Assembly: GCF_902652685.1 (NCBI RefSeq)
Contig: NZ_CACRUY010000023.1
Location: forward strand, 1-64,000
Direction: 5' to 3'
Length of the DNA: 64,000 bases
Origin: Mycobacterium sp. Marseille-P9652
GTDB taxonomy: Bacteria > Actinomycetota > Actinomycetes > Mycobacteriales > Mycobacteriaceae
The number at the start of each line of letters is the position of its first letter. Positions within the stretch are counted from its first letter, which is position 1. This document shows positions 1 to 64,000 of this stretch, piece after piece. The notes under the pieces are model-generated. The model saw only the letters and a list, made by a program, of their open reading frames with translations, searched no databases and was not told the origin of the DNA. The position numbers and the translations under genes are program-made.

Positions 1-113
1 GTTCGCCTGATCCGCAGTGGGAAGGGTTGCCATGACCGACCAGCCGCCGCCCGGCGACCCGGGCGACTCTGGGGGCGGCGGATAGGCGGCGCCGGGCGGC
101 GGCTGGTCGGTCA
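1..113 (-). CDS. pra: Proline-rich antigen Pra (RDD family), 5' fragment only
   Basis: Reading leftwards from an ATG at 111-113, the first residues are MTDQPPPGGAAYPPPPESP. This is the proline-rich amino terminus typical of mycobacterial Pra (Rv1078), an RDD-family membrane protein. The gene is expected here because pra follows cbs on the same strand in M. tuberculosis. Only about 19 codons (57-113) plus the repeated arm can be trusted. Below base 57 the reading frame runs into the mirror copy of the arm and no longer encodes a plausible Pra sequence. The RDD membrane domain is outside the window. Confidence 0.6.
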
Positions 114-145
114 TGGCAACCCTTCCCACTGCGGATCAGGCGAAC
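1..145. repeat. Perfect 56-bp inverted repeat at the window edge, probable contig-end fold-back
   Basis: Bases 1-56 are the exact reverse complement of bases 90-145, separated by a 33-bp loop. The repeat begins at the very first base of the window. Both arms contain the start codon and first codons of a proline-rich protein. Perfect symmetry starting exactly at an end fits an assembly or library fold-back artefact better than a biological element. A real palindrome is possible but less likely. Confidence 0.85.
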
Positions 146-216
146 TGGGCGGCATTACAGTACCTGAGGCCCAAGCGGCCGGGCGAGAGCTGCGTCACAC
201 CCCCGGGAGCGACACG

Positions 217-1623
217 CTAGCGGCGGCCGGCCAGCCCGCGCGCCCCCTCGGAGAGGAAACCGAGCAGGTCATAGCGGGTGATGACGCCCACCGGCTTGCC
301 CTCCTCGACCACCATCAGGGCGTCCCAGTCGCGCAGCGCCTTGCCGGCCGCGCTGACCAGTTCACCCGCGCCGATCATGGGCAGCGGCGGGCTCATGTGC
401 TGCGCGACGGCGTCGGCCAGCTTGGCGCGACCCTCGAAGACGGCGGACAGGAGTTCGCGCTCCGAGACGCTCCCGGCGACCTCGCCGGCCATCACAGGCG
501 GCTCGGCGCCGACGACGGGCATCTGCGACACCCCGTATTCGCGCAGGATGCCGATGGCGTCGCGCACCGTCTCCGACGGGTGGGTGTGCACCAGGTCGGG
601 CAGCGCCCCGGACTTGTCGCGCAGCACGTCGCCGACGGTGGACTGCGCGGTCGACCCGTCGAGCCGGCTCCGCAAGAACCCGTAAGACGACATCCAGGCG
701 TCGTTGAAGATCTTGGACATGTAGCCGCGCCCGCCGTCGGGCAGCAGGACGACGACCAGCGAATCCGGTCCGGCCTCCTCGGCGACCTTGATCGCGGCGA
801 CGACCGCCATCCCGCACGAGCCGCCGACCAGCATCGCCTCCTCGCGGGCCAGCCGCCGGGTCATGTCGAAGGAGTCGGAGTCGGACACCGCGATGATCTG
901 GTCGGGCACGGAGCGGTCGTACGCGTCCGGCCAGAAATCCTCACCGACCCCCTCGACCAGATACGGCCGCCCGGTGCCGCCCGAGTACACCGACCCCTCA
1001 GGGTCGGCGCCGACCACCCGCACCGCCCCGCCGGACACCTCCTTGAGGTACCGGCCGGCGCCCGAGATCGTCCCGCCGGTGCCGATGCCGGCGACGAAGT
1101 GCGTGACCTTGCCGTCGGTGTCGGCCCAGATCTCGGGACCGGTGGTGGCGTAGTGGCTGGCCGGGCCCTCGGGATTGGCGTACTGGTCGGGCTTCCACGC
1201 GCCGTCGATCTCCTCGACGAGCCGGTCGGAGACGCTGTAGTAGCTGTCCGGATGGTCGGGCGGCACCGCCGTCGGGCACACGACGACCTCCGCGCCGTAG
1301 GCGATCAACACGTTGCGCTTGTCCTCGCTGACCTTGTCCGGGCAGACGAACACGCACTTGTAGCCGCGCCGCTGCGCAACCAGCGCCAGGCCGACGCCGG
1401 TGTTGCCAGACGTGGGTTCGACGATGGTGCCGCCCGGCTTCAGTAGCCCGCTGGCCTCCGCGGCGTCGATCATCTTCACCGCGATGCGGTCCTTCGAGCT
1501 GCCGCCGGGATTGAGGTATTCGATCTTGGCCGCCACCGTGCCCGCACCCTCGGGGACGACGGAGTTCAGGCGAACGAGCGGCGTGCCGCCGATGAGGTCA
1601 CTGATGTGCTGCGCGATCCGCAT
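217..1623 (-). CDS. cbs: Cystathionine beta-synthase
   Basis: 468-aa cytosolic PLP enzyme that condenses serine (or O-acetylserine) with homocysteine or sulfide in transsulfuration and cysteine synthesis. The fold-type II core is clear: the PLP-lysine motif PGGSSKDRIAVKM near residue 45, SGNTGVG near 73, and the phosphate-binding GIGTGGTISG near 180. Residues from about 330 onward form a pair of CBS domains that may bind adenosyl ligands. Length and order match mycobacterial Rv1077. The next gene on this strand is pra, about 100 bp downstream. No strong Shine-Dalgarno precedes the ATG. Cysteine synthase is the only realistic alternative, and the CBS-domain tail argues against it. Confidence 0.93.
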   Translation of the reverse strand: MRIAQHISDLIGGTPLVRLNSVVPEGAGTVAAKIEYLNPGGSSKDRIAVKMIDAAEASGLLKPGGTIVEPTSGNTGVGLALVAQRRGYKCVFVCPDKVSEDKRNVLIAYGAEVVVCPTAVPPDHPDSYYSVSDRLVEEIDGAWKPDQYANPEGPASHYATTGPEIWADTDGKVTHFVAGIGTGGTISGAGRYLKEVSGGAVRVVGADPEGSVYSGGTGRPYLVEGVGEDFWPDAYDRSVPDQIIAVSDSDSFDMTRRLAREEAMLVGGSCGMAVVAAIKVAEEAGPDSLVVVLLPDGGRGYMSKIFNDAWMSSYGFLRSRLDGSTAQSTVGDVLRDKSGALPDLVHTHPSETVRDAIGILREYGVSQMPVVGAEPPVMAGEVAGSVSERELLSAVFEGRAKLADAVAQHMSPPLPMIGAGELVSAAGKALRDWDALMVVEEGKPVGVITRYDLLGFLSEGARGLAGRR

Positions 1624-1660
1624 GCCTTCATCGTGTCAGGCATGCAGGACCGGCGCACAG

Positions 1661-1831
1661 GCGCTAGGTCGGATTGCGCGACTCCTCACTCGCGCCGCGC
1701 CGGCGCTCGCCGTCGTCGCGCTAGGTCGGATTGCGCGACTCCTCACTCGCGCCGTACCGGCGCTCGCCGTCGTCGCGCTAGGCCCGATGGCGCGACTCCT
1801 CACTCGCGCCGTACCGGCGCTCGCCGTCGTC
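1661..1831. repeat. Three tandem copies of a 57-bp unit, VNTR candidate
   Basis: Copies lie at 1661-1717, 1718-1774 and 1775-1831. They are nearly identical, differing at a few positions such as cgc/tac in the middle. The array fills the gap between cbs (start at 1623) and the lipU stop (1833). A period of 57 bp and an intergenic location resemble MIRU/VNTR loci of mycobacteria. Copy number probably varies between strains. Confidence 0.9.
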
Positions 1832-1832
1832 G

Positions 1833-2912
1833 CTAGCCGGTGGCCTCGCGGATGTAGTCGCCGATCTGGCGCAGCGAACGGATCGCCTCGGGCAAGATCG
1901 GCGCGGCGAGCTGGAAGTCGTGGACCTGGCCGGGCCACACCCGCACCTCGGCCGGCACTCCGGCGGCCGCGAGCCGGCTCGCCGCCAACTGCGCGTCGTG
2001 CAGCAGCACCTCGGATCCGGAGACGTGGATGAGCGTGCGGGGCAGGCCGGGCTTGATGTGCTCCAGGGGCTCGTAGATGGGCTCCGGTTTGCCGCCGACG
2101 GTGTTCTTGCGCGCCGCGCCAGCAACCAGATCGATCAGGGCGTCGAAGGCCTTCGGTGGGAACATCGCGTCGGTCTTGATGTTCGGGTGCGCCTGCTTGA
2201 ATTCCTTTGCTAGTTGCAGCAGTGGCGAGATCGCCACCAGCGCCGCCGGCACATCACCTTCGCCCTGTGCTTCGGCCAGGAGGCGCTGCGCCAAGGCCAG
2301 TGCGAGGTAGCCGCCCGCGGAGTCCCCGGCGAGCACGATCTGGTCGGGCTTGAACCCCCGCAGGCGCAGCCATTGGTACGCGTCGTAGCAATCGTCGAGG
2401 GCCATCCCGATCGAGTGCTTGGGAAGCAGCCGGTAATTGACCACCAGCACCGGCGCGTCAGCAAACTTCGACAGGGCCTCGACCAGCCGACCGTGCGAGT
2501 TTGCTCCGCAGGTCAAAAAGGCGCCGCCGTGCAGGTAGACAACCACCCGGCGGGTGCCGTCGGCCGGCAGCACCCCGGGTGCGCGCACCAGCTGTGCCGA
2601 CGCGTTGCGAAGGTTGACCGTCTCCCGGACCGTGGCCGAAACCGGCAGCAGCACGCGGGCCGCGAGGTCGATGAGACCCCACGGCCAGGGCAGGTTGGGA
2701 ACGTAGCTGCCGACGGCCAGAACCGGCCTGATCGTCACGCGCGAGGCGAGCGTAGCTACCCGCGCCGCGACACTCGGCCCGGACTCGAGGACCTCGACCG
2801 GTGCACCGTCGCTGATGGCGAATCGTCGTGCTTCAACTTTACGTGCCCGGAGGACTTCATGTGGCCGAACGGAATACCGCGGCGACCCGGACACCTTGCT
2901 CGGTGCGGTCAT
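1833..2912 (-). CDS. lipU: Alpha/beta-hydrolase, LipU-like esterase (HSL family)
   Basis: About 359 aa. The hormone-sensitive-lipase pattern is visible: the oxyanion motif LHGGAF, the nucleophile elbow GDSAGGY, and a C-terminal histidine in the VHDFQ context. The family hydrolyses short- to medium-chain esters. The ATG at 2912 is chosen because GGAG lies 8 bases upstream (GGAGTGTGGAGC before ATG). An in-frame ATG at 2966 exists without such a site. The position next to cbs matches Rv1076. The M. tuberculosis protein is shorter, so the N-terminal 50-60 residues are less certain. Confidence 0.85.
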   Translation of the reverse strand: MTAPSKVSGSPRYSVRPHEVLRARKVEARRFAISDGAPVEVLESGPSVAARVATLASRVTIRPVLAVGSYVPNLPWPWGLIDLAARVLLPVSATVRETVNLRNASAQLVRAPGVLPADGTRRVVVYLHGGAFLTCGANSHGRLVEALSKFADAPVLVVNYRLLPKHSIGMALDDCYDAYQWLRLRGFKPDQIVLAGDSAGGYLALALAQRLLAEAQGEGDVPAALVAISPLLQLAKEFKQAHPNIKTDAMFPPKAFDALIDLVAGAARKNTVGGKPEPIYEPLEHIKPGLPRTLIHVSGSEVLLHDAQLAASRLAAAGVPAEVRVWPGQVHDFQLAAPILPEAIRSLRQIGDYIREATG

Positions 2913-3155
2913 GCTCCACACTCCTACGTCTTTGTAGTGCGATACAGCATGTAACGAGGCAGCCAAGCGTCTGGTTTATCCCGAGTTCTCCAGCCGTTCA
3001 GCGGCGTTGCAGCCAATGGCTAGAACTTAGCTTGGCAGCCGATTGTGAGCAGGGCATTTGAAGAATCTGTTTCGATACCACATTTCCGTCGCACCGTGAC
3101 CACTTTGTTGATTAGGCGCCCGCGCAAACCCTGAAGCCGAACTAAACTTGACCGC

Positions 3156-4133
3156 GTGACCATCCGGGTGCCGCGTCGTTCGACGATCGCCCTGGCCACC
3201 GCGGGCGCTCTCGCCTCGACGGGCACGGCCGTCATCGGCGCGCGAAACCTGCTAGCCGGCCAGGCGGCGCACACGCGCACCGTCATCCCCAAAGCCTGGG
3301 ACATCCCCCCGCGCGCAGACGGCGTCTACGTCCGCGGCGGCGAGCCGGTTCAGCGGTGGCAGCGCGGCATGTCCGTGGACGTGCACCTGATGATCTTCGG
3401 CGACTCCACGGCCACCGGGTACGGCTGCATGAGCGCCGAAGAGGTGCCGGGCGTGCTGATCGCCCGCGGCCTCGCCGAGCAGACCGGCAAGCGTGTGCGG
3501 CTCAGCACCAAGGCCATCGTCGGCGCGACGTCGAAGGGCGTGTGCGGCCAGGTCGACGCGATGTTCGTGGCCGGGCCCCCGCCGGACGTGGCCGTGATGA
3601 TGCTGGGGGCCAACGACGTGACGGCCCTCAACGGCATCAGCCAGTCGGCCCAGCGGCTGGGCCTGACCGTCCGGAAATTGCGGGCGCGGGGCGCGGTCGT
3701 GGTGGTCGGCACGTGCCCCGATCTCGGTGTCATCAGCGCGATCCCGCAGCCGCTGCGCTCGTTGGCCCACGAGCGCTGCGGGCAGCTCGCGCGCGCCCAG
3801 ACCGCCGTTGTCCGCGCGGCCGGCGGCGTGCCGGTGCCCCTGGCGCAGCTGCTGGCGCCCAAGTTCCGGGCGACGCCCGAGCTGATGTTCTCCGCCGACG
3901 GCTACCACCCCTCGGCGACCGCGTATGCGCTGGCTGCCGACGCGCTGCTGGCCGCGCTCTGCGACACCCTGGGCGAGACGGTGGAGCACCCGCTGATCAC
4001 GCTGCCCGCGCCGTCGCCCGCGCCGTTGCCGGATCGGCGCCAGACGCGGCTCAGCATGATGTCCAAGGTGTGGCGGCGGCCGATCTCCGGGGTGAGCGGC
4101 CCGTCCTCGTGCCGCCCCGTCGCGGGCGACTAG
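3156..4133 (+). CDS. Exported SGNH/GDSL hydrolase
   Basis: 325 aa from a GTG start. The N-terminus has paired arginines then a hydrophobic stretch (RRSTIALATAGALAS), suggesting a Tat-type or Sec signal or anchor. SGNH blocks follow in order: block I IFGDSTATGYG near residue 78, block III GANDVT near 150, and block V DGYHPSATAY near 248. This family contains esterases and lipases acting outside the membrane. It matches Rv1075c by position. It is divergent from lipU across 243 bp, so both promoters probably lie in that gap. The substrate is unknown. Confidence 0.85.
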   Translation: MTIRVPRRSTIALATAGALASTGTAVIGARNLLAGQAAHTRTVIPKAWDIPPRADGVYVRGGEPVQRWQRGMSVDVHLMIFGDSTATGYGCMSAEEVPGVLIARGLAEQTGKRVRLSTKAIVGATSKGVCGQVDAMFVAGPPPDVAVMMLGANDVTALNGISQSAQRLGLTVRKLRARGAVVVVGTCPDLGVISAIPQPLRSLAHERCGQLARAQTAVVRAAGGVPVPLAQLLAPKFRATPELMFSADGYHPSATAYALAADALLAALCDTLGETVEHPLITLPAPSPAPLPDRRQTRLSMMSKVWRRPISGVSGPSSCRPVAGD

Positions 4134-4207
4134 ATTTGTCGTAGCCCGTCGGGTGGCCGGACCACCCGCTTGTTCAGCGAGCCCGTATCCCATTGGAGGG
4201 AACCGTC

Positions 4208-5425
4208 ATGCCCGAAGCCGTCATCGTCTCCGCCGCCCGTTCGCCGATCGGGCGCGCCATGAAGGGGTCGCTGGTCAGCATGCGACCGGACGACCTGGCC
4301 GCGCAGATGGTGCGCGCCGCGCTCGACAAGGTTCCCGCGCTGAACCCGCATCAGATCGACGACCTGATCCTGGGCTGCGGGCTGCCGGGCGGTGAGTCCG
4401 GCTTCAACATGGCGCGCGTGGTCGCGGTCGAGCTGGGTTATGACTTCCTGCCGGGCACCACGGTCAACCGCTACTGCTCGTCGTCGCTGCAGACCACCCG
4501 GATGGCGTTCCACGCGATCAAGGCGGGCGAGGGCGACGCGTTCATCTCCGCGGGTGTCGAGACCGTGTCCCGCTTCGGCAAGGGCAATTCGGACTCGTGG
4601 CCGGACACCAAGAATCCGCTGTTCGACGAGGCCCAGGAGCGTTCGTCGGCCGCGGCCGCCGGCGCCGACGAGTGGCACGACCCCCGCGCCGACGGCAACC
4701 TGCCGGACGTCTACATCGCGATGGGCCAGACCGCGGAGAACGTGGCGCTCATGACCGGCATCAGCCGCGAGGACCAGGACCACTGGGGGGTGCGCAGCCA
4801 GAACCGCGCCGAAGAGGCGATCAACAGCGGGTTCTTCGAGCGCGAGATCACCCCGGTGACCCTGCCCGACGGCACCACCGTCAATAAGGACGACGGGCCG
4901 CGCGCGGGCACCACCTACGAGAAGGTGTCCGAGCTCAAGCCGGTGTTCCGGCCCAATGGCACCGTGACCGCGGGCAACGCCTGCCCGCTGAACGACGGCG
5001 CCGCGGCGCTGGTGATCACCAGCGACACCAAGGCGAAAGAGCTGGGCCTCACCCCGCTGGCGCGCATCGTGTCCACCGGGGTCAGCGGGTTGTCGCCCGA
5101 GATCATGGGGCTGGGACCGATCGAGGCGTGCCAGAAGGCGCTGGCCCGCGCCGGCATGTCGATCAACGACATCGACCTGTATGAGATCAACGAGGCGTTC
5201 GCCGTGCAGGTGCTGGGCTCGGCCCGCGAGCTGGGCATGGACCTGGACAAGTTGAACGTGTCCGGCGGGGCGATCGCCCTGGGTCACCCCTTCGGCATGA
5301 CGGGAGCCCGCATCGCCACGACGCTGCTGAACAACCTGCAGACCCACGACAAGACGCTGGGCCTGGAGACCATGTGCGTCGGCGGCGGCCAGGGCATGGC
5401 GATGGTGATCGAGCGGCTCAGCTAG
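4208..5425 (+). CDS. fadA3: Acetyl-CoA acetyltransferase (thiolase)
   Basis: 405-aa thiolase of fatty-acid beta-oxidation or acetoacetyl-CoA metabolism. The acyl-accepting cysteine is Cys90 in NRYCSSSLQ, the histidine is in GHPFGMTGAR, and the second cysteine is Cys390 in CVGGGQG. The ATG at 4208 is supported by GGAGGG 7 bases upstream; an earlier in-frame TTG at 4193 is less likely. It corresponds to Rv1074c. It is probably not co-transcribed with the opposing gene downstream. Confidence 0.93.
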   Translation: MPEAVIVSAARSPIGRAMKGSLVSMRPDDLAAQMVRAALDKVPALNPHQIDDLILGCGLPGGESGFNMARVVAVELGYDFLPGTTVNRYCSSSLQTTRMAFHAIKAGEGDAFISAGVETVSRFGKGNSDSWPDTKNPLFDEAQERSSAAAAGADEWHDPRADGNLPDVYIAMGQTAENVALMTGISREDQDHWGVRSQNRAEEAINSGFFEREITPVTLPDGTTVNKDDGPRAGTTYEKVSELKPVFRPNGTVTAGNACPLNDGAAALVITSDTKAKELGLTPLARIVSTGVSGLSPEIMGLGPIEACQKALARAGMSINDIDLYEINEAFAVQVLGSARELGMDLDKLNVSGGAIALGHPFGMTGARIATTLLNNLQTHDKTLGLETMCVGGGQGMAMVIERLS

Positions 5426-5434
5426 CACCGCGAG

Positions 5435-5497
5435 CGTTGACTCTGCGTTCCTGGCGGGAAAGTTCGAGTAGGGGCCACCTTCAGCGCAGAGTCAACG
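5435..5497. repeat. 63-bp palindrome-ended repeat, copy 1 (downstream of the DUF559-like gene)
   Basis: The 13-base arms cgttgactctgcg (5435-5447) and cgcagagtcaacg (5485-5497) are perfect reverse complements. The interior contains aaagttcgagtagg. A second copy lies on the other side of the neighbouring gene at 6402-6463. This one could also act as a transcription terminator between the converging genes. Confidence 0.85.
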
Positions 5498-5513
5498 ACC
5501 TTTTGGCGACCCT

Positions 5514-6398
5514 TCAGCGATCCGTTAGCTCGGTCCAGGCGCGTCGCACTCGGCGTATCACGTCGGGTCCCCGGTGCGCCGCCACCACTCGGATAACGGT
5601 CCAGCCGACCCTGTCGACGTACTCCAGCCGGTCTACGTCGATGGCGAACTGCCGCCGATCCGTCCTGTGGTGGTCCCCGTCGTACTCCACCGCCAGCTTG
5701 ATGTCTTCCCAACCCATATCGAGGAAATAGCGGGGGAATCCGTCGGCGCCCAGCACCGGGATCTGGGTGCGGGGCTTTGGAAATCCCGCGCCGACCAACA
5801 TCAGCCGCAGCCAGGTCTCCCTCGGCGACTGGGCTCCGGCGTCGACGAGCTCAAGCGCTCGCTCCAGCTGACGCAGCCCCCGCGTGCGGCGGTGCTGTGC
5901 CGCGAGTTCCGCAACGTCGCGCACCTTGAAGTCAGTAGCAGCGGCCAGGGCGTCGAGACGGGCGACGGCGGGCCCTGTAGGTCCGCGCCTGCCGATATCA
6001 AAGGCCGTACGCTCCGGCGTCGTCACAGGAAGGCCGTCGACGTGCTGAACCTCGCCGCTCGACAAGAGCTCGTCGCGCGTGATCACCCCGCGCGGCGCTC
6101 TGGCGTTGTGCCAGATCAGTTCGACTGGCGCATTGTCATCGACCCACATAGCGCCATGCAGCGCCGAGGCCGCCGCTCCGGCGATCACGGCCTGCCTCCG
6201 CGACCATAGCCACGCCGCGATAGTTCGTTGCCGCAGCGCGGGCTGTGACCGCTTGTCGATGTACACATTCGGCATCAGCGCCCGGTAATGGGTGCGCAGC
6301 TCATGCCGGCTGAGAGCCCCGGAGGCCAACGCCTCGGTGCCAAGGAACGGGCGACTGGGCGGCAACATGCCCGGCATCGTCATAGCCCCCACCGACAT
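5514..6398 (-). CDS. AbiEi-like N-domain plus DUF559-type endonuclease-fold protein
   Basis: 294 aa. The first 80 residues resemble the winged-helix domain of AbiEi-type antitoxins (LSRHELRTHYRALMPNVYID). The C-terminal third carries the Vsr/DUF559-like core LAVEYDGDHHRTDRRQF, whose acidic residues fit a restriction-endonuclease fold. Similar solitary genes occur repeatedly in mycobacteria; this one corresponds in place to Rv1073. No toxin partner is next to it. The first ATG at 6398 sits against the second palindrome, with aagga only two bases away. An ATG at 6383 after ggtgggggct may be the real start. Function is unknown; nuclease activity is inferred from the fold only. Confidence 0.75.
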   Translation of the reverse strand: MSVGAMTMPGMLPPSRPFLGTEALASGALSRHELRTHYRALMPNVYIDKRSQPALRQRTIAAWLWSRRQAVIAGAAASALHGAMWVDDNAPVELIWHNARAPRGVITRDELLSSGEVQHVDGLPVTTPERTAFDIGRRGPTGPAVARLDALAAATDFKVRDVAELAAQHRRTRGLRQLERALELVDAGAQSPRETWLRLMLVGAGFPKPRTQIPVLGADGFPRYFLDMGWEDIKLAVEYDGDHHRTDRRQFAIDVDRLEYVDRVGWTVIRVVAAHRGPDVIRRVRRAWTELTDR

Positions 6399-6401
6399 CG
6401 T

Positions 6402-6463
6402 CCTTGACTCTGCGACTGGGGCGACAAAGTGCGAGTAGCGCCCGCCATACGCGCAGGGTCAAC
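6402..6463. repeat. Palindrome-ended repeat, copy 2 (upstream of the DUF559-like gene)
   Basis: Arms ttgactctgcg (6404-6414) and cgcagggtcaa (6452-6462) pair with one mismatch. The interior, acaaagtgcgagtagcgcccgcc, aligns with copy 1, so the two are direct copies about 970 bp apart enclosing one gene. The gene's start codon is almost in contact with this copy. Confidence 0.8.
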
Positions 6464-6497
6464 AAAAAACCGGCGCGCCTATCGACGTGCCGGTTTT
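6464..6497 (-). terminator. Intrinsic terminator of the BAX-inhibitor-1-like gene
   Basis: Arms aaaaccggc (6466-6474) and gccggtttt (6489-6497) form a hairpin. Read on the minus strand it is followed by a T tract. It lies 15 bp past the stop of the gene at 6512-7342. Confidence 0.75.
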
Positions 6498-6511
6498 CGT
6501 GTCAAGCCGGG

Positions 6512-7342
6512 CTAGTCGTTTTGCAGGTAGCTCAGCAGACGCAGGATCTCGAGGTACAGCCAGACCAACGTCACGGTCAGGCCGAGCGCGATGCCCCACG
6601 CCGCCTTCTCCGGCGCGCCGGCGCGGATCATCTGGTCGGCGGCGTCGAAGTCGATCAGGAAGCTGAAGGCGGCGATCGCGATGCACACCAGCGAGAAGAT
6701 GATGGCGATCGTTCCGCCGCTGCGCAGACCCAGGCCGGTGCCATGGCCCACGCCGAACATCGCCAGCACCAGGTTGCCGAGCATCAGGGCCAGCACGCCG
6801 AACAACGACGCGACGACCATCCGGGTGAACTTGGGCGTGACGCGGATGGCCCCGGTCTTGTAGACGACGAGCATGCCGAAGAACACCCCGAAGGTGCCCA
6901 GGACGGCCTCGCCGATCAGCGCGCCGGCGTTGGTACCCGACACCGCGAAGTTGGCGAAGACGAACGACACGGCGCCCAGGAACAGGCCTTCGAGGACGGC
7001 GTAGCTCAGCACCAGCGCCGGGTTGTCCTGCTTGCGGCCGAGGGTCGCGACCAGCACGAGGCCGAGGCCGCCGAGCGCGCCGACGAGGGTCAGCGGCATC
7101 GCCAGCGCCACGTTCGACGCCACCAGGAAGTAGGAGACCACCGCGCTCGCCGTCAGGACGGCCAGCGTCATGCCCGTCTTGGTGACGACGTCGTCGATCG
7201 TCAGCGGACGCGACGCCCGGGTCTCCTGGTAGGGGGCGTACGGGTCGTAGCCCTGCATGGGGGCCGCGCCAGTGCCGAACTGCGCGTATCCGCCCCGCTG
7301 CTTGGGCAGCGAACGAAATACCGGGTTGCTTGTCTCGCGCAC
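6512..7342 (-). CDS. BAX inhibitor-1 / YccA-type integral membrane protein
   Basis: 276 aa from GTG, with GAGAGG seven to eight bases upstream. A 55-residue polar head (rich in G, Q and Y, including GYDPYAPYQETRASRPLTIDDVV) is followed by about seven hydrophobic helices. The C-terminal stretch LVWLYLEILRLLSYL is typical of the TMBIM/Bax1-I family. Bacterial members form pH-sensitive calcium leak channels or interact with FtsH, as known for the family. It matches Rv1072. The physiological role in mycobacteria is not established. Confidence 0.88.
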   Translation of the reverse strand: MRETSNPVFRSLPKQRGGYAQFGTGAAPMQGYDPYAPYQETRASRPLTIDDVVTKTGMTLAVLTASAVVSYFLVASNVALAMPLTLVGALGGLGLVLVATLGRKQDNPALVLSYAVLEGLFLGAVSFVFANFAVSGTNAGALIGEAVLGTFGVFFGMLVVYKTGAIRVTPKFTRMVVASLFGVLALMLGNLVLAMFGVGHGTGLGLRSGGTIAIIFSLVCIAIAAFSFLIDFDAADQMIRAGAPEKAAWGIALGLTVTLVWLYLEILRLLSYLQND

Positions 7343-7540
7343 CGTCGGATCCTCTCTTATGGCTGTGGTTCGAACTGTGCGAACAACTGCTCAACGATCA
7401 GCGGACCGCCCGGGTTCCCGGCTTGCAACGGACTTGGCTGCTCGCGTCGGGACAAACATAACCCTTACCCGCAAGCATCGCCTCACCCGTGACGATCTAG
7501 ATTGCTGGTCGAGACCGGTCGGCGATGGGAGGGCCAGGGC

Positions 7541-8584
7541 GTGACGGGTTCGGAGGCATCGGACGAGGTTCTGACCCGCGTCGACGGAAACATCGGCCTG
7601 ATCACGCTCAACCGCCCCAAGGCGATCAACTCGCTCAACCAGAACATGGTGGACCTGCTTCGCGCGGCGCTGAACCGGTGGGCAGGCGACGGCGACGTGC
7701 GCGCGGTGGTGCTCGCGGGGGCCGGGGAACGCGGCCTGTGCGCGGGGGGCGACCTGGTGCCGCTCTACCACAGCATGCGCAACGACGGTGTCGAGGCGCG
7801 GCGGTTCTGGCGGGACGAGTATCTGCTCAACGGCCAGATCGGCCGGTTCGCCAAGCCGTATGTGGCCCTGATGGACGGCATCGTGATGGGCGGCGGTGTC
7901 GGCGTCAGTGCGCACGGCAGCGTCCGGGTGGTGACCGAAACCTCGAAAGTGGCCATGCCCGAGGTCGGCATCGGCTTCATTCCCGAGGTGGGCCAGATGT
8001 ACCTGCTCTCGCGGGCGCCCGGGGCGCTGGGCATGCACGCCGCGCTGACCGGGGCGCCGTTCACCGGCGCCGACGCGATCGCGCTGGGTCTGGCCGATCA
8101 TTACGTGCCGCACAGCGAACTCGACGCGTTCACCCGGACGATCGTCGCCGACGGCGTCGACACCGCGGTGGCCCGACACGCGATCGAAGCGCCCTCGAGT
8201 GAGCTTGCGGCACAACGGGACTGGATCGACGAGTGCTACAACCGCGACACGGTGACCGACGTCGTCGCGGCGCTGAGGAAACATGACGCGGGCCCGGCCA
8301 GCGATGCCGCCGACCTGATCGCCGGCCGCTCCCCCATCTCGGTGTGCGTGACGTTCGAGGCGATGCGGCGCGCCGCGAAGATGGAGACGCTGGAAGACGT
8401 TCTGACACAGGACTATCGAATGGCCTCCGCCGCGTCGCGTTCGCACGATTTCGTGGAGGGCATCCGCGCGCAGATCATCGACAAGGACCGCAACCCCAAG
8501 TGGTCCCCGGCGTCGCTCACCGACATCACCGCGGCAGACGTCGAGGCGTATTTCGCCCCCCTCGAAGATGACCTGACGTTCTAG
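7541..8584 (+). CDS. echA9: Enoyl-CoA hydratase/isomerase family, 3-hydroxyisobutyryl-CoA hydrolase type
   Basis: 347 aa. The crotonase fold is evident from GLITLNRPKAINSL, the oxyanion segment GLCAGGDLVPLY, and MGGGVGVSAHGSVRVVTE with the downstream MPEVGIGFIPEVG. The long form with a C-terminal half rich in helices matches 3-hydroxyisobutyryl-CoA hydrolases of valine breakdown. GTG at 7541 is chosen because GGAGGG lies 8 bases upstream; this gives nearly the length of EchA9 (Rv1071c). It is followed after 12 bp by echA8, so they are probably one operon. Confidence 0.88.
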   Translation: MTGSEASDEVLTRVDGNIGLITLNRPKAINSLNQNMVDLLRAALNRWAGDGDVRAVVLAGAGERGLCAGGDLVPLYHSMRNDGVEARRFWRDEYLLNGQIGRFAKPYVALMDGIVMGGGVGVSAHGSVRVVTETSKVAMPEVGIGFIPEVGQMYLLSRAPGALGMHAALTGAPFTGADAIALGLADHYVPHSELDAFTRTIVADGVDTAVARHAIEAPSSELAAQRDWIDECYNRDTVTDVVAALRKHDAGPASDAADLIAGRSPISVCVTFEAMRRAAKMETLEDVLTQDYRMASAASRSHDFVEGIRAQIIDKDRNPKWSPASLTDITAADVEAYFAPLEDDLTF

Positions 8585-8596
8585 AAAGGTGGCCCA

Positions 8597-9379
8597 GTGA
8601 CCGATCAGAGCTACGAAACCATCCTCGTCGAGCGCGAGGAGCGCGTCGGAATCATCACTCTCAATCGGCCGCAGGCACTCAACGCGCTCAACAGCCAGGT
8701 GATGCGCGAAGTCACCACCGCCGCAACGGAGCTCGATGACGATCCCGGTATCGGGGCGATCGTCATCACCGGTTCGGCCAAGGCGTTCGCCGCCGGCGCC
8801 GACATCAAGGAGATGGCCACCCTGTCGTTCGCCGACGCGTTCGGCGCCGACTTCTTCGCGCCCTGGGGCAGGCTCGCTTCCGTTCGGACGCCGACGATAG
8901 CCGCGGTGGCCGGGCACGCGCTCGGCGGCGGCTGCGAGCTCGCGATGATGTGCGACCTCATCATCGCGGCCGACACCGCGAAGTTCGGTCAGCCGGAGAT
9001 CAAGCTCGGCGTGCTGCCGGGCATGGGCGGCTCGCAGCGGCTGACCCGCGCCATCGGCAAGGCCAAGGCCATGGACCTCATCCTGACCGGGCGCACCATC
9101 GACGCCGCGGAAGCCGAACGGAGCGGCCTGGTTTCGCGCGTCGTTCCCGCCGACGACCTGTTAAAAGAGGCCAAGGCCGTGGCGACCACCATCTCGCAGA
9201 TGTCACGGTCGGCCTCCCGAATGGCCAAGGAGGCCGTCAACCGCGCCTTCGAATCCACGCTCGCCGAAGGCCTTCTGTACGAACGCCGGCTGTTCCACTC
9301 GACCTTCGCGACCGACGACCAGTCCGAGGGCATGGCGGCGTTCATCGACAAGCGGCCCCCGAACTTCACCCACCGGTAG
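8597..9379 (+). CDS. echA8: Enoyl-CoA hydratase
   Basis: 260 aa from GTG with AAAGGTGG upstream. Crotonase signatures are [24 protein letters not shown] carrying one catalytic glutamate, and [17 protein letters not shown] carrying the other. It hydrates trans-2-enoyl-CoA in beta-oxidation in the cytosol. It corresponds to Rv1070c. It sits between echA9 (12-bp gap) and the membrane hydrolase (9-bp gap), so the three are likely co-transcribed. Confidence 0.93.
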
Positions 9380-9388
9380 GCGGTTGCG

Positions 9389-11149
9389 ATGAGTGAGCCG
9401 GGCTCCGCGACCACCGCCGCCGCAGACGAATCCGCCGTACCCGCGGCCGGGCAGTCGGAGCCCCCGGCGGCCGCCACCCACGCCGCCCCGCCGTCCGAGG
9501 CGGCCCGGGCCAAGAGCCCTTGGTGGGTAAGGCATTACACCTTCATGGGAACCACCGTCGGCCTCATCTTCATATGGTTCTCCATGACGCCGTCGCTGCT
9601 GCCCCGCGGCGCGCTGTTCCAGGGTTTGGTCAGCGGGTTTTCCGGGGCCATCGGCTACGGGCTGGGCGTGTTCGCCGTCTGGCTGTACCGGTATCTGTGG
9701 GCCAAGCCGTCCAGCCCGCCGGCGCCGCGCTGGGCGTGGATGGTGCTGATCCCCGTCGGGGCGGTGGGCATGGTGGTCATGGCCATCGGCTTTCACAACT
9801 GGCAGGACGACGTCCGCGATCTGATGGGCGTCGAACACCTCAAGTGGTACGACTACCCGGTGGCCGCCGGGTTGTCGCTGGTGGTGCTGTTCACGCTGGT
9901 GGAGCTCGGGCAGTTCATCCGCTGGCTGGTCAGATTCCTTGTGGCACAGGTGGACCGGTTCGCGCCATTCCGGCTCTCGGCCACCATCGTCGTTGTTCTG
10001 CTCGTGGTACTCACGATCACGCTGCTCAACGGCGTGGTGCTCAAGTCGGCGATGCGGACCATGAACAGCACCTTCGCCGCCGCCAACGCCGAGATGAATC
10101 CCGACACCGCGGCCCCCAAGACCCCGCTGAGGTCCGGGGGCCCGCAGTCGCTGGTGTCCTGGGAATCGCTGGGCCGTGAGGGCCGCATCTTCGTCGGGGG
10201 TGGCCCGACCGTCGACCAGCTCACCGCGTTCAACGGAACCCCGGCCGTCGAGCCGATCCGGGCGTATGCCGGCCTCAACTCGGCCCAGGGCATCACGGAC
10301 ACCGCTGAATTGGCGGCGCAGGAACTGCAGCGCACCGGGGGGCTGCAGCGCGCGGTCGTCGCGGTGGGGACGACGACGGGAACCGGGTGGATCAACGAGG
10401 CCGAGCCGTCGGCGCTGGAGTACATGTACAACGGCAACACCGCGATCGTGTCGATGCAGTACTCGTTCCTGCCGAGCTGGCTGTCGTTCCTGGTCGACAA
10501 GGAGAACGCCCGCCACGCGGGTCAGGCGCTGTTCGAGGCCGTCGACAGGCTGATCCGCCAACTGCCCGAGGGCCAGCGGCCCAAGCTGGTGGTGTTCGGC
10601 GAGAGCCTCGGATCCTTCGGGGGCGAGGCGCCGTTCATGAGCCTGAACAACGTCCTGGCCCGCACCGACGGCGCCCTGTTCAGCGGTCCCACGTTCAACA
10701 ACACGATCTGGACCGACCTGACGGCCACGCGCGACGCCGGCTCCCCGGAGTGGCTGCCGATCTACAACGCCGGCAAGAACGTCCGATTCGTCGCCCGCCC
10801 AAGCGATTTGGCGCGGCCGAACGGCCCCTGGGACCATCCGCGGGTGGTCTACCTACAGCACGCGTCCGACCCGATAGCGTGGTGGACCCCCGACCTGTTG
10901 TTCGCCCGGCCGGACTGGCTGCGTGAGAAGCGGGGCTATGACGTGCTGCCGGAGACGGAGTGGATCCCGGTGGTGACGTTCCTTCAGGTCAGCGCGGACA
11001 TGGCGGTGGCGCTGGATGTGCCCCCGGGGCACGGCCACAGCTATGTCGCCGATGTGGCCAACGCCTGGGCCGCGGTGTTGCCGCCGCCCGGCTGGACGCC
11101 GGAGAAGACGGAGCGGCTGCGGCCGCTGCTGCACGCCAGCGAGAGCTGA
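9389..11149 (+). CDS. Membrane-anchored alpha/beta-hydrolase (Rv1069c-like)
   Basis: 586 aa. Residues 1-45 are Ala/Pro-rich. Residues about 50-225 hold four to five transmembrane helices (for example TVGLIFIWFSMTPSLLP and ATIVVVLLVVLTITLLNGVV). The remainder is a hydrolase domain with the elbow VVFGESLGSFGGE and a late histidine in PPGHGHSY. This architecture matches the Abhydrolase_9 family of actinobacteria. It lies immediately downstream of echA8. The substrate is unknown; a lipid or acyl-CoA link is suggested only by the neighbours. Confidence 0.85.
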   Translation: MSEPGSATTAAADESAVPAAGQSEPPAAATHAAPPSEAARAKSPWWVRHYTFMGTTVGLIFIWFSMTPSLLPRGALFQGLVSGFSGAIGYGLGVFAVWLYRYLWAKPSSPPAPRWAWMVLIPVGAVGMVVMAIGFHNWQDDVRDLMGVEHLKWYDYPVAAGLSLVVLFTLVELGQFIRWLVRFLVAQVDRFAPFRLSATIVVVLLVVLTITLLNGVVLKSAMRTMNSTFAAANAEMNPDTAAPKTPLRSGGPQSLVSWESLGREGRIFVGGGPTVDQLTAFNGTPAVEPIRAYAGLNSAQGITDTAELAAQELQRTGGLQRAVVAVGTTTGTGWINEAEPSALEYMYNGNTAIVSMQYSFLPSWLSFLVDKENARHAGQALFEAVDRLIRQLPEGQRPKLVVFGESLGSFGGEAPFMSLNNVLARTDGALFSGPTFNNTIWTDLTATRDAGSPEWLPIYNAGKNVRFVARPSDLARPNGPWDHPRVVYLQHASDPIAWWTPDLLFARPDWLREKRGYDVLPETEWIPVVTFLQVSADMAVALDVPPGHGHSYVADVANAWAAVLPPPGWTPEKTERLRPLLHASES

Positions 11150-11245
11150 CTTTCTGGGCGCGGGCGACCGTGTGTGTACGACGACACGCCGTATTTCGCG
11201 TGCGTATGCGGTCGCTCGCGAGCGAGGCGAACGAGGCGACGCCGA

Positions 11246-11680
11246 CTAGAGCCAGCGACGGCCCGGGGCGCCGGCGTCGGCGAAGCCCGCCGCGCCATCG
11301 CTCAGCCGGTCCAGCACCCCGCCGGCCGCCAGGGCGCGGTAACCGCCGACGACATCGGTGGCCCGGTGCAGCCCGATGTCGAGCAGCGCGGCCGCCGCCA
11401 GGCTGGAGGTATAGCCCTCCGAGCACAGAATCACCCATTCGACGTCGTCGCCGGTGGCCTGGGGCAGGCGGGCGTCGCTGGTGGGGTCGCACCGCCATTC
11501 CAGGACGTTGCGCTCGATCACCAGTGCGCCCGGCACCTCCCCCTCGCGGGCGCGCTGGGCCTGCGGCCGGATGTCGACGAGCACCGCGCCGCGCCGCAGC
11601 GCGTCGGGGACCTCCGCGGCGGGCAGCCGGCGGAAGCGGCGGCGGGCGGATCTCAGGACAAGGTCGATGCGGCTGGTCAC
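11246..11680 (-). CDS. Rhodanese-domain protein
   Basis: About 144 aa. A single rhodanese domain is recognised from AVLVDIRPQAQR and the active-site loop LCSEGYTSSLAAA, where the cysteine would carry the persulfide. The start is GTG at 11680: it overlaps the stop of the upstream cysteine dioxygenase by 3 bases (GTGA) and has GAGGGGAA just upstream. A longer in-frame extension would lie inside that gene. Tight coupling to cysteine dioxygenase suggests a role in sulfane-sulfur or sulfite handling. It corresponds to Rv1066. The PE_PGRS genes found next to it in M. tuberculosis are absent here. Confidence 0.85.
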   Translation of the reverse strand: MTSRIDLVLRSARRRFRRLPAAEVPDALRRGAVLVDIRPQAQRAREGEVPGALVIERNVLEWRCDPTSDARLPQATGDDVEWVILCSEGYTSSLAAAALLDIGLHRATDVVGGYRALAAGGVLDRLSDGAAGFADAGAPGRRWL

Positions 11681-12252
11681 TTCCCCTCCGGTTGGTCGGT
11701 CAGCTCGGTCCGGTTGCGGCGCAACCTGTTTCGCTCGGTCACCTCGTAGTACGACATCGCGGTCAGCGGCGGTGAGTAGGCATGCACGCTGAGCGTGCGC
11801 GGCGACGCGCCCACGGTCACCGGCGAACTCGCCGGCCGGGGCGCCCACACCACGTCGTGCACCCAGCCGAGCGGGAAGCCCGCCTGGTCACCGGCATCGA
11901 GGCGGCGGTGACGCAAGGCCCTTCCGTCCCAGCGGAACTCGGCGAGCGACCCGGAGAGGACGGTCAGCGCGCCCAGCGACCCGCCATGGTCGTGCAATTC
12001 GGTGGGGTGACCGGGAGCCCAGCTGATGAGCCAGATGTCGAGTTCGTCGTCGCCGTGAATGCGGGTGAACCACCGTTCGGACTCCGGTAGCCCGCCCGCG
12101 GGGAGCAGGTGGTCGCAGCGCCCGCCGAGCACGGCGTCGGCGGCCTGATCGGTGGCGCGCAAGAGGTCGGGCACCCGCAGGGGCGTCGGCCCGGGCGCCG
12201 GTGACGGGAGCGCCGGGGGCAGCACGGCGAGACGATCGAGAAGCAAGGACAT
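11677..12252 (-). CDS. Cysteine dioxygenase-like cupin
   Basis: 191 aa. The cupin metal motif is visible in PGHPTELHDHGGSLGA, supplying two histidines, with a third histidine in SVHAYSPPLTAMSYYE. This pattern is that of type I cysteine dioxygenase, which oxidises cysteine to cysteine sulfinate using Fe(II) and O2. It is in the position of Rv1065. It overlaps the rhodanese gene, so the pair is translationally coupled. GGAG lies about 10 bases before the ATG. Substrate preference (cysteine or another thiol) cannot be told from sequence. Confidence 0.82.
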   Translation of the reverse strand: MSLLLDRLAVLPPALPSPAPGPTPLRVPDLLRATDQAADAVLGGRCDHLLPAGGLPESERWFTRIHGDDELDIWLISWAPGHPTELHDHGGSLGALTVLSGSLAEFRWDGRALRHRRLDAGDQAGFPLGWVHDVVWAPRPASSPVTVGASPRTLSVHAYSPPLTAMSYYEVTERNRLRRNRTELTDQPEGK

Positions 12253-12365
12253 GTGGGAGAACTCCAGAAAGAACGGATGGGCAAGCGGCGGCGCGTCAGG
12301 GCCGACAACACTCGCAGAATCCGAACCGCTCCATCACGGCCGCCAGTGTTGCATAGATTGGCAGG

Positions 12366-12809
12366 GTGCGCTGGTGCAGTAGTCGGCTCCCACGGTGGGG
12401 CGCGGTGGTCCTCGCGGCAGGTTTCCTGGCTGTGACGGGATGCTCACAGCACGCCCCCAACGCCAAGCCGACGCCCGCGTCGCCGCGGCCGTCCGGCATT
12501 CCCGCGGGACCGAACTCGGCGCCGCCGGGCTCGATCGGCCTCTCCCCTGCCGGCGTCACCACCCGCGTCGACATCCCCGCGGATTCGACCGAGGAGGAGT
12601 ATTACCAGGCCTGCCACGCGGCGAAGGTGTGGATGGACGCCCAGCCCAAGACCGGTCAGTCGCCCGTCGAGCCCTATCTGGCGATGGTGCAGGCGTCCCC
12701 GTCGGGAACCCCGGGCAGCTGGAACTCCCGCTGGGCCGACCTCACCCTGGCGCGGCAGGCGGCCGTGATCACCGCGGCGCGTGCGGCCGCCGACGACGGA
12801 TGCGGCTAG
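12366..12809 (+). CDS. lpqV: Lipoprotein LpqV
   Basis: 147 aa from GTG. An N-terminal signal with hydrophobic core VVLAAGFLAV ends in the lipobox LAVTGC; lipidation would be on Cys26. The following linker is rich in Pro, Ser and Ala. The small C-terminal domain contains the YYQACHAAKVWMDAQP segment and ends in DDGCG, giving a possible disulfide. Place and features match Rv1064c. It is transcribed divergently from the cysteine dioxygenase gene across 113 bp. Function is unknown. Confidence 0.8.
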   Translation: MRWCSSRLPRWGAVVLAAGFLAVTGCSQHAPNAKPTPASPRPSGIPAGPNSAPPGSIGLSPAGVTTRVDIPADSTEEEYYQACHAAKVWMDAQPKTGQSPVEPYLAMVQASPSGTPGSWNSRWADLTLARQAAVITAARAAADDGCG

Positions 12810-12900
12810 CCACCGCCCGTCCCACGCGCAATTCAAATCACAGGTACCCAAAGTGGCGGCCCGGGCGGTGGAAACCCGCTCACTTCCGCAGAATGAGGGC

Positions 12901-13935
12901 ATGACATCGGGATCGGTCGCGGCGCGCCGGTCGTCGCCGACCAGGGTCGCGCTGGCGCTCGGCAGCGGCGGCGCCCGCGGCTATGCCCACATCGGGGTGA
13001 TCGAGGTGCTGCGGGAACGCGGCTACGACATCGTGGGCGTCTCGGGCTCGTCGATGGGCGCATTGGTCGGGGGCCTGCACGCGGCCGGACGCCTGGACGC
13101 GTACGCCGACTGGGCGAAGTCGCTGACGCAGCGGACCATCCTGCGGCTGCTGGACCCGTCCATCACCGCGGCGGGGGTGATGCGGGCCGAGAAGATCATC
13201 GACGCCGTGCGCGACATCCTCGGCCCGGTCGCGATCGAGGACCTGCCCATCCCCTACACCGCGGTCGCGACCGATCTGCTGACGGGAAAGTCGGTGTGGT
13301 TCCAGCGCGGTCCGCTCGACGAGGCGATCCGCGCGTCGATCGCGATACCCGGGGTGATCGCGCCGCACGAGGCGGACGGCCGCCTGCTCGCCGACGGCGG
13401 CATCCTGGATCCGCTGCCGATGGCGCCCATCTCGGCGGTCAACGCCGACCTGACGATCGCGGTGAGCCTCAGCGGCAGCGAGTCGCTCGGCCACCGCGCG
13501 GCCGAACCCGGGGTGACCGCCGAGTGGTTGGGCCGCATGGTGCGCAGCACCACCGCCCTGCTCGACACGGCCGCCGCCCGGTCGCTGCTCGACCGGCCGA
13601 CCGCACGCGCGGTGCTGAGCAGGTTCGGCGCCGAGATCCCCGGGGAAGAGGACGACGGTGGCGACGAGGACGAGGCCGCCGCGGAGGTTCCGAAGCTGGG
13701 CAGCTTCGAGGTGATGAACCGCACGATCGACCTCGCCCAGTCGGCGCTGGCCCGCCACACGCTCGCGGTTTATCCCCCGGACCTGCTGATCGAGGTGCCC
13801 CGCTCGACGTGCCGGAGCCTGGAGTTCTACCGGGCGGTCGAGGTGATCGACGTCGGGCGGGACCTGGCCCACCGGGCGCTGGACGCCTTCGAGGAGGGAT
13901 CCGACGACGGCGCCCCCGCCGCCATCGAGGGCTGA
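12901..13935 (+). CDS. Patatin-like phospholipase (Rv1063c-like)
   Basis: About 344 aa. The patatin catalytic dyad is clear: the oxyanion loop GSGGARGYAHIG, the nucleophile in SGSSMGALVGG, and the aspartate in LLADGGILDPLP. Patatins hydrolyse acyl esters of phospholipids. The ATG at 12901 is preferred because the catalytic domain begins soon after it, but no good Shine-Dalgarno precedes it; GTG at 12853 is possible. An acidic low-complexity stretch (EEDDGGDEDEAAAEV) lies near residue 250. It converges on a second patatin gene with a 4-bp gap. Confidence 0.85.
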   Translation: MTSGSVAARRSSPTRVALALGSGGARGYAHIGVIEVLRERGYDIVGVSGSSMGALVGGLHAAGRLDAYADWAKSLTQRTILRLLDPSITAAGVMRAEKIIDAVRDILGPVAIEDLPIPYTAVATDLLTGKSVWFQRGPLDEAIRASIAIPGVIAPHEADGRLLADGGILDPLPMAPISAVNADLTIAVSLSGSESLGHRAAEPGVTAEWLGRMVRSTTALLDTAAARSLLDRPTARAVLSRFGAEIPGEEDDGGDEDEAAAEVPKLGSFEVMNRTIDLAQSALARHTLAVYPPDLLIEVPRSTCRSLEFYRAVEVIDVGRDLAHRALDAFEEGSDDGAPAAIEG

Positions 13936-13939
13936 CCCT

Positions 13940-14824
13940 TCACCGGACGCCGAGGAAGCGCGCCACGGCCTCGGCCTCGCGGCGCCCCTGCTCGCGCCCG
14001 GCCAGGGCCGACGCCGTGCGGCAACGCGGATCGAGAGGGTTGGGACCGAAGGCCGCCAGCGACCCTTCGTCGGCGAACACCGCGAGCGTCGCACCGGGGA
14101 AGGCGGCGACCTCCGCGGCCGGCCCGTCGCCGAAGGGTGAGGGGGTGTCCGGACCGGACGGCACCAGCACCACGGCCGCGTCGCAGTCCGCGGCCACCCC
14201 GACGTTGACCGAGCTGGCGACCCCGCCGTCCATGTAGCGCCGCCCGCCGATGGTCACCGGCGGCCACGCCCCTGGGACCGCGCAGCTGGCCGCCACCGCG
14301 TCGACCAGGCCGACGCCCGCATCCCGGTCGAACACCACGAGTTCACCGGCGCCGACATCGATCGCGGTGATCCGCAGCGCCCGCTCGGGCCAGTCGTGCG
14401 CCGGCAGGCGCTGCGCGATGACGTCGCGCCGGACGTCCTCCGGGACGGTCGGGGTCGCGACCGCGACGGCGCCGATCCGCCGCATCCGCTCGCGGGTGCC
14501 GTCGAGCGAGTCCGCCTGGGGTTCTCGGGGTTCGCGCAGCGCCGCCAGGAACAGGCCGGTGATGGCCTCGACGTCGACGCCGGGATCGATCTCGGCCGAG
14601 GCCTCGGCCACCTGCCGGTCGTAGAGCGCCGAGAGCGAGGCGCCGCTGCTGATCTGCGCGGCGACCGCCGAGCCCGCCGAGGTCCCCACCAACACGTCGG
14701 ACTCCAGCAGCAGCCGGGCCGCCGCGGCCGACTCGTCGGCGATGCCCATCAAAATCCCTGTCTCCCAGGCGATTCCGGCTATGCCCCCGCCACCGAGCAC
14801 CAGCGCGCGTCTGACCACGTCCAC
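13940..14824 (-). CDS. Patatin-like phospholipase (Rv1062-like)
   Basis: 294 aa. Motifs in order are VLGGGGIAGIAWETG (oxyanion loop), VLVGTSAGSAVAAQ (nucleophile serine) and YMDGGVASS (aspartate). The gene starts at GTG 14824; a second GTG at 14818 is equally possible. It lies 20 bp downstream of the glutamine amidotransferase gene on the same strand, suggesting co-transcription as in M. tuberculosis. The neighbouring convergent patatin is only distantly similar, so they are not a recent duplication. Confidence 0.85.
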   Translation of the reverse strand: MDVVRRALVLGGGGIAGIAWETGILMGIADESAAAARLLLESDVLVGTSAGSAVAAQISSGASLSALYDRQVAEASAEIDPGVDVEAITGLFLAALREPREPQADSLDGTRERMRRIGAVAVATPTVPEDVRRDVIAQRLPAHDWPERALRITAIDVGAGELVVFDRDAGVGLVDAVAASCAVPGAWPPVTIGGRRYMDGGVASSVNVGVAADCDAAVVLVPSGPDTPSPFGDGPAAEVAAFPGATLAVFADEGSLAAFGPNPLDPRCRTASALAGREQGRREAEAVARFLGVR

Positions 14825-14844
14825 CGACTATGCCAGAAGCGGTG

Positions 14845-15711
14845 TCACGCCACGGCGTGCTGCGCCTGCTCGACGCGCGGGCTCAGTTCCGCCCGTCGCA
14901 AAAGGTGTGCCGGCGGGTCGGGCAGCAGGACACCGCGGGTGACGCGCAGCCCCGCGTCCACGTGCACGAGTTCGCCCGCGTCGAGCAGCCGCCAGCGCGG
15001 GTCGTCGTCCATCGGCTCGCTGGCGAACACCACCGACGACCGGGCGCACAGGTGCTCCGAACGGGCGCGAATCCGGCTGCTGCGCATGTGGAAATCGCGC
15101 GACGGGTGATCGTCTCGGCGGTCCAGGATGTAGAGCTCGTGCGTCTCCGGGTAGCGCAGCGCCCACATGTCGGTGGCCGTGCTGAGTAGCACGTTGATCG
15201 CATAGATCGGCACGCTCGCCGCCAGCCACCTCATGGCGTCGACCAGGCCGGCCGGCACATCGCCGTCATGGGCGCGGATGGACGCGGTGATCAACGCGAA
15301 CACCCGTTCCGAGTCGGTCTCGCCGAGCACCAGCCCGTCGGCCCCCACCTCCTGCAGCCGTGCGTCGATCGCGTCGAGCCCCTCGACCACGCCGTTGTGC
15401 GCGAAGATCCGGCCGTCCTGCAGGAAGGGGTGGGTGTTGCGGACGTCGTGGGACCCCGTCGTCGCGTAGCGCACGTGGGCGACGAACGTCGTGCCGCTCA
15501 ACTCGTGCGCCTCGGTGGCGAAGGCGGCGTCCTCCCAGGCCGCCATCGGCTCCTTGTGCACCTGCGGGCGGTGTCGCTCGTCGAACACCCCCAGGCCCGT
15601 GCCGTCGGGGTTCCGCCTGCTCTGGGTGGCCAGGCTGTCGGGGGCGTCCAGCAGCCAGAAGGTCGCGGTGCAGACGTCGGTCCCCGCGTGCAGGCCAAAG
15701 AGTCGGCACAT
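14845..15711 (-). CDS. Class II glutamine amidotransferase (Rv1061-like)
   Basis: 288 aa. The start is fixed at 15711 because class II (Ntn) amidotransferases expose Cys2 as nucleophile and the protein begins MCRLFGLHAG. An in-frame ATG 87 bp upstream would bury it. Supporting motifs are VAHVRYATTG and RIFAHNGVVEG. Members such as YafJ/EgtC hydrolyse glutamine or gamma-glutamyl bonds. EgtC of ergothioneine synthesis is a related family, but no other egt genes are nearby. Substrate is unknown. Confidence 0.87.
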   Translation of the reverse strand: MCRLFGLHAGTDVCTATFWLLDAPDSLATQSRRNPDGTGLGVFDERHRPQVHKEPMAAWEDAAFATEAHELSGTTFVAHVRYATTGSHDVRNTHPFLQDGRIFAHNGVVEGLDAIDARLQEVGADGLVLGETDSERVFALITASIRAHDGDVPAGLVDAMRWLAASVPIYAINVLLSTATDMWALRYPETHELYILDRRDDHPSRDFHMRSSRIRARSEHLCARSSVVFASEPMDDDPRWRLLDAGELVHVDAGLRVTRGVLLPDPPAHLLRRAELSPRVEQAQHAVA

Positions 15712-15958
15712 GGTCTCGACGGTACCCAGGTCAGCCGGCGCGCGGCCGTCCCCAGGTCGGCGGATGAGCCGTCGCGGGTTCGCCGGCGTCCCGCGCACTA
15801 CCCCATCTGGCTCGAAGGACTACTCGAATTGCGCGAAAATGCGCCCTCCCGACGCCCGGCGACCTAGCCTAAGCGGCGCGCCTGGACGATACTTCCCGTA
15901 CGTTTCGCGCACTTGACGTCGGTACGGTCGGTTATGGCCCTGGCAGAAGGGGGCGGGA

Positions 15959-16672
15959 TTGATCAAGCCCACGAGAGACCTGCACTTCCTGCCGGGATCG
16001 CTGGCAGGGGAATACGCCGAGCGATTGCGCACGGCCTACCTGCGCGTGACCCGCCCCCGAGTCGCCGTGCTGCACGCCGTGCACACGGCTCCGCACTCCG
16101 ACACGGAAATGATCATCCGGGCCGTCCATGGCACCCTGCCGGACGTGTCCCGACAGGCCGTCTACGACAGTTTGAATGCGCTGACCTCTGCGGGCCTTCT
16201 TCGGCGGGTGCAGCCCTCGGGCATGGTCGCGCGCTACGAATCTCGGGTGGGCGACAACCACCATCACATGGTGTGCAGGGTTTGTGACGCGATCGAAGAC
16301 GTCGACAGCGCGGTCGGTGTGACGCCCTGCTTGACGGCCTCGCACGCCACCGACTACGAACTCGACGAGGCCGAGGTCTTCTTCTGGGGACTGTGCCCGG
16401 CGTGTTCCGAGCCGGACGCGTCGCACTCCGTCGACGACCCGGCCGCGCCAGCCGGCGACGGTGACCACGAACAAAGGCCAACAACGATTGCGCCGCAGTG
16501 GAATCCGCCGCCGGTGACGGGACCGCCTCTGGCAACCGCGGAAGTCGGGACGGTCGAGCCCCCGGCGAACGCCGTGCTGATCAGCTTCGACGTCGCCGGC
16601 GCGGCGCTGACGGGTTACGGGCGCCGCAGTGGAAAGGCGTTCCCGCCCGGGGCCGACGGCGAGAGACAGTAA
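15959..16672 (+). CDS. Fur-family metalloregulator with C-terminal extension
   Basis: 237 aa from TTG, preceded by AAGGGGGCGGG. Residues 1-150 are a Fur protein: a winged helix with PDVSRQAVYDSLNALTSAGLL, the metal motif GDNHHHMVCRVC, and a second CPAC pair. The closest relatives are mycobacterial FurA proteins. FurA is normally followed by katG; here the next gene is an opposing methyltransferase-like gene and no katG is in the window. Residues 155-237 form an unusual Pro/Ala/Gly-rich tail that Fur proteins do not need. Autoregulation through its own upstream region is plausible but not shown. Confidence 0.85.
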   Translation: MIKPTRDLHFLPGSLAGEYAERLRTAYLRVTRPRVAVLHAVHTAPHSDTEMIIRAVHGTLPDVSRQAVYDSLNALTSAGLLRRVQPSGMVARYESRVGDNHHHMVCRVCDAIEDVDSAVGVTPCLTASHATDYELDEAEVFFWGLCPACSEPDASHSVDDPAAPAGDGDHEQRPTTIAPQWNPPPVTGPPLATAEVGTVEPPANAVLISFDVAGAALTGYGRRSGKAFPPGADGERQ

Positions 16673-16779
16673 CCACTCAACCGATACTGCCTCGCTTCGT
16701 CAGAATTGACGCCTGAGCGACCACGTGTGTTTCATCCGCCGACGCCGGAGTCGATTCGGCGGAGGGACCGGCCCGGGTT

Positions 16780-17979
16780 CTACTTCAACGTCATTGCTGC
16801 GAAGTCGAGTCGCCACAGCGATTCGAACAACCGGCGGCCGAATTCTTCGAGATCGCCCACTCGCAACGACTCTCCGCTCTTCGCCACCCGGTCGGCGATT
16901 TGCCGAATGGTGCGTCGGCCGTTGACGAACTGCAGGAAAAGCAATTGGGGCGGTGTCACGGTCGTGCGCCAATTCGGCCGGTAGATTTCCAGGTCTTCGA
17001 TCCCGCTGCGCATCCGCATCTTCGGTATGTATTCCATGCACTCGTCTGTCGAAAAGTCGATCGCATAATTCTTCTTCGGCCGGTCGGCGCGACACGCCAT
17101 GAAGAAATGACACGCGTTCATGACGTGAAGATCCTCGACGACGGACCAGAGCTTGCTTTCGGGCAATGCCCTCGCGGCCTGATCGAGAGGGCTGCCCGCC
17201 ATGAACCAGTCGTGCGGGTAGTACGGCGCCTTCAGGAACCATCCCTGGAACACCAACCCGGCCGACGCGACGAGGTCGAGGCACTCATCGACGCTGTAGC
17301 TGCGCTCCGGCCCTTGCAAAAAGGTGGCCGCCAGCGCGGCATCGGACTGCGCCGAGACCGGCGCGATCTTGAAGTAGTTGTGGACCGGGTGCTCCATCGG
17401 TAGCGCGGAGATCACGTCTCTGACCATCTGGACCGACGCTTCGTCCTGACCGATGTCCAGGTCCCGAAACGCGGCCTGCAGCATCTCGATTCCCATTCGG
17501 CCGTATTTCGCGGGAAGCATCACCCCCATGGCGCCATCCCTGCGCAGGCAACCGCCGAGCGCTCGCATCCCCGCCTCGGGATCTGCCAGCAGCTGCAAGG
17601 CGCCGGTGGCCACAATCAGGTCGAAATCCAGCCCCAGCGACGACGATTCGTCTATCGGGCGTGGGTGCAGCTCGAGGTTGCTCAGCGCATACTTTTCCTG
17701 CAAATACTGCAGATGCTCCAGCGATTGTTCGCCGAGGCCGACGGCCACCACCTTCGCGCGACGGTTCGTGAAGGCGAACACCGCGGCCTGGTTGGTGTCG
17801 TCACCCGCGATCAAGATATCGAGGTCGGGTTTGTAAGCCCGATCGGGCCACAACAACGAGTGGGCGTGAACGGGGTCGAACCACTCCCAGTTGTCATCAA
17901 TCCATGCTTCAAGATCCTGCACGGGTTCGGGGTACTGGTAGCGACTAGAGACGACACCCACGTTCGCTTCCACCTTCAT
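16780..17979 (-). CDS. Methyltransferase-like protein with degenerate SAM motifs (probable pseudo-enzyme)
   Basis: 399 aa, ATG preceded by GGAGGGG. It aligns end to end with the protein at 24321-25547: class I SAM-methyltransferase domain at about residues 50-190, then a helical C-terminal region. The SAM-binding loop GCGT of the paralogue is GDDT here (residues near 58-61). The acidic residue of motif II (AIDVS) is AVGLG, and the GVLHHMADP segment is GALQLLADP. These changes are expected to abolish SAM binding while the frame stays intact, so it may be a regulatory or structural partner. An intact enzyme with another cofactor is less likely. Confidence 0.75.
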   Translation of the reverse strand: MKVEANVGVVSSRYQYPEPVQDLEAWIDDNWEWFDPVHAHSLLWPDRAYKPDLDILIAGDDTNQAAVFAFTNRRAKVVAVGLGEQSLEHLQYLQEKYALSNLELHPRPIDESSSLGLDFDLIVATGALQLLADPEAGMRALGGCLRRDGAMGVMLPAKYGRMGIEMLQAAFRDLDIGQDEASVQMVRDVISALPMEHPVHNYFKIAPVSAQSDAALAATFLQGPERSYSVDECLDLVASAGLVFQGWFLKAPYYPHDWFMAGSPLDQAARALPESKLWSVVEDLHVMNACHFFMACRADRPKKNYAIDFSTDECMEYIPKMRMRSGIEDLEIYRPNWRTTVTPPQLLFLQFVNGRRTIRQIADRVAKSGESLRVGDLEEFGRRLFESLWRLDFAAMTLK

Positions 17980-18263
17980 TCAAGCCCCTCCGATCAACAT
18001 ATGTCGAGGATTCCGGATCGTCAGCCAAACGAGGAAGATTCGCGGTTCGTCCCGGCGGTAGGACGATTATGGGTTAGCTCACAATCACCCGCAAGGATTT
18101 GCACAGACCGGCCTGGAAATACCGCATTTCAGTGGGCTCGCAGCGCAGACTTCCGCTCCCCGATCCATCGCCTGTGGCGCACGACCCCGGAACCAACGGC
18201 CATGAGCGATCGTCCCACTGTCCCAATGCCTTCCACGCCTGCAGCACGGCGGCGCACACCCGC
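17980..18263. other. Intergenic region upstream of the methyltransferase-like gene
   Basis: 284 bp between the methyltransferase-like start and the fadD14 stop. No convincing gene, hairpin or RNA was seen. It should contain the promoter of the gene at 16780-17979. Confidence 0.5.
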
Positions 18264-19889
18264 TCAATCGGTGGCCTCGACCACCCAGTACCCGTGCTCG
18301 GCGTAGCGCGCGCGGATGGCCTTCTTGTCGTACTTGCCGACGCTGGTGCGCGGGATCTCGTCCACGAACGTCCACCGCTCCGGCAGCCACCAACGAGCGA
18401 CCTTGTCCGCGAGGAACTTTCGCAGGTCCTCCGCGCTCACCGAGTGCTTGGCGACGACCACCGCGAGCGGCCGTTCCTGCCACCGCTCGTCGGGCACCCC
18501 CACCACCGCGGCCTCGACGACCTCGGGGTGTCCGACCAGGCAATTCTCCAGCTCGACCGAGGAGATCCACTCCCCGCCCGACTTGATGACGTCCTTGGCC
18601 CGGTCGGTGAGCGTGACGAAGCCACGCTCGTCGATGCGGCCGACGTCGCCGGTGCGCAGCCAGCCGGAGTCGAACTTGGAGTCGTCGTGTCCCAGGTAGT
18701 ACGCGCCGGTGATCCACGGCCCGCGGACCTCCACCTCGCCGACGGCCTTGCCGTCGTTGGGCAGGACGCCGCCGTCGTCGTCGACGATCCGCATCTCCAC
18801 CCCGCACACCGGCTGGCCCTGGGTGGCGCGATACGCCCAGTGCCGGTCGGGCGGGGTGTCGGGCGGCGGCCAGGCCATGGTGGCCATCGGCGACGTCTCG
18901 GTCATGCCCCACAGCTGGCGGATCTGGACGCCGTGGTTCTCCTGGAAGGCGCGCATCAGCGAGACGGGGACGGCCGAGCCGCCGCACACGACCATGCGCA
19001 GCGACGACACGTTGTGGCCGGGGTCGTCGTCGAGGCGGTGCAGGACGTCGTTCCAGATGGTCGGGACGGCCCCCGCCACGGTGGGCCGCCGCGCCTCGAT
19101 CATGCCGATCAGCGAGCGGGCGTCGAGGTGGCAGTCCGGCAACACCAGGTCCGCGCCCGCCATCAGCGCCGCGTATGGCAGCCCCCACGCGTTGGCGTGG
19201 AACATCGGCACGACCGGCAGCACGCTGTCGCTGGTACCCACGCCGATGCCGTTGGCGCTACAGGCTCCCATGGTGTGCAGGAAGCTCGAACGATGGCTGT
19301 AGACAACCCCTTTGGGGTTGCCGGTGGTGCCGCTGGTGTAGCACATCGCCGCCGCGGACGTCTCGTCGATGCGCGGCCAGTCGAACGCGCTCGACTCGTC
19401 ACCGATCGCGTCGTCGTAGCGCAGGACGGTCTTGCCCGACTCTTCGAGCGGGGCGGTGTCCCCGTCCCCCACCAGGATCACGGTGTGCACGGTCTTCAGC
19501 TCGCCCAGTATCGGCGCGAGCAGTCGCACCAGTGACGAGTCGACCAGCACCACCCGGTCCTCGGCCTCGTTAGCCACGTAGGCGATCTGTTCGGGGAACA
19601 GGCGGATGTTGAGGGTGTGCAGAACGGCGCCCATGGACGGCACCGCGAGATAGGCGGCCAGGTGCTCGGTGTTGTTCCACATGAACGTCCCGACCCGCTC
19701 GTCCCCGGTGATCCCGATGCCGCGCAACGCGTTTGCCAGCCTCGCGGCCTGCTCGCCGAGGTCGCGGTAGGTGCTGGTCCGGTAGCCGTCTCCGGTCGCG
19801 GTGGTCACCGTCCGCTCCCCGTGGACACCGCAGCCGTGCCGCATGATCGCGGTGATCGTCAGCGGGAAGTCCTGCATCGTGCTGTCCAT
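18264..19889 (-). CDS. fadD14: Fatty acyl-CoA ligase FadD14
   Basis: 541-aa adenylate-forming enzyme that activates medium- or long-chain fatty acids with ATP and CoA. Motifs: P-loop CYTSGTTGNPKGVVYSHR near residue 185, LWGMTETSP near 330, GWLRTGDVG near 422, and the C-terminal lysine in SVGKYDKKAIRARY. Length and order agree with Rv1058. The start may be Met1 or Met5; AAGGCGG precedes the first. It is followed upstream on the same strand by the beta-propeller gene, 132 bp away. Confidence 0.92.
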   Translation of the reverse strand: MDSTMQDFPLTITAIMRHGCGVHGERTVTTATGDGYRTSTYRDLGEQAARLANALRGIGITGDERVGTFMWNNTEHLAAYLAVPSMGAVLHTLNIRLFPEQIAYVANEAEDRVVLVDSSLVRLLAPILGELKTVHTVILVGDGDTAPLEESGKTVLRYDDAIGDESSAFDWPRIDETSAAAMCYTSGTTGNPKGVVYSHRSSFLHTMGACSANGIGVGTSDSVLPVVPMFHANAWGLPYAALMAGADLVLPDCHLDARSLIGMIEARRPTVAGAVPTIWNDVLHRLDDDPGHNVSSLRMVVCGGSAVPVSLMRAFQENHGVQIRQLWGMTETSPMATMAWPPPDTPPDRHWAYRATQGQPVCGVEMRIVDDDGGVLPNDGKAVGEVEVRGPWITGAYYLGHDDSKFDSGWLRTGDVGRIDERGFVTLTDRAKDVIKSGGEWISSVELENCLVGHPEVVEAAVVGVPDERWQERPLAVVVAKHSVSAEDLRKFLADKVARWWLPERWTFVDEIPRTSVGKYDKKAIRARYAEHGYWVVEATD

Positions 19890-20021
19890 CGATCTACCGC
19901 CTTCATGGGTCCCGGCGCAGCACGCCTGATGTCCAATCGGGCGAATGCTATCGCCGCACGCCGCCGCAGGAAACCGGTTCCCGCGGATGCGCCGTTCTCA
20001 ATCGCCCCGCGCGGCGGTCGG

Positions 20022-21053
20022 CTACACGAGCGCCGGCTCGCGCCGCGACCAGGCGGGCGCCGCGACCGGCCCCTGGCGGTCCGGGCCGACCGGCACGACG
20101 GTGACCCACCCCGCGTAGTCCGCGACGCAGAGGCGGTGCGCGGCCTCGATCACCCGCGACGGCCCCTCGCCCGTGGCGACGGTGCCGAGGATGTCGTGGG
20201 TGAGCGCGCAGAGCACCGTGATGCCGGTGTCGCTGACCAGGTAGGCGCGCTCGCCGTCGCCGCTCAGGGTCAGCCCCGTCACGATGCCGAGGTCGCCGAG
20301 CTTGTGCGTCCCGGTGATCTTGTGGGTGCGGGTGTCGACGGTGTCGACGACGGCACCCAGCTCGGGGGCACAACTGGCGACGTGGACGGTCGCGCCGTCG
20401 GGGCTCAGCGCCACGTCGCGGACGGGCAGGCCGATTTCGACGGTGTCCACAACGCGCCGCGTGCCGGGCGTTCGCACCACGACCACCCGCCCGCCCGACG
20501 GGCCGTTCGTGGCCGCATACAGGCGCGTCCCGTCGGCGCTGAGGCTCACGCATTCGAGGGTGGTGTGCGGGCCGCCGGGAAGCTTGACCGACTCGATCAG
20601 TCCGCTGTCGGGGTCCAGGACCGCCACGTCGCATCCGTCGGCGCCGTTCCTGCCCACGTAGACGCGGGCGCCGTCGGGGCTGACCGCGATGTCGCTGACG
20701 CTGAACGCCAGCGCGTGGGTGGCGATGACGTCGCCGGAGCGGCCGTCGATGACGGTGACGGCGTCGTAGCCGGGCGACACCGTGCTGACGTAGGCCCGGG
20801 CGTCGCCGCGGCGGCCCGTGGCGATCGCGTAGGGCTCCGTGAGCCCGGGGACCGTGTCGGTGACCTGCCAGGTGGCCGTGTCGATGACCGAGACGCTGTC
20901 GTCGGCGTAGTTGGTGACGAACAGCCGGCCTCCGTCGGGGCTCGCCACGATGTCGCTGATCGGGCCGTTGCCGACGGCGACGCGGACAGCCGACGCGCCG
21001 TCGAATTCCACGACGCAGCCGTTGACCGCCGCCCGGCCGGTGATTGCCTTCAT
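20022..21053 (-). CDS. YVTN-type beta-propeller protein (Rv1057-like)
   Basis: 343 aa composed of repeats of about 42-45 residues such as VASPDGGRLFVTNYADDSVSVIDTATW and IAVSPDGARVYVGRNGADGCDVAVLDP. That indicates a six- to seven-bladed propeller. There is no clear signal peptide. In M. tuberculosis, Rv1057 is reported to be repressed by TrcR and controlled by stress sigma regulation. A trcRS pair lies 9.6 kb away in this window, making the same link plausible. The upstream region at 21,183-21,219 is AT-rich. This protein is shorter than the M. tuberculosis one. Confidence 0.85.
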   Translation of the reverse strand: MKAITGRAAVNGCVVEFDGASAVRVAVGNGPISDIVASPDGGRLFVTNYADDSVSVIDTATWQVTDTVPGLTEPYAIATGRRGDARAYVSTVSPGYDAVTVIDGRSGDVIATHALAFSVSDIAVSPDGARVYVGRNGADGCDVAVLDPDSGLIESVKLPGGPHTTLECVSLSADGTRLYAATNGPSGGRVVVVRTPGTRRVVDTVEIGLPVRDVALSPDGATVHVASCAPELGAVVDTVDTRTHKITGTHKLGDLGIVTGLTLSGDGERAYLVSDTGITVLCALTHDILGTVATGEGPSRVIEAAHRLCVADYAGWVTVVPVGPDRQGPVAAPAWSRREPALV

Positions 21054-21414
21054 CCTGAGACCGCCTTTTTCCAGTGCTCGTGATTGGGTGGCGAAGCGAG
21101 ATCGCGGTTTCGCGTGAGGATTAACGCCCGCACCACAACGAATTTCGCGCCCGTAAGCGCCGCTGTGTTGCGAGTGTATCCACGGATTTCATTCGTAAAA
21201 GAATGATTAAATTCACCGCGACCCGCACCGCCAAGCGAGCCTTAACCTTTCCTCAGGGATGAAGCGTCCGGTCCCCCGACAGCGAAGCATGATTTGCGCT
21301 CTTGCAGTCGTTTTGATCGTCTTGGCTAACGACCGGCGGGATGTTCCCGAAATCAGGAACTGCCACGGAATTCTCAGGGTGAGCGTCTCGAAGAGACGCA
21401 TATCACGTTGTGTT
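21054..21414. promoter_or_regulatory. AT-rich upstream region of the beta-propeller gene
   Basis: 361 bp without a gene. Bases 21183-21219 are strikingly AT-rich for this genome and contain the inverted repeat tcattc (21189-21194) / gaatga (21201-21206). This lies about 135-150 bp before the start codon. TrcR is known to bind AT-rich DNA upstream of Rv1057 in M. tuberculosis, so this is a candidate operator. The remainder shows nothing recognisable. Confidence 0.45.
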
Positions 21415-22179
21415 TCAACTGAACTGCGTCTGTGGCCGGGGCAGGGCGGCGCCATCGACAATGATGTCCAGCTTTTCGTTGTAAAACGCGATCAAGCCCG
21501 CGATCTGGCCCACCGCGGGCAGCGGGTAATGGTACGTCCACGCCAGGTCGGGGTGCAGCGCGTCACCCGCCCGCAGCGACCAGTAACCCGACGTCACTCC
21601 CTTGTACGGGCACAGGGTGCGCGTCGAGCTGGGCTCGAGGTGCTCGAACGCGATGTCGGTCGGATCGATGTAATACCTTGTCGGCAGGCCCGTTTCGAAC
21701 AACAACACGGGCGTCGTCGTGTCGGCCAGCGTCACATCGCCAAGCTGCACGCGGACATGCCGGTGCGAGCGCAGCGCGTCGACCCGCGAATACGGGTTGC
21801 GGGGGTGGCCGTAGATCGGCTCGTCCTCCTCGAACCACCGCAGCGGGTCCCACTCGAACCGCACGGTGCCTGCCAGCGGGCCGTCCCCGTCGAACACGCG
21901 CGCCGCCGACGGGTGGGTCTGGCCCGCCCCCACCAGCGAGTGCAGCCGCGACGGTCCGAACTGCACCTTCTGCGGGTGGTCCTCGTCGACGAGGAACCCG
22001 GCGCCGACATCGGCCAGCGGAATGTAGTACTGCGGGTAGTACGGCACCTCCCACACGTATCGTGCCGCGGTGGTGTCGAAGACGAGTTCGTGGCCCAGGT
22101 AACCACGGACGCGCCGGGGCGCGGGCTCGATGCGGCCGCGCGCCGCGGCCATCTGCGGGTAGTCGTGGTCGCCGGTCAC
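21415..22179 (-). CDS. DUF427 domain protein (Rv1056-like)
   Basis: 254 aa from GTG. The C-terminal half has the DUF427 hallmarks VLLFETGLPTRYYIDPTDI and CPYKGVTSGYWSL. The N-terminal half (RRVRGYLGHELVFDTTAARYVWE, YYIPLADV) looks like a first, more divergent copy of the same domain. It is 7 bp downstream of the 90-aa gene, and the order with the dienelactone hydrolase gene suggests a three-gene operon. Biochemical function is unknown. Confidence 0.85.
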   Translation of the reverse strand: MTGDHDYPQMAAARGRIEPAPRRVRGYLGHELVFDTTAARYVWEVPYYPQYYIPLADVGAGFLVDEDHPQKVQFGPSRLHSLVGAGQTHPSAARVFDGDGPLAGTVRFEWDPLRWFEEDEPIYGHPRNPYSRVDALRSHRHVRVQLGDVTLADTTTPVLLFETGLPTRYYIDPTDIAFEHLEPSSTRTLCPYKGVTSGYWSLRAGDALHPDLAWTYHYPLPAVGQIAGLIAFYNEKLDIIVDGAALPRPQTQFS

Positions 22180-22186
22180 GAGTCGC

Positions 22187-22459
22187 CTACTGATCCTTGG
22201 ACGCTAGCCCGGCCGGCGCGTGAGCGATCGCCGCCCGGATGGCGTCGGCCAGCGCCAGGGCGCTTTCCTCGGTGAGTTCCAGGGCCACCCGCGCCGACGG
22301 GCCCAGTTCCGGGTTGATCACGTCGATGTTGACGGTGTGGCCGTAGGGGGCGTGGACGGGATGGTCGACGTAGACGGTGGCGCGGTCGGCGCGAAACCAG
22401 CCCGTCGCGCCCTTGCCGCTGCCGTCGATCCGGACGTGCTCGGTCAGGTAGGTGCACAT
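22187..22459 (-). CDS. Small conserved protein, DUF6295-like
   Basis: 90 aa beginning MCTYLTEHVRIDGSGKG and containing YVDHPVHAPYGHTVNID, with several histidines that could bind metal. It is a recognisable small actinobacterial family, but I recall its DUF number only tentatively. The gene lies 4 bp after the dienelactone hydrolase stop and 7 bp before DUF427, so it is surely in their operon. Role unknown. Confidence 0.75.
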   Translation of the reverse strand: MCTYLTEHVRIDGSGKGATGWFRADRATVYVDHPVHAPYGHTVNIDVINPELGPSARVALELTEESALALADAIRAAIAHAPAGLASKDQ

Positions 22460-22463
22460 GCGC

Positions 22464-23219
22464 TCAGCCGCCCAACCGGCCGGCGAAGAACGCGCCGATG
22501 CGGCGCCAGCCGTCGACCGCGGCCTCCGGCCGGTACGCCGGCCGGTCGACGGAGAAGAAGGAGTGCCCGGCGCCCTCGTAGGAGTGGAACTCGTGCGGCT
22601 TGCCGAGCTTGGTCAGCTCGGCGTCGAGCGTGGCCACCGCGTCGGGTGTGGGAAACCTGTCGTCGAGGCCGAACAACCCCAGCATCGGACAACTGAGGTT
22701 GGGAGCCAGGTTCAGGATGGGCTTCATGGCCTTGGGCATGCCCTCGGGCGGGTCCTCGACGATGAAGGCGCCGTAGCAGTCCACCGCCGCGTCGAGCTTC
22801 AGCGAGCAGGCCGCCAGGAACGCGTGGCGCCCGCCGGAACAGTGCCCGATGACGCCGAATTTGCCGTTGGCGCCGGGCAATTCCCGCAGGTGTTCGACGG
22901 CGCCCGCGACGTCGCCGACCAGCCGCTCGTCGGGCACGCCGACGGCCGCCCGGGCCGCAGCGGCCGCGTCGTCGGGCGCGGCGCCCGGCGCCTCCCGGGA
23001 ATACAGGTTCGGGGCGACGACGTGATAGCCGTCGACGGCCAGCCGCCGGACGAACTCCTTGGTCTCGCGGTCGTAGCCGGGCATGTGGTGGATCCAGACG
23101 ATCCCGCCGCGCGAGGAGTCCGCGAGCGGCGTCGCGCGGTAGGCCTCGATCTCGTCCCCGCCGTGGCCGGTGATCGTGATCGTCTCGGCTCGAATGGCGT
23201 CCGGGCTGACTGCGTTCAT
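22464..23219 (-). CDS. Dienelactone hydrolase family protein
   Basis: 251 aa. The catalytic triad is readable: the cysteine nucleophile in GVIGHCSGGRHAF, aspartate in GLFGLDDRFPT, histidine in YEGAGHSFFS. Dienelactone hydrolases open lactones in aromatic degradation; many bacterial members have unknown substrates. ATG at 23219 is chosen because AAGGAG lies 8 bases upstream; an in-frame start 60 bp earlier lacks this. It is the first gene of a likely operon with the 90-aa and DUF427 genes. Confidence 0.87.
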   Translation of the reverse strand: MNAVSPDAIRAETITITGHGGDEIEAYRATPLADSSRGGIVWIHHMPGYDRETKEFVRRLAVDGYHVVAPNLYSREAPGAAPDDAAAAARAAVGVPDERLVGDVAGAVEHLRELPGANGKFGVIGHCSGGRHAFLAACSLKLDAAVDCYGAFIVEDPPEGMPKAMKPILNLAPNLSCPMLGLFGLDDRFPTPDAVATLDAELTKLGKPHEFHSYEGAGHSFFSVDRPAYRPEAAVDGWRRIGAFFAGRLGG

Positions 23220-23492
23220 GGCGCTGCTCCTTGGTGTGGCCCGATCGTGCGGGCCGCGCGCTTCCGGCGCGGCCGCCATGCATCAACGTAGCCGGAACTC
23301 GCGCGGTCGGCCGCCCGTTCGGGCCCAATCCAGATGCCGCGGCGCGGACGCGCCGAGTGAATTACGTTGCGCGACAAGTTTTGCCACGTTCGCGGGTCAG
23401 ACGCCGGGTGTGAAATCGGCGACGCGACACGCCGCTGATCCGCCGTGAGGTTCACACTCGGGACGTCGCACCCCCGAGTCACCGGAGCGGGG

Positions 23493-24275
23493 TCAGCGCC
23501 GCTTCTCGCGGATCTTGTAGGTGGACGGCCAGGACTTGCGCGACTCGTCGCCGGTGAGCGGGGTCCCCATGCCGCCGACCTTGACGTTGTAGGCCTCCTT
23601 GCCGGGGCCGACTTCGCGGTTGGCGTGTTCCTGGGCCAGGTAGTACAACTCGTCGATCGTGGCCTCGTCGTAGGCGACGAAGGACGTGTGGCGCTCGACG
23701 TCGTCGATGCCCTCCAGCATGCGGTCGGGCAGGTAGCGCGACGCGAGCGCGGCCAGTCCCAGGAGCGTGAACGGGATGACCCAGTAGCACACGAACGACA
23801 GCGGGGTCTTCGTGTCGAGGATGGTGGCGTTGCCCTGCACGATCGGCGGGATCGCCGACGAGATCGTCATCCCGGCGAACGCCGCCACCCAGATCCACGT
23901 CAGGATCGCCGTGATCCGCCGGAACACGTCGGTCTTGACCACGTCCTCGGGCTGTTCGGCCGCGGCGAACTCGCGCACGAACGGCTTGTCGACCAGCACA
24001 CCGATCAGGGCCACCAGGAAGATGCCGGCGTTGCTGAGCGGCTGCATCCACCGCTGCATGAACCCCTCGCTCAGAGTGAATGTCAGCACGGTCAGGACGA
24101 GAAACGTTGCAACGGCGCCGATCTCGAGCGTGCGCCCCGGCTTCCCCAGGCGGCGTCCGACGGCCAGGGCGATGACGGCGATGGCCAGGGCCGCCAGCAC
24201 GGCGGCCTTGAAGGGGACGTTCCCCACCAGCACCCAGTACACGATCCACGGCGCGAGGCCGAACAACATGCCCAC
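23493..24275 (-). CDS. Hypothetical polytopic membrane protein
   Basis: 260 aa with about six transmembrane helices in residues 1-190 (for example FKAAVLAALAIAVIALAVG, TWIWVAAFAGMTISSAI and YWVIPFTLLGLAALASRYL). A charged cytosolic tail of about 70 residues ends in YKIREKRR. I do not recognise the family. ATG at 24275 or 24269 could be the start. It lies between the dienelactone hydrolase operon (273 bp away) and the methyltransferase gene (45 bp) on the same strand, so it may be co-transcribed with the latter. Confidence 0.7.
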   Translation of the reverse strand: MGMLFGLAPWIVYWVLVGNVPFKAAVLAALAIAVIALAVGRRLGKPGRTLEIGAVATFLVLTVLTFTLSEGFMQRWMQPLSNAGIFLVALIGVLVDKPFVREFAAAEQPEDVVKTDVFRRITAILTWIWVAAFAGMTISSAIPPIVQGNATILDTKTPLSFVCYWVIPFTLLGLAALASRYLPDRMLEGIDDVERHTSFVAYDEATIDELYYLAQEHANREVGPGKEAYNVKVGGMGTPLTGDESRKSWPSTYKIREKRR

Positions 24276-24320
24276 GGGGGGTCAGTGTATGGCCGACGAC
24301 TTCGGCCGACGGCGGGCGGG

Positions 24321-25595
<1,275 letters not shown>

Positions 25596-25708
25596 TTACT
25601 GGCGTCGAGGCCTCTGCGGCGGCCCGAAAAAAGTTATTCACCATTTGATGAGTTTCTGCTACGCTCCAGAAAATTCAGCAGATGATGATTTATGGGGAGG
25701 CGAGCCCG

Positions 25709-27139
25709 ATGGACACAACGGACGTGATCGTGGTCGGCGCCGGACCGACCGGACTGATGCTGGCAACCGAGCTCGCCATGCGGGGGGTCGACGTTGCGCT
25801 GCTCGACGAGCGCAGCGGCATACCGAACATCACGCGCGCGTTCGCCGTCCACGCCCGCACGCTCGAGCTGCTCGACGCCCGCGGACTGGCCGACGAGCTG
25901 CTTGCCAGCGGACTCCCGGTGGACCGGGTGGCGCCGGCCCCGGGCGCCACACTCGACCTCCGCGAGCTCCACAGCCGATACCCGATGGTCCTGATGGCGC
26001 CGCAGAGCCTGACCGAACGAGTGCTGAGCGCCAGGGCGGCGAGCCTCGGCGTCCACATTGTCTACGGCGCAAAGGTCGTCGGGGTCAGCCAGGACGCCGG
26101 CGGGGTAACGGTCCAATTGGCCGACGGTTCCGAGCGGCGCGCCGCCTACCTCGTCGGCTGCGACGGCGCCCACAGCGCCGTGCGCGCGTCGGTGGGCATC
26201 GACTTCACCGGGAAGCAGTACGCCACGCACATCCTGCTGGCCGACGTGCGGCTGACGAATCCACCGGCCGGCGGCCTTTCGGCCCACAACAGCGCCGACG
26301 GCGTGGTGCTCATGGTGCCGTTCGGCGACGGCTGGTTCCGGGCGATCGCGTGGGACCGGACGCGCGAGCAGGCGCCGCTGTCGGAGCCCGTCACGCTGGA
26401 CGAGATCAAGGGCGCGTTCCTGCGGATCGCCAGGACCGACTTCGGGATGACCGAAATGCGCTGGAGCTCGCGGTTCCTCTCGGAGCGGCGGCAGGCCGCG
26501 CGCTACCGCGTCGGACGCGTCTTCATCGCCGGGGACGCGGCGCACGTTCACTCACCGCTCGGCGGCCAGGGCATGAACACCGGCATCCAGGATGCGATGA
26601 ATCTCGGATGGAAGCTCGCCGCGGCGGTCAACGGCTGCGCCCCGGACTGGCTGCTGGACAGCTACGAGACCGAGCGGCATCGGGTCGGCGCGGACGTGCT
26701 CATGCTGACCGACGCCTTCAACCAGCTGGTGCTCGGCCGCAGCCTGTTCCGGCGGGCGGTGCGCCGGGTGGCCATCACCGCGTTGCTGACGGTCGGCGCA
26801 TCGAGGCGGGTTCTTCTGGGCCGCGTCAGCGGGGTCGGCATCAGCTACCCGCGCCCGCACGGCGCCCACCGCCTGACGGGCCGGCGGATGCCCGACGTCG
26901 ACTGTTCGGGCACCCGGCTCTACGAGCTCATGCGCTCCGGCGCGTTCGTGCTGGCGACGTCCGATCGGCAGCTCCGGACGGGCCGTGACGACGTCCCGGT
27001 GGCGGTGCACGCCGACGCGGCGCTTCCCGAGGCGGTGCTGGTCAGGCCCGACGGCTATGTGGCGTGGGCCGGCTCGGCGGCCGATGCCCCTGCCGCGCTT
27101 GAGCATTGGTGCCCGAAGACGCCCGCGAGTCGACGCTGA
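25709..27139 (+). CDS. FAD-dependent aromatic monooxygenase
   Basis: 476 aa. Flavoprotein hydroxylase signatures: the dinucleotide loop VIVVGAGPTGLMLATELA at residues 6-23, the conserved GCDGAHSAVR near 150, and the FAD-ribityl motif GDAAHVHSPLGGQGMNTG near 278. Family members hydroxylate phenols with NAD(P)H and O2. ATG at 25709 follows GGGGAGG. The preceding 80 bp are AT-rich, which suggests a good promoter. It lacks the full thioredoxin-like tail of the longest relatives. The tRNA gene follows 21 bp later on the opposite strand. Confidence 0.85.
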   Translation: MDTTDVIVVGAGPTGLMLATELAMRGVDVALLDERSGIPNITRAFAVHARTLELLDARGLADELLASGLPVDRVAPAPGATLDLRELHSRYPMVLMAPQSLTERVLSARAASLGVHIVYGAKVVGVSQDAGGVTVQLADGSERRAAYLVGCDGAHSAVRASVGIDFTGKQYATHILLADVRLTNPPAGGLSAHNSADGVVLMVPFGDGWFRAIAWDRTREQAPLSEPVTLDEIKGAFLRIARTDFGMTEMRWSSRFLSERRQAARYRVGRVFIAGDAAHVHSPLGGQGMNTGIQDAMNLGWKLAAAVNGCAPDWLLDSYETERHRVGADVLMLTDAFNQLVLGRSLFRRAVRRVAITALLTVGASRRVLLGRVSGVGISYPRPHGAHRLTGRRMPDVDCSGTRLYELMRSGAFVLATSDRQLRTGRDDVPVAVHADAALPEAVLVRPDGYVAWAGSAADAPAALEHWCPKTPASRR

Positions 27140-27159
27140 CCGCCTGCAACCCAGAGGCG

Positions 27160-27233
27160 TGCCCCCAGTCGGACTCGAACCGACACTTGGCGGATTTTAA
27201 GTCCGCTGCCTCTGCCAATTGGGCTATGGGGGC
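27160..27233 (-). tRNA. tRNA-Leu (anticodon UAA) with short variable arm
   Basis: Minus-strand cloverleaf of 73 nt plus discriminator A (27160). Acceptor GCCCCCA pairs with TGGGGGC. The anticodon stem GCGGA/TCCGC encloses loop CTTAAAA, so the anticodon is UAA. The T arm is GTCGG-TTCGAGT-CCGAC. The variable region is only five bases (CAAGT), unlike the long arm usual for leucine tRNAs. CCA is not encoded. The gene sits where M. tuberculosis has a tRNA gene beside integrase fragments, a classical integration site. Confidence 0.88.
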
Positions 27234-27591
27234 CCGGCGGCGAATGTAGCGCGCCGGACACCGTTTGGGGGCGGCGGACACCGCCCGCGGAGGGCCAAAT
27301 TCTCCTGATGCGCCTCGGCCTCGGCTGGCCTACGATGCGCGCTCCGCACCCGATTCGGCGCTTGGCGGGCCGATCTCAGATGACAGAACTATGTCACCCG
27401 GCAGGACATCGTTAAAACTGCTAGCACCTTCGTTAAGAAGCCGTAAACGGCCGTCACGCTGGCCTTTTCCGTCGGGACTGTGGAGTCGTGGCTGGTTAGC
27501 CTTAGCGCCAACGCACAGGGGCCGTTAAGTCAACAGACAGAGTCTGTTCACCGCAGGTGGACGGACATTTCCCGATCACTAGGAGCAGTAG
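27234..27591 (+). promoter_or_regulatory. Upstream region of the PE8-PPE15-esx operon with an OmpR-type direct repeat
   Basis: 358 bp without a gene. At 27432-27448 lies gttaagaagccgtaaac, two half-sites spaced 11 bp start to start, matching the repeats in front of kdp (33741 and 33773). A related gttaaaac occurs at 27411. The PE start follows AGGAG six bases away. The spacing is typical of OmpR/PhoB-family regulators. Confidence 0.5.
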
Positions 27592-28440
27592 ATGTCATTT
27601 CTGACAGCAATACCTGAAGAGTTGCTCGCCGCGGCGCAGCAGCTGGAGGGAATCGGCAACTCGCTGACGGCGCAGAACGCGGGCATCGCCGCACCCACGA
27701 CGGCCGTCGCCCCGGCGGCGTCGGATCAGGTGTCCGCGTTGCAGGCGGCCATCTTCTCGACCTACGGGACGATGTACCAGCAGATCGCCGCGGAGGCGCA
27801 GGCCATCCAGCAGCAGTTCGTCAGCACCCTGGGGCTCAGCTCCGGCACCTACGCGCAGACGGAGGCGGCCAACGTGGCCGCCGCCACCCCGACGGACCTC
27901 GTCAACCAGTTCAGCACGCTGTTCGGTGGCCCGCTGGGCAGCACCAACGGCCTGCCGACAAGCCTCTCGAGCAACAGCGCCAACTTCCTCAACATCGGCG
28001 TCGGCAACTACGCATCCGCCTGCTCGGACCTCCTCGGCATGGCAGGCGGCGGTCTGCTCCCCGCCGCCTCCGGTGACGCCGCAGATGCCGCGGGTGACGC
28101 GGCCGGGGCCGCCGGCGCGGCGGCCGCCGTGAGCGTGACGACCCCCGCCGGGACCGGCATGGGCGGCATGGCCGCCGCACCGATGGCGGGCATGGGCCAG
28201 GCGACGATGGTCGGCAGGCTGTCGACGCCGCCGAGCTGGGCCGGGACGCTCACCTCGAGCGTCAGCCCCGCCACCGCGGCCCAGACGGTCGGCTGGACCG
28301 CCGCCGCGCCGCAGGCCGGCACGGGAACGATCGTGCCCGGCATGCCCGGAATGGGTGCCGGCGCACGCAACAGCGCCGGATTCGGTGCGCCGCGCTACGG
28401 CGTCAAGCCGATCGTCATGCCGAAGCCGAAGGCCGTCTAG
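27592..28440 (+). CDS. PE family protein (PE8-like)
   Basis: 282 aa. Residues 1-100 are the PE helical hairpin (MSFLTAIPEELLAAAQQLEG ... YQQIAAEAQAIQQQFV). The remainder is Ala/Gly-rich and contains MVGRLSTPPSWAGTL, which mimics the SVP motif of PPE-SVP proteins. It ends in a PRYGVKPIVMPKP tail shared with the next gene. PE proteins pair with PPE proteins and are exported by type VII (ESX) systems. It is first in the order PE, PPE, Esx, Esx, as in Rv1040c-Rv1037c. Confidence 0.9.
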   Translation: MSFLTAIPEELLAAAQQLEGIGNSLTAQNAGIAAPTTAVAPAASDQVSALQAAIFSTYGTMYQQIAAEAQAIQQQFVSTLGLSSGTYAQTEAANVAAATPTDLVNQFSTLFGGPLGSTNGLPTSLSSNSANFLNIGVGNYASACSDLLGMAGGGLLPAASGDAADAAGDAAGAAGAAAAVSVTTPAGTGMGGMAAAPMAGMGQATMVGRLSTPPSWAGTLTSSVSPATAAQTVGWTAAAPQAGTGTIVPGMPGMGAGARNSAGFGAPRYGVKPIVMPKPKAV

Positions 28441-28500
28441 GCAGCCGGGGCCACGTAGGTAAAGCAAGAAGCGGAATCGGACGAAAAGGACTCAACAGCA

Positions 28501-29706
28501 ATGGTTTTGGATTTTGCGGCTCTACCACCCGAGATCAACTCGGCACTCATGTACGCCGGCGCCGGTGCGGGACCGCTGATGGCGGCGGCGACGGCCTGGA
28601 ACAACCTGGCCGCCGAGCTGAGCACCACGGCGACGTCGTGGGAGTCGATCATCGGCACCCTGACCGGCGAGCAGTGGACGGGCGCGGGTTCGGCCGCTGC
28701 CGCGGCCGCGGCCCAGCCCTACGTCGAATGGCTGACCACCACCTCCGCGGCGGCCGAGCAGGCCGGCGCCCAGGCGGCGGCCTCGGCGGCCGCCTACGAG
28801 GCGGCGTTCACCGGAACGGTGCCCCCGCCGGTCATCGCGGCCAACAGGTCCCTGCTGGCCGCGCTCGTCGCGACGAACTTCCTGGGCATCAACACCCCGG
28901 CGATCATGGCCACCGAGGCACAGTACGTCGAGATGTGGGTCCAGGACGCCATCACGATGTACACCTACGCGGCCGCCTCGGCGGCCTCCGGGGTGCTGCA
29001 GCCGTTGACGCCGGCCGCGCCGACCGCCAGCCCGGCCGCGGCCGGCACCCAGGGCGCCGCGGTCTCGGCGGCGTACGCCAACGCGGCGGCCGCGCCGGCG
29101 GCGTCGGGCCTGCAGGGCATCATCGACAACTTCACGTCGCTGCTCAACGGCGGCTACATCGGCCAGGGCGTCCAGGCCGTGATCGACGCGCTCGGCCTGA
29201 CGCCGATCGAGAACGCCCTCGACGGGGCGCTCGGCACCCCGGCGATCTTCAACGCGCTGAACGGGGCGGTCAACACTTCGGCGTGGTTCGTCATGAACAC
29301 GATCCCGACGGCCGTCTCGCTGGGTCACACGCTGGCCGCCGCCACCCCGGCGTCGGTCGCGACGGCGGACTCGGTCACGCCGCTGGCGGGCGGTGCGGTC
29401 ATCGGCGAAGGCGCCCTGGTGAACTCCGTGGGCGGGGCAGGGGCCGCGGGTGCGATGGGCGAAGCGTCCATGGTCGGCAGCCTCTCGGTCCCGGCCGGCT
29501 GGTCGTCGGCCGCCCCCGCGACGCTGGCTTCGTCGACCGCTCCGCTGGAGGGTTCGGGCTGGACCACCGCCGCCGAGGCCGAGCCGGTCACGGCCATGCC
29601 GGGCATGCCGGGCATGGCGGGCGCCGCCAAGGGCGCCGGCGCCTACGCGGCCGGACCGCGGTACGGCTTCAAGCCCACCGTCATGCCCAAGCAGGTCGTC
29701 GTCTGA
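28501..29706 (+). CDS. PPE family protein, SVP subgroup (PPE15-like)
   Basis: 401 aa. The PPE domain starts [20 protein letters not shown] and has the WxG turn at GEQWTGAGS near residue 60. The SVP signature [11 protein letters not shown] is near residue 325, and the C-terminal tail [13 protein letters not shown] resembles the upstream PE protein. It would form an exported heterodimer with that PE. Shine-Dalgarno AAAAGGA precedes the ATG. It is part of the four-gene ESX-substrate operon. Confidence 0.92.
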
Positions 29707-29841
29707 AACGGGAAAAACAAGGGAGGATATGTCACCCATTTGGGGCGAGCAATTAACCGGTAAGCCGTAATCTATCCGTCATGCGGCCACCGGCCGCATC
29801 GAGAACAACTACAGACTTCCAAAACAAAGGAGAAAGGCAAC

Positions 29842-30138
29842 ATGGCTACACGTTTTATGACCGACCCGCACTCGATGCGGGCGATGGCGGGCCGCTTCGA
29901 GGTCCACGCCCAGACCGTTGAGGACGAGGCCCGCAAGATGTGGGCGTCGTCGATGAACATCGCCGGTGCCGGCTGGAGCGGCCAGGCCCAGGCGACCTCC
30001 TACGACACGATGGGGCAGGTCAACCAGGCCTTCCGCAACATCGTCAACATGCTGCACGGGGTGCGCGACGGCCTGATCCGCGACGCCAACAACTACGAGC
30101 AGCAAGAGCAGGCTTCGCAGCAGATCCTCGGCAGCTAG
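29842..30138 (+). CDS. WXG100 protein, EsxJ/K/M/P/W subfamily
   Basis: 98 aa. Contains [19 protein letters not shown], the WSG turn in GAGWSGQAQ, and C-terminal [15 protein letters not shown]; these match the EsxJ (QILSS) subfamily almost completely. It forms a helical-hairpin dimer with the following Esx protein and is secreted by ESX-5-type machinery, as known for the family. Strong ribosome site AAAGGAGAAAGG. It ends in QQILGS where M. tuberculosis members end in QQILSS. Confidence 0.93.
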
Positions 30139-30186
30139 TCGCCGGCCAACTTTCCCAGACATTCAAACTTTGAGAGGACGTAAACC

Positions 30187-30471
30187 ATGACGATTAACTA
30201 CCAGTTCGGCGACGTCGACGCCCACGGCGCGACGATTCGCGCCCAGGCCGCCTCGTTGGAGGCCGAGCACCAGGCCATCGTTCGCGATGTGCTGGCTGCC
30301 GGTGACTTCTGGGGTGGCGCCGGTTCGGTGGCTTGCCAGGAGTTCATCACCCAGCTGGGTCGCAACTTCCAGGTGATCTACGAGCAGGCCAACGCTCACG
30401 GCCAGAAGGTGCAGACGGCCGGCAGCAACATGTCGAGCACCGACAGCGCCGTCGGGTCCAGCTGGGCCTGA
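30187..30471 (+). CDS. WXG100 protein, EsxI/L/N/O/V (Mtb9.9) subfamily
   Basis: 94 aa, starting MTINYQFGDVDAHGATIRAQ, with the FWGG turn in GDFWGGAGSVA and ending SSTDSAVGSSWA. It is nearly identical in pattern to M. tuberculosis EsxI/EsxN. It is the partner of the Esx protein 48 bp upstream. A long palindromic terminator follows directly. Confidence 0.94.
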   Translation: MTINYQFGDVDAHGATIRAQAASLEAEHQAIVRDVLAAGDFWGGAGSVACQEFITQLGRNFQVIYEQANAHGQKVQTAGSNMSSTDSAVGSSWA

Positions 30472-30488
30472 CACCCGCTTCGCCAAAG

Positions 30489-30528
30489 CCGGGGCCGCAC
30501 ACCGATCGGTGTGCGGCCCCGGTCTTTT
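30489..30528 (+). terminator. Intrinsic terminator closing the PE-PPE-esx operon
   Basis: A perfect 34-base palindrome (30489-30522, half-site ccggggccgcacaccga) is followed by tctttt. It lies 18 bp after the last stop. Strong rho-independent hairpins are rare in mycobacteria. Confidence 0.85.
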
Positions 30529-30701
30529 GCGTGGTCTATCACACGCGCCTTCCCGCGAGCGTGCGTGTTTGCACGGCGACGCGCCGTACCCGGCGTACAT
30601 CTGCGCACCTTCGCGCTGGCCAGACGAACCGGCGGCCCAACATTTGAGACCTCTATGAGCCTCGTGACAATCGCCTATGCGGTTCGGGAGAATTCAGGAA
30701 C

Positions 30702-31475
30702 ATGACTGTCATGTCGGGATATGCGGGTAGCCAGCGGCCACGGCAAGCGATTCTCGGGCAGCTGCCGCGCATTTATCGCGCCGACGGATCACCGATCCGC
30801 GTGCTGCTGGTGGACGACGAGCCTGCGCTGACCAACCTCGTGAAGATGGCGCTGCACTACGAGGGCTGGGTCGTCGACATCGCCCACAACGGGCGCGAGG
30901 CGCTCGCCAAGTTCGACAAGGGCGCCCCCGACGTGCTCGTCCTCGACATCATGCTGCCCGACGTCGACGGGCTGCGGATCCTCGAGCGGGTGAGGGCAGC
31001 GGAGTCATACACCCCCACGATGTTCCTGACGGCGCGCGACTCGGTGATGGACCGGGTGACCGGGCTGACCGCGGGCGCCGACGACTACATGACGAAGCCG
31101 TTCAGCCTCGAGGAACTGGTCGCCCGGCTCCGCGGGCTGCTCCGCCGTTCCGGCCAGCAGAGCCCCCCGTCCGCCGAGACGCTCAAGGTTGGCGACCTGC
31201 GACTCGACACCGCCAGCCGCGACGTGACCCGCGGGGGCACGCCGATATCGTTGTCGTCGACCGAGTTCGAGCTGCTTCGCTTCCTCATGCGCAATCCCCG
31301 CCGCGCCCTGAGCCGGGCCGAGATCCTCGATCGGGTCTGGAACTACGACTTCGCCGGGCGGACGAGCATCGTGGACCTGTACATCTCCTACCTGCGAAAG
31401 AAGATTGACTCCGGGCGTGAGCCGATGATCCACACCGTGCGCGGTGTCGGGTACATGCTGCGCCCGCCGGAATGA
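30702..31475 (+). CDS. trcR: Response regulator TrcR
   Basis: 257 aa, OmpR class. The receiver domain has VLLVDDEPALT and the phospho-acceptor Asp82 in VLVLDIMLPDVDG, with TAGADDYMTKPF. The DNA-binding winged helix has LSRAEILDRVWNYDFAGRTS and VDLYISYLRKKIDS. Length 257 and Asp82 coincide with M. tuberculosis TrcR. The upstream 160 bp contain TTGAGA (30644) and GACAAT (30666) as a weak promoter candidate. It is followed by trcS after 7 bp. Confidence 0.93.
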   Translation: MTVMSGYAGSQRPRQAILGQLPRIYRADGSPIRVLLVDDEPALTNLVKMALHYEGWVVDIAHNGREALAKFDKGAPDVLVLDIMLPDVDGLRILERVRAAESYTPTMFLTARDSVMDRVTGLTAGADDYMTKPFSLEELVARLRGLLRRSGQQSPPSAETLKVGDLRLDTASRDVTRGGTPISLSSTEFELLRFLMRNPRRALSRAEILDRVWNYDFAGRTSIVDLYISYLRKKIDSGREPMIHTVRGVGYMLRPPE

Positions 31476-31482
31476 CGCCGGA

Positions 31483-33006
31483 ATGACCTCAGAGGCACCC
31501 GCGCCCTCCCGGGACCGTCCAAGGTGGTTGCCGCATTCGCTGCGCCGCCAGGTGCTGTTGGGCGTGCTGGCGGTCGTGAGCGTGGTGCTGGTGACCGTCG
31601 GGTTCGTCTCCGTGCTCAGCCTGCGTGGCTACGTCACGGCGATGAGCGACACCGATGTCGCGGACTCCCTTGACGCACTGAGCAATTCGTACAGCCGCTA
31701 CCGCAACGGCCAGCACACCTCGGCACACCCCGGCACGCCACCGATCGCCCAGGCGATGCTGGAGTTCACCGGGCAGACGCCCGGCAACATGATCGCCATC
31801 CTGCACGACGGCGTGGTCATCGGTTCGGCGGTGTTCTCCGAAGACCAGCCCAAACCCGCACCGCCCGACGTCGTCCGCGCCATCCAGGCCCAGACCTGGA
31901 CCGACGGGCCGCCGCGGACCGAGCGGCTCGGCAGTCTCGGTTCCTACCGCGTCGACAGCCGCGTCGAAGGCGGCGACCTGCTGGTCGTCGGGGTGTCGCT
32001 CAGCCTCGCCGACCGGATCATCGTCCGCAAGCAGATCACCACGACGGTTCTCACGGCGGCGGCGCTGGTGATCACGGCCGGGCTGACCGGCTGGGTGGTG
32101 GGCTACACCCTTCGCCCGCTGCGCCGGCTGGCGACGGTCGCGGCCGAGGTCGCCGCGATGCCGCTCACCGACGGCGACCACCGGATCAGTGTCCGGGTGC
32201 GGCCGCAGGACACCGACCCGGACAACGAGGTGGGGATCGTCGGGCACACCCTGAACCGGTTGCTGGACAACGTCGACAGCGCCCTGGCGCATCGCGCCGA
32301 ATCCGACCTGCGGATGCGGCAGTTCATCACCGACGCCAGCCACGAACTCCGCACCCCGCTCGCCTCGATCCAGGGCTACGCCGAGCTCACCCGCCAGGAC
32401 AGCGAGTCGTTACCGCCGACCACCGAATATGCCCTCGCCAGAATCGAATCCGAGGCCCGTCGAATGGCGTTGCTGGTCGACGAACTGCTCCTGTTGTCGC
32501 GGCTCGGCGAGGGCCAGGACCTGCAGACCGAGGACGTCGACCTGACCGACGTCGTCATCGACGCTGTCAACGACGCGGCCGTCGCTGCGCCGACGCATCA
32601 CTGGGTCAAGGACCTTCCGGACGGCCCCGTCTGGGTGCGCGGCGACAACGCCCGGCTGCATCAGCTGGTCACCAATCTGCTGAGCAACGCCCGGCTGCAC
32701 ACGCCGCCCGGGGTGACCGTCACGACGGGGGTCGCCTGCCGTCGCAACGGCACCGACGCGCCGTACGCGGAGTTGACCGTCGCGGACGACGGGCCCGGGA
32801 TCGATGCCGACCTACTCCCCCGCCTGTTCGAGCGATTCGTGCGCGCGGACGCGTCGCGGTCCAACGGCTCGGGCATCGGGCTCGGACTGGCCATCGTGAG
32901 CTCGATCGTCAAGGCGCATCATGGCTCGGTCACGGCCGAATCCGGGGGCGGGCGAACCGTTTTCCGGGTGCGGCTGCCGGTGATCGACCGGGCGGGCGCC
33001 AGCTGA
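31483..33006 (+). CDS. trcS: Sensor histidine kinase TrcS
   Basis: 507 aa. Two transmembrane helices (VLLGVLAVVSVVLVTVGFVSVL near 25-46 and VLTAAALVITAGLTGWVVGY near 190-208) flank an extracytoplasmic sensor of about 140 residues. HAMP follows, then the H-box DASHELRTPLASIQG with His287, and the ATP lid with GPGIDADLLPRLFERF and GSGIGLGL. His287 equals the known phosphorylation site of M. tuberculosis TrcS. ATG at 31483 lies 7 bp past the trcR stop. Confidence 0.93.
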   Translation: MTSEAPAPSRDRPRWLPHSLRRQVLLGVLAVVSVVLVTVGFVSVLSLRGYVTAMSDTDVADSLDALSNSYSRYRNGQHTSAHPGTPPIAQAMLEFTGQTPGNMIAILHDGVVIGSAVFSEDQPKPAPPDVVRAIQAQTWTDGPPRTERLGSLGSYRVDSRVEGGDLLVVGVSLSLADRIIVRKQITTTVLTAAALVITAGLTGWVVGYTLRPLRRLATVAAEVAAMPLTDGDHRISVRVRPQDTDPDNEVGIVGHTLNRLLDNVDSALAHRAESDLRMRQFITDASHELRTPLASIQGYAELTRQDSESLPPTTEYALARIESEARRMALLVDELLLLSRLGEGQDLQTEDVDLTDVVIDAVNDAAVAAPTHHWVKDLPDGPVWVRGDNARLHQLVTNLLSNARLHTPPGVTVTTGVACRRNGTDAPYAELTVADDGPGIDADLLPRLFERFVRADASRSNGSGIGLGLAIVSSIVKAHHGSVTAESGGGRTVFRVRLPVIDRAGAS

Positions 33007-33017
33007 GTTGAGGGGCG

Positions 33018-33587
33018 TCAGACGTGCTCGAGCCTTCCGAGACGGTCGTACGCCTCCCACCAGATGGCTTCGCGTTCGACCAGCGACATCGCACCGGCGG
33101 ACACGGCACCGTCGGCGCGGGTCAGCATGCCGGCCACCACCGCCCACTCGGCATGTTTGCGCCTCTCCCCCGGTTCGGCGTTGCCGGGGAGGAGGATCGC
33201 CGACAACGACCTGATACGCACGCGTCCGGGCCCGGCCCGCAGGCAGAGCAGCGCGCCGATACACACGTAGGCGACAACGGCGTATTCCGCAATTGTGCCG
33301 GGCGGGGCCACTTTGTCACCGAGGAGCAGGATCGCCATCAGTCCCAGCGCCGCGCCGGTGGCCGGCCATCCCCGCCAGATCCGCGCCAGCCGTCGATCAG
33401 TTGAACTGATTCCCGGCGGATACACGATCAACTGGTACTGCCGGACCCCGTATCGGCCCACCGTGGCGTCAAACGACCCCCAGGGGTGGGCGCCGTCCAG
33501 AAGCCGCGACCACCACGAGACTGGAGGCGGCACCGTGGGGGCGGGTTGCAGGTCACCCGGGTGGGTATGGTGGGACGTTTTTTCCAT
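33018..33587 (-). CDS. Small membrane protein, DUF6611-like
   Basis: About 189 aa from ATG 33587; a start 72 bp further upstream is possible. The soluble N-part has the conserved-looking segment GSFDATVGRYGVRQYQLIVY. Two hydrophobic helices (ATGAALGLMAILLLG and VVAYVCIGALLCL) follow, then a cytosolic tail. It resembles an uncharacterised actinobacterial family I recall as DUF6611. It converges with trcS (11-bp gap) and diverges from the kdp operon. Confidence 0.65.
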   Translation of the reverse strand: MEKTSHHTHPGDLQPAPTVPPPVSWWSRLLDGAHPWGSFDATVGRYGVRQYQLIVYPPGISSTDRRLARIWRGWPATGAALGLMAILLLGDKVAPPGTIAEYAVVAYVCIGALLCLRAGPGRVRIRSLSAILLPGNAEPGERRKHAEWAVVAGMLTRADGAVSAGAMSLVEREAIWWEAYDRLGRLEHV

Positions 33588-33740
33588 GGCATTCGGTGTA
33601 CGCCAAACCGACGACGTCGGGCGCGTGATAGAACGGCTTCCATACGCGTTGTACGCCAACCTTTACGGATCCTTTTCGCCGACCCACATCCCCGACGGGG
33701 GACGCCTCAAAACACCTGAGTTCGTCGCGCCCACCGGGCC

Positions 33741-33789
33741 GTTAAGAAACCGTCAAGGCGCCCCGCGCCGCCGTTAGGAAACTGTCAAC
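33741..33789 (+). promoter_or_regulatory. Two OmpR-type direct repeats upstream of the kdp operon, candidate KdpE sites
   Basis: gttaagaaaccgtcaag (33741-33757) and gttaggaaactgtcaac (33773-33789) each consist of two half-sites 11 bp apart. The two boxes are 32 bp apart, about three helical turns. They lie 120-170 bp before the first small gene. KdpE, encoded by the last gene of this operon, is an OmpR-family regulator and the obvious ligand; TrcR is the alternative. Confidence 0.6.
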
Positions 33790-33909
33790 CAAAGGCCCTA
33801 CCGACCAAGCGCTGGCTAGCGTCAAGCTGACGATGCCTTTCGAGTACGGCGCTGCCGCCTGCTCGATGAGGCGCTTTCGTATGCGCGTCTCGCGCGGAAC
33901 GGAGACACA

Positions 33910-33993
33910 ATGGGCGTTCTCATCTACGTCCTCCTGACGATCGCGGTGTTCGCCGTTCTCGGGGTGACGCAGAAGCTGGTCGAGCGGCTGTGA
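33910..33993 (+). CDS. 27-aa membrane micropeptide at the head of the kdp operon
   Basis: ATG at 33910 with GGAG six bases upstream. The product is [20 protein letters not shown] followed by QKLVERL: a single hydrophobic helix and a short basic/acidic end. Its TGA overlaps the GTG of kdpF by 3 bases (GTGA), the same coupling used elsewhere in this operon, which argues for translation. It is not KdpF, which follows. It may be a second small subunit or regulator of the potassium pump. Confidence 0.7.
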
Positions 33994-34079
33994 GCTACGA
34001 AAACGTCATCGGCCTGGCGCTTTCCGTGCTCCTGGCCGTGTATCTCGCTGCCGCACTTCTGTTTCCGGAGCGGTTCTAG
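33990..34079 (+). CDS. kdpF: Potassium-transporting ATPase subunit F
   Basis: 29 aa from GTG: one transmembrane helix ([18 protein letters not shown]) ending in FPERF, the signature ending of KdpF. KdpF stabilises the KdpFABC complex in the membrane. It overlaps the micropeptide gene by 4 bases and kdpA by one base. Confidence 0.9.
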
Positions 34080-35749
34080 TGAGCGCGACGACGGCGGGGG
34101 TCGTCTTCCTCATCGTCCTGGTCGCCGCACTCGTGATCGTCCACGTGCCGCTCGGCGACTACATGTTTCGCGTGTACACCTCGGAGAAAGATCTGTACGC
34201 CGAGCGGCTCGTCTACCGCTTGATCGGCGTGGACTCGCGCGCCGAACAGACGTGGGGCGCCTACGCCCGAAGCGTCTTGGCCTTCTCGTCGGTCAGCATC
34301 CTGTTCCTGTTCGCGTTCCAGCTCGTCCAGGACAAGCTGCCGCTGCATCTGCACGACCCGGCCACGAAGATGACGCCCGGACTCGCGTGGAACACCGCCG
34401 TCAGCTTCGTCACGAACACGAACTGGCAGGCCTATTCCGGCGAGTCCACTCAGGGGCACCTGGTGCAGATGGCCGGCCTGGCGGTGCAGAACTTCGTCTC
34501 GGCCGCCGTCGGCATGGCCGTCGCCATCGCGCTGGTGCGTGGGTTCGCCCGCCAGCGCACGGGCGAGCTCGGCAACTTCTGGGTGGACCTGGTCCGCACG
34601 GTGCTACGCATCCTGCTGCCCATTTCGGTGCTGGGAGCGGTCGTGCTCGTCGCGGGGGGCGTGATCCAGAACTTCCACCTGAACGACCAGGTGGTCACGA
34701 CCCTCGGCGGTGCCCCGCAGACGATCACCGGCGGGCCGGTGGCCAGCCAGGAGGCGATCAAGGAGCTCGGCACGAACGGCGGCGGGTTCTACAACGCGAA
34801 CTCCGCTCACCCGTTTGAGAATCCGACCGCGTGGACCAACTGGCTGGAAGTCTTTCTGCTGCTGGCCATCAGCTTTTCGCTGCCGCGCACGTTCGGGCGC
34901 CTGGTGGGCAGCACCAAGCAGGGCTATGCGATCGCGTCGGTCATGGCGACGCTGTACGCGTTCAGCGTGTCGGTCATGTTCTGGTTCCAGGTGCAGCATC
35001 ACGGCACGGTGCCGGCGTCGGCCGGCGCCGCGATGGAGGGGGTCGAGCAGCGGTTCGGTGTCGCCAACTCGGCGGTGTTCGCGGACTCGACGACGCTGAC
35101 GTCCACCGGTGCGGTCGACTCGTTCCACGACTCGTACACCAGCCTCGGGGGGATGATGACGCTGTTCAACATGCAGCTCGGCGAGGTCGCCCCGGGCGGG
35201 ACGGGCTCCGGGCTCTACGGCATGCTGATCCTGGCGGTCATCACGGTGTTCATCGCGGGCCTGATGGTCGGGCGCACACCGGAATACCTCGGCAAGAAGA
35301 TCAACCCCCGCGAAATCAAGCTCGCGGCAAGCTATTTCCTCGTCACACCGCTGATCGTGCTGGTCGGCACCGCGATCGCGATGGCGCTGCCCGGTGAGCG
35401 CGCCGGCATGCTCAACACCGGCCCCCATGGGTTGTCGGAGGTCCTGTACGCGTTCACCTCCGCGGCCAACAACAACGGCTCGGCGTTCGCCGGCCTCAGC
35501 GTCAACACCAACTGGTACAACACGGCGCTCGGGCTGGCCATGGTGTTCGGCCGATTCCTGCCCATGGTGCTGGTGCTGGCCCTGGCCGGCTCACTGGCCA
35601 AGCAGGGCCAGACACCGGAATCGGCGGGAACCCTGCCCACCCACCGGCCACAGTTCGTCGGAATGGTCGCCGGCGTCACCCTGATCCTGGTTGCCCTCAC
35701 GTTCCTGCCCGCGCTCGCGCTCGGGCCGCTTGCCGAAGGAATCCACTGA
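34079..35749 (+). CDS. kdpA: Potassium-transporting ATPase subunit A
   Basis: 556 aa from GTG overlapping the kdpF stop. It is a polytopic protein of about ten helices, with the K+-channel-like selectivity segments found in KdpA ([46 protein letters not shown]). KdpA takes K+ from outside with high affinity and passes it to KdpB. The stop overlaps kdpB in TGATG. Length is normal. Confidence 0.96.
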
Positions 35750-37899
35750 TGACCGCCACAGCTGCACAGTCGGCTGAGCAAGCGCAGCCCACGACCCACG
35801 AGAGCAACAAGCGGGTGCAGGGCGGCCTGCTGGACCCGAAGATGCTGTGGAAGGCCATGCCCGATGCGCTGCGCAAGCTCAACCCACGCACCCTCTGGCG
35901 CAACCCGGTCATGTTCATCGTCGAAATCGGTGCCGCGTGGAGCACGGTACTGGCGGTCATCAACGAGACCTGGTTCGCCTGGCTGATCGTGGTCTGGCTG
36001 TGGCTGACCGTGCTCTTCGCCAACCTCGCCGAAGCCGTGGCCGAGGGCCGGGGCAAGGCCCAGGCGGAGACGCTCCGCCGCGCCAAAACCCAGACGCTGG
36101 CCCGGCGGCTCAAGGACTGGCGGCCCGGCGCGCCGGAGGTCGAGGAACAGGTCGCCGCGCCGCTGCTGCAGCAAGGTGACGTCGTGGTGGTCGAGGCCGG
36201 GCAGGTGATCCCGGGCGACGGTGACGTGGTGGAAGGCATTGCGTCCGTGGACGAGTCGGCGATCACCGGCGAGTCGGCGCCGGTGATCCGCGAGTCCGGC
36301 GGCGACCGCTCGGCCGTCACCGGCGGCACCACCGTGCTCAGCGACCGGATCGTCGTGCGCATCACCCAGAAGCCGGGGGAAAGTTTCATCGACCGGATGA
36401 TCGCGCTCGTCGAGGGCGCCAATCGGCAGAAGACGCCGAACGAGATCGCCCTGAACATCCTGCTGGCCGCCCTGACGATTATCTTCATCTTCGCCGTCGC
36501 GACCCTGCAGCCGCTGGCGGTCTATTCGAAGATGAACAACCCCGGCGTCCCGGATAGCCAGGCGCTCAACGCCAATGGCGTCAGCGGAATCGTGATGGTG
36601 TCGCTGCTGGTGTGCCTCATCCCCACCACGATCGGCGCGCTGCTGTCGGCGATCGGGATCGCCGGCATGGACCGGCTGGTGCAGCGCAACGTGCTCGCGA
36701 TGTCCGGGCGCGCGGTGGAGGCGGCGGGCGACGTGAACACGCTGCTGCTGGACAAGACCGGCACGATCACGCTCGGCAATCGGCAGGCCGCCGCGTTCGT
36801 CCCCCTGGATGGGGTCTCCCCGGAGCAGCTCGCCGACGCCGCGCAGCTGTCGAGCCTCGCCGACGAGACGCCCGAGGGGCGCTCGGTCGTCGTCTTCGCC
36901 AAGCAGCACTTCGGATTACGCGCCCGCACGCCGGGCGAGCTGGCGCACGCCCAATGGGTGACGTTTTCCGCGTCGACGCGGATGTCCGGCGTGGACCTCG
37001 ACGGCCATCAGCTCCGCAAGGGGGCGGCCAGCTCGGTCGCGGAATGGGTGCGCGCGCAGGGCGGCGACGTGCCCATGCAGCTCGGCGAGATCGTCGACGG
37101 CGTCTCCGCCGGCGGCGGCACCCCGCTGGTCGTCGGCGAGATCCGCGACGGGCGGGCGGCGGTGCTCGGCGTCATCCACCTCAAAGACGTTGTGAAGCAA
37201 GGCATGCGGGAGCGGTTCGACGAGATGCGCAAGATGGGCATCCGGACCGTGATGATCACCGGGGACAACCCGTTGACGGCCAAGGCGATCGCCGACGAGG
37301 CGGGGGTCGACGACTTCCTCGCCGAGGCCACGCCCGAGGACAAGCTCGCCCTGATCAAGCGCGAGCAGGAGGGCGGCAAGCTGGTCGCGATGACCGGCGA
37401 CGGGACCAACGACGCCCCTGCGCTGGCCCAGGCCGACGTCGGCGTGGCGATGAACACCGGCACGTCGGCCGCCAAAGAGGCGGGCAACATGGTCGACCTC
37501 GACTCCGACCCGACCAAGTTGATCGAGATCGTCGAGATCGGCAAGCAGCTGCTCATCACCCGCGGCGCCCTGACCACGTTCTCGATCGCCAACGACATCG
37601 CCAAGTATTTCGCGATCATCCCGGCGATGTTCGTCGCGCTGTTCCCCGGCCTCGACGCGATCAACATCATGCGCCTGCACAGCCCGGAGTCGGCGATCCT
37701 GTCGGCGGTGATCTTCAACGCGATCATCATCGTGATGCTCATCCCGCTGTCGCTGCGCGGCGTGCGCTACACCCCGAGCAGCGCGTCAAAGCTGTTGAGC
37801 CGCAACCTGTACATCTACGGGCTCGGCGGGATCGTGGCCCCGTTCGTCGGGATCAAACTCATCGACCTGATCGTGCAATTCGTCCCGGGGATGTCCTGA
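35749..37899 (+). CDS. kdpB: Potassium-transporting P-type ATPase subunit B
   Basis: 716 aa P-type ATPase. Actuator motif [17 protein letters not shown], phosphorylation motif [12 protein letters not shown] with Asp335, nucleotide-domain KGAASSV, and hinge [18 protein letters not shown]. It hydrolyses ATP to drive K+ import. Its ATG overlaps the kdpA stop; kdpC follows after one base. Confidence 0.97.
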
Positions 37900-37900
37900 C

Positions 37901-38824
37901 ATGAAGTACTCGAGCTTCGTCCGCATGCACTGGGCCGCCTTCCGCGCCCTGCTGGTGCTCACCATCGTCACCGGCCTCGCCTACCCGGCGCTGATCTGGT
38001 TGGTCGCGCAGATGCCGGGGTTGCGAGACAAGGCGGAGGGGTCGATCCTGACCGCCGACGGCAAGCCGGTCGGCAGCCGGCTGATCGGCCAGCTGTTCAC
38101 CGACTCCGGCGGCAATCCGCTGCCGCAGTACTTTCAGAGCCGCCCGTCGGCGGCCGGCGCTGGATACGACCCGTTGTCGTCGGGCGCGAGCAACCTCGGA
38201 CCCGAAAGCATTGTCGACACGCCCGCCGACCCGTCTCAACTGGCGGCCGGCAAGTCGGCGTCGGACGCGGGCTTCAAGCCAAGCCTGCTGACGCAGGTGT
38301 GCACGCGAAGTGTGGCCGTCGGGCGGCTCGAATCCGTCGACGGGTCGAGGCCGTTCTGCACGGGCGGCGGTGTGGGCGCGGTGCTCTCGGTGATCGGCCC
38401 CCGCGACGCCCGCGGTAACGTCACCCGGCCCACCCGCGTGGTGAGCGTCAACGAGCCCTGCCAGTCGACGCCGGCGCCATTCGTGGCGAACTACGACGGC
38501 GTGCGGGTCGAATGCGCCAAGTACGGCGAGGATTACGCGATCGGCCAGATCGTCCCCGTCCGCGGGGCCGCACCCGCCAACCCGGTGGTGCCCGCCGACG
38601 CGGTCACCGCCAGCGGCAGCGGCCTGGACCCCCACATCTCGGTGGCGTACGCGGAGCTTCAGGTCGCGCGGGTGGCTCAGGCCAGGCACGTCAGCCCGGA
38701 GCAGATACGGGCGGCGTTGGCCGGAGCCGAATCGGGACGCGCCCTGGGATTTCTCGGGGAGCCGACGGTCAATGTGCTGCAGCTCAATGCGCAGCTCGAC
38801 CACAGGTTCCCCGTCGCAAGCTGA
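37901..38824 (+). CDS. kdpC: Potassium-transporting ATPase subunit C, enlarged form
   Basis: 307 aa against about 190 usual. Residues 1-103 (one N-terminal helix, then GSRLIGQLF, YFQSRPSAAG and SSGASNLGP) and about 230-307 (TASGSGLDPHIS, PTVNVLQLN) are standard KdpC. Between them is an insertion of roughly 100 residues with four cysteines (VCTRS, FCTGG, PCQST, ECAK). KdpC faces the cell exterior, so these could form two disulfides. The frame is open throughout, so this is a real domain. Confidence 0.93.
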   Translation: MKYSSFVRMHWAAFRALLVLTIVTGLAYPALIWLVAQMPGLRDKAEGSILTADGKPVGSRLIGQLFTDSGGNPLPQYFQSRPSAAGAGYDPLSSGASNLGPESIVDTPADPSQLAAGKSASDAGFKPSLLTQVCTRSVAVGRLESVDGSRPFCTGGGVGAVLSVIGPRDARGNVTRPTRVVSVNEPCQSTPAPFVANYDGVRVECAKYGEDYAIGQIVPVRGAAPANPVVPADAVTASGSGLDPHISVAYAELQVARVAQARHVSPEQIRAALAGAESGRALGFLGEPTVNVLQLNAQLDHRFPVAS

Positions 38825-38834
38825 CGGGAGGGGG

Positions 38835-41405
38835 ATGATGGTTGACGTGGACGACGCCGCCCGCAGAGACCGCCATCCCAAACGCGGTGAACTGCGCATC
38901 TACCTGGGTGCCGCCCCGGGCGTCGGCAAGACGTACGCGATGCTCGGCGAGGCTCACCGGCGACTGGAGCGGGGCACCGACCTGGTGGCGGGCGTCATCG
39001 AGACCCACGGGCGCGCGAAAACCGCGGAGCTGCTTGAGGACATCGAGATCGTGCCCCCGCGCTACATCGAGTACCGCGGCAAGCGTTTCGCCGAGCTCGA
39101 CGTGCCGGCCGTGCTCGCGCGGCATCCGCAAGTCGTCCTCGTCGACGAGCTGGCGCACACCAACACTCCCGGCAGCAAGAACGCCAAGCGATGGCAGGAC
39201 GTCGAGGAACTGCTCGACGCCGGCATCACGGTGATCTCCACGGTCAACGTCCAGCATCTCGAGAGCCTCAACGACGTCGTCGCGCAGATCACCGGCATCG
39301 AACAGAAGGAGACGATCCCGGACTCGATCGTGCGGCAGGCCGCACAGGTGGAGCTGATCGACATCACACCGGAGGCGTTGCGGCGCAGGCTGTCTCACGG
39401 GAACGTCTACGCCGCCGAACGGATCGACGCCGCGCTGTCGAATTACTTCCGGCGCGGAAATCTCACCGCGCTAAGGGAATTGGCGTTGTTATGGCTGGCC
39501 GACCAGGTGGACACCGCGCTGGCCAAGTACCGGTCTGACCACAAGATCACCGCCACGTGGGAGGCCCGCGAACGTGTGGTGGTGGCGGTTACCGGCGGCC
39601 CCGAATCGGAGACGCTGATGCGCAGGGCGTCGCGGATCGCGTCGAAGTCGAGCGCCGAGCTGATGGTGGTGCACGTGATCCGGGGCGACGGGCTGGCCGG
39701 CCTGTCGGAGGCCCGGATGGCCAAGATCCGGGAGCTCGCGACCAGCCTGGACGCCTCGCTGCACACCGTGGTCGGTGACGACGTGCCCACGGCCCTGCTC
39801 GATTTCGCGCGGGAGATGAACGCCACGCAGCTGGTCATCGGCACGTCGCGACGGTCCCGGTGGTCGCGGATCTTCGACGAGGGCATCGGCCCGACGATCG
39901 TCGAGCGGTCGGGCAAGATCGACGTCCACCTCGTCACCCACGAGGAATCCAAGCGCGGCTTCCGGGCCGCGGCGCCGTCGCCGCGCGGGCGGCGGGTCAT
40001 CTCGTGGCTGGCGGCCGTCATCATCCCGTCGCTCATCTGCGCGGTGACGGTGACCGTGCTGGATCCGTATCTGCAGATCGCCGGCGAGAGCGCGTTGTTT
40101 TTCGTCGGGGTGTTGCTGGTCGGTCTGCTCGGGGGGGTCGGCCCCGCGGTGCTCTCGGCGGTGTTGTCGGGCCTGTTGCTGAACTACTACCTGACGCCGC
40201 CCCGGCACAGCTTCACCATCGCCGAACCCAACGCCGCGGTCACCGAACTGGTGCTGCTGATCATCGCGGTGGCGATCGCGGTGCTGGTCGACGGCGCGGC
40301 CAACCGCACCCGCGAGGCGCGGCTCGCCTCACAGGAGGCCGAATTGCTGACGCTGTTCGCGGGGTCGGTGCTGCGGGGGGCCGACCTCGACACGCTTCTG
40401 GAACGGGTACGCGAGACGTATTCGCAGCGCGCGGTCAGCATGCTGCGCGAACCGAGCGAGGAGGACCGCGCCGCCGGGAGCAAGGGCCACATCGTGGCCT
40501 GCGTGGGCGATGATCCCTGTGTCACCGTGGATTCCGCCGACACCGCGATCGAGGTGGGTGACGACGAATTCTGGATGCTGCTGGCCGGCCGGAAGCTGTC
40601 GGCCCGCGACCGGCGGGTGCTGGGCGCGGTGGCCAGGCAGGCCGCCGGTCTCATCCGTCAGCGCGAACTGGCGGAGGAGGCCGGCCGGTCGCAGGCGATC
40701 GTCCAGGCCGACGAGCTGCGTCGCTCCCTGCTGTCCGCGGTGAGCCACGACCTGCGGACGCCGCTGGCGGCGGCGAAGGTGGCGGTGTCGAGCCTGCGCG
40801 CGGAGGACGTCGCGTTCTCGGCGCAGGACACCGCGGAGTTGTTGGCGACCATCGAGGAGTCGATCGACCAGCTGACCGCGCTGGTGGGCAACTTGCTCGA
40901 TTCGTCCCGCCTGGCGGCGGGCGTGGTGCAGCCGGAGTTGCGCCGGGTGTATCTCGAGGAAGCGGTGCAACGGGCGCTGGTGAGTATCGGCAAGGGCGCC
41001 ACCGGCTTCTACCGGTCCGCCATCGACCGGGTGAAGGTCGACGTCGGCGACGCCGTGGTGCTCGCCGATGCGGGCCTGCTGGAGCGGGTGCTGGCGAACC
41101 TGATCGACAACGCCCTGCGGTATGCCCCCAATTGCGTCGTCCGCGTGAATGCGGGGCGGGTGGGTGACCGGGTGCTTATCAACGTCATCGACGAGGGCCC
41201 GGGCATCCCAGCCGGGACCGAGGACCAGGTGTTCGGCGCATTCCAGCGGCTGGGCGATCACGACAACACCACCGGGGTCGGGCTGGGCATGTCGGTGGCG
41301 CGCGGCTTCGTCGAGGCGATGGGCGGCACGATCGCGGCCGGCGACACCCCGGGCGGCGGCCTGACCGTGGTCGTGGATCTTGCTGCGCCGCAGGAGGACT
41401 CGTGA
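38835..41405 (+). CDS. kdpD: Osmosensitive K+ sensor histidine kinase KdpD
   Basis: 856 aa. Order: KdpD N-domain with Walker A GAAPGVGKT, a universal-stress-protein-like domain (VVVAVTGGPESETLMRRA), four transmembrane helices at about residues 395-500, GAF-like region, then the kinase with H-box AVSHDLRTPLAAAK (His638) and ATP lid EGPGIPAGTEDQVFGAF. It senses low K+ and phosphorylates KdpE. ATG 38835 has GGGAGGGGG immediately upstream; 38838 is an alternative. It follows kdpC after 10 bp. Confidence 0.95.
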   Translation: MMVDVDDAARRDRHPKRGELRIYLGAAPGVGKTYAMLGEAHRRLERGTDLVAGVIETHGRAKTAELLEDIEIVPPRYIEYRGKRFAELDVPAVLARHPQVVLVDELAHTNTPGSKNAKRWQDVEELLDAGITVISTVNVQHLESLNDVVAQITGIEQKETIPDSIVRQAAQVELIDITPEALRRRLSHGNVYAAERIDAALSNYFRRGNLTALRELALLWLADQVDTALAKYRSDHKITATWEARERVVVAVTGGPESETLMRRASRIASKSSAELMVVHVIRGDGLAGLSEARMAKIRELATSLDASLHTVVGDDVPTALLDFAREMNATQLVIGTSRRSRWSRIFDEGIGPTIVERSGKIDVHLVTHEESKRGFRAAAPSPRGRRVISWLAAVIIPSLICAVTVTVLDPYLQIAGESALFFVGVLLVGLLGGVGPAVLSAVLSGLLLNYYLTPPRHSFTIAEPNAAVTELVLLIIAVAIAVLVDGAANRTREARLASQEAELLTLFAGSVLRGADLDTLLERVRETYSQRAVSMLREPSEEDRAAGSKGHIVACVGDDPCVTVDSADTAIEVGDDEFWMLLAGRKLSARDRRVLGAVARQAAGLIRQRELAEEAGRSQAIVQADELRRSLLSAVSHDLRTPLAAAKVAVSSLRAEDVAFSAQDTAELLATIEESIDQLTALVGNLLDSSRLAAGVVQPELRRVYLEEAVQRALVSIGKGATGFYRSAIDRVKVDVGDAVVLADAGLLERVLANLIDNALRYAPNCVVRVNAGRVGDRVLINVIDEGPGIPAGTEDQVFGAFQRLGDHDNTTGVGLGMSVARGFVEAMGGTIAAGDTPGGGLTVVVDLAAPQEDS

Positions 41406-42082
41406 CACGCGTGCTGGTGATCGATGACGAACCGCACATCCTGCGCGCGCTGCGCATCAACCTGTCCGTGCGGGGCTACGACGTGACCACCGCGTCGACC
41501 GGCGCTGGCGCGCTGCGCGCCGCGGCGGAGCACAAGCCCGACGTTGTGATCCTCGACCTGGGCCTGCCCGACATCTCAGGCATTGAGGTGCTGGCGGGGC
41601 TGCGCGGGTGGCTCACCGCGCCGGTGATCGTATTGTCGGCGCGCACCGATTCCTCGGACAAGGTGGAGGCCCTGGACGCCGGCGCCGACGACTACGTCAC
41701 GAAACCCTTTGGTATGGACGAGTTCCTGGCCCGGCTACGGGCGGCGGTGCGCCGCAACGCCGCGGCGTCCGAGACGGACGAACCCGTCGTCGAAACCGAT
41801 GCGTTCACCGTGGATCTGGCCGCCAAGAAGGTCACCAAGGACGGCGCCGAGGTGCACCTAACCCCGACGGAATGGGGCATGCTCGAAGTGCTGGTGCGCA
41901 ACCGCGGCAAGCTGGTGGGCCGCGAGGAGCTGCTCAAGGAGGTGTGGGGCCCCGCGTACGCCACCGAAACCCATTATCTGCGAGTGTATTTGGCGCAGCT
42001 GCGGCGCAAGTTGGAGGATGACCCGTCGCATCCCAAGCACCTGCTGACCGAGTCGGGAATGGGCTATCGCTTCGAGGCATGA
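41402..42082 (+). CDS. kdpE: Response regulator KdpE
   Basis: 226 aa from GTG overlapping the kdpD stop. Receiver domain with VLVIDDEPHILRAL and phospho-acceptor Asp52 in VILDLGLPDISG; OmpR-type effector with TPTEWGMLEVLVRNRGKLV and ETHYLRVYLAQLRRKL. It activates the kdp promoter at low K+. It is last in the operon and the last gene of the conserved backbone in this window. Confidence 0.96.
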   Translation: MTRVLVIDDEPHILRALRINLSVRGYDVTTASTGAGALRAAAEHKPDVVILDLGLPDISGIEVLAGLRGWLTAPVIVLSARTDSSDKVEALDAGADDYVTKPFGMDEFLARLRAAVRRNAAASETDEPVVETDAFTVDLAAKKVTKDGAEVHLTPTEWGMLEVLVRNRGKLVGREELLKEVWGPAYATETHYLRVYLAQLRRKLEDDPSHPKHLLTESGMGYRFEA

Positions 42083-42241
42083 CCGCCGGTCGCCGCTGCG
42101 CTCAATTGCTCGGGTCCAGACAATACGCTTGACTTAATGAATTGCCGGCGGACCCACCGTTGCCTCGTACGCAAAAGGCGGCCTAAGGGATGGTGGGCCC
42201 GAGGTCCTGTACTGAGCTCACGGGACCGCGACTCTCCTCGG

Positions 42242-44527
42242 TCACCGAGGAAGTGACTTCGACCGACTTCCTTTCTTCGTAGCCCCTGCCGAAGCCTTCG
42301 GTTGCTGCGCAGGGCGGCCCGCCGCCTTCTTCGCAACCCTTGCTGAAGCTTTCGGTTGCTGCGCGGCTCGGGCCGCCGCCTTCTTCGCAACCGGGGCCGA
42401 CGCTTTCGGCTGCCGCGCCGGCCGTGCCGCCGCCTTCTTCACAACCCCTGAAGCTTTCGGCTGCTGCGCAGATCGGGCCGCCGCCCTCTTCGGAACCGGC
42501 GCTGACGTTTTCGCCTCCCGCGCAGGGCGGGTCGTCGCCTTCTTCGGAACCGGCGCTGACGTTTTCGCCTCCCGCGCAGGGCGGGCCGTCGCCTTCTTCG
42601 GAACCCGCGCTGACGTTTTCGCCTCCCGCGCAGGGCGGGCCGTCGCCTTCTTCACAGCCCGCGCTGACGCTTTCGCCTCCCGCGCAGGGCGGCCCGTCGC
42701 CTTCTTCACAGCCCGCGCCGGCGGTTTCGCTTCCTGCGATTGGGGGGCTGTGGCGATGCAAAGGACCTCGTCGAGGCTGGCGGTGCGTAGTCCGATAGCG
42801 GCTGCGCGCCAACCGAGTTCGGCGATAGGATCTGGGTCATTGGCCCCTAGGCCGCCAGCCCGATCGAGGCGAGCGGTGTCGAACATCGCCGGGCCGCTGG
42901 CTATTTCATCCGTGAGGACGTAGCGCTCGGCATAGGGTGCCCGGCGCGCCGCCGCCTCGGCCGCACAGACGCCGGTCAGCGTGAAGGCATCGGCGAAGTT
43001 TATTCCCACCTGGAGTACCTGTGGTTCGGCTTCGAGCACCGCAATCAGGCGGGTGATAAAATTCTCGGGCGCAAAGAACCGCCAACCCTGGCTCAGGTGC
43101 AGCCAGAACCGTCCACGGATCTGAGCGCGGAGCTTCGCGAGCTGTGTGGCGGGCCCGTCTCCGGCGCTGCAATCGACAAATTCGATGAACCTGTAGCGCT
43201 CGCGTAGCAGCGCACGATCGTAGGCCGCGAGGCCGGCACCGACCACCAGGAAGCGCCCGATCCAAAGTGGCGCATCGAGGCAGCAGTTCAGAAACGAGTT
43301 AATGGCGTGCTCGGTGGTGTCGCGGTCGGCCCCGGCGACCAGGCTAACGACTACGTTGCCCTGGCCCAGACGGGCGACCAGACGCTGCACCAGCGCGTCG
43401 GGGGGATACGATGCCGCCGCCTCGAGCATGGCCGGCACGCTGAAGTCGCGGTTGAGCGCGATCCGCTGCCGATCACCGTCGGGAATGTCGGCAAGCGCCA
43501 GCAGGCGCCGACACAGCGTGAACGCCTCGGCATGCATGCCCAGCTGGGAGGCGCACACCGCCTGCTCGTCGATCGCGCGCCAGGCGTAGACGTCCGCGCC
43601 GATAAATAACAGGTCGTTCTCGGGATAAGGAATTTGGGCGGCGCGCTGGGCGAACAAGTGACCGGACAGGTAGCGCTCCTCTTCGCGGTATCCCCGAGCG
43701 ATGGCATACAGCGGCTCAGCGCGGGCGGGTCGAAACTCCCAAGCCCTGAGGTAGGCGTCCTGAACAACCAACGACGGCAAATTGAGTTTCGCCATTGACT
43801 CCGCGAACCGCACGATCGAGTAATAGACCTCCTCGTCCGAGCCACCCATCTCTATCCGCTGTTCATACCACTTGCGCGCGTTGGCGAAATCCCCCAGATC
43901 AAAGTAGCTTTGGGCCAGATAAAACACCGACCGCCCATCCTCTGGGTTGCGTTCGACCTCGGCCAGCAACAGATCGCGGTCACGCGCGTACTTCCGCGGA
44001 TCCTGATTACGAGCACCGAGGCGACGAGATTCGACGTAGTAGTCACCCTCGAGGCGCCCAACGACGCAGTCGGACTCCCAAACGGCCGTCTCGTGGACGA
44101 CGCCTTCATAGCGCACCCGCACCCCGTCGCGGAACAACTGCGGACGCCAGTAAATGAAGGAGGCGTCTCCCAGGCGCATGCGATAGATGTCGGCGCTCAA
44201 TTGGGTGAAATCGAGTGTGCCCGTGACGATGTCGTCGGCGTCAATTACCCAGATATAGTCGCCATCGCCTTGGGCGAGGTTCAGTGCCTCGGTGCGGTTG
44301 TGGCCGAAATTGCGCCATGGTCGTTCGTGAAGCTCACCTGGGATCCCCAGACGGGCCATGTGTTTACCGATCACGTCCTGGGTCCCGTCGGTGGAACCGG
44401 TGTCGACGATCACCCACGAGCTGATATAGGGCGCGACCGAATCAAGCGTCTCCGCGACGACATCGGCCTCGTCTTTCACGATCATGTTCAGGCAGATCGC
44501 GGGGCCTGCGGTTACTCGTTTGGACAC
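42242..44527 (-). CDS. GT2 glycosyltransferase with TPR-like region and Lys/Ala/Pro repeat tail
   Basis: About 761 aa. Residues 1-150: GT-A glycosyltransferase (ICLNMIVKDEADVVAETLDS, WVIVDTGSTDGTQDV, YIWVIDADDIV). Residues 200-350: helical repeats (NPEDGRSVFYLAQSYFDLGD). Residues 350-590: a second domain also found in the gene at 52453. The final 180 residues are a basic tail of about nine 18-residue repeats of type REAKTSAPVPKKATTRPA. GTG 44527 is chosen as it precedes the conserved domain; no clear ribosome site was seen and upstream starts exist. It is the first gene of the accessory island. Confidence 0.75.
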   Translation of the reverse strand: MSKRVTAGPAICLNMIVKDEADVVAETLDSVAPYISSWVIVDTGSTDGTQDVIGKHMARLGIPGELHERPWRNFGHNRTEALNLAQGDGDYIWVIDADDIVTGTLDFTQLSADIYRMRLGDASFIYWRPQLFRDGVRVRYEGVVHETAVWESDCVVGRLEGDYYVESRRLGARNQDPRKYARDRDLLLAEVERNPEDGRSVFYLAQSYFDLGDFANARKWYEQRIEMGGSDEEVYYSIVRFAESMAKLNLPSLVVQDAYLRAWEFRPARAEPLYAIARGYREEERYLSGHLFAQRAAQIPYPENDLLFIGADVYAWRAIDEQAVCASQLGMHAEAFTLCRRLLALADIPDGDRQRIALNRDFSVPAMLEAAASYPPDALVQRLVARLGQGNVVVSLVAGADRDTTEHAINSFLNCCLDAPLWIGRFLVVGAGLAAYDRALLRERYRFIEFVDCSAGDGPATQLAKLRAQIRGRFWLHLSQGWRFFAPENFITRLIAVLEAEPQVLQVGINFADAFTLTGVCAAEAAARRAPYAERYVLTDEIASGPAMFDTARLDRAGGLGANDPDPIAELGWRAAAIGLRTASLDEVLCIATAPQSQEAKPPARAVKKATGRPAREAKASARAVKKATARPAREAKTSARVPKKATARPAREAKTSAPVPKKATTRPAREAKTSAPVPKRAAARSAQQPKASGVVKKAAARPARQPKASAPVAKKAAARAAQQPKASARVAKKAAGRPAQQPKASAGATKKGSRSKSLPR
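42290..42735. repeat. 54-bp in-frame tandem repeat coding for the basic tail
   Basis: The period is 54 bp (18 codons): near-identical unit starts lie at 42514, 42568, 42622 and 42676, with more degenerate copies below 42514. The repeat number could vary without breaking the frame. Confidence 0.85.
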
Positions 44528-45052
44528 CGCTAAGAGTCTACAGAGCAATCGCCTATCGTGGATCGGGTTGTACGCAAAGTAGCTGCGGCTATGGGTGATT
44601 GGTGTTGTTCGGCGAACACCGCACGTTTTGGGGCCATCGGCGATCGTCGTCGGGCGTGTCGCCGTAATGACAGCACCGCCTACCGGCTGCACTTCGGCCC
44701 CGAGAAACGCCCGTTAGACTCGGCTAACGAATGCGCCTGTCGTGCAATGGGATAAGGGACGATTCGAGACCCACCATTCCGAGCGGGAAGGCAATTCCTT
44801 TTGCAGGGTCGTGCACTTGACTGACTTCTTCGAGGGGATCCGCTGGTCGCGACTTCAGCGAGGGTGAATTCGCCGAGGCGGCGCTGCCCGTCCGCGATCA
44901 AATCCACCTGGCGCCGGACCAAGCGGCAAGCTAGTACCGGACGAATACGGATGGCCGAACAGCACGACGAGATTCACAAACAATGACGACAACTCAGGGG
45001 ACAAGCTCAGCAGGTGCCCTCAGCCGGAAGCCAAGCCGCACCAGCTGACGAG
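44528..45052. other. Intergenic region between the glycosyltransferase and PE_PGRS genes
   Basis: 525 bp. No convincing gene, RNA or repeat was found. It should include the promoter of the glycosyltransferase gene; composition is less GC-rich near 44,530-44,600. Confidence 0.5.
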
Positions 45053-46021
45053 CTATCCGGTCGCACCGTGTGGACCCTGGCCACCTTGTGCGCCCTGAGC
45101 ACCCGGGTGACCCAAGAGCCCGGGGGGACCGCCGGGACCGCCTGCGCCGCCGCCACCGCCGGGACCGCCGCCGAGCGGGCCGTTACCGCCGGGGCCGCCT
45201 TGCCCGCCGTTACCGCCGTCACCGCCGTCGCCCATGAAGAATCCGCCCCGACCACCGGCACCACCGGCACCACCGGCGCCACCGGCGCCATCAGTAGCAC
45301 CCGGAGCACCCGCCCCGCCGGCGCCACCATGACCACCAGGACTGAAGAAGAACCCTCCGGCGCCGCCGGCACCACCGGCACCGCCTGTCGTACCGGGCAA
45401 AATGGCTGATCCGCCGGGACCGCCGGCTCCGCCGGCACCGTACAACCAACCACCGCGGCCGCCCGCACCACCGGCGCCACCAGGACCGCCCATGCCGCCG
45501 GCCCCGCCCCGACCGATCAGACCCGCCGACCCACCAGCACCGCCGGTCGCGCCCGTAGCCGTGCTATTGCCACCGCGACCGCCGTCGCCGAACAACCACC
45601 CGCCGGCACCGCCGGCCGTCCCCTGCGCCCCGCTGGTCCCATTCGCACCGTTGCCGATCAGCGGACGCCCCGTGTTCTGCAGGAACCACGCATCGATCGG
45701 ATCGGTGCTCGCCGCAGCTTGCAACATTTGCGCGGCATTCTGCGCCTCGGCGGTGACATACGAAGCCCCGCTGGCCGCCATGGTGCGCGTGAACTGGTCA
45801 TGGAAGGCCTGCGCCTTCGCGAGGAGCGCCTGATACTCGTCCGCATACTGACCGAACAGCGAAGCGACCGCCGTCGACACCTCATCGGACGCCGCCGACG
45901 CCACCCCGGTCGTCGGAATGGCCGCCGCCGACGTGGCGTTCGCCAAGTTTGAACCGATGCTGTCGAGGTTCGCAGTCACCCACTGGACGACGGCGGGGTC
46001 AATATAGAAAGGAGAGCTCAT
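45053..46021 (-). CDS. PE_PGRS family protein
   Basis: 322 aa. Residues 1-98 are a PE domain (DSIGSNLANATSAAAIPTTG, YQALLAKAQAFHDQF). A linker carries the diagnostic GRPLIGNGANGT, and then about 190 residues of GGA/GGX repeats. ATG 46021 follows AAGGAG by eight bases. PE_PGRS proteins are type VII-secreted cell-surface proteins. The N-terminus MSSPFYIDPAVVQWV departs from the usual MSFV form. The PGRS part stays glycine-rich to its end with no C-terminal enzyme domain. Confidence 0.88.
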   Translation of the reverse strand: MSSPFYIDPAVVQWVTANLDSIGSNLANATSAAAIPTTGVASAASDEVSTAVASLFGQYADEYQALLAKAQAFHDQFTRTMAASGASYVTAEAQNAAQMLQAAASTDPIDAWFLQNTGRPLIGNGANGTSGAQGTAGGAGGWLFGDGGRGGNSTATGATGGAGGSAGLIGRGGAGGMGGPGGAGGAGGRGGWLYGAGGAGGPGGSAILPGTTGGAGGAGGAGGFFFSPGGHGGAGGAGAPGATDGAGGAGGAGGAGGRGGFFMGDGGDGGNGGQGGPGGNGPLGGGPGGGGGAGGPGGPPGLLGHPGAQGAQGGQGPHGATG

Positions 46022-46785
46022 AACATCGCTCCTTAAGTTCATCGCCAGCGCTGCATAAGGGCATCGTCAGAAACGCGATCCGAGCAGCTAAATGAAGACC
46101 GTAATGCACGCAGGTCGGTTACCGATACGGCTTTCGATAAACTGGGAACAGTCGGGTTTACGAGCCTTAAAATTGGACGCAGTAGGGTTTATAAACTGGA
46201 CAAAATCGTGTTTCTAGGCTTTCAAACTGGATCTACTCGGGTCTATAAACTGGACACCGTCGGGTTTATACCCCATATAAATGGACACGGTCGGGTTTAG
46301 TTCAGCACGGCCTCGGCAAAGTCGCGATGTCAGCCTGTGGCCCGGCTTAGCGGTTCGTGACAGCCCCACCGGAATGTCGATCACCTTGCGGATCACGGTA
46401 TCCCGGCAGGTGCCCTCGCTACCACATCCAGGGCGGCGGTGCTGACCGTCACCGCGCAAGTTGCAGAACACACTTGGGGGTCGCCGTCGACAGCGGCGTC
46501 AGTGATCGTCACACCGAGTCCGACGGTGCGCACGATCGCGTCGGCAACAACAGCCCCAGAAGACGACGTAGGGTCAGGCACTGGGCTCGCCACGTAGCAG
46601 GAATGCGGCTTCGACACCTGCATCCTCTACCGCCCGGGGCCCGTCCCAGCTCACCGGCACAACCCGATCAAATCGAGCGTGCCAACCTCAGCTGCACTCC
46701 ATTCCGAAAGAGCCGGTAAAGGATCAACCCGATAAATAAGCTCGGTGCCGCTTCTGCGAAAAGAGTAAGCAACCGACGAGAAATT
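46022..46785. other. Intergenic region between PE_PGRS and the TylF-like gene
   Basis: 764 bp. The part nearest PE_PGRS holds the degenerate repeat cluster at 46136-46300. Bases 46300-46785 have short open frames on both strands, none with family resemblance or a ribosome site, so I call no gene there. Confidence 0.5.
46136..46300. repeat. Six degenerate copies of a short motif with inverted-repeat ends
   Basis: Copies of type tataaactggacaccgtcgg followed by gtttata occur at about 46137, 46169, 46192, 46223, 46244 and 46277. The best copy (46244-46270) starts tataaac and ends gtttata, which are reverse complements. The cluster begins about 115 bp before the PE_PGRS start codon on its promoter side. 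Confidence 0.75.
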
Positions 46786-47565
46786 TTAACGTATCGGCGG
46801 GTGGTCAACACGCCAGTACACGCCGATCCCGTCAATCGGCAGGATGGGCGATGAGATCCCGTAACGTTCACGAAAATCGTGTACGGCCTTCGCGCAAACT
46901 TCTATGACACCATAATCATCCACTATTACGAAGCCGCCGTATGACACTTTGTGATAGAGTTCGTTCAGCGCCTCGATCGTCGATTCATACATATCGCCGT
47001 CGAGCCGCAATACAGCTAATTTATCGATCGGCGCGCATGGCAGCGTATCCTTGAACCAGCCTTCAAGGAAAACAACCCTCTGATCCAGTAGCCCAAAGCG
47101 GCGGAAGTTGTCCTCAACAGCGTTGCGCGACACTCGAAGTTCGGCAACGGCGTGAAGTTGGCCCGCAGCAGAGTTCACGTCGATGGGGAAATTCCGAGGG
47201 TCCGGTGGTGGAAGTCCAGCAAAACTGTCGGCAACAAATACGCGTCGATTGTCGTCGCAATATGCCGCCAGAACACCCTTCATCAAAATACATGCGCCAC
47301 CCCGCCACACTCCGGTTTCAATAAAATCGCCCTCAACACCATCCAGTATCACTGTCTCGCAGGCATGGCGTAAGTTTCGCATACGAACGCTTCCAATCAT
47401 AGAGACGGAAAGCGAAGGCCAGTCGCGTCCCAGTAGGCGGGTGTTGGGATCGAACTCGCCCTGCCCACTCATGGGCTTATCCTCGAACAGCATGCCCGTC
47501 AAGGACGCCTCGAGAAGATTAAGATAGCGGTGGATCAACCTGCTTCGATTGCAATCGTCGCTCAT
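46786..47565 (-). CDS. TylF/MycF-family O-methyltransferase
   Basis: 259 aa. Family features: GDFIETGVWRGGACILMKG (SAM site), RRVFVADSFAGLPPPD, and the metal-binding motif LRLDGDMYESTIEALNELY with VIVDDYGVIE. TylF-type enzymes methylate sugar hydroxyls on macrolides and glycolipids and require Mg2+. Within a glycosyltransferase island it probably methylates a sugar of the final glycan. Base composition is lower in GC than the backbone. Start at 47565 without a clear ribosome site. Confidence 0.83.
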   Translation of the reverse strand: MSDDCNRSRLIHRYLNLLEASLTGMLFEDKPMSGQGEFDPNTRLLGRDWPSLSVSMIGSVRMRNLRHACETVILDGVEGDFIETGVWRGGACILMKGVLAAYCDDNRRVFVADSFAGLPPPDPRNFPIDVNSAAGQLHAVAELRVSRNAVEDNFRRFGLLDQRVVFLEGWFKDTLPCAPIDKLAVLRLDGDMYESTIEALNELYHKVSYGGFVIVDDYGVIEVCAKAVHDFRERYGISSPILPIDGIGVYWRVDHPPIR

Positions 47566-48067
47566 TTTGGTTCTGTTTCGCCATCCTTGAAGCAGTGTGC
47601 AATTACGGTACGCTGCATTTCCGCTTTGGCGGTTCTAGCAGCTGGTCGGATGATCTCGCCGTCGAAAATGATTGCCGACGCATTGAGCGCCGATTACACC
47701 TTGTCGCCCATCGCGTGACCACAGCCCGTGGAGTCTACACGGTAGGGACTGGAGCCTCGCCTAGATATTAAGCGTGCGTTGTCAGAGGCCACAGGCTTGC
47801 CGACAGAGCCTCCGATGCGGGCACGAGGGCCATCTCGACCCCGGCTCCAGCGACGAAATCAAGCACCGTGCTGAAGGGCGCGGCCTTACCCGACGACACC
47901 GTCACCGATGGCGCGCCGTGACCGCCGTCGACGCTGACCGGGATTCACGAGCACGCCCAAAACCAAATCAAGATCGAGATCCAAACCGGCTCGATCAGGC
48001 CACCACGTCCGTCCTGCCATGCATCCGAACTAATCCGGCCTGACCTGCCTTGATATCGAGAAAATAC
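47566..48067. other. Intergenic region with possible coding remnant
   Basis: 502 bp between two genes on the minus strand. Bases about 47,760-47,910 read as a plausible but unidentified peptide on the minus strand (GKAAPFSTVLDFVAGAGVEM) without start or stop context, perhaps a gene remnant. Nothing else is recognised. Confidence 0.4.
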
Positions 48068-50968
48068 TCAAAGAATCTCTCGAATTGCCGCGCAGGCGCC
48101 CTGTACATCAATGTTCCACCGTTTGTGGATCTGCGCCGGATCGGCGGGGTCTTGCTGTCCATAGATAATGCCATAGCGGTGTCCCAATGAACTGAGCATC
48201 CTGGAGTGGTCGCAGATGAAAGTATCACTCGATTCGATGTCCACTACAGTTGTGCCGGGCGGGCAGAAACGAGTGCTAAAAAGCCCTGCTCCGCCCAAGG
48301 CGACAACGCATTTAGCTCGTGCAAACATCCCAATCTGCTCTTTAAGTGGTAGCTGCTCCGGTTCAACCGTCTGGAAACCCAACTCGCCCAGCGCGGCGAT
48401 AAGATCGCATTCGTTTTGCAAAACCCGGTGGTAAGGAGGTTTGGCCGAAACGGAGAGGCGCGACACGAAGATTCGCTCGCCAAAAGTGTCTGCCGTATCT
48501 TGCCGGCAGGCATTCGCCAAGGCGGCGAAGATCTGCTTTTCAGCTTCACTCACTGACAGGTTTGCCAGCGAATATTCCACGGTTAGGACGTCACGGCAAA
48601 AATATGTTTTGCCCGGATCGTGCTCCAGCACTTGAGCCCTCTCGATGCCCAGCAGTTGCAAAAGGTCCCGCTGCCAGGGATACGCAGCCCGGCAAAAGAA
48701 TTTCCTTCCGTTCCCGAATGTCTTGAACTGAGCGCATTTGGGAAGGACAGTTGCGATCCATCTGGCCCAGTTGTCGGGTTCGAGAGGAGTCGCGAGGAAC
48801 ACCGGTTCCGCGATCGATTCGACATCGTACGGGCTTAGCGTGTTGCAATCGATAGCAATCTCATCGCCCTCAAACTCGATATGAGGCTTTACGCCGGGGT
48901 AGGAATTGGAAAACGCAGGATGCGCCGCCAACTCCATGAATTGCCGCTTAAACCCCCCGGTACCCCCGCCGAACCCGCCTGTCCGCGTTTCGCACGACCA
49001 CAGCCCGGATTTACTCACCACATGGTTGGAGCCGAATAGAAGCACGTCGGGTCGCGAAACCAAGTAGCTTCCATGGATATGGGCGCCCGTACTGAACCAG
49101 TCGGGTATCTCCCTACCGGAGAGGTTGCAAACGAACTCAGGCGGCCTCAATCGATCTACTATCACTGGCGCTTCGATGACTGTCAGCGTGCCATCCGATG
49201 GCGGCCAGTCTCGGAGCAGAAATCTGCCTCGGGGCAACAAATCCGGCTTCCGCTCCGACGACGCGCGAACTAACAATTCTTCATTTTGCGTCTCGTTGAT
49301 TTCATTACTCACTGATGCCATCCCGGAACGTGGCGTGTAAAAGGTGAAAAGCTCGGTGAGGCGGTCGGGTTCCTCGCACAGCGGTCGCGAAGCGGTAAGT
49401 TCGAGTCTGTCCCACAACGACCTCAGCCGGTCCTCGTCGAGAACCGATCCGGCGTACTGATCGACTATCTCGTAATAACGATCGGCAAGAACGCTCGATT
49501 CGGGGTCCAGCCGGCTGATCGCGACCAAGCCGGTAGGCGGACAGTCCAGCACGTGTAGCCGCAGGTCCGGGCGGTACTCGCGCAGAATCGGCAGCAGCTT
49601 CCACACATCACCGGTCCACCAATAAGCGGTGTCTCCTTCGGAGGGATCGCCATGGTGGTACTGCCGCAACGCCATCCGCGTGTTCGACGGCACGCAATCA
49701 TGCAACAGAATCAGTGAGCGGGGATGACAGGCGGCCTCCGCGCCGATGAAATCGCGCAGCAGGACTTCGAACCGGTGCAGGCCGTCCAGGAAGGCCAAAT
49801 CCACTGGTCGTCCCAGCAATGCGGGTACATTTTCTGTCTCGAAGAAGTCGTCTGAGGTCATCTGAAACAACAACGTGCGTTTCCGGTTGCCGGTGGCACC
49901 GGCCTTAAGTTGGAACTGCGGGTCCACCGCGATCGTGTCGCAGCTAGCAACACTTAGCGAATCCCCTGTCGCGGTGCCGACCTCCAGATAACTGCGCGGC
50001 GTCAAGTGGGTATGCAGCGCGGTGAGAAATTCGATGTAGTAGACGCCGGACAAGCGAAACGCTGCAGGCGCGACCGCACGCTTACCAGTGCTGGTTTGGG
50101 ATTCGCCGGCAGCCGGTTCGCTGGCAGCTTCGGCCAAACGACCTTCGGCCAAACCATTTTCGATAAAGTGGGCATAGGCATTCCGGAAACCCCCGCGATC
50201 AACGGCTGCCGCAACGTCGGGATAGCGCCTCAAATAGGCTGCTTCAGAGAATTCTGGTGATGGATCAAATATCGTCGGCGAATCATTCGCGAGATAATGA
50301 TGCAATGCGCAGCGCCAGGAACCCCTCTCGATTGCGGACGCAACTTCGGGATACCGTAGCAAATACCATGGCGGATCGAAGTACTGCGACGCACGCAGCT
50401 CATATCGGCCACGTTCGATCCGGTCAAGGAAGTGATGGAAAGGCCCTGCGTGACCGCTCAGCCAGGAAGCATTAGGGCCAAGCCCGGCCTGGTAGATCTT
50501 CGGATCAAAGAATAAATGGGCTCTGCGGCATTCCTGCGCGCCCCGGCGGAGAAAGTGATCGTAACCGTTGACGAGATTGGCCGCGTCGAGCACCTCGTCG
50601 GTTAGGTCGGGATTCTGGTCGCGATAATATCCTTCGCTGAAGAGCCAATGCGGTGCAAGGGTCCGGTGACCGTGGCGACAGTAGTGGTCGAAGCCGGAGA
50701 GGTATTGGGCGTTTTGCACATCCCGAACGACATTCGGGTACGCCATGCGATACCACGTTTCGTCGAAATATCGGTTTGGGGAGTGCCCTATCCGCTGTCC
50801 AACCTGAAGATAGAAGCTAAGAAGCGCCGTTGGGCTGGCATTACCAAGTGTGCCACGTACGGTCGAATAGGCGTGCAGGTACCAAGAAGGGTCGAAAATC
50901 GCCCACGAGGGCGAGGCCTCTCCCGGCAGCTTCAGGAGTTCTGCCGCGGACAAACCGGCTGGTAGCAT
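48068..50968 (-). CDS. Mosaic protein: FDPxWYLxxYPDV repeats, methyltransferase, GT61 glycosyltransferase
   Basis: 966 aa. Residues 20-285: five to six repeats of about 45 residues with the core FDPSWYLHAY / FDETWYRMAYPNV / FDPPWYLLRYPEV. Residues 303-550: class I methyltransferase of the Methyltransf_24 type (YLEVGTATGDSLSVAS, LAFLDGLHRFE, LILLHDCVPSN). Residues 640-966: GT61-like glycosyltransferase ending KCVVALGGAGLFSTRFCPPG. The combination suggests a surface polysaccharide enzyme that both transfers and methylates. Residues 303-545 are duplicated as the gene at 51358-52113. Confidence 0.82.
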   Translation of the reverse strand: MLPAGLSAAELLKLPGEASPSWAIFDPSWYLHAYSTVRGTLGNASPTALLSFYLQVGQRIGHSPNRYFDETWYRMAYPNVVRDVQNAQYLSGFDHYCRHGHRTLAPHWLFSEGYYRDQNPDLTDEVLDAANLVNGYDHFLRRGAQECRRAHLFFDPKIYQAGLGPNASWLSGHAGPFHHFLDRIERGRYELRASQYFDPPWYLLRYPEVASAIERGSWRCALHHYLANDSPTIFDPSPEFSEAAYLRRYPDVAAAVDRGGFRNAYAHFIENGLAEGRLAEAASEPAAGESQTSTGKRAVAPAAFRLSGVYYIEFLTALHTHLTPRSYLEVGTATGDSLSVASCDTIAVDPQFQLKAGATGNRKRTLLFQMTSDDFFETENVPALLGRPVDLAFLDGLHRFEVLLRDFIGAEAACHPRSLILLHDCVPSNTRMALRQYHHGDPSEGDTAYWWTGDVWKLLPILREYRPDLRLHVLDCPPTGLVAISRLDPESSVLADRYYEIVDQYAGSVLDEDRLRSLWDRLELTASRPLCEEPDRLTELFTFYTPRSGMASVSNEINETQNEELLVRASSERKPDLLPRGRFLLRDWPPSDGTLTVIEAPVIVDRLRPPEFVCNLSGREIPDWFSTGAHIHGSYLVSRPDVLLFGSNHVVSKSGLWSCETRTGGFGGGTGGFKRQFMELAAHPAFSNSYPGVKPHIEFEGDEIAIDCNTLSPYDVESIAEPVFLATPLEPDNWARWIATVLPKCAQFKTFGNGRKFFCRAAYPWQRDLLQLLGIERAQVLEHDPGKTYFCRDVLTVEYSLANLSVSEAEKQIFAALANACRQDTADTFGERIFVSRLSVSAKPPYHRVLQNECDLIAALGELGFQTVEPEQLPLKEQIGMFARAKCVVALGGAGLFSTRFCPPGTTVVDIESSDTFICDHSRMLSSLGHRYGIIYGQQDPADPAQIHKRWNIDVQGACAAIREIL

Positions 50969-51357
50969 TCCGGGCCTTTCCTCATGGGTGCCAACCCCGA
51001 CCTGGACTGTGGTGGCGAATTTGGTGGCGCGAGGGGTGGTGATTCGCCGAGGCTGATGGTGGAGAACCCTGCCAGCGACAGCCCCTCAAGTGCGGCCATC
51101 GCGTCGGTGTCTGTGCCATACACGCCCCTAGCCGCGATCATAAGGTATCGAATATTCCCGCGAGTGACCTTGGGCTGACCTGAAACGAGAGGTGTCGTCG
51201 GCTGCGGTGATTGCCGCTCCAAGGTCGGCATATCAGAGGCCGTCGAGGAAGGCGAGACCAATGCTCAACTGACCGAGAAATTATTAAGACCCGCATCAGG
51301 CCTGCAGGTTTAATTTTAGAGCTGTTTCTGAGGTAGACGCGGTGGCTCGACATTGGG
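50969..51357. other. Intergenic region upstream of the mosaic GT61 gene
   Basis: 389 bp. No gene is supported. A weak 40-bp resemblance to the methyltransferase LAFLDGL-coding segment lies at 51236-51276 on the minus strand, possibly debris of the duplication. Confidence 0.4.
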
Positions 51358-52113
51358 TCAGTAGAAGGTGAATAGCTCGGTCAGGCGGTCGGGTTGCTCG
51401 TAAAGCGGTCGCGAAGCGGTGAGTTCGAGTTTGTCCCACAATGCCCTCAACCGGTCCTCGTCGAGAACCAATCCGGCGTACTGATCGACGATCTCGTAAT
51501 AACAATCGGCAAGAACGCTCGATTCAGGATCCAGCCGGGTGACCGCGACCAGGCAGGTAGGCGGACAGTCCAGCACGTGTAGCCGCAGGTCCGGGCGGTA
51601 CTCACGCAGAATCGGCAGCAACTTCCACACATCACCGGTCCACCAGTGAGCGGTGTCTCCTTCGGAGGGATCGCCAGCCCGGGGCTGCCGCGAGGCCATC
51701 CGCGTGTTCGCCGGGACGCAATCATGCAGCAGGATCAGTGAGCGGGGATGACAGGCGGCCTCGGCGCCGATGAAATCGCGCAGCAGGTATTCGAACCGGT
51801 GCAGGCCGTCCAGGAAGGCCATATCCACTGGCCGTCCCAGCAGCGCGGGGGCGTCTTCTGTGGCAAAAAAGTCGTCTGAGGTCATCTGAAACAAAAACGT
51901 GCGTTTCCGGGAGCCGGTGGCGCCGGCCTGAACTTGGAACTCCGGGTCCACCGCGATCGTGTCGCAGCTAGCAACATTCAGCGAATCCCCTGTCGCTGTG
52001 CCGACCTCAAGATAGCTGCGCGGCGTCAAGTGGGTGTGCAGCGCGCTGAGAAATTCGATGTATGAGACGCCGGACAAGCGGTACTTTCCGGTCGCGATGT
52101 CATTTTCGTTCAT
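51358..52113 (-). CDS. Stand-alone Methyltransf_24-type methyltransferase (duplicated domain)
   Basis: 251 aa. Its whole length from residue 11 matches residues 303-545 of the neighbouring 966-aa protein at about nine residues in ten, including LEVGTATGDSLNVAS, AFLDGLHRFEYLL and LLHDCVPANTR. A new ATG and short leader (MNENDIATGKY) replace the repeat region, and a stop follows FTFY exactly where the GT61 part would begin. The clean ends suggest a functional domain copy. Confidence 0.82.
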   Translation of the reverse strand: MNENDIATGKYRLSGVSYIEFLSALHTHLTPRSYLEVGTATGDSLNVASCDTIAVDPEFQVQAGATGSRKRTFLFQMTSDDFFATEDAPALLGRPVDMAFLDGLHRFEYLLRDFIGAEAACHPRSLILLHDCVPANTRMASRQPRAGDPSEGDTAHWWTGDVWKLLPILREYRPDLRLHVLDCPPTCLVAVTRLDPESSVLADCYYEIVDQYAGLVLDEDRLRALWDKLELTASRPLYEQPDRLTELFTFY

Positions 52114-52452
52114 CGGGCGGGCCCTCTCGTCGCACTTACTTGATCGGTCAGGCAGCAGCGCCGCCCAGGCAACGCCGGCTCAGGTCAAACGCGGCGCCGC
52201 CGCACGACTTACGGCGTCGCCGGCGTGCCCGGAGCGCCGAAATCACGGTAACCGAGCCCAATCCGCTCACATGGCGGGACCAGTCGCACCGGAGTGAAAT
52301 CTCGACATGATGTTTCGCAGGCATCTTGATGCTTCTCGTCGGCCCCGTGATCACACACGAGCTTGAAAGGCTGCCCTGAGCCCAGCGGGCAACCGGGTGA
52401 CTGACAAATCCGCACAACGCAGCGCTCCTCATTCCTTTACTATGCTGCACCC
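52114..52452. other. Divergent intergenic region
   Basis: 339 bp between the duplicated methyltransferase (minus) and the CgeB-like gene (plus). It must contain both promoters. The AT-richer stretch just before 52453 (tttactatgct) could hold a -10 element. No gene is seen. Confidence 0.45.
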
Positions 52453-54657
52453 ATGCTGTTTGCGGTCGCGGTTGTGGCACCTCCCAGCAATCCGACCGTC
52501 GGCGGGGGTTTTCGCGAGGTTGCGGAGGCAGTGCACCATGCTCTTCTGGCGCTTGGCCATGACTCGGTGCTGACCAACCGCCTCGACCTCGACGACCGTC
52601 GCACCATTGTGTTCGGCGGAAACCACCTCCTCCACTACGGCCTGGAGCCGCCCAAAAATCCCGTCTTCTACAACCTTGAGCAATTGGGTGACGACTCGCC
52701 GTGGATGGCGATGCCTGACTTCGTCGACCTTTTCCGGCGCTACTCGAATTGGGATTACAGTCAAGCCAACATCGAATACCTCGCTTCCCTGGGACTGCCC
52801 CGGCCCACCTACGTTCCGATCGGATACGTGCCCGAGCTGACACGGATCGCCCCAGCCCCCGAGGACATCGACGTCCTTTTCTACGGCATGCTCAGCGAGC
52901 GCCGCTACGCCGTTCTCAGGGACCTGCACGACCGAGGCTTTCGTGTCAAATGGCTATCGGGTGCCCTCGGTGCGAGCCGCGATGCCTGGATCGCACGCTC
53001 GAAGATCGTCCTTAATATCCACTACTGGGACGCGAAAATCTTCGAGATTGCGCGGGTTTCGTACCTTCTCGCCAATAGGCGGGCGGTGGTCTCCGAGCGT
53101 GGTGCCGATCCGAGATTGGAATGCGACCTGGGGTCCAGTGTGGCTTTCGCGGACTACGACGGATTGGTCGAGCGCTGTGTGGAACTCCTCGGCGACGAGC
53201 GCGCGCGGCGCGAGCTCGCCGAGCGGGGCTACCAGACTTTCTCCGCTCGCGACCAGGTCGCCGTCGTACAGCGCGCTCTGACGGAAGGCATCCAGGGTGT
53301 CACCTACCAGACCGCTGCGCGAGACGAAGCGTGCATCGATGTGCGCCTCAAATACAAAGGCCACAGCGCAGACCATCAGCTCCGCAACCGCAACCTGCTC
53401 AGGCATAAGGCTGACCAAGAACGCGATCAGTTGCTGGCCAAGGTCAGACACAATCCCGAGGATGCGCGGTCGGTCTTGTTCCTAGCCCACACCTACTTCC
53501 AATTGGGCGATTTCGTCGACGCCCGCAAGTGGTATGCGCGTCGGGCCGAGATGCGCGGCTGCGACGAGGAGATCTACTACTCGATGTTTCGGCTCGCGCA
53601 GTCAATGCAGCAATGCGGCGAACCGTGGCCAGACTGCGAAGACGCCTACCTGAGCGCCTGGTACTTTCGACCGACCCGCGCCGAGCCGCTACTTGCCGTC
53701 GCCACAGCGTATCGCCAACTCGAGCGCTACCGGCTCGGTTACCTGCTTGCCCAGCGCGCCGGCGAAATCCCATTTCCCGAGCAGGATCTCCTTCTCCCGG
53801 CAGAGATCACCCAGGTTTACGCTTGGCGCGCAACCGATGAGCGGGCGGTGTGCGCATCCCGGACCGGTGAGCACGCCGAGGCGTTCACGCTGTGTCGGGG
53901 CCTGCTGGGCAGGCTCGACCTGCCCGAGCCTGATCGGCAAAGGATTGCGGCCAACCGCGACTTTTCGGTGCCGGTCATGCTCGAGGCGGCCGCACCCTAC
54001 CCCGACGCAGTGATGCACTTACTGGCCGCAGTTCCCGGTAAGTCCGAAGTCACCGTCAGCCTGATCGCCGGGCCCGACCGCGAGACCACCGAACAGACCC
54101 TGAACTCTTTCCTGAACTGCTGCCTCGATGTGGCACGCGTCGGGCGCTTCCTGGTGCTCGATGCCGGCCTATCCGCGCGCGACCGCACGAAGCTGCGCAA
54201 ACGCTACGGTTTTCTCGAGTTCGCCCGTAGCCGATCCGGCGACAAGCCCGCCGCCCGGCTGGCGCGGCTTCGCGCGCAAATCAACGGACGATTCTGGCTG
54301 CACCTAGGCAAAGGCTGGCGGTTTTTCGCCCCCGAGAACTTCATCACCCGCCTGAGCGCGGTGCTCGACGCCGAACCGCAGGTGTTTCAAGTGGGCATCA
54401 ACTTCGAAGATGCGGTCAAGCTGACCGGCGCCAGCGCAGCGGAGGAGGCTGTGCGCCGGGCACCCGACACCGGCCGCTACCTGCTGACCGATGTGGTGGC
54501 CAGTGGCCCGGCGATGTTTGAGACCGCACGCCTGGATCGGGCCGGCGGTATGCACAACCCAGATCCGCCGGCCCAATCTGGCCGACTGGTCGCCCGCGCC
54601 GGGCTGCGCACCGCCAGCCTCGACGAAGTGCTCTGCATCTCAGGTCTGGCTGTCTAG
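52453..54657 (+). CDS. CgeB-like glycosyltransferase fused to TPR and shared C-terminal domain
   Basis: 734 aa. Residues 1-270 resemble CgeB/GT4-type glycosyltransferases (GGGFREVAEAVHHALLALGH, VLFYGMLSERRYAVLRDL, KIVLNIHYWDAKIFEIARVS). Residues 300-734 match the middle of the glycosyltransferase at 42242-44527, including NPEDARSVLFLAHTYFQLGD, DRETTEQTLNSFLNCCLD and GRFWLHLGKGWRFFAPENFI. It ends LDEVLCISG, just where the basic tail begins in the other protein. No clear ribosome site was seen. Directly followed by transposase debris. Confidence 0.8.
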   Translation: MLFAVAVVAPPSNPTVGGGFREVAEAVHHALLALGHDSVLTNRLDLDDRRTIVFGGNHLLHYGLEPPKNPVFYNLEQLGDDSPWMAMPDFVDLFRRYSNWDYSQANIEYLASLGLPRPTYVPIGYVPELTRIAPAPEDIDVLFYGMLSERRYAVLRDLHDRGFRVKWLSGALGASRDAWIARSKIVLNIHYWDAKIFEIARVSYLLANRRAVVSERGADPRLECDLGSSVAFADYDGLVERCVELLGDERARRELAERGYQTFSARDQVAVVQRALTEGIQGVTYQTAARDEACIDVRLKYKGHSADHQLRNRNLLRHKADQERDQLLAKVRHNPEDARSVLFLAHTYFQLGDFVDARKWYARRAEMRGCDEEIYYSMFRLAQSMQQCGEPWPDCEDAYLSAWYFRPTRAEPLLAVATAYRQLERYRLGYLLAQRAGEIPFPEQDLLLPAEITQVYAWRATDERAVCASRTGEHAEAFTLCRGLLGRLDLPEPDRQRIAANRDFSVPVMLEAAAPYPDAVMHLLAAVPGKSEVTVSLIAGPDRETTEQTLNSFLNCCLDVARVGRFLVLDAGLSARDRTKLRKRYGFLEFARSRSGDKPAARLARLRAQINGRFWLHLGKGWRFFAPENFITRLSAVLDAEPQVFQVGINFEDAVKLTGASAAEEAVRRAPDTGRYLLTDVVASGPAMFETARLDRAGGMHNPDPPAQSGRLVARAGLRTASLDEVLCISGLAV

Positions 54658-55153
54658 TGCAACTGCCCGAAACCACCTCGGTCGAGGATATTCGAGAGTC
54701 TCGGTTCGGTGTTTACGTCTGGGCCGAGCTCCCGCGCCTGTGGGTCGACGGCATCCATCTCAAGGTCCGCCCAGAGAAGGCGAAACTCTGCTTGCTAGTG
54801 ATGCTGGGCGTGCGCGCTCGTGGCCGCAAGGAACTGGTGGCGATCAGCGACGTCTGTCGCAAATCCAGCGAGTCGTGGGCCGATCTGCTGCGCGATTGCC
54901 GTTGCCGTGGGATGATCGGCCGCGGTGCTGGCTGTCAGGCACGGGGCGCTGGGCTTCCGGAAAGCGGCGCTCGAGGTATTCCCGGCAAAGAACAAAGGTG
55001 CTGATTTCACACGCAACCCAATGTCCTTGCTGCGCTGCCGAAATCAGCGCACCGGGGCGCGCTAGCACCGATCAAGGACATCTACAATGCTTAGGATATC
55101 GACAGGCTCAGGTCGCGATCGAGGACCTGCCGAAAGGGTTCGCAAAACAGTGA
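54657..55153 (+). pseudogene. IS256-family transposase remnant
   Basis: Fragments in at least two frames match Mutator/IS256 transposases (for example IS1081): LWVDGIHLKVRPEKAKLCLL, GVRARGRKELVAISD, ESWADLLRDC, then after frame changes GAALEVFPAKN-like sequence and QAQVAIEDLPKG. Both ends and the catalytic C-terminus are missing. No terminal inverted repeats were seen. Confidence 0.8.
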
Positions 55154-55185
55154 TTCAATCCGAGATCGCACGATAGGTTTCGGGG

Positions 55186-58100
55186 ATGGACGGTCAGGAA
55201 TCCCGTATCGGACACAAAGCCCCCCCGGCTGCCCTCTCGTTCGTTGACCAATACGAGTTGATTTCCGAGTCATCGTTCTTCAGCGCCGATTTTTATCTGT
55301 GCAAGTACAAGGATGTCGCCGACCGCGGAGTCGATCCCGTCCTGCATTACCTGGAACACGGCGCGGCGGAGGGGCGCGATCCGCACGAGGAATTCGACAC
55401 CGCGCACTATCTGGAGCAATGCGCCATGCGCGGGCTCAAAGCCGAAAACCCCTTGCTGCACTTCCTGATCGAGGGCCGGGAACTGGGCATTTCGCCCAAG
55501 CGCGACATACCCGGCCAAGACGGGAAGGGGGTGGAAAAGCGTGACAATGCCGCGCAGGCCGAACTCGACGAGGTGCGGCAATCGGGCTTGTTCGACTGGC
55601 ACTACTACAACAATGCCTGCGGGACGAGCTTCCAGACCGAACACGAGGCGCTGAGGCACTTCTTCTTCGAAGGCTACCGGGAAGGTCGGCGGCCAAACTT
55701 GTACTTCGACCCCGCCTGGTATTTGCGCGTCTACCCTGACGTCCGCGATGCGGGCGTCCAGCCGCTGTATCACTTCGTGATAATGGGCGATCTCGAAGGG
55801 CGGCAACCAAGTCGCATCTTCGACGCGGCCTGGTATCGCCGTGCCTACGCCATCCCCGAGAACGAAAACTCGCTCGCCCACTATCTCGCGAATCGCACAA
55901 CCTGCCGGTTCAGCCCGCTGCCGGAATTCGATGTTGAGTACTACGGGTCCGCCAACAATGACGTGCGCGACGCCGGCATAGACGCGTTCGAGCACTTCCT
56001 GTTCACCGGCTACCGCGAAGGACGCAATCCTTCACCTTCGTTCAATATCCGCTACTACGCAAAGCGCTACCTGGGCGGTGACCTCGAGAAAAACCCGTTC
56101 CTGCACTACCTCGATCACAAGCATCAACCCGGCGTGTACGGCGCGCCTCCCGATGACGAGGCCTCCATTCCGCGCGCGGTAAAGCAGTTCACCCGGCCCT
56201 CGGCGGACTTCGAGGAGTTCAAACCCATCCCACCGTCGGCGCCGCGCAAGGCCAAGGTGCTGGCCTACTACCTGCCGCAGTTCCACACCTTTCCCGAGAA
56301 CGATCGTTGGTGGGGCAGGGGCTTTACCGAGTGGACCAACATCGCGCGCGGCGTGTCGCGCTTCAAGGGGCACTACCAGCCGCGCATTCCGCGCGATCTC
56401 GGCTTCTACTCGCTGGATTCCATTGACACGCTCAAGCGCCAGGTGGCGATGGCCAAGGGCGCCGGCATTTACGGTTTTGTTTACTACTATTACTACTTCA
56501 ACGGCAAGCGGCTGATGGAAAAGCCGCTGGAGCAGTTCCTCGACGATCCGTCCATCGACATGCCGTTCTGCCTCCTGTGGGCAAATGAGAACTGGACGCG
56601 CCGCTGGGACGGCGCTGAGAGCGATGTACTGATTTCCCAAGACTACGAACCCGACGACGACGAGCACGTGCTCGAAGGCTTCGTCCACCACTTCAAAGAC
56701 AAGCGTTACATCCGCATCAACGGCCGTCCGCTGCTGATGATCTATCGCGCGGACACCATCCCGGAGCCGAAGAAGTCGCTGATACGCTGGCGCGCCCTGT
56801 TCAAGGAAAGGTTCGATGAGGATCCCATTTTGATAATGGCGCAGTTCTATGCGACTAATCCGGACGAGTTCGGCTTTGACGGCGCTGTCGAGTTCCCGCC
56901 ACACAAGCTGGCAGCTGACCTGCCGCCGATGTACGACCCGCCGATGTACGAACAGCTTGAACTCATCGACATCGAGTTCACAGGCCAAATATTTAATTAC
57001 GACGACGTCGTTGCCCGTTCGGTTGACGAACCAATGCCTTCGTTCCCGCTGATAAAGACGGCTGTGCCGAGTTGGGACAACGACGCGCGCCGGCAAGGCG
57101 ACGGGCTTGTTCTCCAGGGCTCGACGCCCGCGAAGTATCAGGCTTGGCTCGGCCAGCTCATCGAAAAGGCATGCGAGAAGCCGTTCTTCGGCGAACACTT
57201 CGTCTGCGTCAATGCCTGGAACGAGTGGTGCGAGGCGGCGTACTTGGAGCCGGACCTTTATTATGGCTCGGCGTACCTGAACGCCACCGGTCGTGCTGTC
57301 GTCGGCGCCGTGTCGGGCGACTACAAGCTTCTGCTGGTCGGTCATGATGCCTGGCCCCACGGCGCGCAACATCTGCTCGTCAATATCGCGCGTCGGCTGC
57401 AGAGCGACTGCGGTGTGCAGGTCGAGTTTCTGCTGCTGGATGGCGGCACGCTGGAGGAAACCTACCGCGACGTGGCACCAGTGACCAAGGCCGACGGAGG
57501 GACGCTTGCGGCCAAGGTCGAAGGCTTCAAGATGCGCGGCTTCGCGCACGCGATCGTCAATACCGTTGCGGCCGGGCTGATCCTGCCCCATCTGCGGAAT
57601 CACGGCATCGATTCGATCTGCCTCGTCCACGAGTTGCCGCGCATTATCCGCGAAAAAAACTTTGCGGCCAGCGCCAAGGCGGCGCTGGAACTGAGCCGTC
57701 ATGCCGTGTTCCCTGCCGCTGTCGTACGCGACCAGGTCGCCGCCGAAGTCGGAGTGGAAGTGGATGACCGCATGCTGTTGCTACCGCAGGGTATGTACAC
57801 GCAGCTCGCCGAGCCGGAGGATGGCGGTGCGGCCATCCGTGAGGAACTCGGTATCGCCGCCGGCGAGAAGCTGGTGCTCGGGATCGGTTACGCCGACTTA
57901 CGCAAGGGCTTCGACCTGTTCCTGCAGTTGTGGCGGCACACGAACCACCTGTGCAAGCAGCGAGTGCATTTTTGCTGGATCGGTGACATATCCCAGCCCG
58001 TGCGCGACTGGCTGACCGCGGATATCGACGGCGCGAAAAGTACGGGCAGTTTCCACATGCCGGGTTATCGAAAGGACGTCGAGACTTTCTTGTTCGCGGC

Positions 58101-59322
58101 CGACGCTTTCGTGCTCACCTCGCGCGAGGACCCTTTTCCCACCGTCGTTCACGAGGCGCTCGCCGCGGGGTTACCGGTGCTGGTGTTCGACGGGTCGGGT
58201 GGCATGCCGGATTTCCTGGCCCGGCATCGGATGGGCACCGTGGTGCCGCCCGGCGATGTCATCGCCATGGGCAAGGAACTGGCCCGTCTGGTGCGCGGTG
58301 GGAAACGTGCGGAGGATGCCGCGCGACGCAAAGAGTTCGTGGGCACCCATCTCGATTTCGGTGACTACGTTCGACAGCTGTTGCGGCTGGCGATTCCCCA
58401 GTTGCCTACCGTCTCGGTGGCCATCCCCAACTACAACTATGCGCGCTTCATGCCGGCGCGGCTGGCATCGGTGTTCCAGCAGACCCACCCCGTGCACGAG
58501 ATAATGGTGCTCGACGACTGCTCCAGCGACGACAGCCTGGACGTGATTCCGCAGATCGCCAGGGAGTGGAATCGCAAGCTGACGCTCCTGCCCAGCGACG
58601 CGAACTCCGGGTCGGTGTTCGCACAGTGGCGCAAGGCCGCGGAACTGGCGACCGGCGAGTACCTGTGGATCGCCGAGGCCGACGACCTCACGGACCCCGA
58701 GTTTCTCGACGCCGTGGTCGGCGCGATGCAGGCCGACCCCGCGATCAGCCTCGGCTTTTCCGACAGCCGTACGATCGACTACGACGGCAGCCCGCTGTGG
58801 GACAGCTACAAGAACTACTACGAGCACGACGGCCGCGGCACACTGGCTACGTCGGCCACATTTGACGGGGATGACTTCGTGCGCCGTCATCTCGCCGTTC
58901 GCAATCTCATCCTCAACGTCAGTGCCGTGGTCTGGCGCCGGGAGGCCTTATTGCGCGCGCTCGATGCCTGCCAGGAAGAACTCAAGACTTTCCGCATGGC
59001 CGGTGACTGGCGCTTGTATCTGGAAGTACTGACTGCACCGGGTGCGCGCATCGCCTACATCGCCGATCCTCTCAACGTGCACCGGCGCCATGCAGAAAGC
59101 GTCACGCATGCCCTCAAGGCAGACAAGCACGTTGCCGAGATCGCGCAGTGCCATGCGCTTGGCGCGGAGAGATTGAAGTTGCCGGCCAGGGTACGCAGCC
59201 TGCAGACGAAGTATCGGCAAAGCGTCGAGGATCAGCTCAAGGCCGCGCCGATGGATAAGGCCGGTAGCGCCGCCTCGAAGCGCAGGAGAGCAAAACCTGT
59301 GGTATCGGCGCAGCGTCGGTAG
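55186..59322 (+). CDS. Giant mosaic glycosyltransferase: repeats, WbsX, GT4 and GT2 domains
   Basis: 1378 aa. Residues 25-330: FDPAWYLRVYPDV-type repeats as in the 966-aa protein. Residues 353-700: WbsX domain (YYLPQFHTFPENDRWWG, FTEWTNIARG, CLLWANENWTRRWDG, NAWNEWCEAAYLEPD). Residues 710-1060: GT4-like (LLVGHDAWPHGAQHL, VLGIGYADLRKGFDLFLQLW, EALAAGLPVLVFDGSGGMPD). Residues 1070-1330: GT2 (VSVAIPNYNYARFMPARLAS, DDCSSDDS, WIAEADDLTDPE). Such proteins assemble O-antigen-like chains. A basic tail (SKRRRAKP) closes it. Confidence 0.85.
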   Translation: MDGQESRIGHKAPPAALSFVDQYELISESSFFSADFYLCKYKDVADRGVDPVLHYLEHGAAEGRDPHEEFDTAHYLEQCAMRGLKAENPLLHFLIEGRELGISPKRDIPGQDGKGVEKRDNAAQAELDEVRQSGLFDWHYYNNACGTSFQTEHEALRHFFFEGYREGRRPNLYFDPAWYLRVYPDVRDAGVQPLYHFVIMGDLEGRQPSRIFDAAWYRRAYAIPENENSLAHYLANRTTCRFSPLPEFDVEYYGSANNDVRDAGIDAFEHFLFTGYREGRNPSPSFNIRYYAKRYLGGDLEKNPFLHYLDHKHQPGVYGAPPDDEASIPRAVKQFTRPSADFEEFKPIPPSAPRKAKVLAYYLPQFHTFPENDRWWGRGFTEWTNIARGVSRFKGHYQPRIPRDLGFYSLDSIDTLKRQVAMAKGAGIYGFVYYYYYFNGKRLMEKPLEQFLDDPSIDMPFCLLWANENWTRRWDGAESDVLISQDYEPDDDEHVLEGFVHHFKDKRYIRINGRPLLMIYRADTIPEPKKSLIRWRALFKERFDEDPILIMAQFYATNPDEFGFDGAVEFPPHKLAADLPPMYDPPMYEQLELIDIEFTGQIFNYDDVVARSVDEPMPSFPLIKTAVPSWDNDARRQGDGLVLQGSTPAKYQAWLGQLIEKACEKPFFGEHFVCVNAWNEWCEAAYLEPDLYYGSAYLNATGRAVVGAVSGDYKLLLVGHDAWPHGAQHLLVNIARRLQSDCGVQVEFLLLDGGTLEETYRDVAPVTKADGGTLAAKVEGFKMRGFAHAIVNTVAAGLILPHLRNHGIDSICLVHELPRIIREKNFAASAKAALELSRHAVFPAAVVRDQVAAEVGVEVDDRMLLLPQGMYTQLAEPEDGGAAIREELGIAAGEKLVLGIGYADLRKGFDLFLQLWRHTNHLCKQRVHFCWIGDISQPVRDWLTADIDGAKSTGSFHMPGYRKDVETFLFAADAFVLTSREDPFPTVVHEALAAGLPVLVFDGSGGMPDFLARHRMGTVVPPGDVIAMGKELARLVRGGKRAEDAARRKEFVGTHLDFGDYVRQLLRLAIPQLPTVSVAIPNYNYARFMPARLASVFQQTHPVHEIMVLDDCSSDDSLDVIPQIAREWNRKLTLLPSDANSGSVFAQWRKAAELATGEYLWIAEADDLTDPEFLDAVVGAMQADPAISLGFSDSRTIDYDGSPLWDSYKNYYEHDGRGTLATSATFDGDDFVRRHLAVRNLILNVSAVVWRREALLRALDACQEELKTFRMAGDWRLYLEVLTAPGARIAYIADPLNVHRRHAESVTHALKADKHVAEIAQCHALGAERLKLPARVRSLQTKYRQSVEDQLKAAPMDKAGSAASKRRRAKPVVSAQRR

Positions 59323-59344
59323 CGCATTGCAGAGCACGGTCCAA

Positions 59345-59985
59345 GGGGGTCATTAAGCCGATCGCCTTCTATCCGCCGCAGTTCCATCCCATCCCGGAAA
59401 ACGATCTGTAGTGGGGCAAGGGATTCACCGAGTGGCGCAACGTGACCCAGGCGATGCCGCTCTACCCTGGTCACCAGCAGCCGCGTATCCGACGGACCTG
59501 GGGCTAGTACGACCTGCGCGTGCCCGCCATCCGTGAGGCACAGGCCGACCTGGCCCGCAGCCATGGCTCCACGGCATCTGCTACTGCTGCTGGTTCGCCG
59601 GGAAGCGCCTGCTGCAGCGCCCTCTCGACCAAATGGTGGAAAGCGGGTCGCCCGACTTCCCGTTCTGCCTGTGCTGGGCCAGCGAGAGCTGGAGCTGGCG
59701 CTGGGACGGCAGCGAGCGCGACGTGCTGATGCAGCAGAAGCACCGCCCGGAGCTCGACCTTGAGTTCGCCAGGAGCGTGCCCCCCTATTTCCCCGATCCT
59801 CGCAATATCCGCGTCGACGGCAAGCCGATGCTGATCGTCTACCGGCCGAACGTGCTCCCCATCTGTCGGCCACACTGTTGCGCTGGCGCGAACTCTTCCG
59901 CGAGGAAGGCATCGGCGAGGTCCCCCTGGTCTCGGCGATGACCTTGGGATACGAGCGCGGCGTCGAAGATAGCTTCCGGAACAGC
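59345..59985 (+). pseudogene. Decayed WbsX-domain glycosyltransferase
   Basis: The sequence reads IKPIAFYPPQFHPIPENDL, stop (TAG 59409), [13 protein letters not shown], stop (TAG 59505), then a frameshift near 59570. It continues WFAGKRLLQRPLDQMVESG and CLCWASESWSWRWDGSE, with a second frameshift near 59865 before LLRWRELFREEGIGEVPLV. The second half of the domain is absent. The remaining 180 bp to the next gene hold an unassigned open frame. It resembles the WbsX part of the upstream giant gene but is clearly diverged. Confidence 0.85.
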
Positions 59986-60164
59986 CGACGAACTGGAGGC
60001 GTGGCAGGCTTTTCGAGGAAGCCGATGAAATCAGAGACCGAATCGCAGGCGTTCGACTCGCTCCCCGGTACGAAGCGGACGGCACGCGAATTCTTCGCGG
60101 CCGCCCAGAGACGGCGGCGACTCGTGTAAGGTCGTGCGACAAATATCGCAGGAGGCATCAGCGA

Positions 60165-60809
60165 GTGAAAGACGTTAAGGCCGTTGCGCAGAAGGACGCC
60201 GAGGTGTGGAAGGGCTCGCCGTACTACGCGATCGCCGAGCAATGGATCCACGTCTTTTGGGGTGAGAATAGCCCTTTCCTGAAGCTGTTCCAACGCATGG
60301 ACCTGGAGACGCTCGTCGAACTCGCGTGCGGTCACGGTCGTCACGGTGAGATGATCGGCCGGCGTTACGACAACCTCGTCGGCTCGCTGGTCTGCATGGA
60401 CGTGCTGCCCGAGAACATCGAATTCGCACGCGAGCGCCTCCGCCCCTTTCCCAAGATCCGGGTTGAATTGAATGACGGTGTGGGCTTCACCGGCATCGCG
60501 GATGCCAGCGTGACCGGTGTGTTCTGCTATGACGCGATGGTGCACTTCCATGCGGACGTTGTGGGCGCCTATCTGGCCGACACGCACAGGATCCTCAAAG
60601 CGGGCGGCCGTGCACTGTTCCATCACTCGAACTACACCGAGAACCCGGACCGCAGCTTCGGCCAGAACCCTGAAGCACGCGCTTACATGACACCGGCGAT
60701 CTTCAAGACTCTGGCCGACCAGGCGGGACTGGTGATCCTCGAGGACCAGACCATCGACTGGGGCGGAATGCCGGCACTGGACCGCGTCACCCTGCTGGAA
60801 AAGCCCTGA
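60165..60809 (+). CDS. Class I SAM-dependent methyltransferase
   Basis: 214 aa from GTG with AGGAGG ten bases upstream. SAM motifs: LVELACGHGRHGEMIG (residues about 48-63), VCMDVLPENIEFARERL, and the post-motif FCYDAMVHFHADVVGAYLADTHRILKAGG. It is intact, between two pseudogenes, and points in the direction of the giant glycosyltransferase. It probably modifies a sugar of the same glycan, which is inferred only from position. Confidence 0.82.
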   Translation: MKDVKAVAQKDAEVWKGSPYYAIAEQWIHVFWGENSPFLKLFQRMDLETLVELACGHGRHGEMIGRRYDNLVGSLVCMDVLPENIEFARERLRPFPKIRVELNDGVGFTGIADASVTGVFCYDAMVHFHADVVGAYLADTHRILKAGGRALFHHSNYTENPDRSFGQNPEARAYMTPAIFKTLADQAGLVILEDQTIDWGGMPALDRVTLLEKP

Positions 60810-60848
60810 GCCTCATGCGGGCGGCAGCGACTCTCCTCCGTTTCGATC

Positions 60849-61365
60849 ATTCTGAGGAGGCTTGGTGCTGATCAACACGTGGCTGTACTCCCCACGCACC
60901 CCGTGTTCGAGGTCGTCGATGTCGATCGATGCGCGTTTCCAGCCCACTCGCGTCGCGGATCAAGCAAGCGATGTCGTGACCCCAATCCATGGTGACCAGC
61001 GTTCCGCGCTGCTCGGGATTCCCGTGGTGCATCGGGGGCTCCAGGAACTCGACTAAGCCTTCCGTTGTGCGCCTCACCCGCTGGCGTGAGGGCTGATCGC
61101 GGCAAACCAGTGGCACAGTGAAAATATGCGGCTTGCCGGGCTTGAGCGTCCGCGCGATCTCGGGCCAGACCCCACCGCCGTGGCCGTAGCATGTGCCGCT
61201 GGCGTGCGGGTGCTCACTGAACGACCAACTACCGTCCGCGCACTTGGTGGAAGGCAGGAGCAAAACGATGGCGGCGATAAAATAAATGACCGCAAGCGCG
61301 CATGGCAGAGATCCTGCCCACCGAGATCCGGCGCCGCGGCAGCGACGCACGCGTCGAAGACGCAT
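60849..61365 (-). pseudogene. Chimeric remnant: DUF3761-like exported protein joined to a methyltransferase C-terminus
   Basis: An open minus-strand frame begins with a signal-like helix (CALAVIYFIAAIVLLLPS). It then shows KCADGSWSFSEHPHASGTCY and GHGGG, typical of small mycobacterial DUF3761 proteins. At about GGGVWP it changes abruptly into EIARTLKPGKPHIFTVPLV and LVTMDWGHDIACLIRDASGL, the C-terminal half of a methyltransferase. The methyltransferase core is missing, so this is most likely a deletion fusion rather than a designed gene. Confidence 0.6.
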
Positions 61366-61545
61366 ATGTCGTCAACGTAGGCACCATTCTCCGCCAAGCG
61401 GACTGCATGATCGACCTGATCGTCGAGCTCGCCGGGTTCGGCGCAACGTTTTGCCGTATTGGCCTAAAACAACCTGCGCGCTGGCCGGCCTCCGGCAAGA
61501 GAAAACGGAGGCCCCCGTCCCCCGCCGCAGAGGCCGCGCGCTGGG

Positions 61546-61815
61546 TCATCGTCGAGTTTGCATTCCTCGCGATATGATGCTGAGACCTTCCGCCAGAAGT
61601 TTGGCGTTGGCGTAGCTGATATAGACCGAGGATACGATGCGGGGCACCACGCCCGCCGCGCTTGTCCTCGGTGCGGGGTCAGGCGGGAAATGCCCGAATG
61701 TAACGTAAACCCCCTGGCCATCGTCCGTTACCGTCAACAAGTTGGCCAGCTCGGCACCTGCGTGAGTATCAGATGGCCACATGACTTTATTTTGACCTTG
61801 CGGCGTCTCAGGCAA
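61546..61815 (-). CDS. Small hypothetical protein, DUF3467-like
   Basis: 89 aa with VYVTFGHFPPD and VSSVYISYANAKLLAEGL, a pattern resembling DUF3467 proteins. No strong ribosome site precedes the ATG. It lies upstream of the IS3 element on the opposite strand. It may be intact or a remnant; function unknown. Confidence 0.45.
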   Translation of the reverse strand: MPETPQGQNKVMWPSDTHAGAELANLLTVTDDGQGVYVTFGHFPPDPAPRTSAAGVVPRIVSSVYISYANAKLLAEGLSIISRGMQTRR

Positions 61816-61999
61816 CGATTTCTCCTAACTGGGTCGTCAGGCTCTACATCATCAATGAGCAACCCTAGTGTGGCTAGACGGGGCGCTTGCAGTGGCTCCC
61901 GGTGGCTGCGAGATGCCCTGCTGCGGGTACGGCATGCAATCGCGGATGTGAACCGCCCCGGGATGTCCGGAGACTCCATCGCTTGGAAAGGATGGAGTC

Positions 62000-62326
62000 A
62001 TGTCAGATGGTTCGTCGAAGAGGTATCCGCCGGAGCTGCGTGAGCGGGCGGTGCGGATGGTCGCCGACATCAGCGATCAGGACAAATCGGAATGGACAGC
62101 AATCACTGAGGGCGCCGGGTTGCTGAGTATTGGCACGGCTAAGACGGTGCGCCGCTGGCTGCGCCACGCCCAGATCGATGCCGGCGCACGACCAGGAACG
62201 ACGACCGACGAGTCGGCTGAGCTCAAGCGCCTGCGATGGGAGAACGCCGAACTAGGCAGGGCTAACGCGATTCTGAAGACAGCATCGGCTTTCTTCGCGG
62301 CCGCGATCGACCGGCCAACACACTGA
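62000..62326 (+). CDS. IS3-family transposase OrfA
   Basis: 108 aa. Helix-turn-helix region KRYPPELRERAVRMVADI and IGTAKTVRRWLRHAQID, then a leucine-zipper-like ELKRLRWENAELGRANAIL. It matches OrfA of IS3/IS150 elements, which binds the ends and is fused to OrfB by -1 frameshifting near its 3' end. Confidence 0.9.
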   Translation: MSDGSSKRYPPELRERAVRMVADISDQDKSEWTAITEGAGLLSIGTAKTVRRWLRHAQIDAGARPGTTTDESAELKRLRWENAELGRANAILKTASAFFAAAIDRPTH

Positions 62327-63261
62327 TCACCCGGTTCGTCGCTGAGCATCAGGGCCACCGTGACGGCCCTGATGGTCTGCGCTGGGGCGTCGAGTCGATC
62401 TGCACCCAGCTAAGCGAGCTGGGTGTACCGATCGCCCCATCGACCTACTACGACCAGCTAAATCATCAACCGAGCCGTCGTGAGATCCGCGACGGAGGGC
62501 TCAAAGACCACATCAAACGGGTCCACGTCGCCAACTACGACGTTTACGGTGCCCGCAAAGTGTGGCTGGCGCTGAACCGCTAGGGCGTCGCGGTGGCCCG
62601 ATGCACCGTGGAGCGGTTGATGGCGGAATTGCGTCTGTCGGGGACCACCCGAGGGAAAGTTCGCCGGACGACGATCGGCGACCCGGCCGCAGCGCGCCCT
62701 ACCGATCTGGTGGGGCGTCGGTTCGGGCCACCTGCACCCAACCGGCTATGGGTAGCTGACCTCACCTACGTGTCGACCTGGTCAGGGTTTGCCTACGTTG
62801 CCTTTGTCGCCGACGCTTACGCGCGGCGGATCCTGGGCTGGCGGGTCGCCTCCACGATGGCCACCTCGATGGTGCTCGACGCGATCGAGCAGGCGAATTG
62901 GACTCGCCAACAACAGGGAGTTCTGGATTTGAAAGATGTTGTCCACCATACGGATCCTGGATCGCAGTACACCTCGATCCGGTTCACCGAACGCCTCGCC
63001 GAGGCAGGAATCCAGCCTTTGGTCGTAGCGGTTGGCAGCTCCTATGACAATGCGCTCGCCGAGACCATCAACGGCCTCTACAAGACCGAGTTGATCAAGC
63101 CCCGCAAGCCCTGGCGGACCGTCGAGGAAGTAGAGCTAGCGACCGCTGAATGGATGCACTGGTTCAACAATCGCCGCCTCTACGAGTACTGCGGCGATAT
63201 TCCACCCGCACACTTAAAGGCCGCCTACTACGCTCAACGCCAGAGACCAGCCGCCGGATGA
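62297..63261 (+). pseudogene. IS3-family transposase OrfB interrupted by an amber codon
   Basis: The frame is -1 relative to OrfA. It starts after FFAAELDRP-like sequence and reads LITRFVAEHQGHRDGPDGLR to GARKVWLALNR, where TAG at 62581-62583 interrupts it. It resumes GVAVARCTVERLMAELRLSG. The integrase core is complete in the second part: ADLTYVSTWSGFAYVAFVADA, HHTDPGSQYTSIRF and AETINGLYKTELI give the DDE residues. A re-start at 62593 would give a 222-aa core without the N-domain. Confidence 0.85.
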
Positions 63262-63377
63262 GTTCTCACATCAGGAAGTCTCCGGACTCGCCGAAGCGGT
63301 TCACCAGACCACCCAACGTCAAACCAGGGGCCTACCCACCCGAACCTGACATCCTGGCCTGGCTCACCTGGCTTTGA

Positions 63378-63458
63378 TTATGCCGACAAAAATCCCCAAA
63401 AGCGTTATCGGAGTGCATCATTACTAAAGCCATCGGCATAATTGGAATGTCGGCATAA
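63378..63458. repeat. 81-bp element with perfect 11-bp terminal inverted repeats
   Basis: ttatgccgaca (63378-63388) and tgtcggcataa (63448-63458) are exact reverse complements. A second hairpin lies beside it: cttcaaatgcc (63461-63471) / ggcatttgaag (63478-63488). The short AT-rich element, bounded by inverted repeats and placed beside transposase debris, resembles a MITE or a recombinase end. Confidence 0.7.
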
Positions 63459-63464
63459 GCCTTC

Positions 63465-63620
63465 AAATGCCGATGTCGGCATTTGAAGTCGACCCCCCAC
63501 AGCCGATTTGGCGCCGCGGCATAGAAGCGGCGGTCCACGAGATCCTGGTATCGCTGATGAGTGCCATCAGCGATGGCGGTCTGGTGCTTGGATCCATCAG
63601 CGCGCGCCATCGGCGGCCGT
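63465..63620 (-). pseudogene. IS3-type transposase fragment
   Basis: The minus strand reads DLVDRRFYAAAPNRLWGVDF, which equals the start of the DDE domain of IS3 OrfB proteins (compare LVGRRFGPPAPNRLWVADL in the adjacent element). The match then breaks off at the hairpin repeats. It is a piece of a second, different IS3 element in opposite orientation. Confidence 0.7.
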
Positions 63621-63848
63621 GAGCGCGGCCAGACAACGCGCGTGGTTGGTCACGACCTCCGACGCACGAAGGAGTCCTGCACCCCGGCTCAGCAGGACGA
63701 CTGCGGCACCCACACATTCAAAAACATGCGGTCGATGCACTCGACTTCGAACTCCACGTGTTTGGACCACATCGCCCGCTCTGCGCGCTACGGTCATGCT
63801 AGCCCGGTTCGAACGGGCGGCGGGGGACGGTCTACTAGAAGAAACTAG

Positions 63849-64000
63849 CTATTTGGTGTCAGTCATGACTTCCTCGCATTCGCGCTCGGCAAGCTGACGC
63901 GACAATTGCTCCAACGCACGGCTGCGGTCCCGAGCGCCGTCGCCTCCGGACGCCGGAGGTTCGCTGTGGCTCAGCATCGCATCCACTACCGTCTTGATAG
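63849..64000 (-). CDS. C-terminal end of an unidentified protein
   Basis: An open minus-strand frame enters from the right edge and stops at 63849-63851. The visible 50 residues are hydrophilic and end EQLSRQLAERECEEV-MTDTK, a charged, probably helical tail. Most of the gene lies outside the window and I do not recognise it. Confidence 0.4.
   Translation of the reverse strand, partial: IKTVVDAMLSHSEPPASGGDGARDRSRALEQLSRQLAERECEEVMTDTK

Follow-up and report, generated by a model that had tools for sequence, protein, structure and literature searches.

The window (the whole stretch of 64,000 nt analysed here) enters an island of ~33 kb that is flanked by kdpE and ppx and is unusual in composition. 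The right end of the island lies at about base 75202 of the contig, past the window. In most of the relatives compared kdpD is found near ppx, and the spacing between the two genes is 33.8 kb here; in 16 of the 19 relatives it does not exceed 6.2 kb. The GC3 of the island genes measured is 0.59–0.80 compared to 0.90 for kdpD. The features are collected in Table 1, and genes are referred to below by their first coordinate. All four of the large genes described in an earlier note on this DNA (42242, 48068, 52453 and 55186) are present. The broken copy at 60849 is 84% and 92% identical to the gene from which its sequence is shared.

Table 1. Genes, domains and gene remnants of the island and its left border.
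Position	Strand	Feature	Evidence
41402..42082	+	kdpE response regulator; left border of island	translation
42242..44692	-	GT2 + TPR + C-terminal domain (CTD) + Lys/Ala/Pro-rich tail	Pfam GT2, BLASTP
42752-44107	-	shared TPR-CTD module within the 42242 gene	
45053..46042	-	PE_PGRS surface protein, putative acceptor; its collagen-like C-terminal tail ends in GATG	Pfam PE 1.6e-27, PGRS 4.1e-17
46786..47565	-	TylF-type O-methyltransferase	Pfam PF05711, 1.3e-94
48068..50968	-	FDPxWYL repeats (~50114-50896) + Methyltransf_24 (49337-50074) + GT61	Pfam, BLAST
51358..52113	-	stand-alone Methyltransf_24 gene	Pfam, BLASTP
52453..54657	+	CgeB-like N-terminal half + TPR-CTD module (53293-54654)	Pfam, BLASTP
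55186..59322	+	FDPxWYL repeats (~55279-56175) + WbsX/GH99-like domain + GT4 + GT2	Pfam
59355..59904	+	second WbsX-type gene, broken remains (several frames, in-frame stops)	
60165..60809	+	class I methyltransferase	Pfam
60849..61176	-	incomplete, disrupted duplicate of the methyltransferase region in a sulfotransferase-methyltransferase gene (contig 64890-67394)	
62593..63261	+	IS transposase with integrase core domain, within island	Pfam rve 1e-21

Pfam recognised the GT2 domain of 42242 (2.7e-11) and, weakly, its TPR region; judging from relatives, the true start of the gene is likely to be near 44527. The TPR and C-terminal domain that the earlier note had seen in both 42242 and 52453 were readily recovered by BLASTP, with aa 196–647 of the former and aa 281–730 of the latter being 61% identical over 454 aa (E 2e-180). 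The FDPxWYL-type repeats of 48068 and 55186, also pointed out there, are 32% identical over 160 aa (E 5e-12). The sharing of the module by one pair of genes and of the repeats by the other is far beyond chance. In 52453 Pfam gave a weak TPR signal and a CgeB-type match (PF13524) with an E of 0.007 and 16.7 bits against a family cut-off of 25, thus ‘CgeB-like’ is a weak label only. A third copy of the module beyond the window (L120:8953-11151) had no Pfam match at E 0.001, and NCBIfam offered no name for 46786, 48068, 51358 or 52453.

The other domain assignments of the earlier note fared better. In 48068 Pfam found Methyltransf_24 (3e-7) and GT61 (1.2e-16), and 55186 matched WbsX (PF14307) over the full profile at 3.3e-125, followed by GT4 (4.5e-22) and GT2 (2.3e-19). 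Instead of three methyltransferases, the window has four such domains, in 46786, 48068, 51358 and 60165, with further ones past its end. The methyltransferase within 48068 (aa 299–544) is 87% identical to the stand-alone 51358, and relatives of 60165 (46–48%) occur at the WYL-WbsX loci of three Bradyrhizobium (L024, L026 and L043). A match to 55186 over most of its length was present at 51 of the 79 loci found, 48 of the 51 being from Alphaproteobacteria by title.

The repeats of 55186 are predicted to be all-helical (pLDDT ~90); a sequence search of the PDB with the WYL repeats gave no significant match. When the model of the WbsX domain was submitted to Foldseek, ranks 1–37 were taken by one ‘glycoside hydrolase-like protein’ and by GH99 or MANEA chains, all at E 6e-9 to 4e-6 and a TM by target of ~0.54–0.62. 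Two glutamates, E680 and E683, are invariant in 37 sequences and align to the NEWHE of GH99, although by sequence the E is only 0.26. Their counterparts, to judge from the entry titles E333Q and E336Q, are the catalytic Glu pair of the GH99 NEWxE motif. The structure model thus has the WbsX ‘glycosyltransferase’ domain folding like the GH99 glycosidases, a family of endo-alpha-mannosidases and mannanases, and, if right, would correct a common label.

The GT2 head of 42242 carries the catalytic-type motifs DADD and DTGSTDGT. The DxDD-type motif is kept in 65 and DTGSxDxT in 68 of 70 GT2 heads. The nearest glycosyltransferase in the PDB was GmaR (7.8e-7), followed by SunS (0.018) and 7msk (0.05), and the solved relatives of this head are protein or peptide glycosyltransferases. 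A profile of 60 modules matched designed TPR structures (3e-21), which places the TPR next to the glycosyltransferase domain. Aligning the CTD (96 sequences) with hhalign against the 70 GT2 heads and against the GT2 of 55186 revealed no significant link. The order of strands and helices of the CTD in a model of 52453, made from three sequences only, is compatible with a GT-A or Rossmann-like domain, but a pLDDT of 38 is too low for this to count as proof. A series of motifs, EDRW, GDEW and GxGW, runs across G713, G639 and the mycobacteria and is the basis of the idea of a pseudo-glycosyltransferase, EDDW being the active form of such a motif. The CTD is perhaps a GT-A-like domain that lacks the metal-binding motif and is non-catalytic.

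Of the 396 genomes sampled from the genus, 71 have the module, and the partners to which it is joined include GT2, CgeB-like, methyltransferase, sulfotransferase and RgpF/WsaF, so that the shuffling claimed for this locus is real and wider than was claimed. The first survey of the genus scored four candidates per genome and that for the Sec-exported PGRS proteins (Sec-PGRS) seven; when both were rerun on 19 genomes and every candidate was scored, the picture did not change. Two genomes with fragments of the module only (G291 and G344) were left out of the classification. Since methyltransferases are repeatedly fused to, or immediately beside, the module genes, a methylated glycan is a plausible product. 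Linkage of the genes in relatives, on which the earlier reading depended, holds in part. A CgeB-type module gene is linked to a WYL-WbsX gene in Mycobacterium kumamotonense and the PE_PGRS and GT2-TPR genes stay together as described below, but WbsX occurs in just 5 of the 396 genomes. The cluster is thus a mosaic whose outer genes differ among genomes, for which reason a single fixed pathway was rejected.

The genes that recur next to the module genes, in several arrangements, encode glycine-rich PE_PGRS, PPE or Sec-PGRS proteins. The product of 45053 has a PE domain followed by PGRS repeats, the arrangement that defines PE_PGRS. A PE_PGRS gene lies upstream on the same strand of the GT2-TPR-CTD gene in 11/11 members of the 42242 clade (10/10 Lys-tailed plus the sister L190), 8 of the 11 being covered by the PE_PGRS alignment. 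A PE, PPE or Gly-rich gene is found no more than 2 kb from 38 of 62 GT2-type loci and none within this distance at the other 24, thus the linkage with an exported-protein gene is not universal. The loci with no such neighbour include a clade beside serA/leuB (L140, L141, L149, L159, L181 and L188, with neighbours read in five). Within 2 kb such a gene is present at 2 of 5 further loci and at only 4 of 15 CgeB-only loci. No such association is seen for GT2-TPR genes from other genera or elsewhere in the phylum; one non-mycobacterial locus flagged by the glycine rule (L243) was discarded as Arg-rich and probably read in the wrong frame. Pfam found PGRS, collagen or PPE in 6/6 of the flagged neighbours tested.

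PE/PPE/PGRS genes and acquired islands might both simply cluster in variable regions with no functional link between them, and the odd GC3, the transposase and the 33.8-kb gap between kdpD and ppx would agree with this. Such an explanation is improbable given the excess, which in a side-window control was restricted to 0–2 kb (35/133, as against 14/326 at 2–8 kb; Fisher 7e-11, with counts that are not independent as the loci are related and some genomes have several). Furthermore, the orientation of the gene pairs is conserved within clades and the partners are mutually exclusive. Of 15 genomes with a CgeB-TPR-CTD gene, nine have the PE_PGRS-GT2 pair, six have the Sec-PGRS family and none has both. 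Each of the nine has a GT2-TPR-CTD protein matching at 78–100% identity and lacks the Sec-PGRS family; in the six, which lack the pair, a Sec-PGRS copy lies 0–2.8 kb from a CgeB-type gene.

The linked proteins also share a C-terminus. An [ST]G end was present in 17/17 readable partners of the crown clade, ten of them PE_PGRS and seven Sec-PGRS, two groups whose N-termini are unrelated. The same end was seen in 0/12 readable unlinked Sec-PGRS relatives (12 reading frames obtained from 20 unlinked Sec-PGRS regions, two of them, L264 and L283, doubtful) and in 0/15 readable partners of other GT2 clades. One PE_PGRS with a shifted frame at its end (L189) and glycine-rich partners cut by the end of the locus or contig (L145, L157 and L182 among them) lie outside the 17. 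The confinement of this tail to linked partners, among the sequences read, also argues against a chance neighbourhood. The conserved tail is, however, compatible with an export or anchoring signal as well.

Alternatively, the chief task of the GT2-TPR-CTD protein could be to regulate the expression of PE/PPE/PGRS proteins or to chaperone their export, with glycosyl transfer secondary or lost. The Lys/Ala/Pro tail of 42242 and nine tailed relatives looks like a nucleic-acid- or polyanion-binding sequence, as would suit a regulator. GmaR is itself bifunctional and serves as an antirepressor too (PMC9638930). Conservation of the catalytic motif in 65 of the 70 heads and the swapping of the head for other enzyme domains, needless in a pure regulator, make this very unlikely.

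The earlier note had proposed a methylated surface polysaccharide. While the methylated glycan is plausible, the polysaccharide is unsupported: in Pfam scans of larger ORFs of the island (10 in the window, then five right-half proteins and three more window ORFs) there was neither a priming transferase nor a flippase, polymerase or ABC exporter, the genes that mark a Wzx/Wzy- or ABC-transporter-dependent locus, and the neighbours are of PGRS type. A methylated and sulfated polysaccharide or glycolipid resembling LOS or GPL, whose carrier and export genes would lie at other sites of the genome, is rather unlikely. Its PGRS neighbours would be accounted for if the glycan held PGRS proteins at the surface non-covalently, and polysaccharide loci typically contain genes for proteins such as GH99-like-GT4-GT2, GT61, RgpF/WsaF relatives and methyl- and sulfotransferases. 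Loss of LOS in Mycobacterium marinum alters PE_PGRS release (PMC5706390). Besides the genes not found in the scans, this reading leaves unexplained both the basal GT2-TPR-CTD genes located beside PGRS, PPE or PE genes and the shared C-terminal tail.

Slightly better than even, in our judgement, is the prospect that the island is a horizontally acquired, dedicated modular system which glycosylates and methylates PGRS surface proteins, a reading drawn from sequence comparison. The island would serve one exported glycine-rich protein, the PE_PGRS at 45053, as putative acceptor. Glycan synthesis would be started in the cytoplasm by the GT2-TPR-CTD protein 42242, with the TPR gripping the acceptor in the manner of FlmG and the CTD taking no part in catalysis but serving for docking or glycan binding. 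Paralogues having the TPR-CTD module with a new catalytic head (the CgeB-like 52453 and the third copy past the window) would share this acceptor. The WYL-repeat enzymes (methyltransferase-GT61 and GH99-like-GT4-GT2), the free methyltransferases and the sulfotransferases may then extend, methylate and sulfate the glycan. The glycosylated protein would leave by ESX or Sec, so that a lipid-carrier flippase or polymerase would be unnecessary.

Related module genes in other mycobacteria are often beside glycine-rich surface-protein genes, thus some such proteins may carry methylated sugars attached by dedicated enzymes. A wider proposal, put forward tentatively, is that PE_PGRS and other PGRS proteins of these mycobacteria are glycoproteins, assembled by enzymes dedicated to them, on whose collagen-like [Ser/Thr]-Gly tail the TPR-CTD, with a catalytically eroded CTD, docks, and that by the swapping of glycosyl-, methyl- and sulfotransferase heads and of tails the ESX- and Sec-exported acceptors come to bear methylated, sulfated glycans that differ from species to species. 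Little is understood of the PE_PGRS proteins, a large surface family of the mycobacteria, and no report of a dedicated PE_PGRS glycosyltransferase was found in the literature searched, most subscription journals lying outside the search. If right, the proposal would give some of them a chemistry, a candidate acceptor site in the C-terminal tail and an enzyme that can be removed, as well as a glycosylation module whose catalytic heads have been exchanged in evolution.

Several known systems share features with this one. SunS (PDB 7msp/7msn) has a GT2 domain related to that of 42242. It is a peptide S-glycosyltransferase acting on a dedicated peptide, a small bacteriocin; it lacks the CTD, and 42242 scored 21.3 bits against the SunS family TIGR04195 of NCBIfam, whose cut-off is 350. 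The transferases of BclA, a collagen-like glycoprotein of the Bacillus exosporium, are not known to have the GT2-TPR-CTD architecture. Like the PGRS partners, BclA is a Gly-X-Y surface protein, and it bears glycans (PMC8968730) but has no PE or PGRS part. The LOS locus of M. marinum similarly combines glycan genes and methylated sugars with an effect on surface PE_PGRS, but its product is a glycolipid and the TPR-CTD module is not described in the passages of PMC5706390 drawn upon. GmaR of Listeria resembles 42242 in having an N-terminal glycosyltransferase, a central TPR, an extra C-terminal domain and a protein as acceptor; it differs in having antirepressor helices in place of the CTD and flagellin as acceptor, and no exchange of heads is described in the passages of PMC9638930 drawn upon. 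Protein O-glycosylation in the cytoplasm by a modular enzyme is known from FlmG of Caulobacter crescentus, whose TPR part takes hold of the acceptor while its glycosyltransferase part adds the sugar (PMC7591256). The TPR of FlmG is N-terminal, and its GT-B domain acts on flagellins, whereas the order in 42242 is GT2 head, TPR and conserved CTD, the heads have been swapped among the module genes and the proteins encoded alongside are PGRS, PE or PPE.

The four large genes described in the earlier note were confirmed by coordinates, translations and Pfam. The TPR and C-terminal domain (CTD) is common to the GT2 gene at 42242 (aa 196-647) and the CgeB-like gene at 52453 (aa 281-730), with 61% identity over 454 aa by BLASTP, and their N-terminal heads, GT2 in the one and a weakly labelled CgeB-like domain in the other, are unrelated. 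The FDPxWYL repeats are common to the proteins of 48068 and 55186 (32% over 160 aa, BLASTP), as had been claimed, and the free methyltransferase gene at 51358 is 87% identical to the methyltransferase domain within 48068 (BLASTP). Besides the broken second WbsX gene of the window (59355-59904), M. kumamotonense too carries a short second WbsX piece.

Features of the window (positions alone) and of compared loci (L numbers; L120 holds the part of the island beyond the window)
Feature	Position or loci	Basis
TylF-type methyltransferase	46786	Pfam
Class I methyltransferase	60165	Pfam
Broken remains of second WbsX gene	59355-59904	Sequence comparison
Ordinary-looking PE/PPE pair after tRNA-Leu, at least 12 kb from island	27159-29706 (PE 27592-28440, PPE 28501-29706)	
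PPE divergent from GT2-type gene	Seven loci: L142, L151, L152, L174, L176, L187, L197	
Glycine-rich gene convergent, ~1 kb	Nine loci: L127, L144, L147, L155, L165, L166, L171, L184, L194	
Glycine-rich gene convergent, 8-13 bp	Two loci: L167, L168	
Glycine-rich gene same strand, 137 bp upstream	Two loci: L157, L182	
Shuffled N-terminal domain, ~135 aa	L120:5636-7027 (aa 31-165); also L122, L131, L132, L137, L138, L160	
Four tandem genes with five GT2-TPR-CTD units (one with fused sulfotransferase domain, one two-unit gene)	L134 (genome G228) 6298-18488	
Large proteins of the module clusters, ~110-aa stretch in common	L137:16263-19076; L161:4424-7867 (two methyltransferase domains, weak DUF4214 match)	
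Very long collagen-like GATG/GSTG region, threonine-rich (18%), divergent from GT2-TPR-CTD-CgeB gene	L145:1-2373 (contig end cuts protein)	Pfam collagen, 2e-33

Judged by sequence matches, the family of TPR-CTD modules belongs mainly to the mycobacteria: at E <= 1e-8 the module was found in 71 of the 396 genus genomes searched, commonly in several copies. Matches were found in 11/251 genomes of a family sample and 8/296 of a phylum sample. Outside the genus only G639 and G713 carried a full or nearly full module; the other matches span the TPR half and come mostly from GT2-TPR proteins of ~380 aa. Among 98 distinct modules extracted from the collected loci the head was GT2 in 69, CgeB-like in 22 and something else in 7. 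Further partners lie C-terminal to the module (Methyltransf_24, Methyltransf_23, Sulfotransfer_4, GT2-GT2, CgeB) or before it (GT2-GT2-RgpF-WsaF). In a midpoint-rooted FastTree tree of the 98 modules GT2 heads were basal, and the crown paired the Lys-tailed GT2 clade that includes 42242 with a sister clade whose heads are WYL-like and CgeB-like, the foreign GT2 head of L136 being nested within the CgeB clade. This placement suggests that modules probably changed heads on more than one occasion. The other shuffled domain, of ~135 aa, is N-terminal in one TylF protein, in two Methyltransf_24 proteins and in four sulfotransferases.

The chief finding concerns gene neighbourhood. A PE_PGRS gene lies just upstream, on the same strand, of all ten Lys-tailed GT2-TPR-CTD genes and of the sister gene in L190. 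The same rule applied to the remaining 87 modules flagged only the CgeB gene of L122, the next gene of the same pair. These PE_PGRS proteins form one family with a conserved tail near GAQGAQGAQGAxGATG. More widely, a PE, PPE or glycine-rich gene was present within 2 kb in 38/62 GT2-type loci, in arrangements that are clade-specific and extend beyond the four types tabulated, and in two of five further loci. None was found within 2 kb in 24/62, including a clade adjoining what we take to be serA and leuB, nor in ten non-mycobacterial loci, save for one doubtful composition flag. In a distance control such a gene occurred in 35/133 side-windows at 0-2 kb versus 7/121, 4/112 and 3/93 at 2-4, 4-6 and 6-8 kb (Fisher p 7e-11; the two sides of a locus, related loci and loci from one genome are not independent of each other); with the Lys-tailed clade and CgeB loci removed, the counts were 24/90 near versus 7/234 farther away. 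Pfam confirmed all six flagged neighbours submitted to it (three PGRS, one collagen, two PPE). In 11 loci (L170 and ten of a ~565-aa clade) the GT2 gene is immediately preceded by a related methyltransferase gene, within ~120 bp or overlapping the called GT2 start; five of these loci also have a methyltransferase, presumably of FkbM type, on the far side of the glycine-rich gene.

Of the 15 genomes classified as CgeB-TPR-CTD carriers, nine also have the PE_PGRS-GT2 pair. The pair is absent from six, where the best head-including match to 42242, all candidates scored, was a 60% relative in G292 at a locus (L193) without a PE neighbour. Those six have, 0-2.8 kb from a CgeB-type gene, a gene for a glycine-rich protein whose signal is Sec-type as judged by eye. 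This Sec-PGRS family, searched for with the N-terminal domain of one member, turned up in 14/396 genomes; the six pairless genomes all had it and the nine with the pair did not. When 19 genomes were searched again and every candidate was scored, Sec-PGRS was present in 6/6 pairless genomes, in 0/9 with the pair and in 0/2 (G139 and G259) with the pair but without CgeB-TPR-CTD; these repeat searches, for GT2-TPR-CTD and for Sec-PGRS, agreed with the earlier ones. The N-termini of the PE and Sec partners are unrelated. An [ST]G ending after Gly-X-Y triplets was found in 17/17 readable partners (10 PE_PGRS, 7 Sec-PGRS), in 0/15 readable partners of other GT2 clades, in 0/12 readable unlinked Sec family relatives and in 0/3 other PGRS matches with a readable stop in the window's own genome.

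The contig runs on to base 76659. By Pfam, the right half of the island encodes a GSCFA protein, a sulfotransferase-methyltransferase, a methyltransferase, a sulfotransferase and a third CgeB-type module protein. Beyond it lie what we take to be ppx and then a DUF501-like gene, presumably the same neighbourhood as in M. tuberculosis. The kdpD-ppx spacing is 33.8 kb here, versus 6.2 kb or less in 16 of 19 relatives compared and 2 kb or less in 10 of the 19 (the exceptions being G282, far apart; G120, on separate contigs; and G051, ppx not found). GC3 is 0.59-0.80 in the island genes measured versus 0.90 in kdpD, and Pfam places an insertion-sequence transposase within the island. Thus ~33 kb of DNA was apparently inserted where most relatives compared have a closed or nearly closed site. 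A search of genome contigs with 55186 gave 79 loci, 51 matched over most of its length, and 48 of these 51 are alphaproteobacterial by record name (39-60% identity). The closest relative is in M. kumamotonense (88%), and PF14307 occurs in 5/396 genomes of the genus. Three Bradyrhizobium loci with WYL-WbsX genes contain relatives of the 60165 methyltransferase, and a Rhodopila locus contains one relative of 51358. On these comparisons the outer genes of the island were probably acquired from Proteobacteria.

Residues 1-720 of 55186 were modelled from 37 sequences (mean pLDDT 80.6), the FDPxWYL repeats forming all-helical units (pLDDT ~90). Foldseek of the model against PDB put GH99-type chains at the top (E 6e-9, probability 1.0). 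The WbsX domain (PF14307, aa 346-715 of the gene at 55186-59322) is predicted to have the fold of GH99 endo-alpha-mannosidases, and the NEWxE Glu pair is retained. All 37 sequences have E680 and E683, which align with the GH99 NEWHE motif, an alignment that reaches E 0.26 by sequence alone. Given this fold and the aligned Glu pair, the 'glycosyltransferase' label of PF14307/WbsX is doubtful and may be wrong, a glycosidase or transglycosidase being a fair alternative.

The GT2 heads keep a DxDD-type catalytic motif in 65/70 cases and DTGSxDxT in 68/70. The CTD stretch WLHLxxxW bears GQG, GEG, GAG and similar in 68/98 modules; 30/98 fall outside the pattern used (LGMGY, LESGW and LGHGG among 12 inspected), and at the same position G713 has EDRW and G639 GDEW. 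The series may be read as erosion of a metal site; a GT-A fold of the CTD was not confirmed by profile comparison or structure model. The Lys/Ala/Pro repeat tail that ends the 42242 protein (window 42242-42750, 169 aa; 43-222 aa across the ten tailed clade members), which we take to resemble histone- or HBHA-type tails, may bind polyanions.

No carrier or export genes were found among the island proteins scanned. Given this, the adjoining candidate acceptor gene and the partner exchange, the simplest account is that the PGRS protein would be glycosylated step by step in the cytoplasm, ahead of export. The analysis shows the domain anatomy, the module sharing, the gene linkage, the partner exchange and the common tail, and we infer the chemistry throughout. 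The module sharing seen in the earlier note stands, and its reading as an undescribed pathway for a methylated surface polysaccharide gives way to protein glycosylation, towards which we lean slightly. The collagen-like protein of L145 is a good candidate acceptor. Titles and abstract openings on PE_PGRS glycosylation, with most subscription journals outside coverage, report no dedicated PE_PGRS glycosyltransferase. The PDB glycosyltransferase matches of 42242 were the flagellin glycosyltransferase GmaR (E 7.8e-7), the peptide glycosyltransferase SunS (0.018) and a similar protein, 7msk (0.05). In FlmG it is the TPR part that binds flagellin, and the GT part by itself fails to bind it (PMC7591256); for GmaR flagellin recognition by the TPR is the authors' proposal (PMC9638930).
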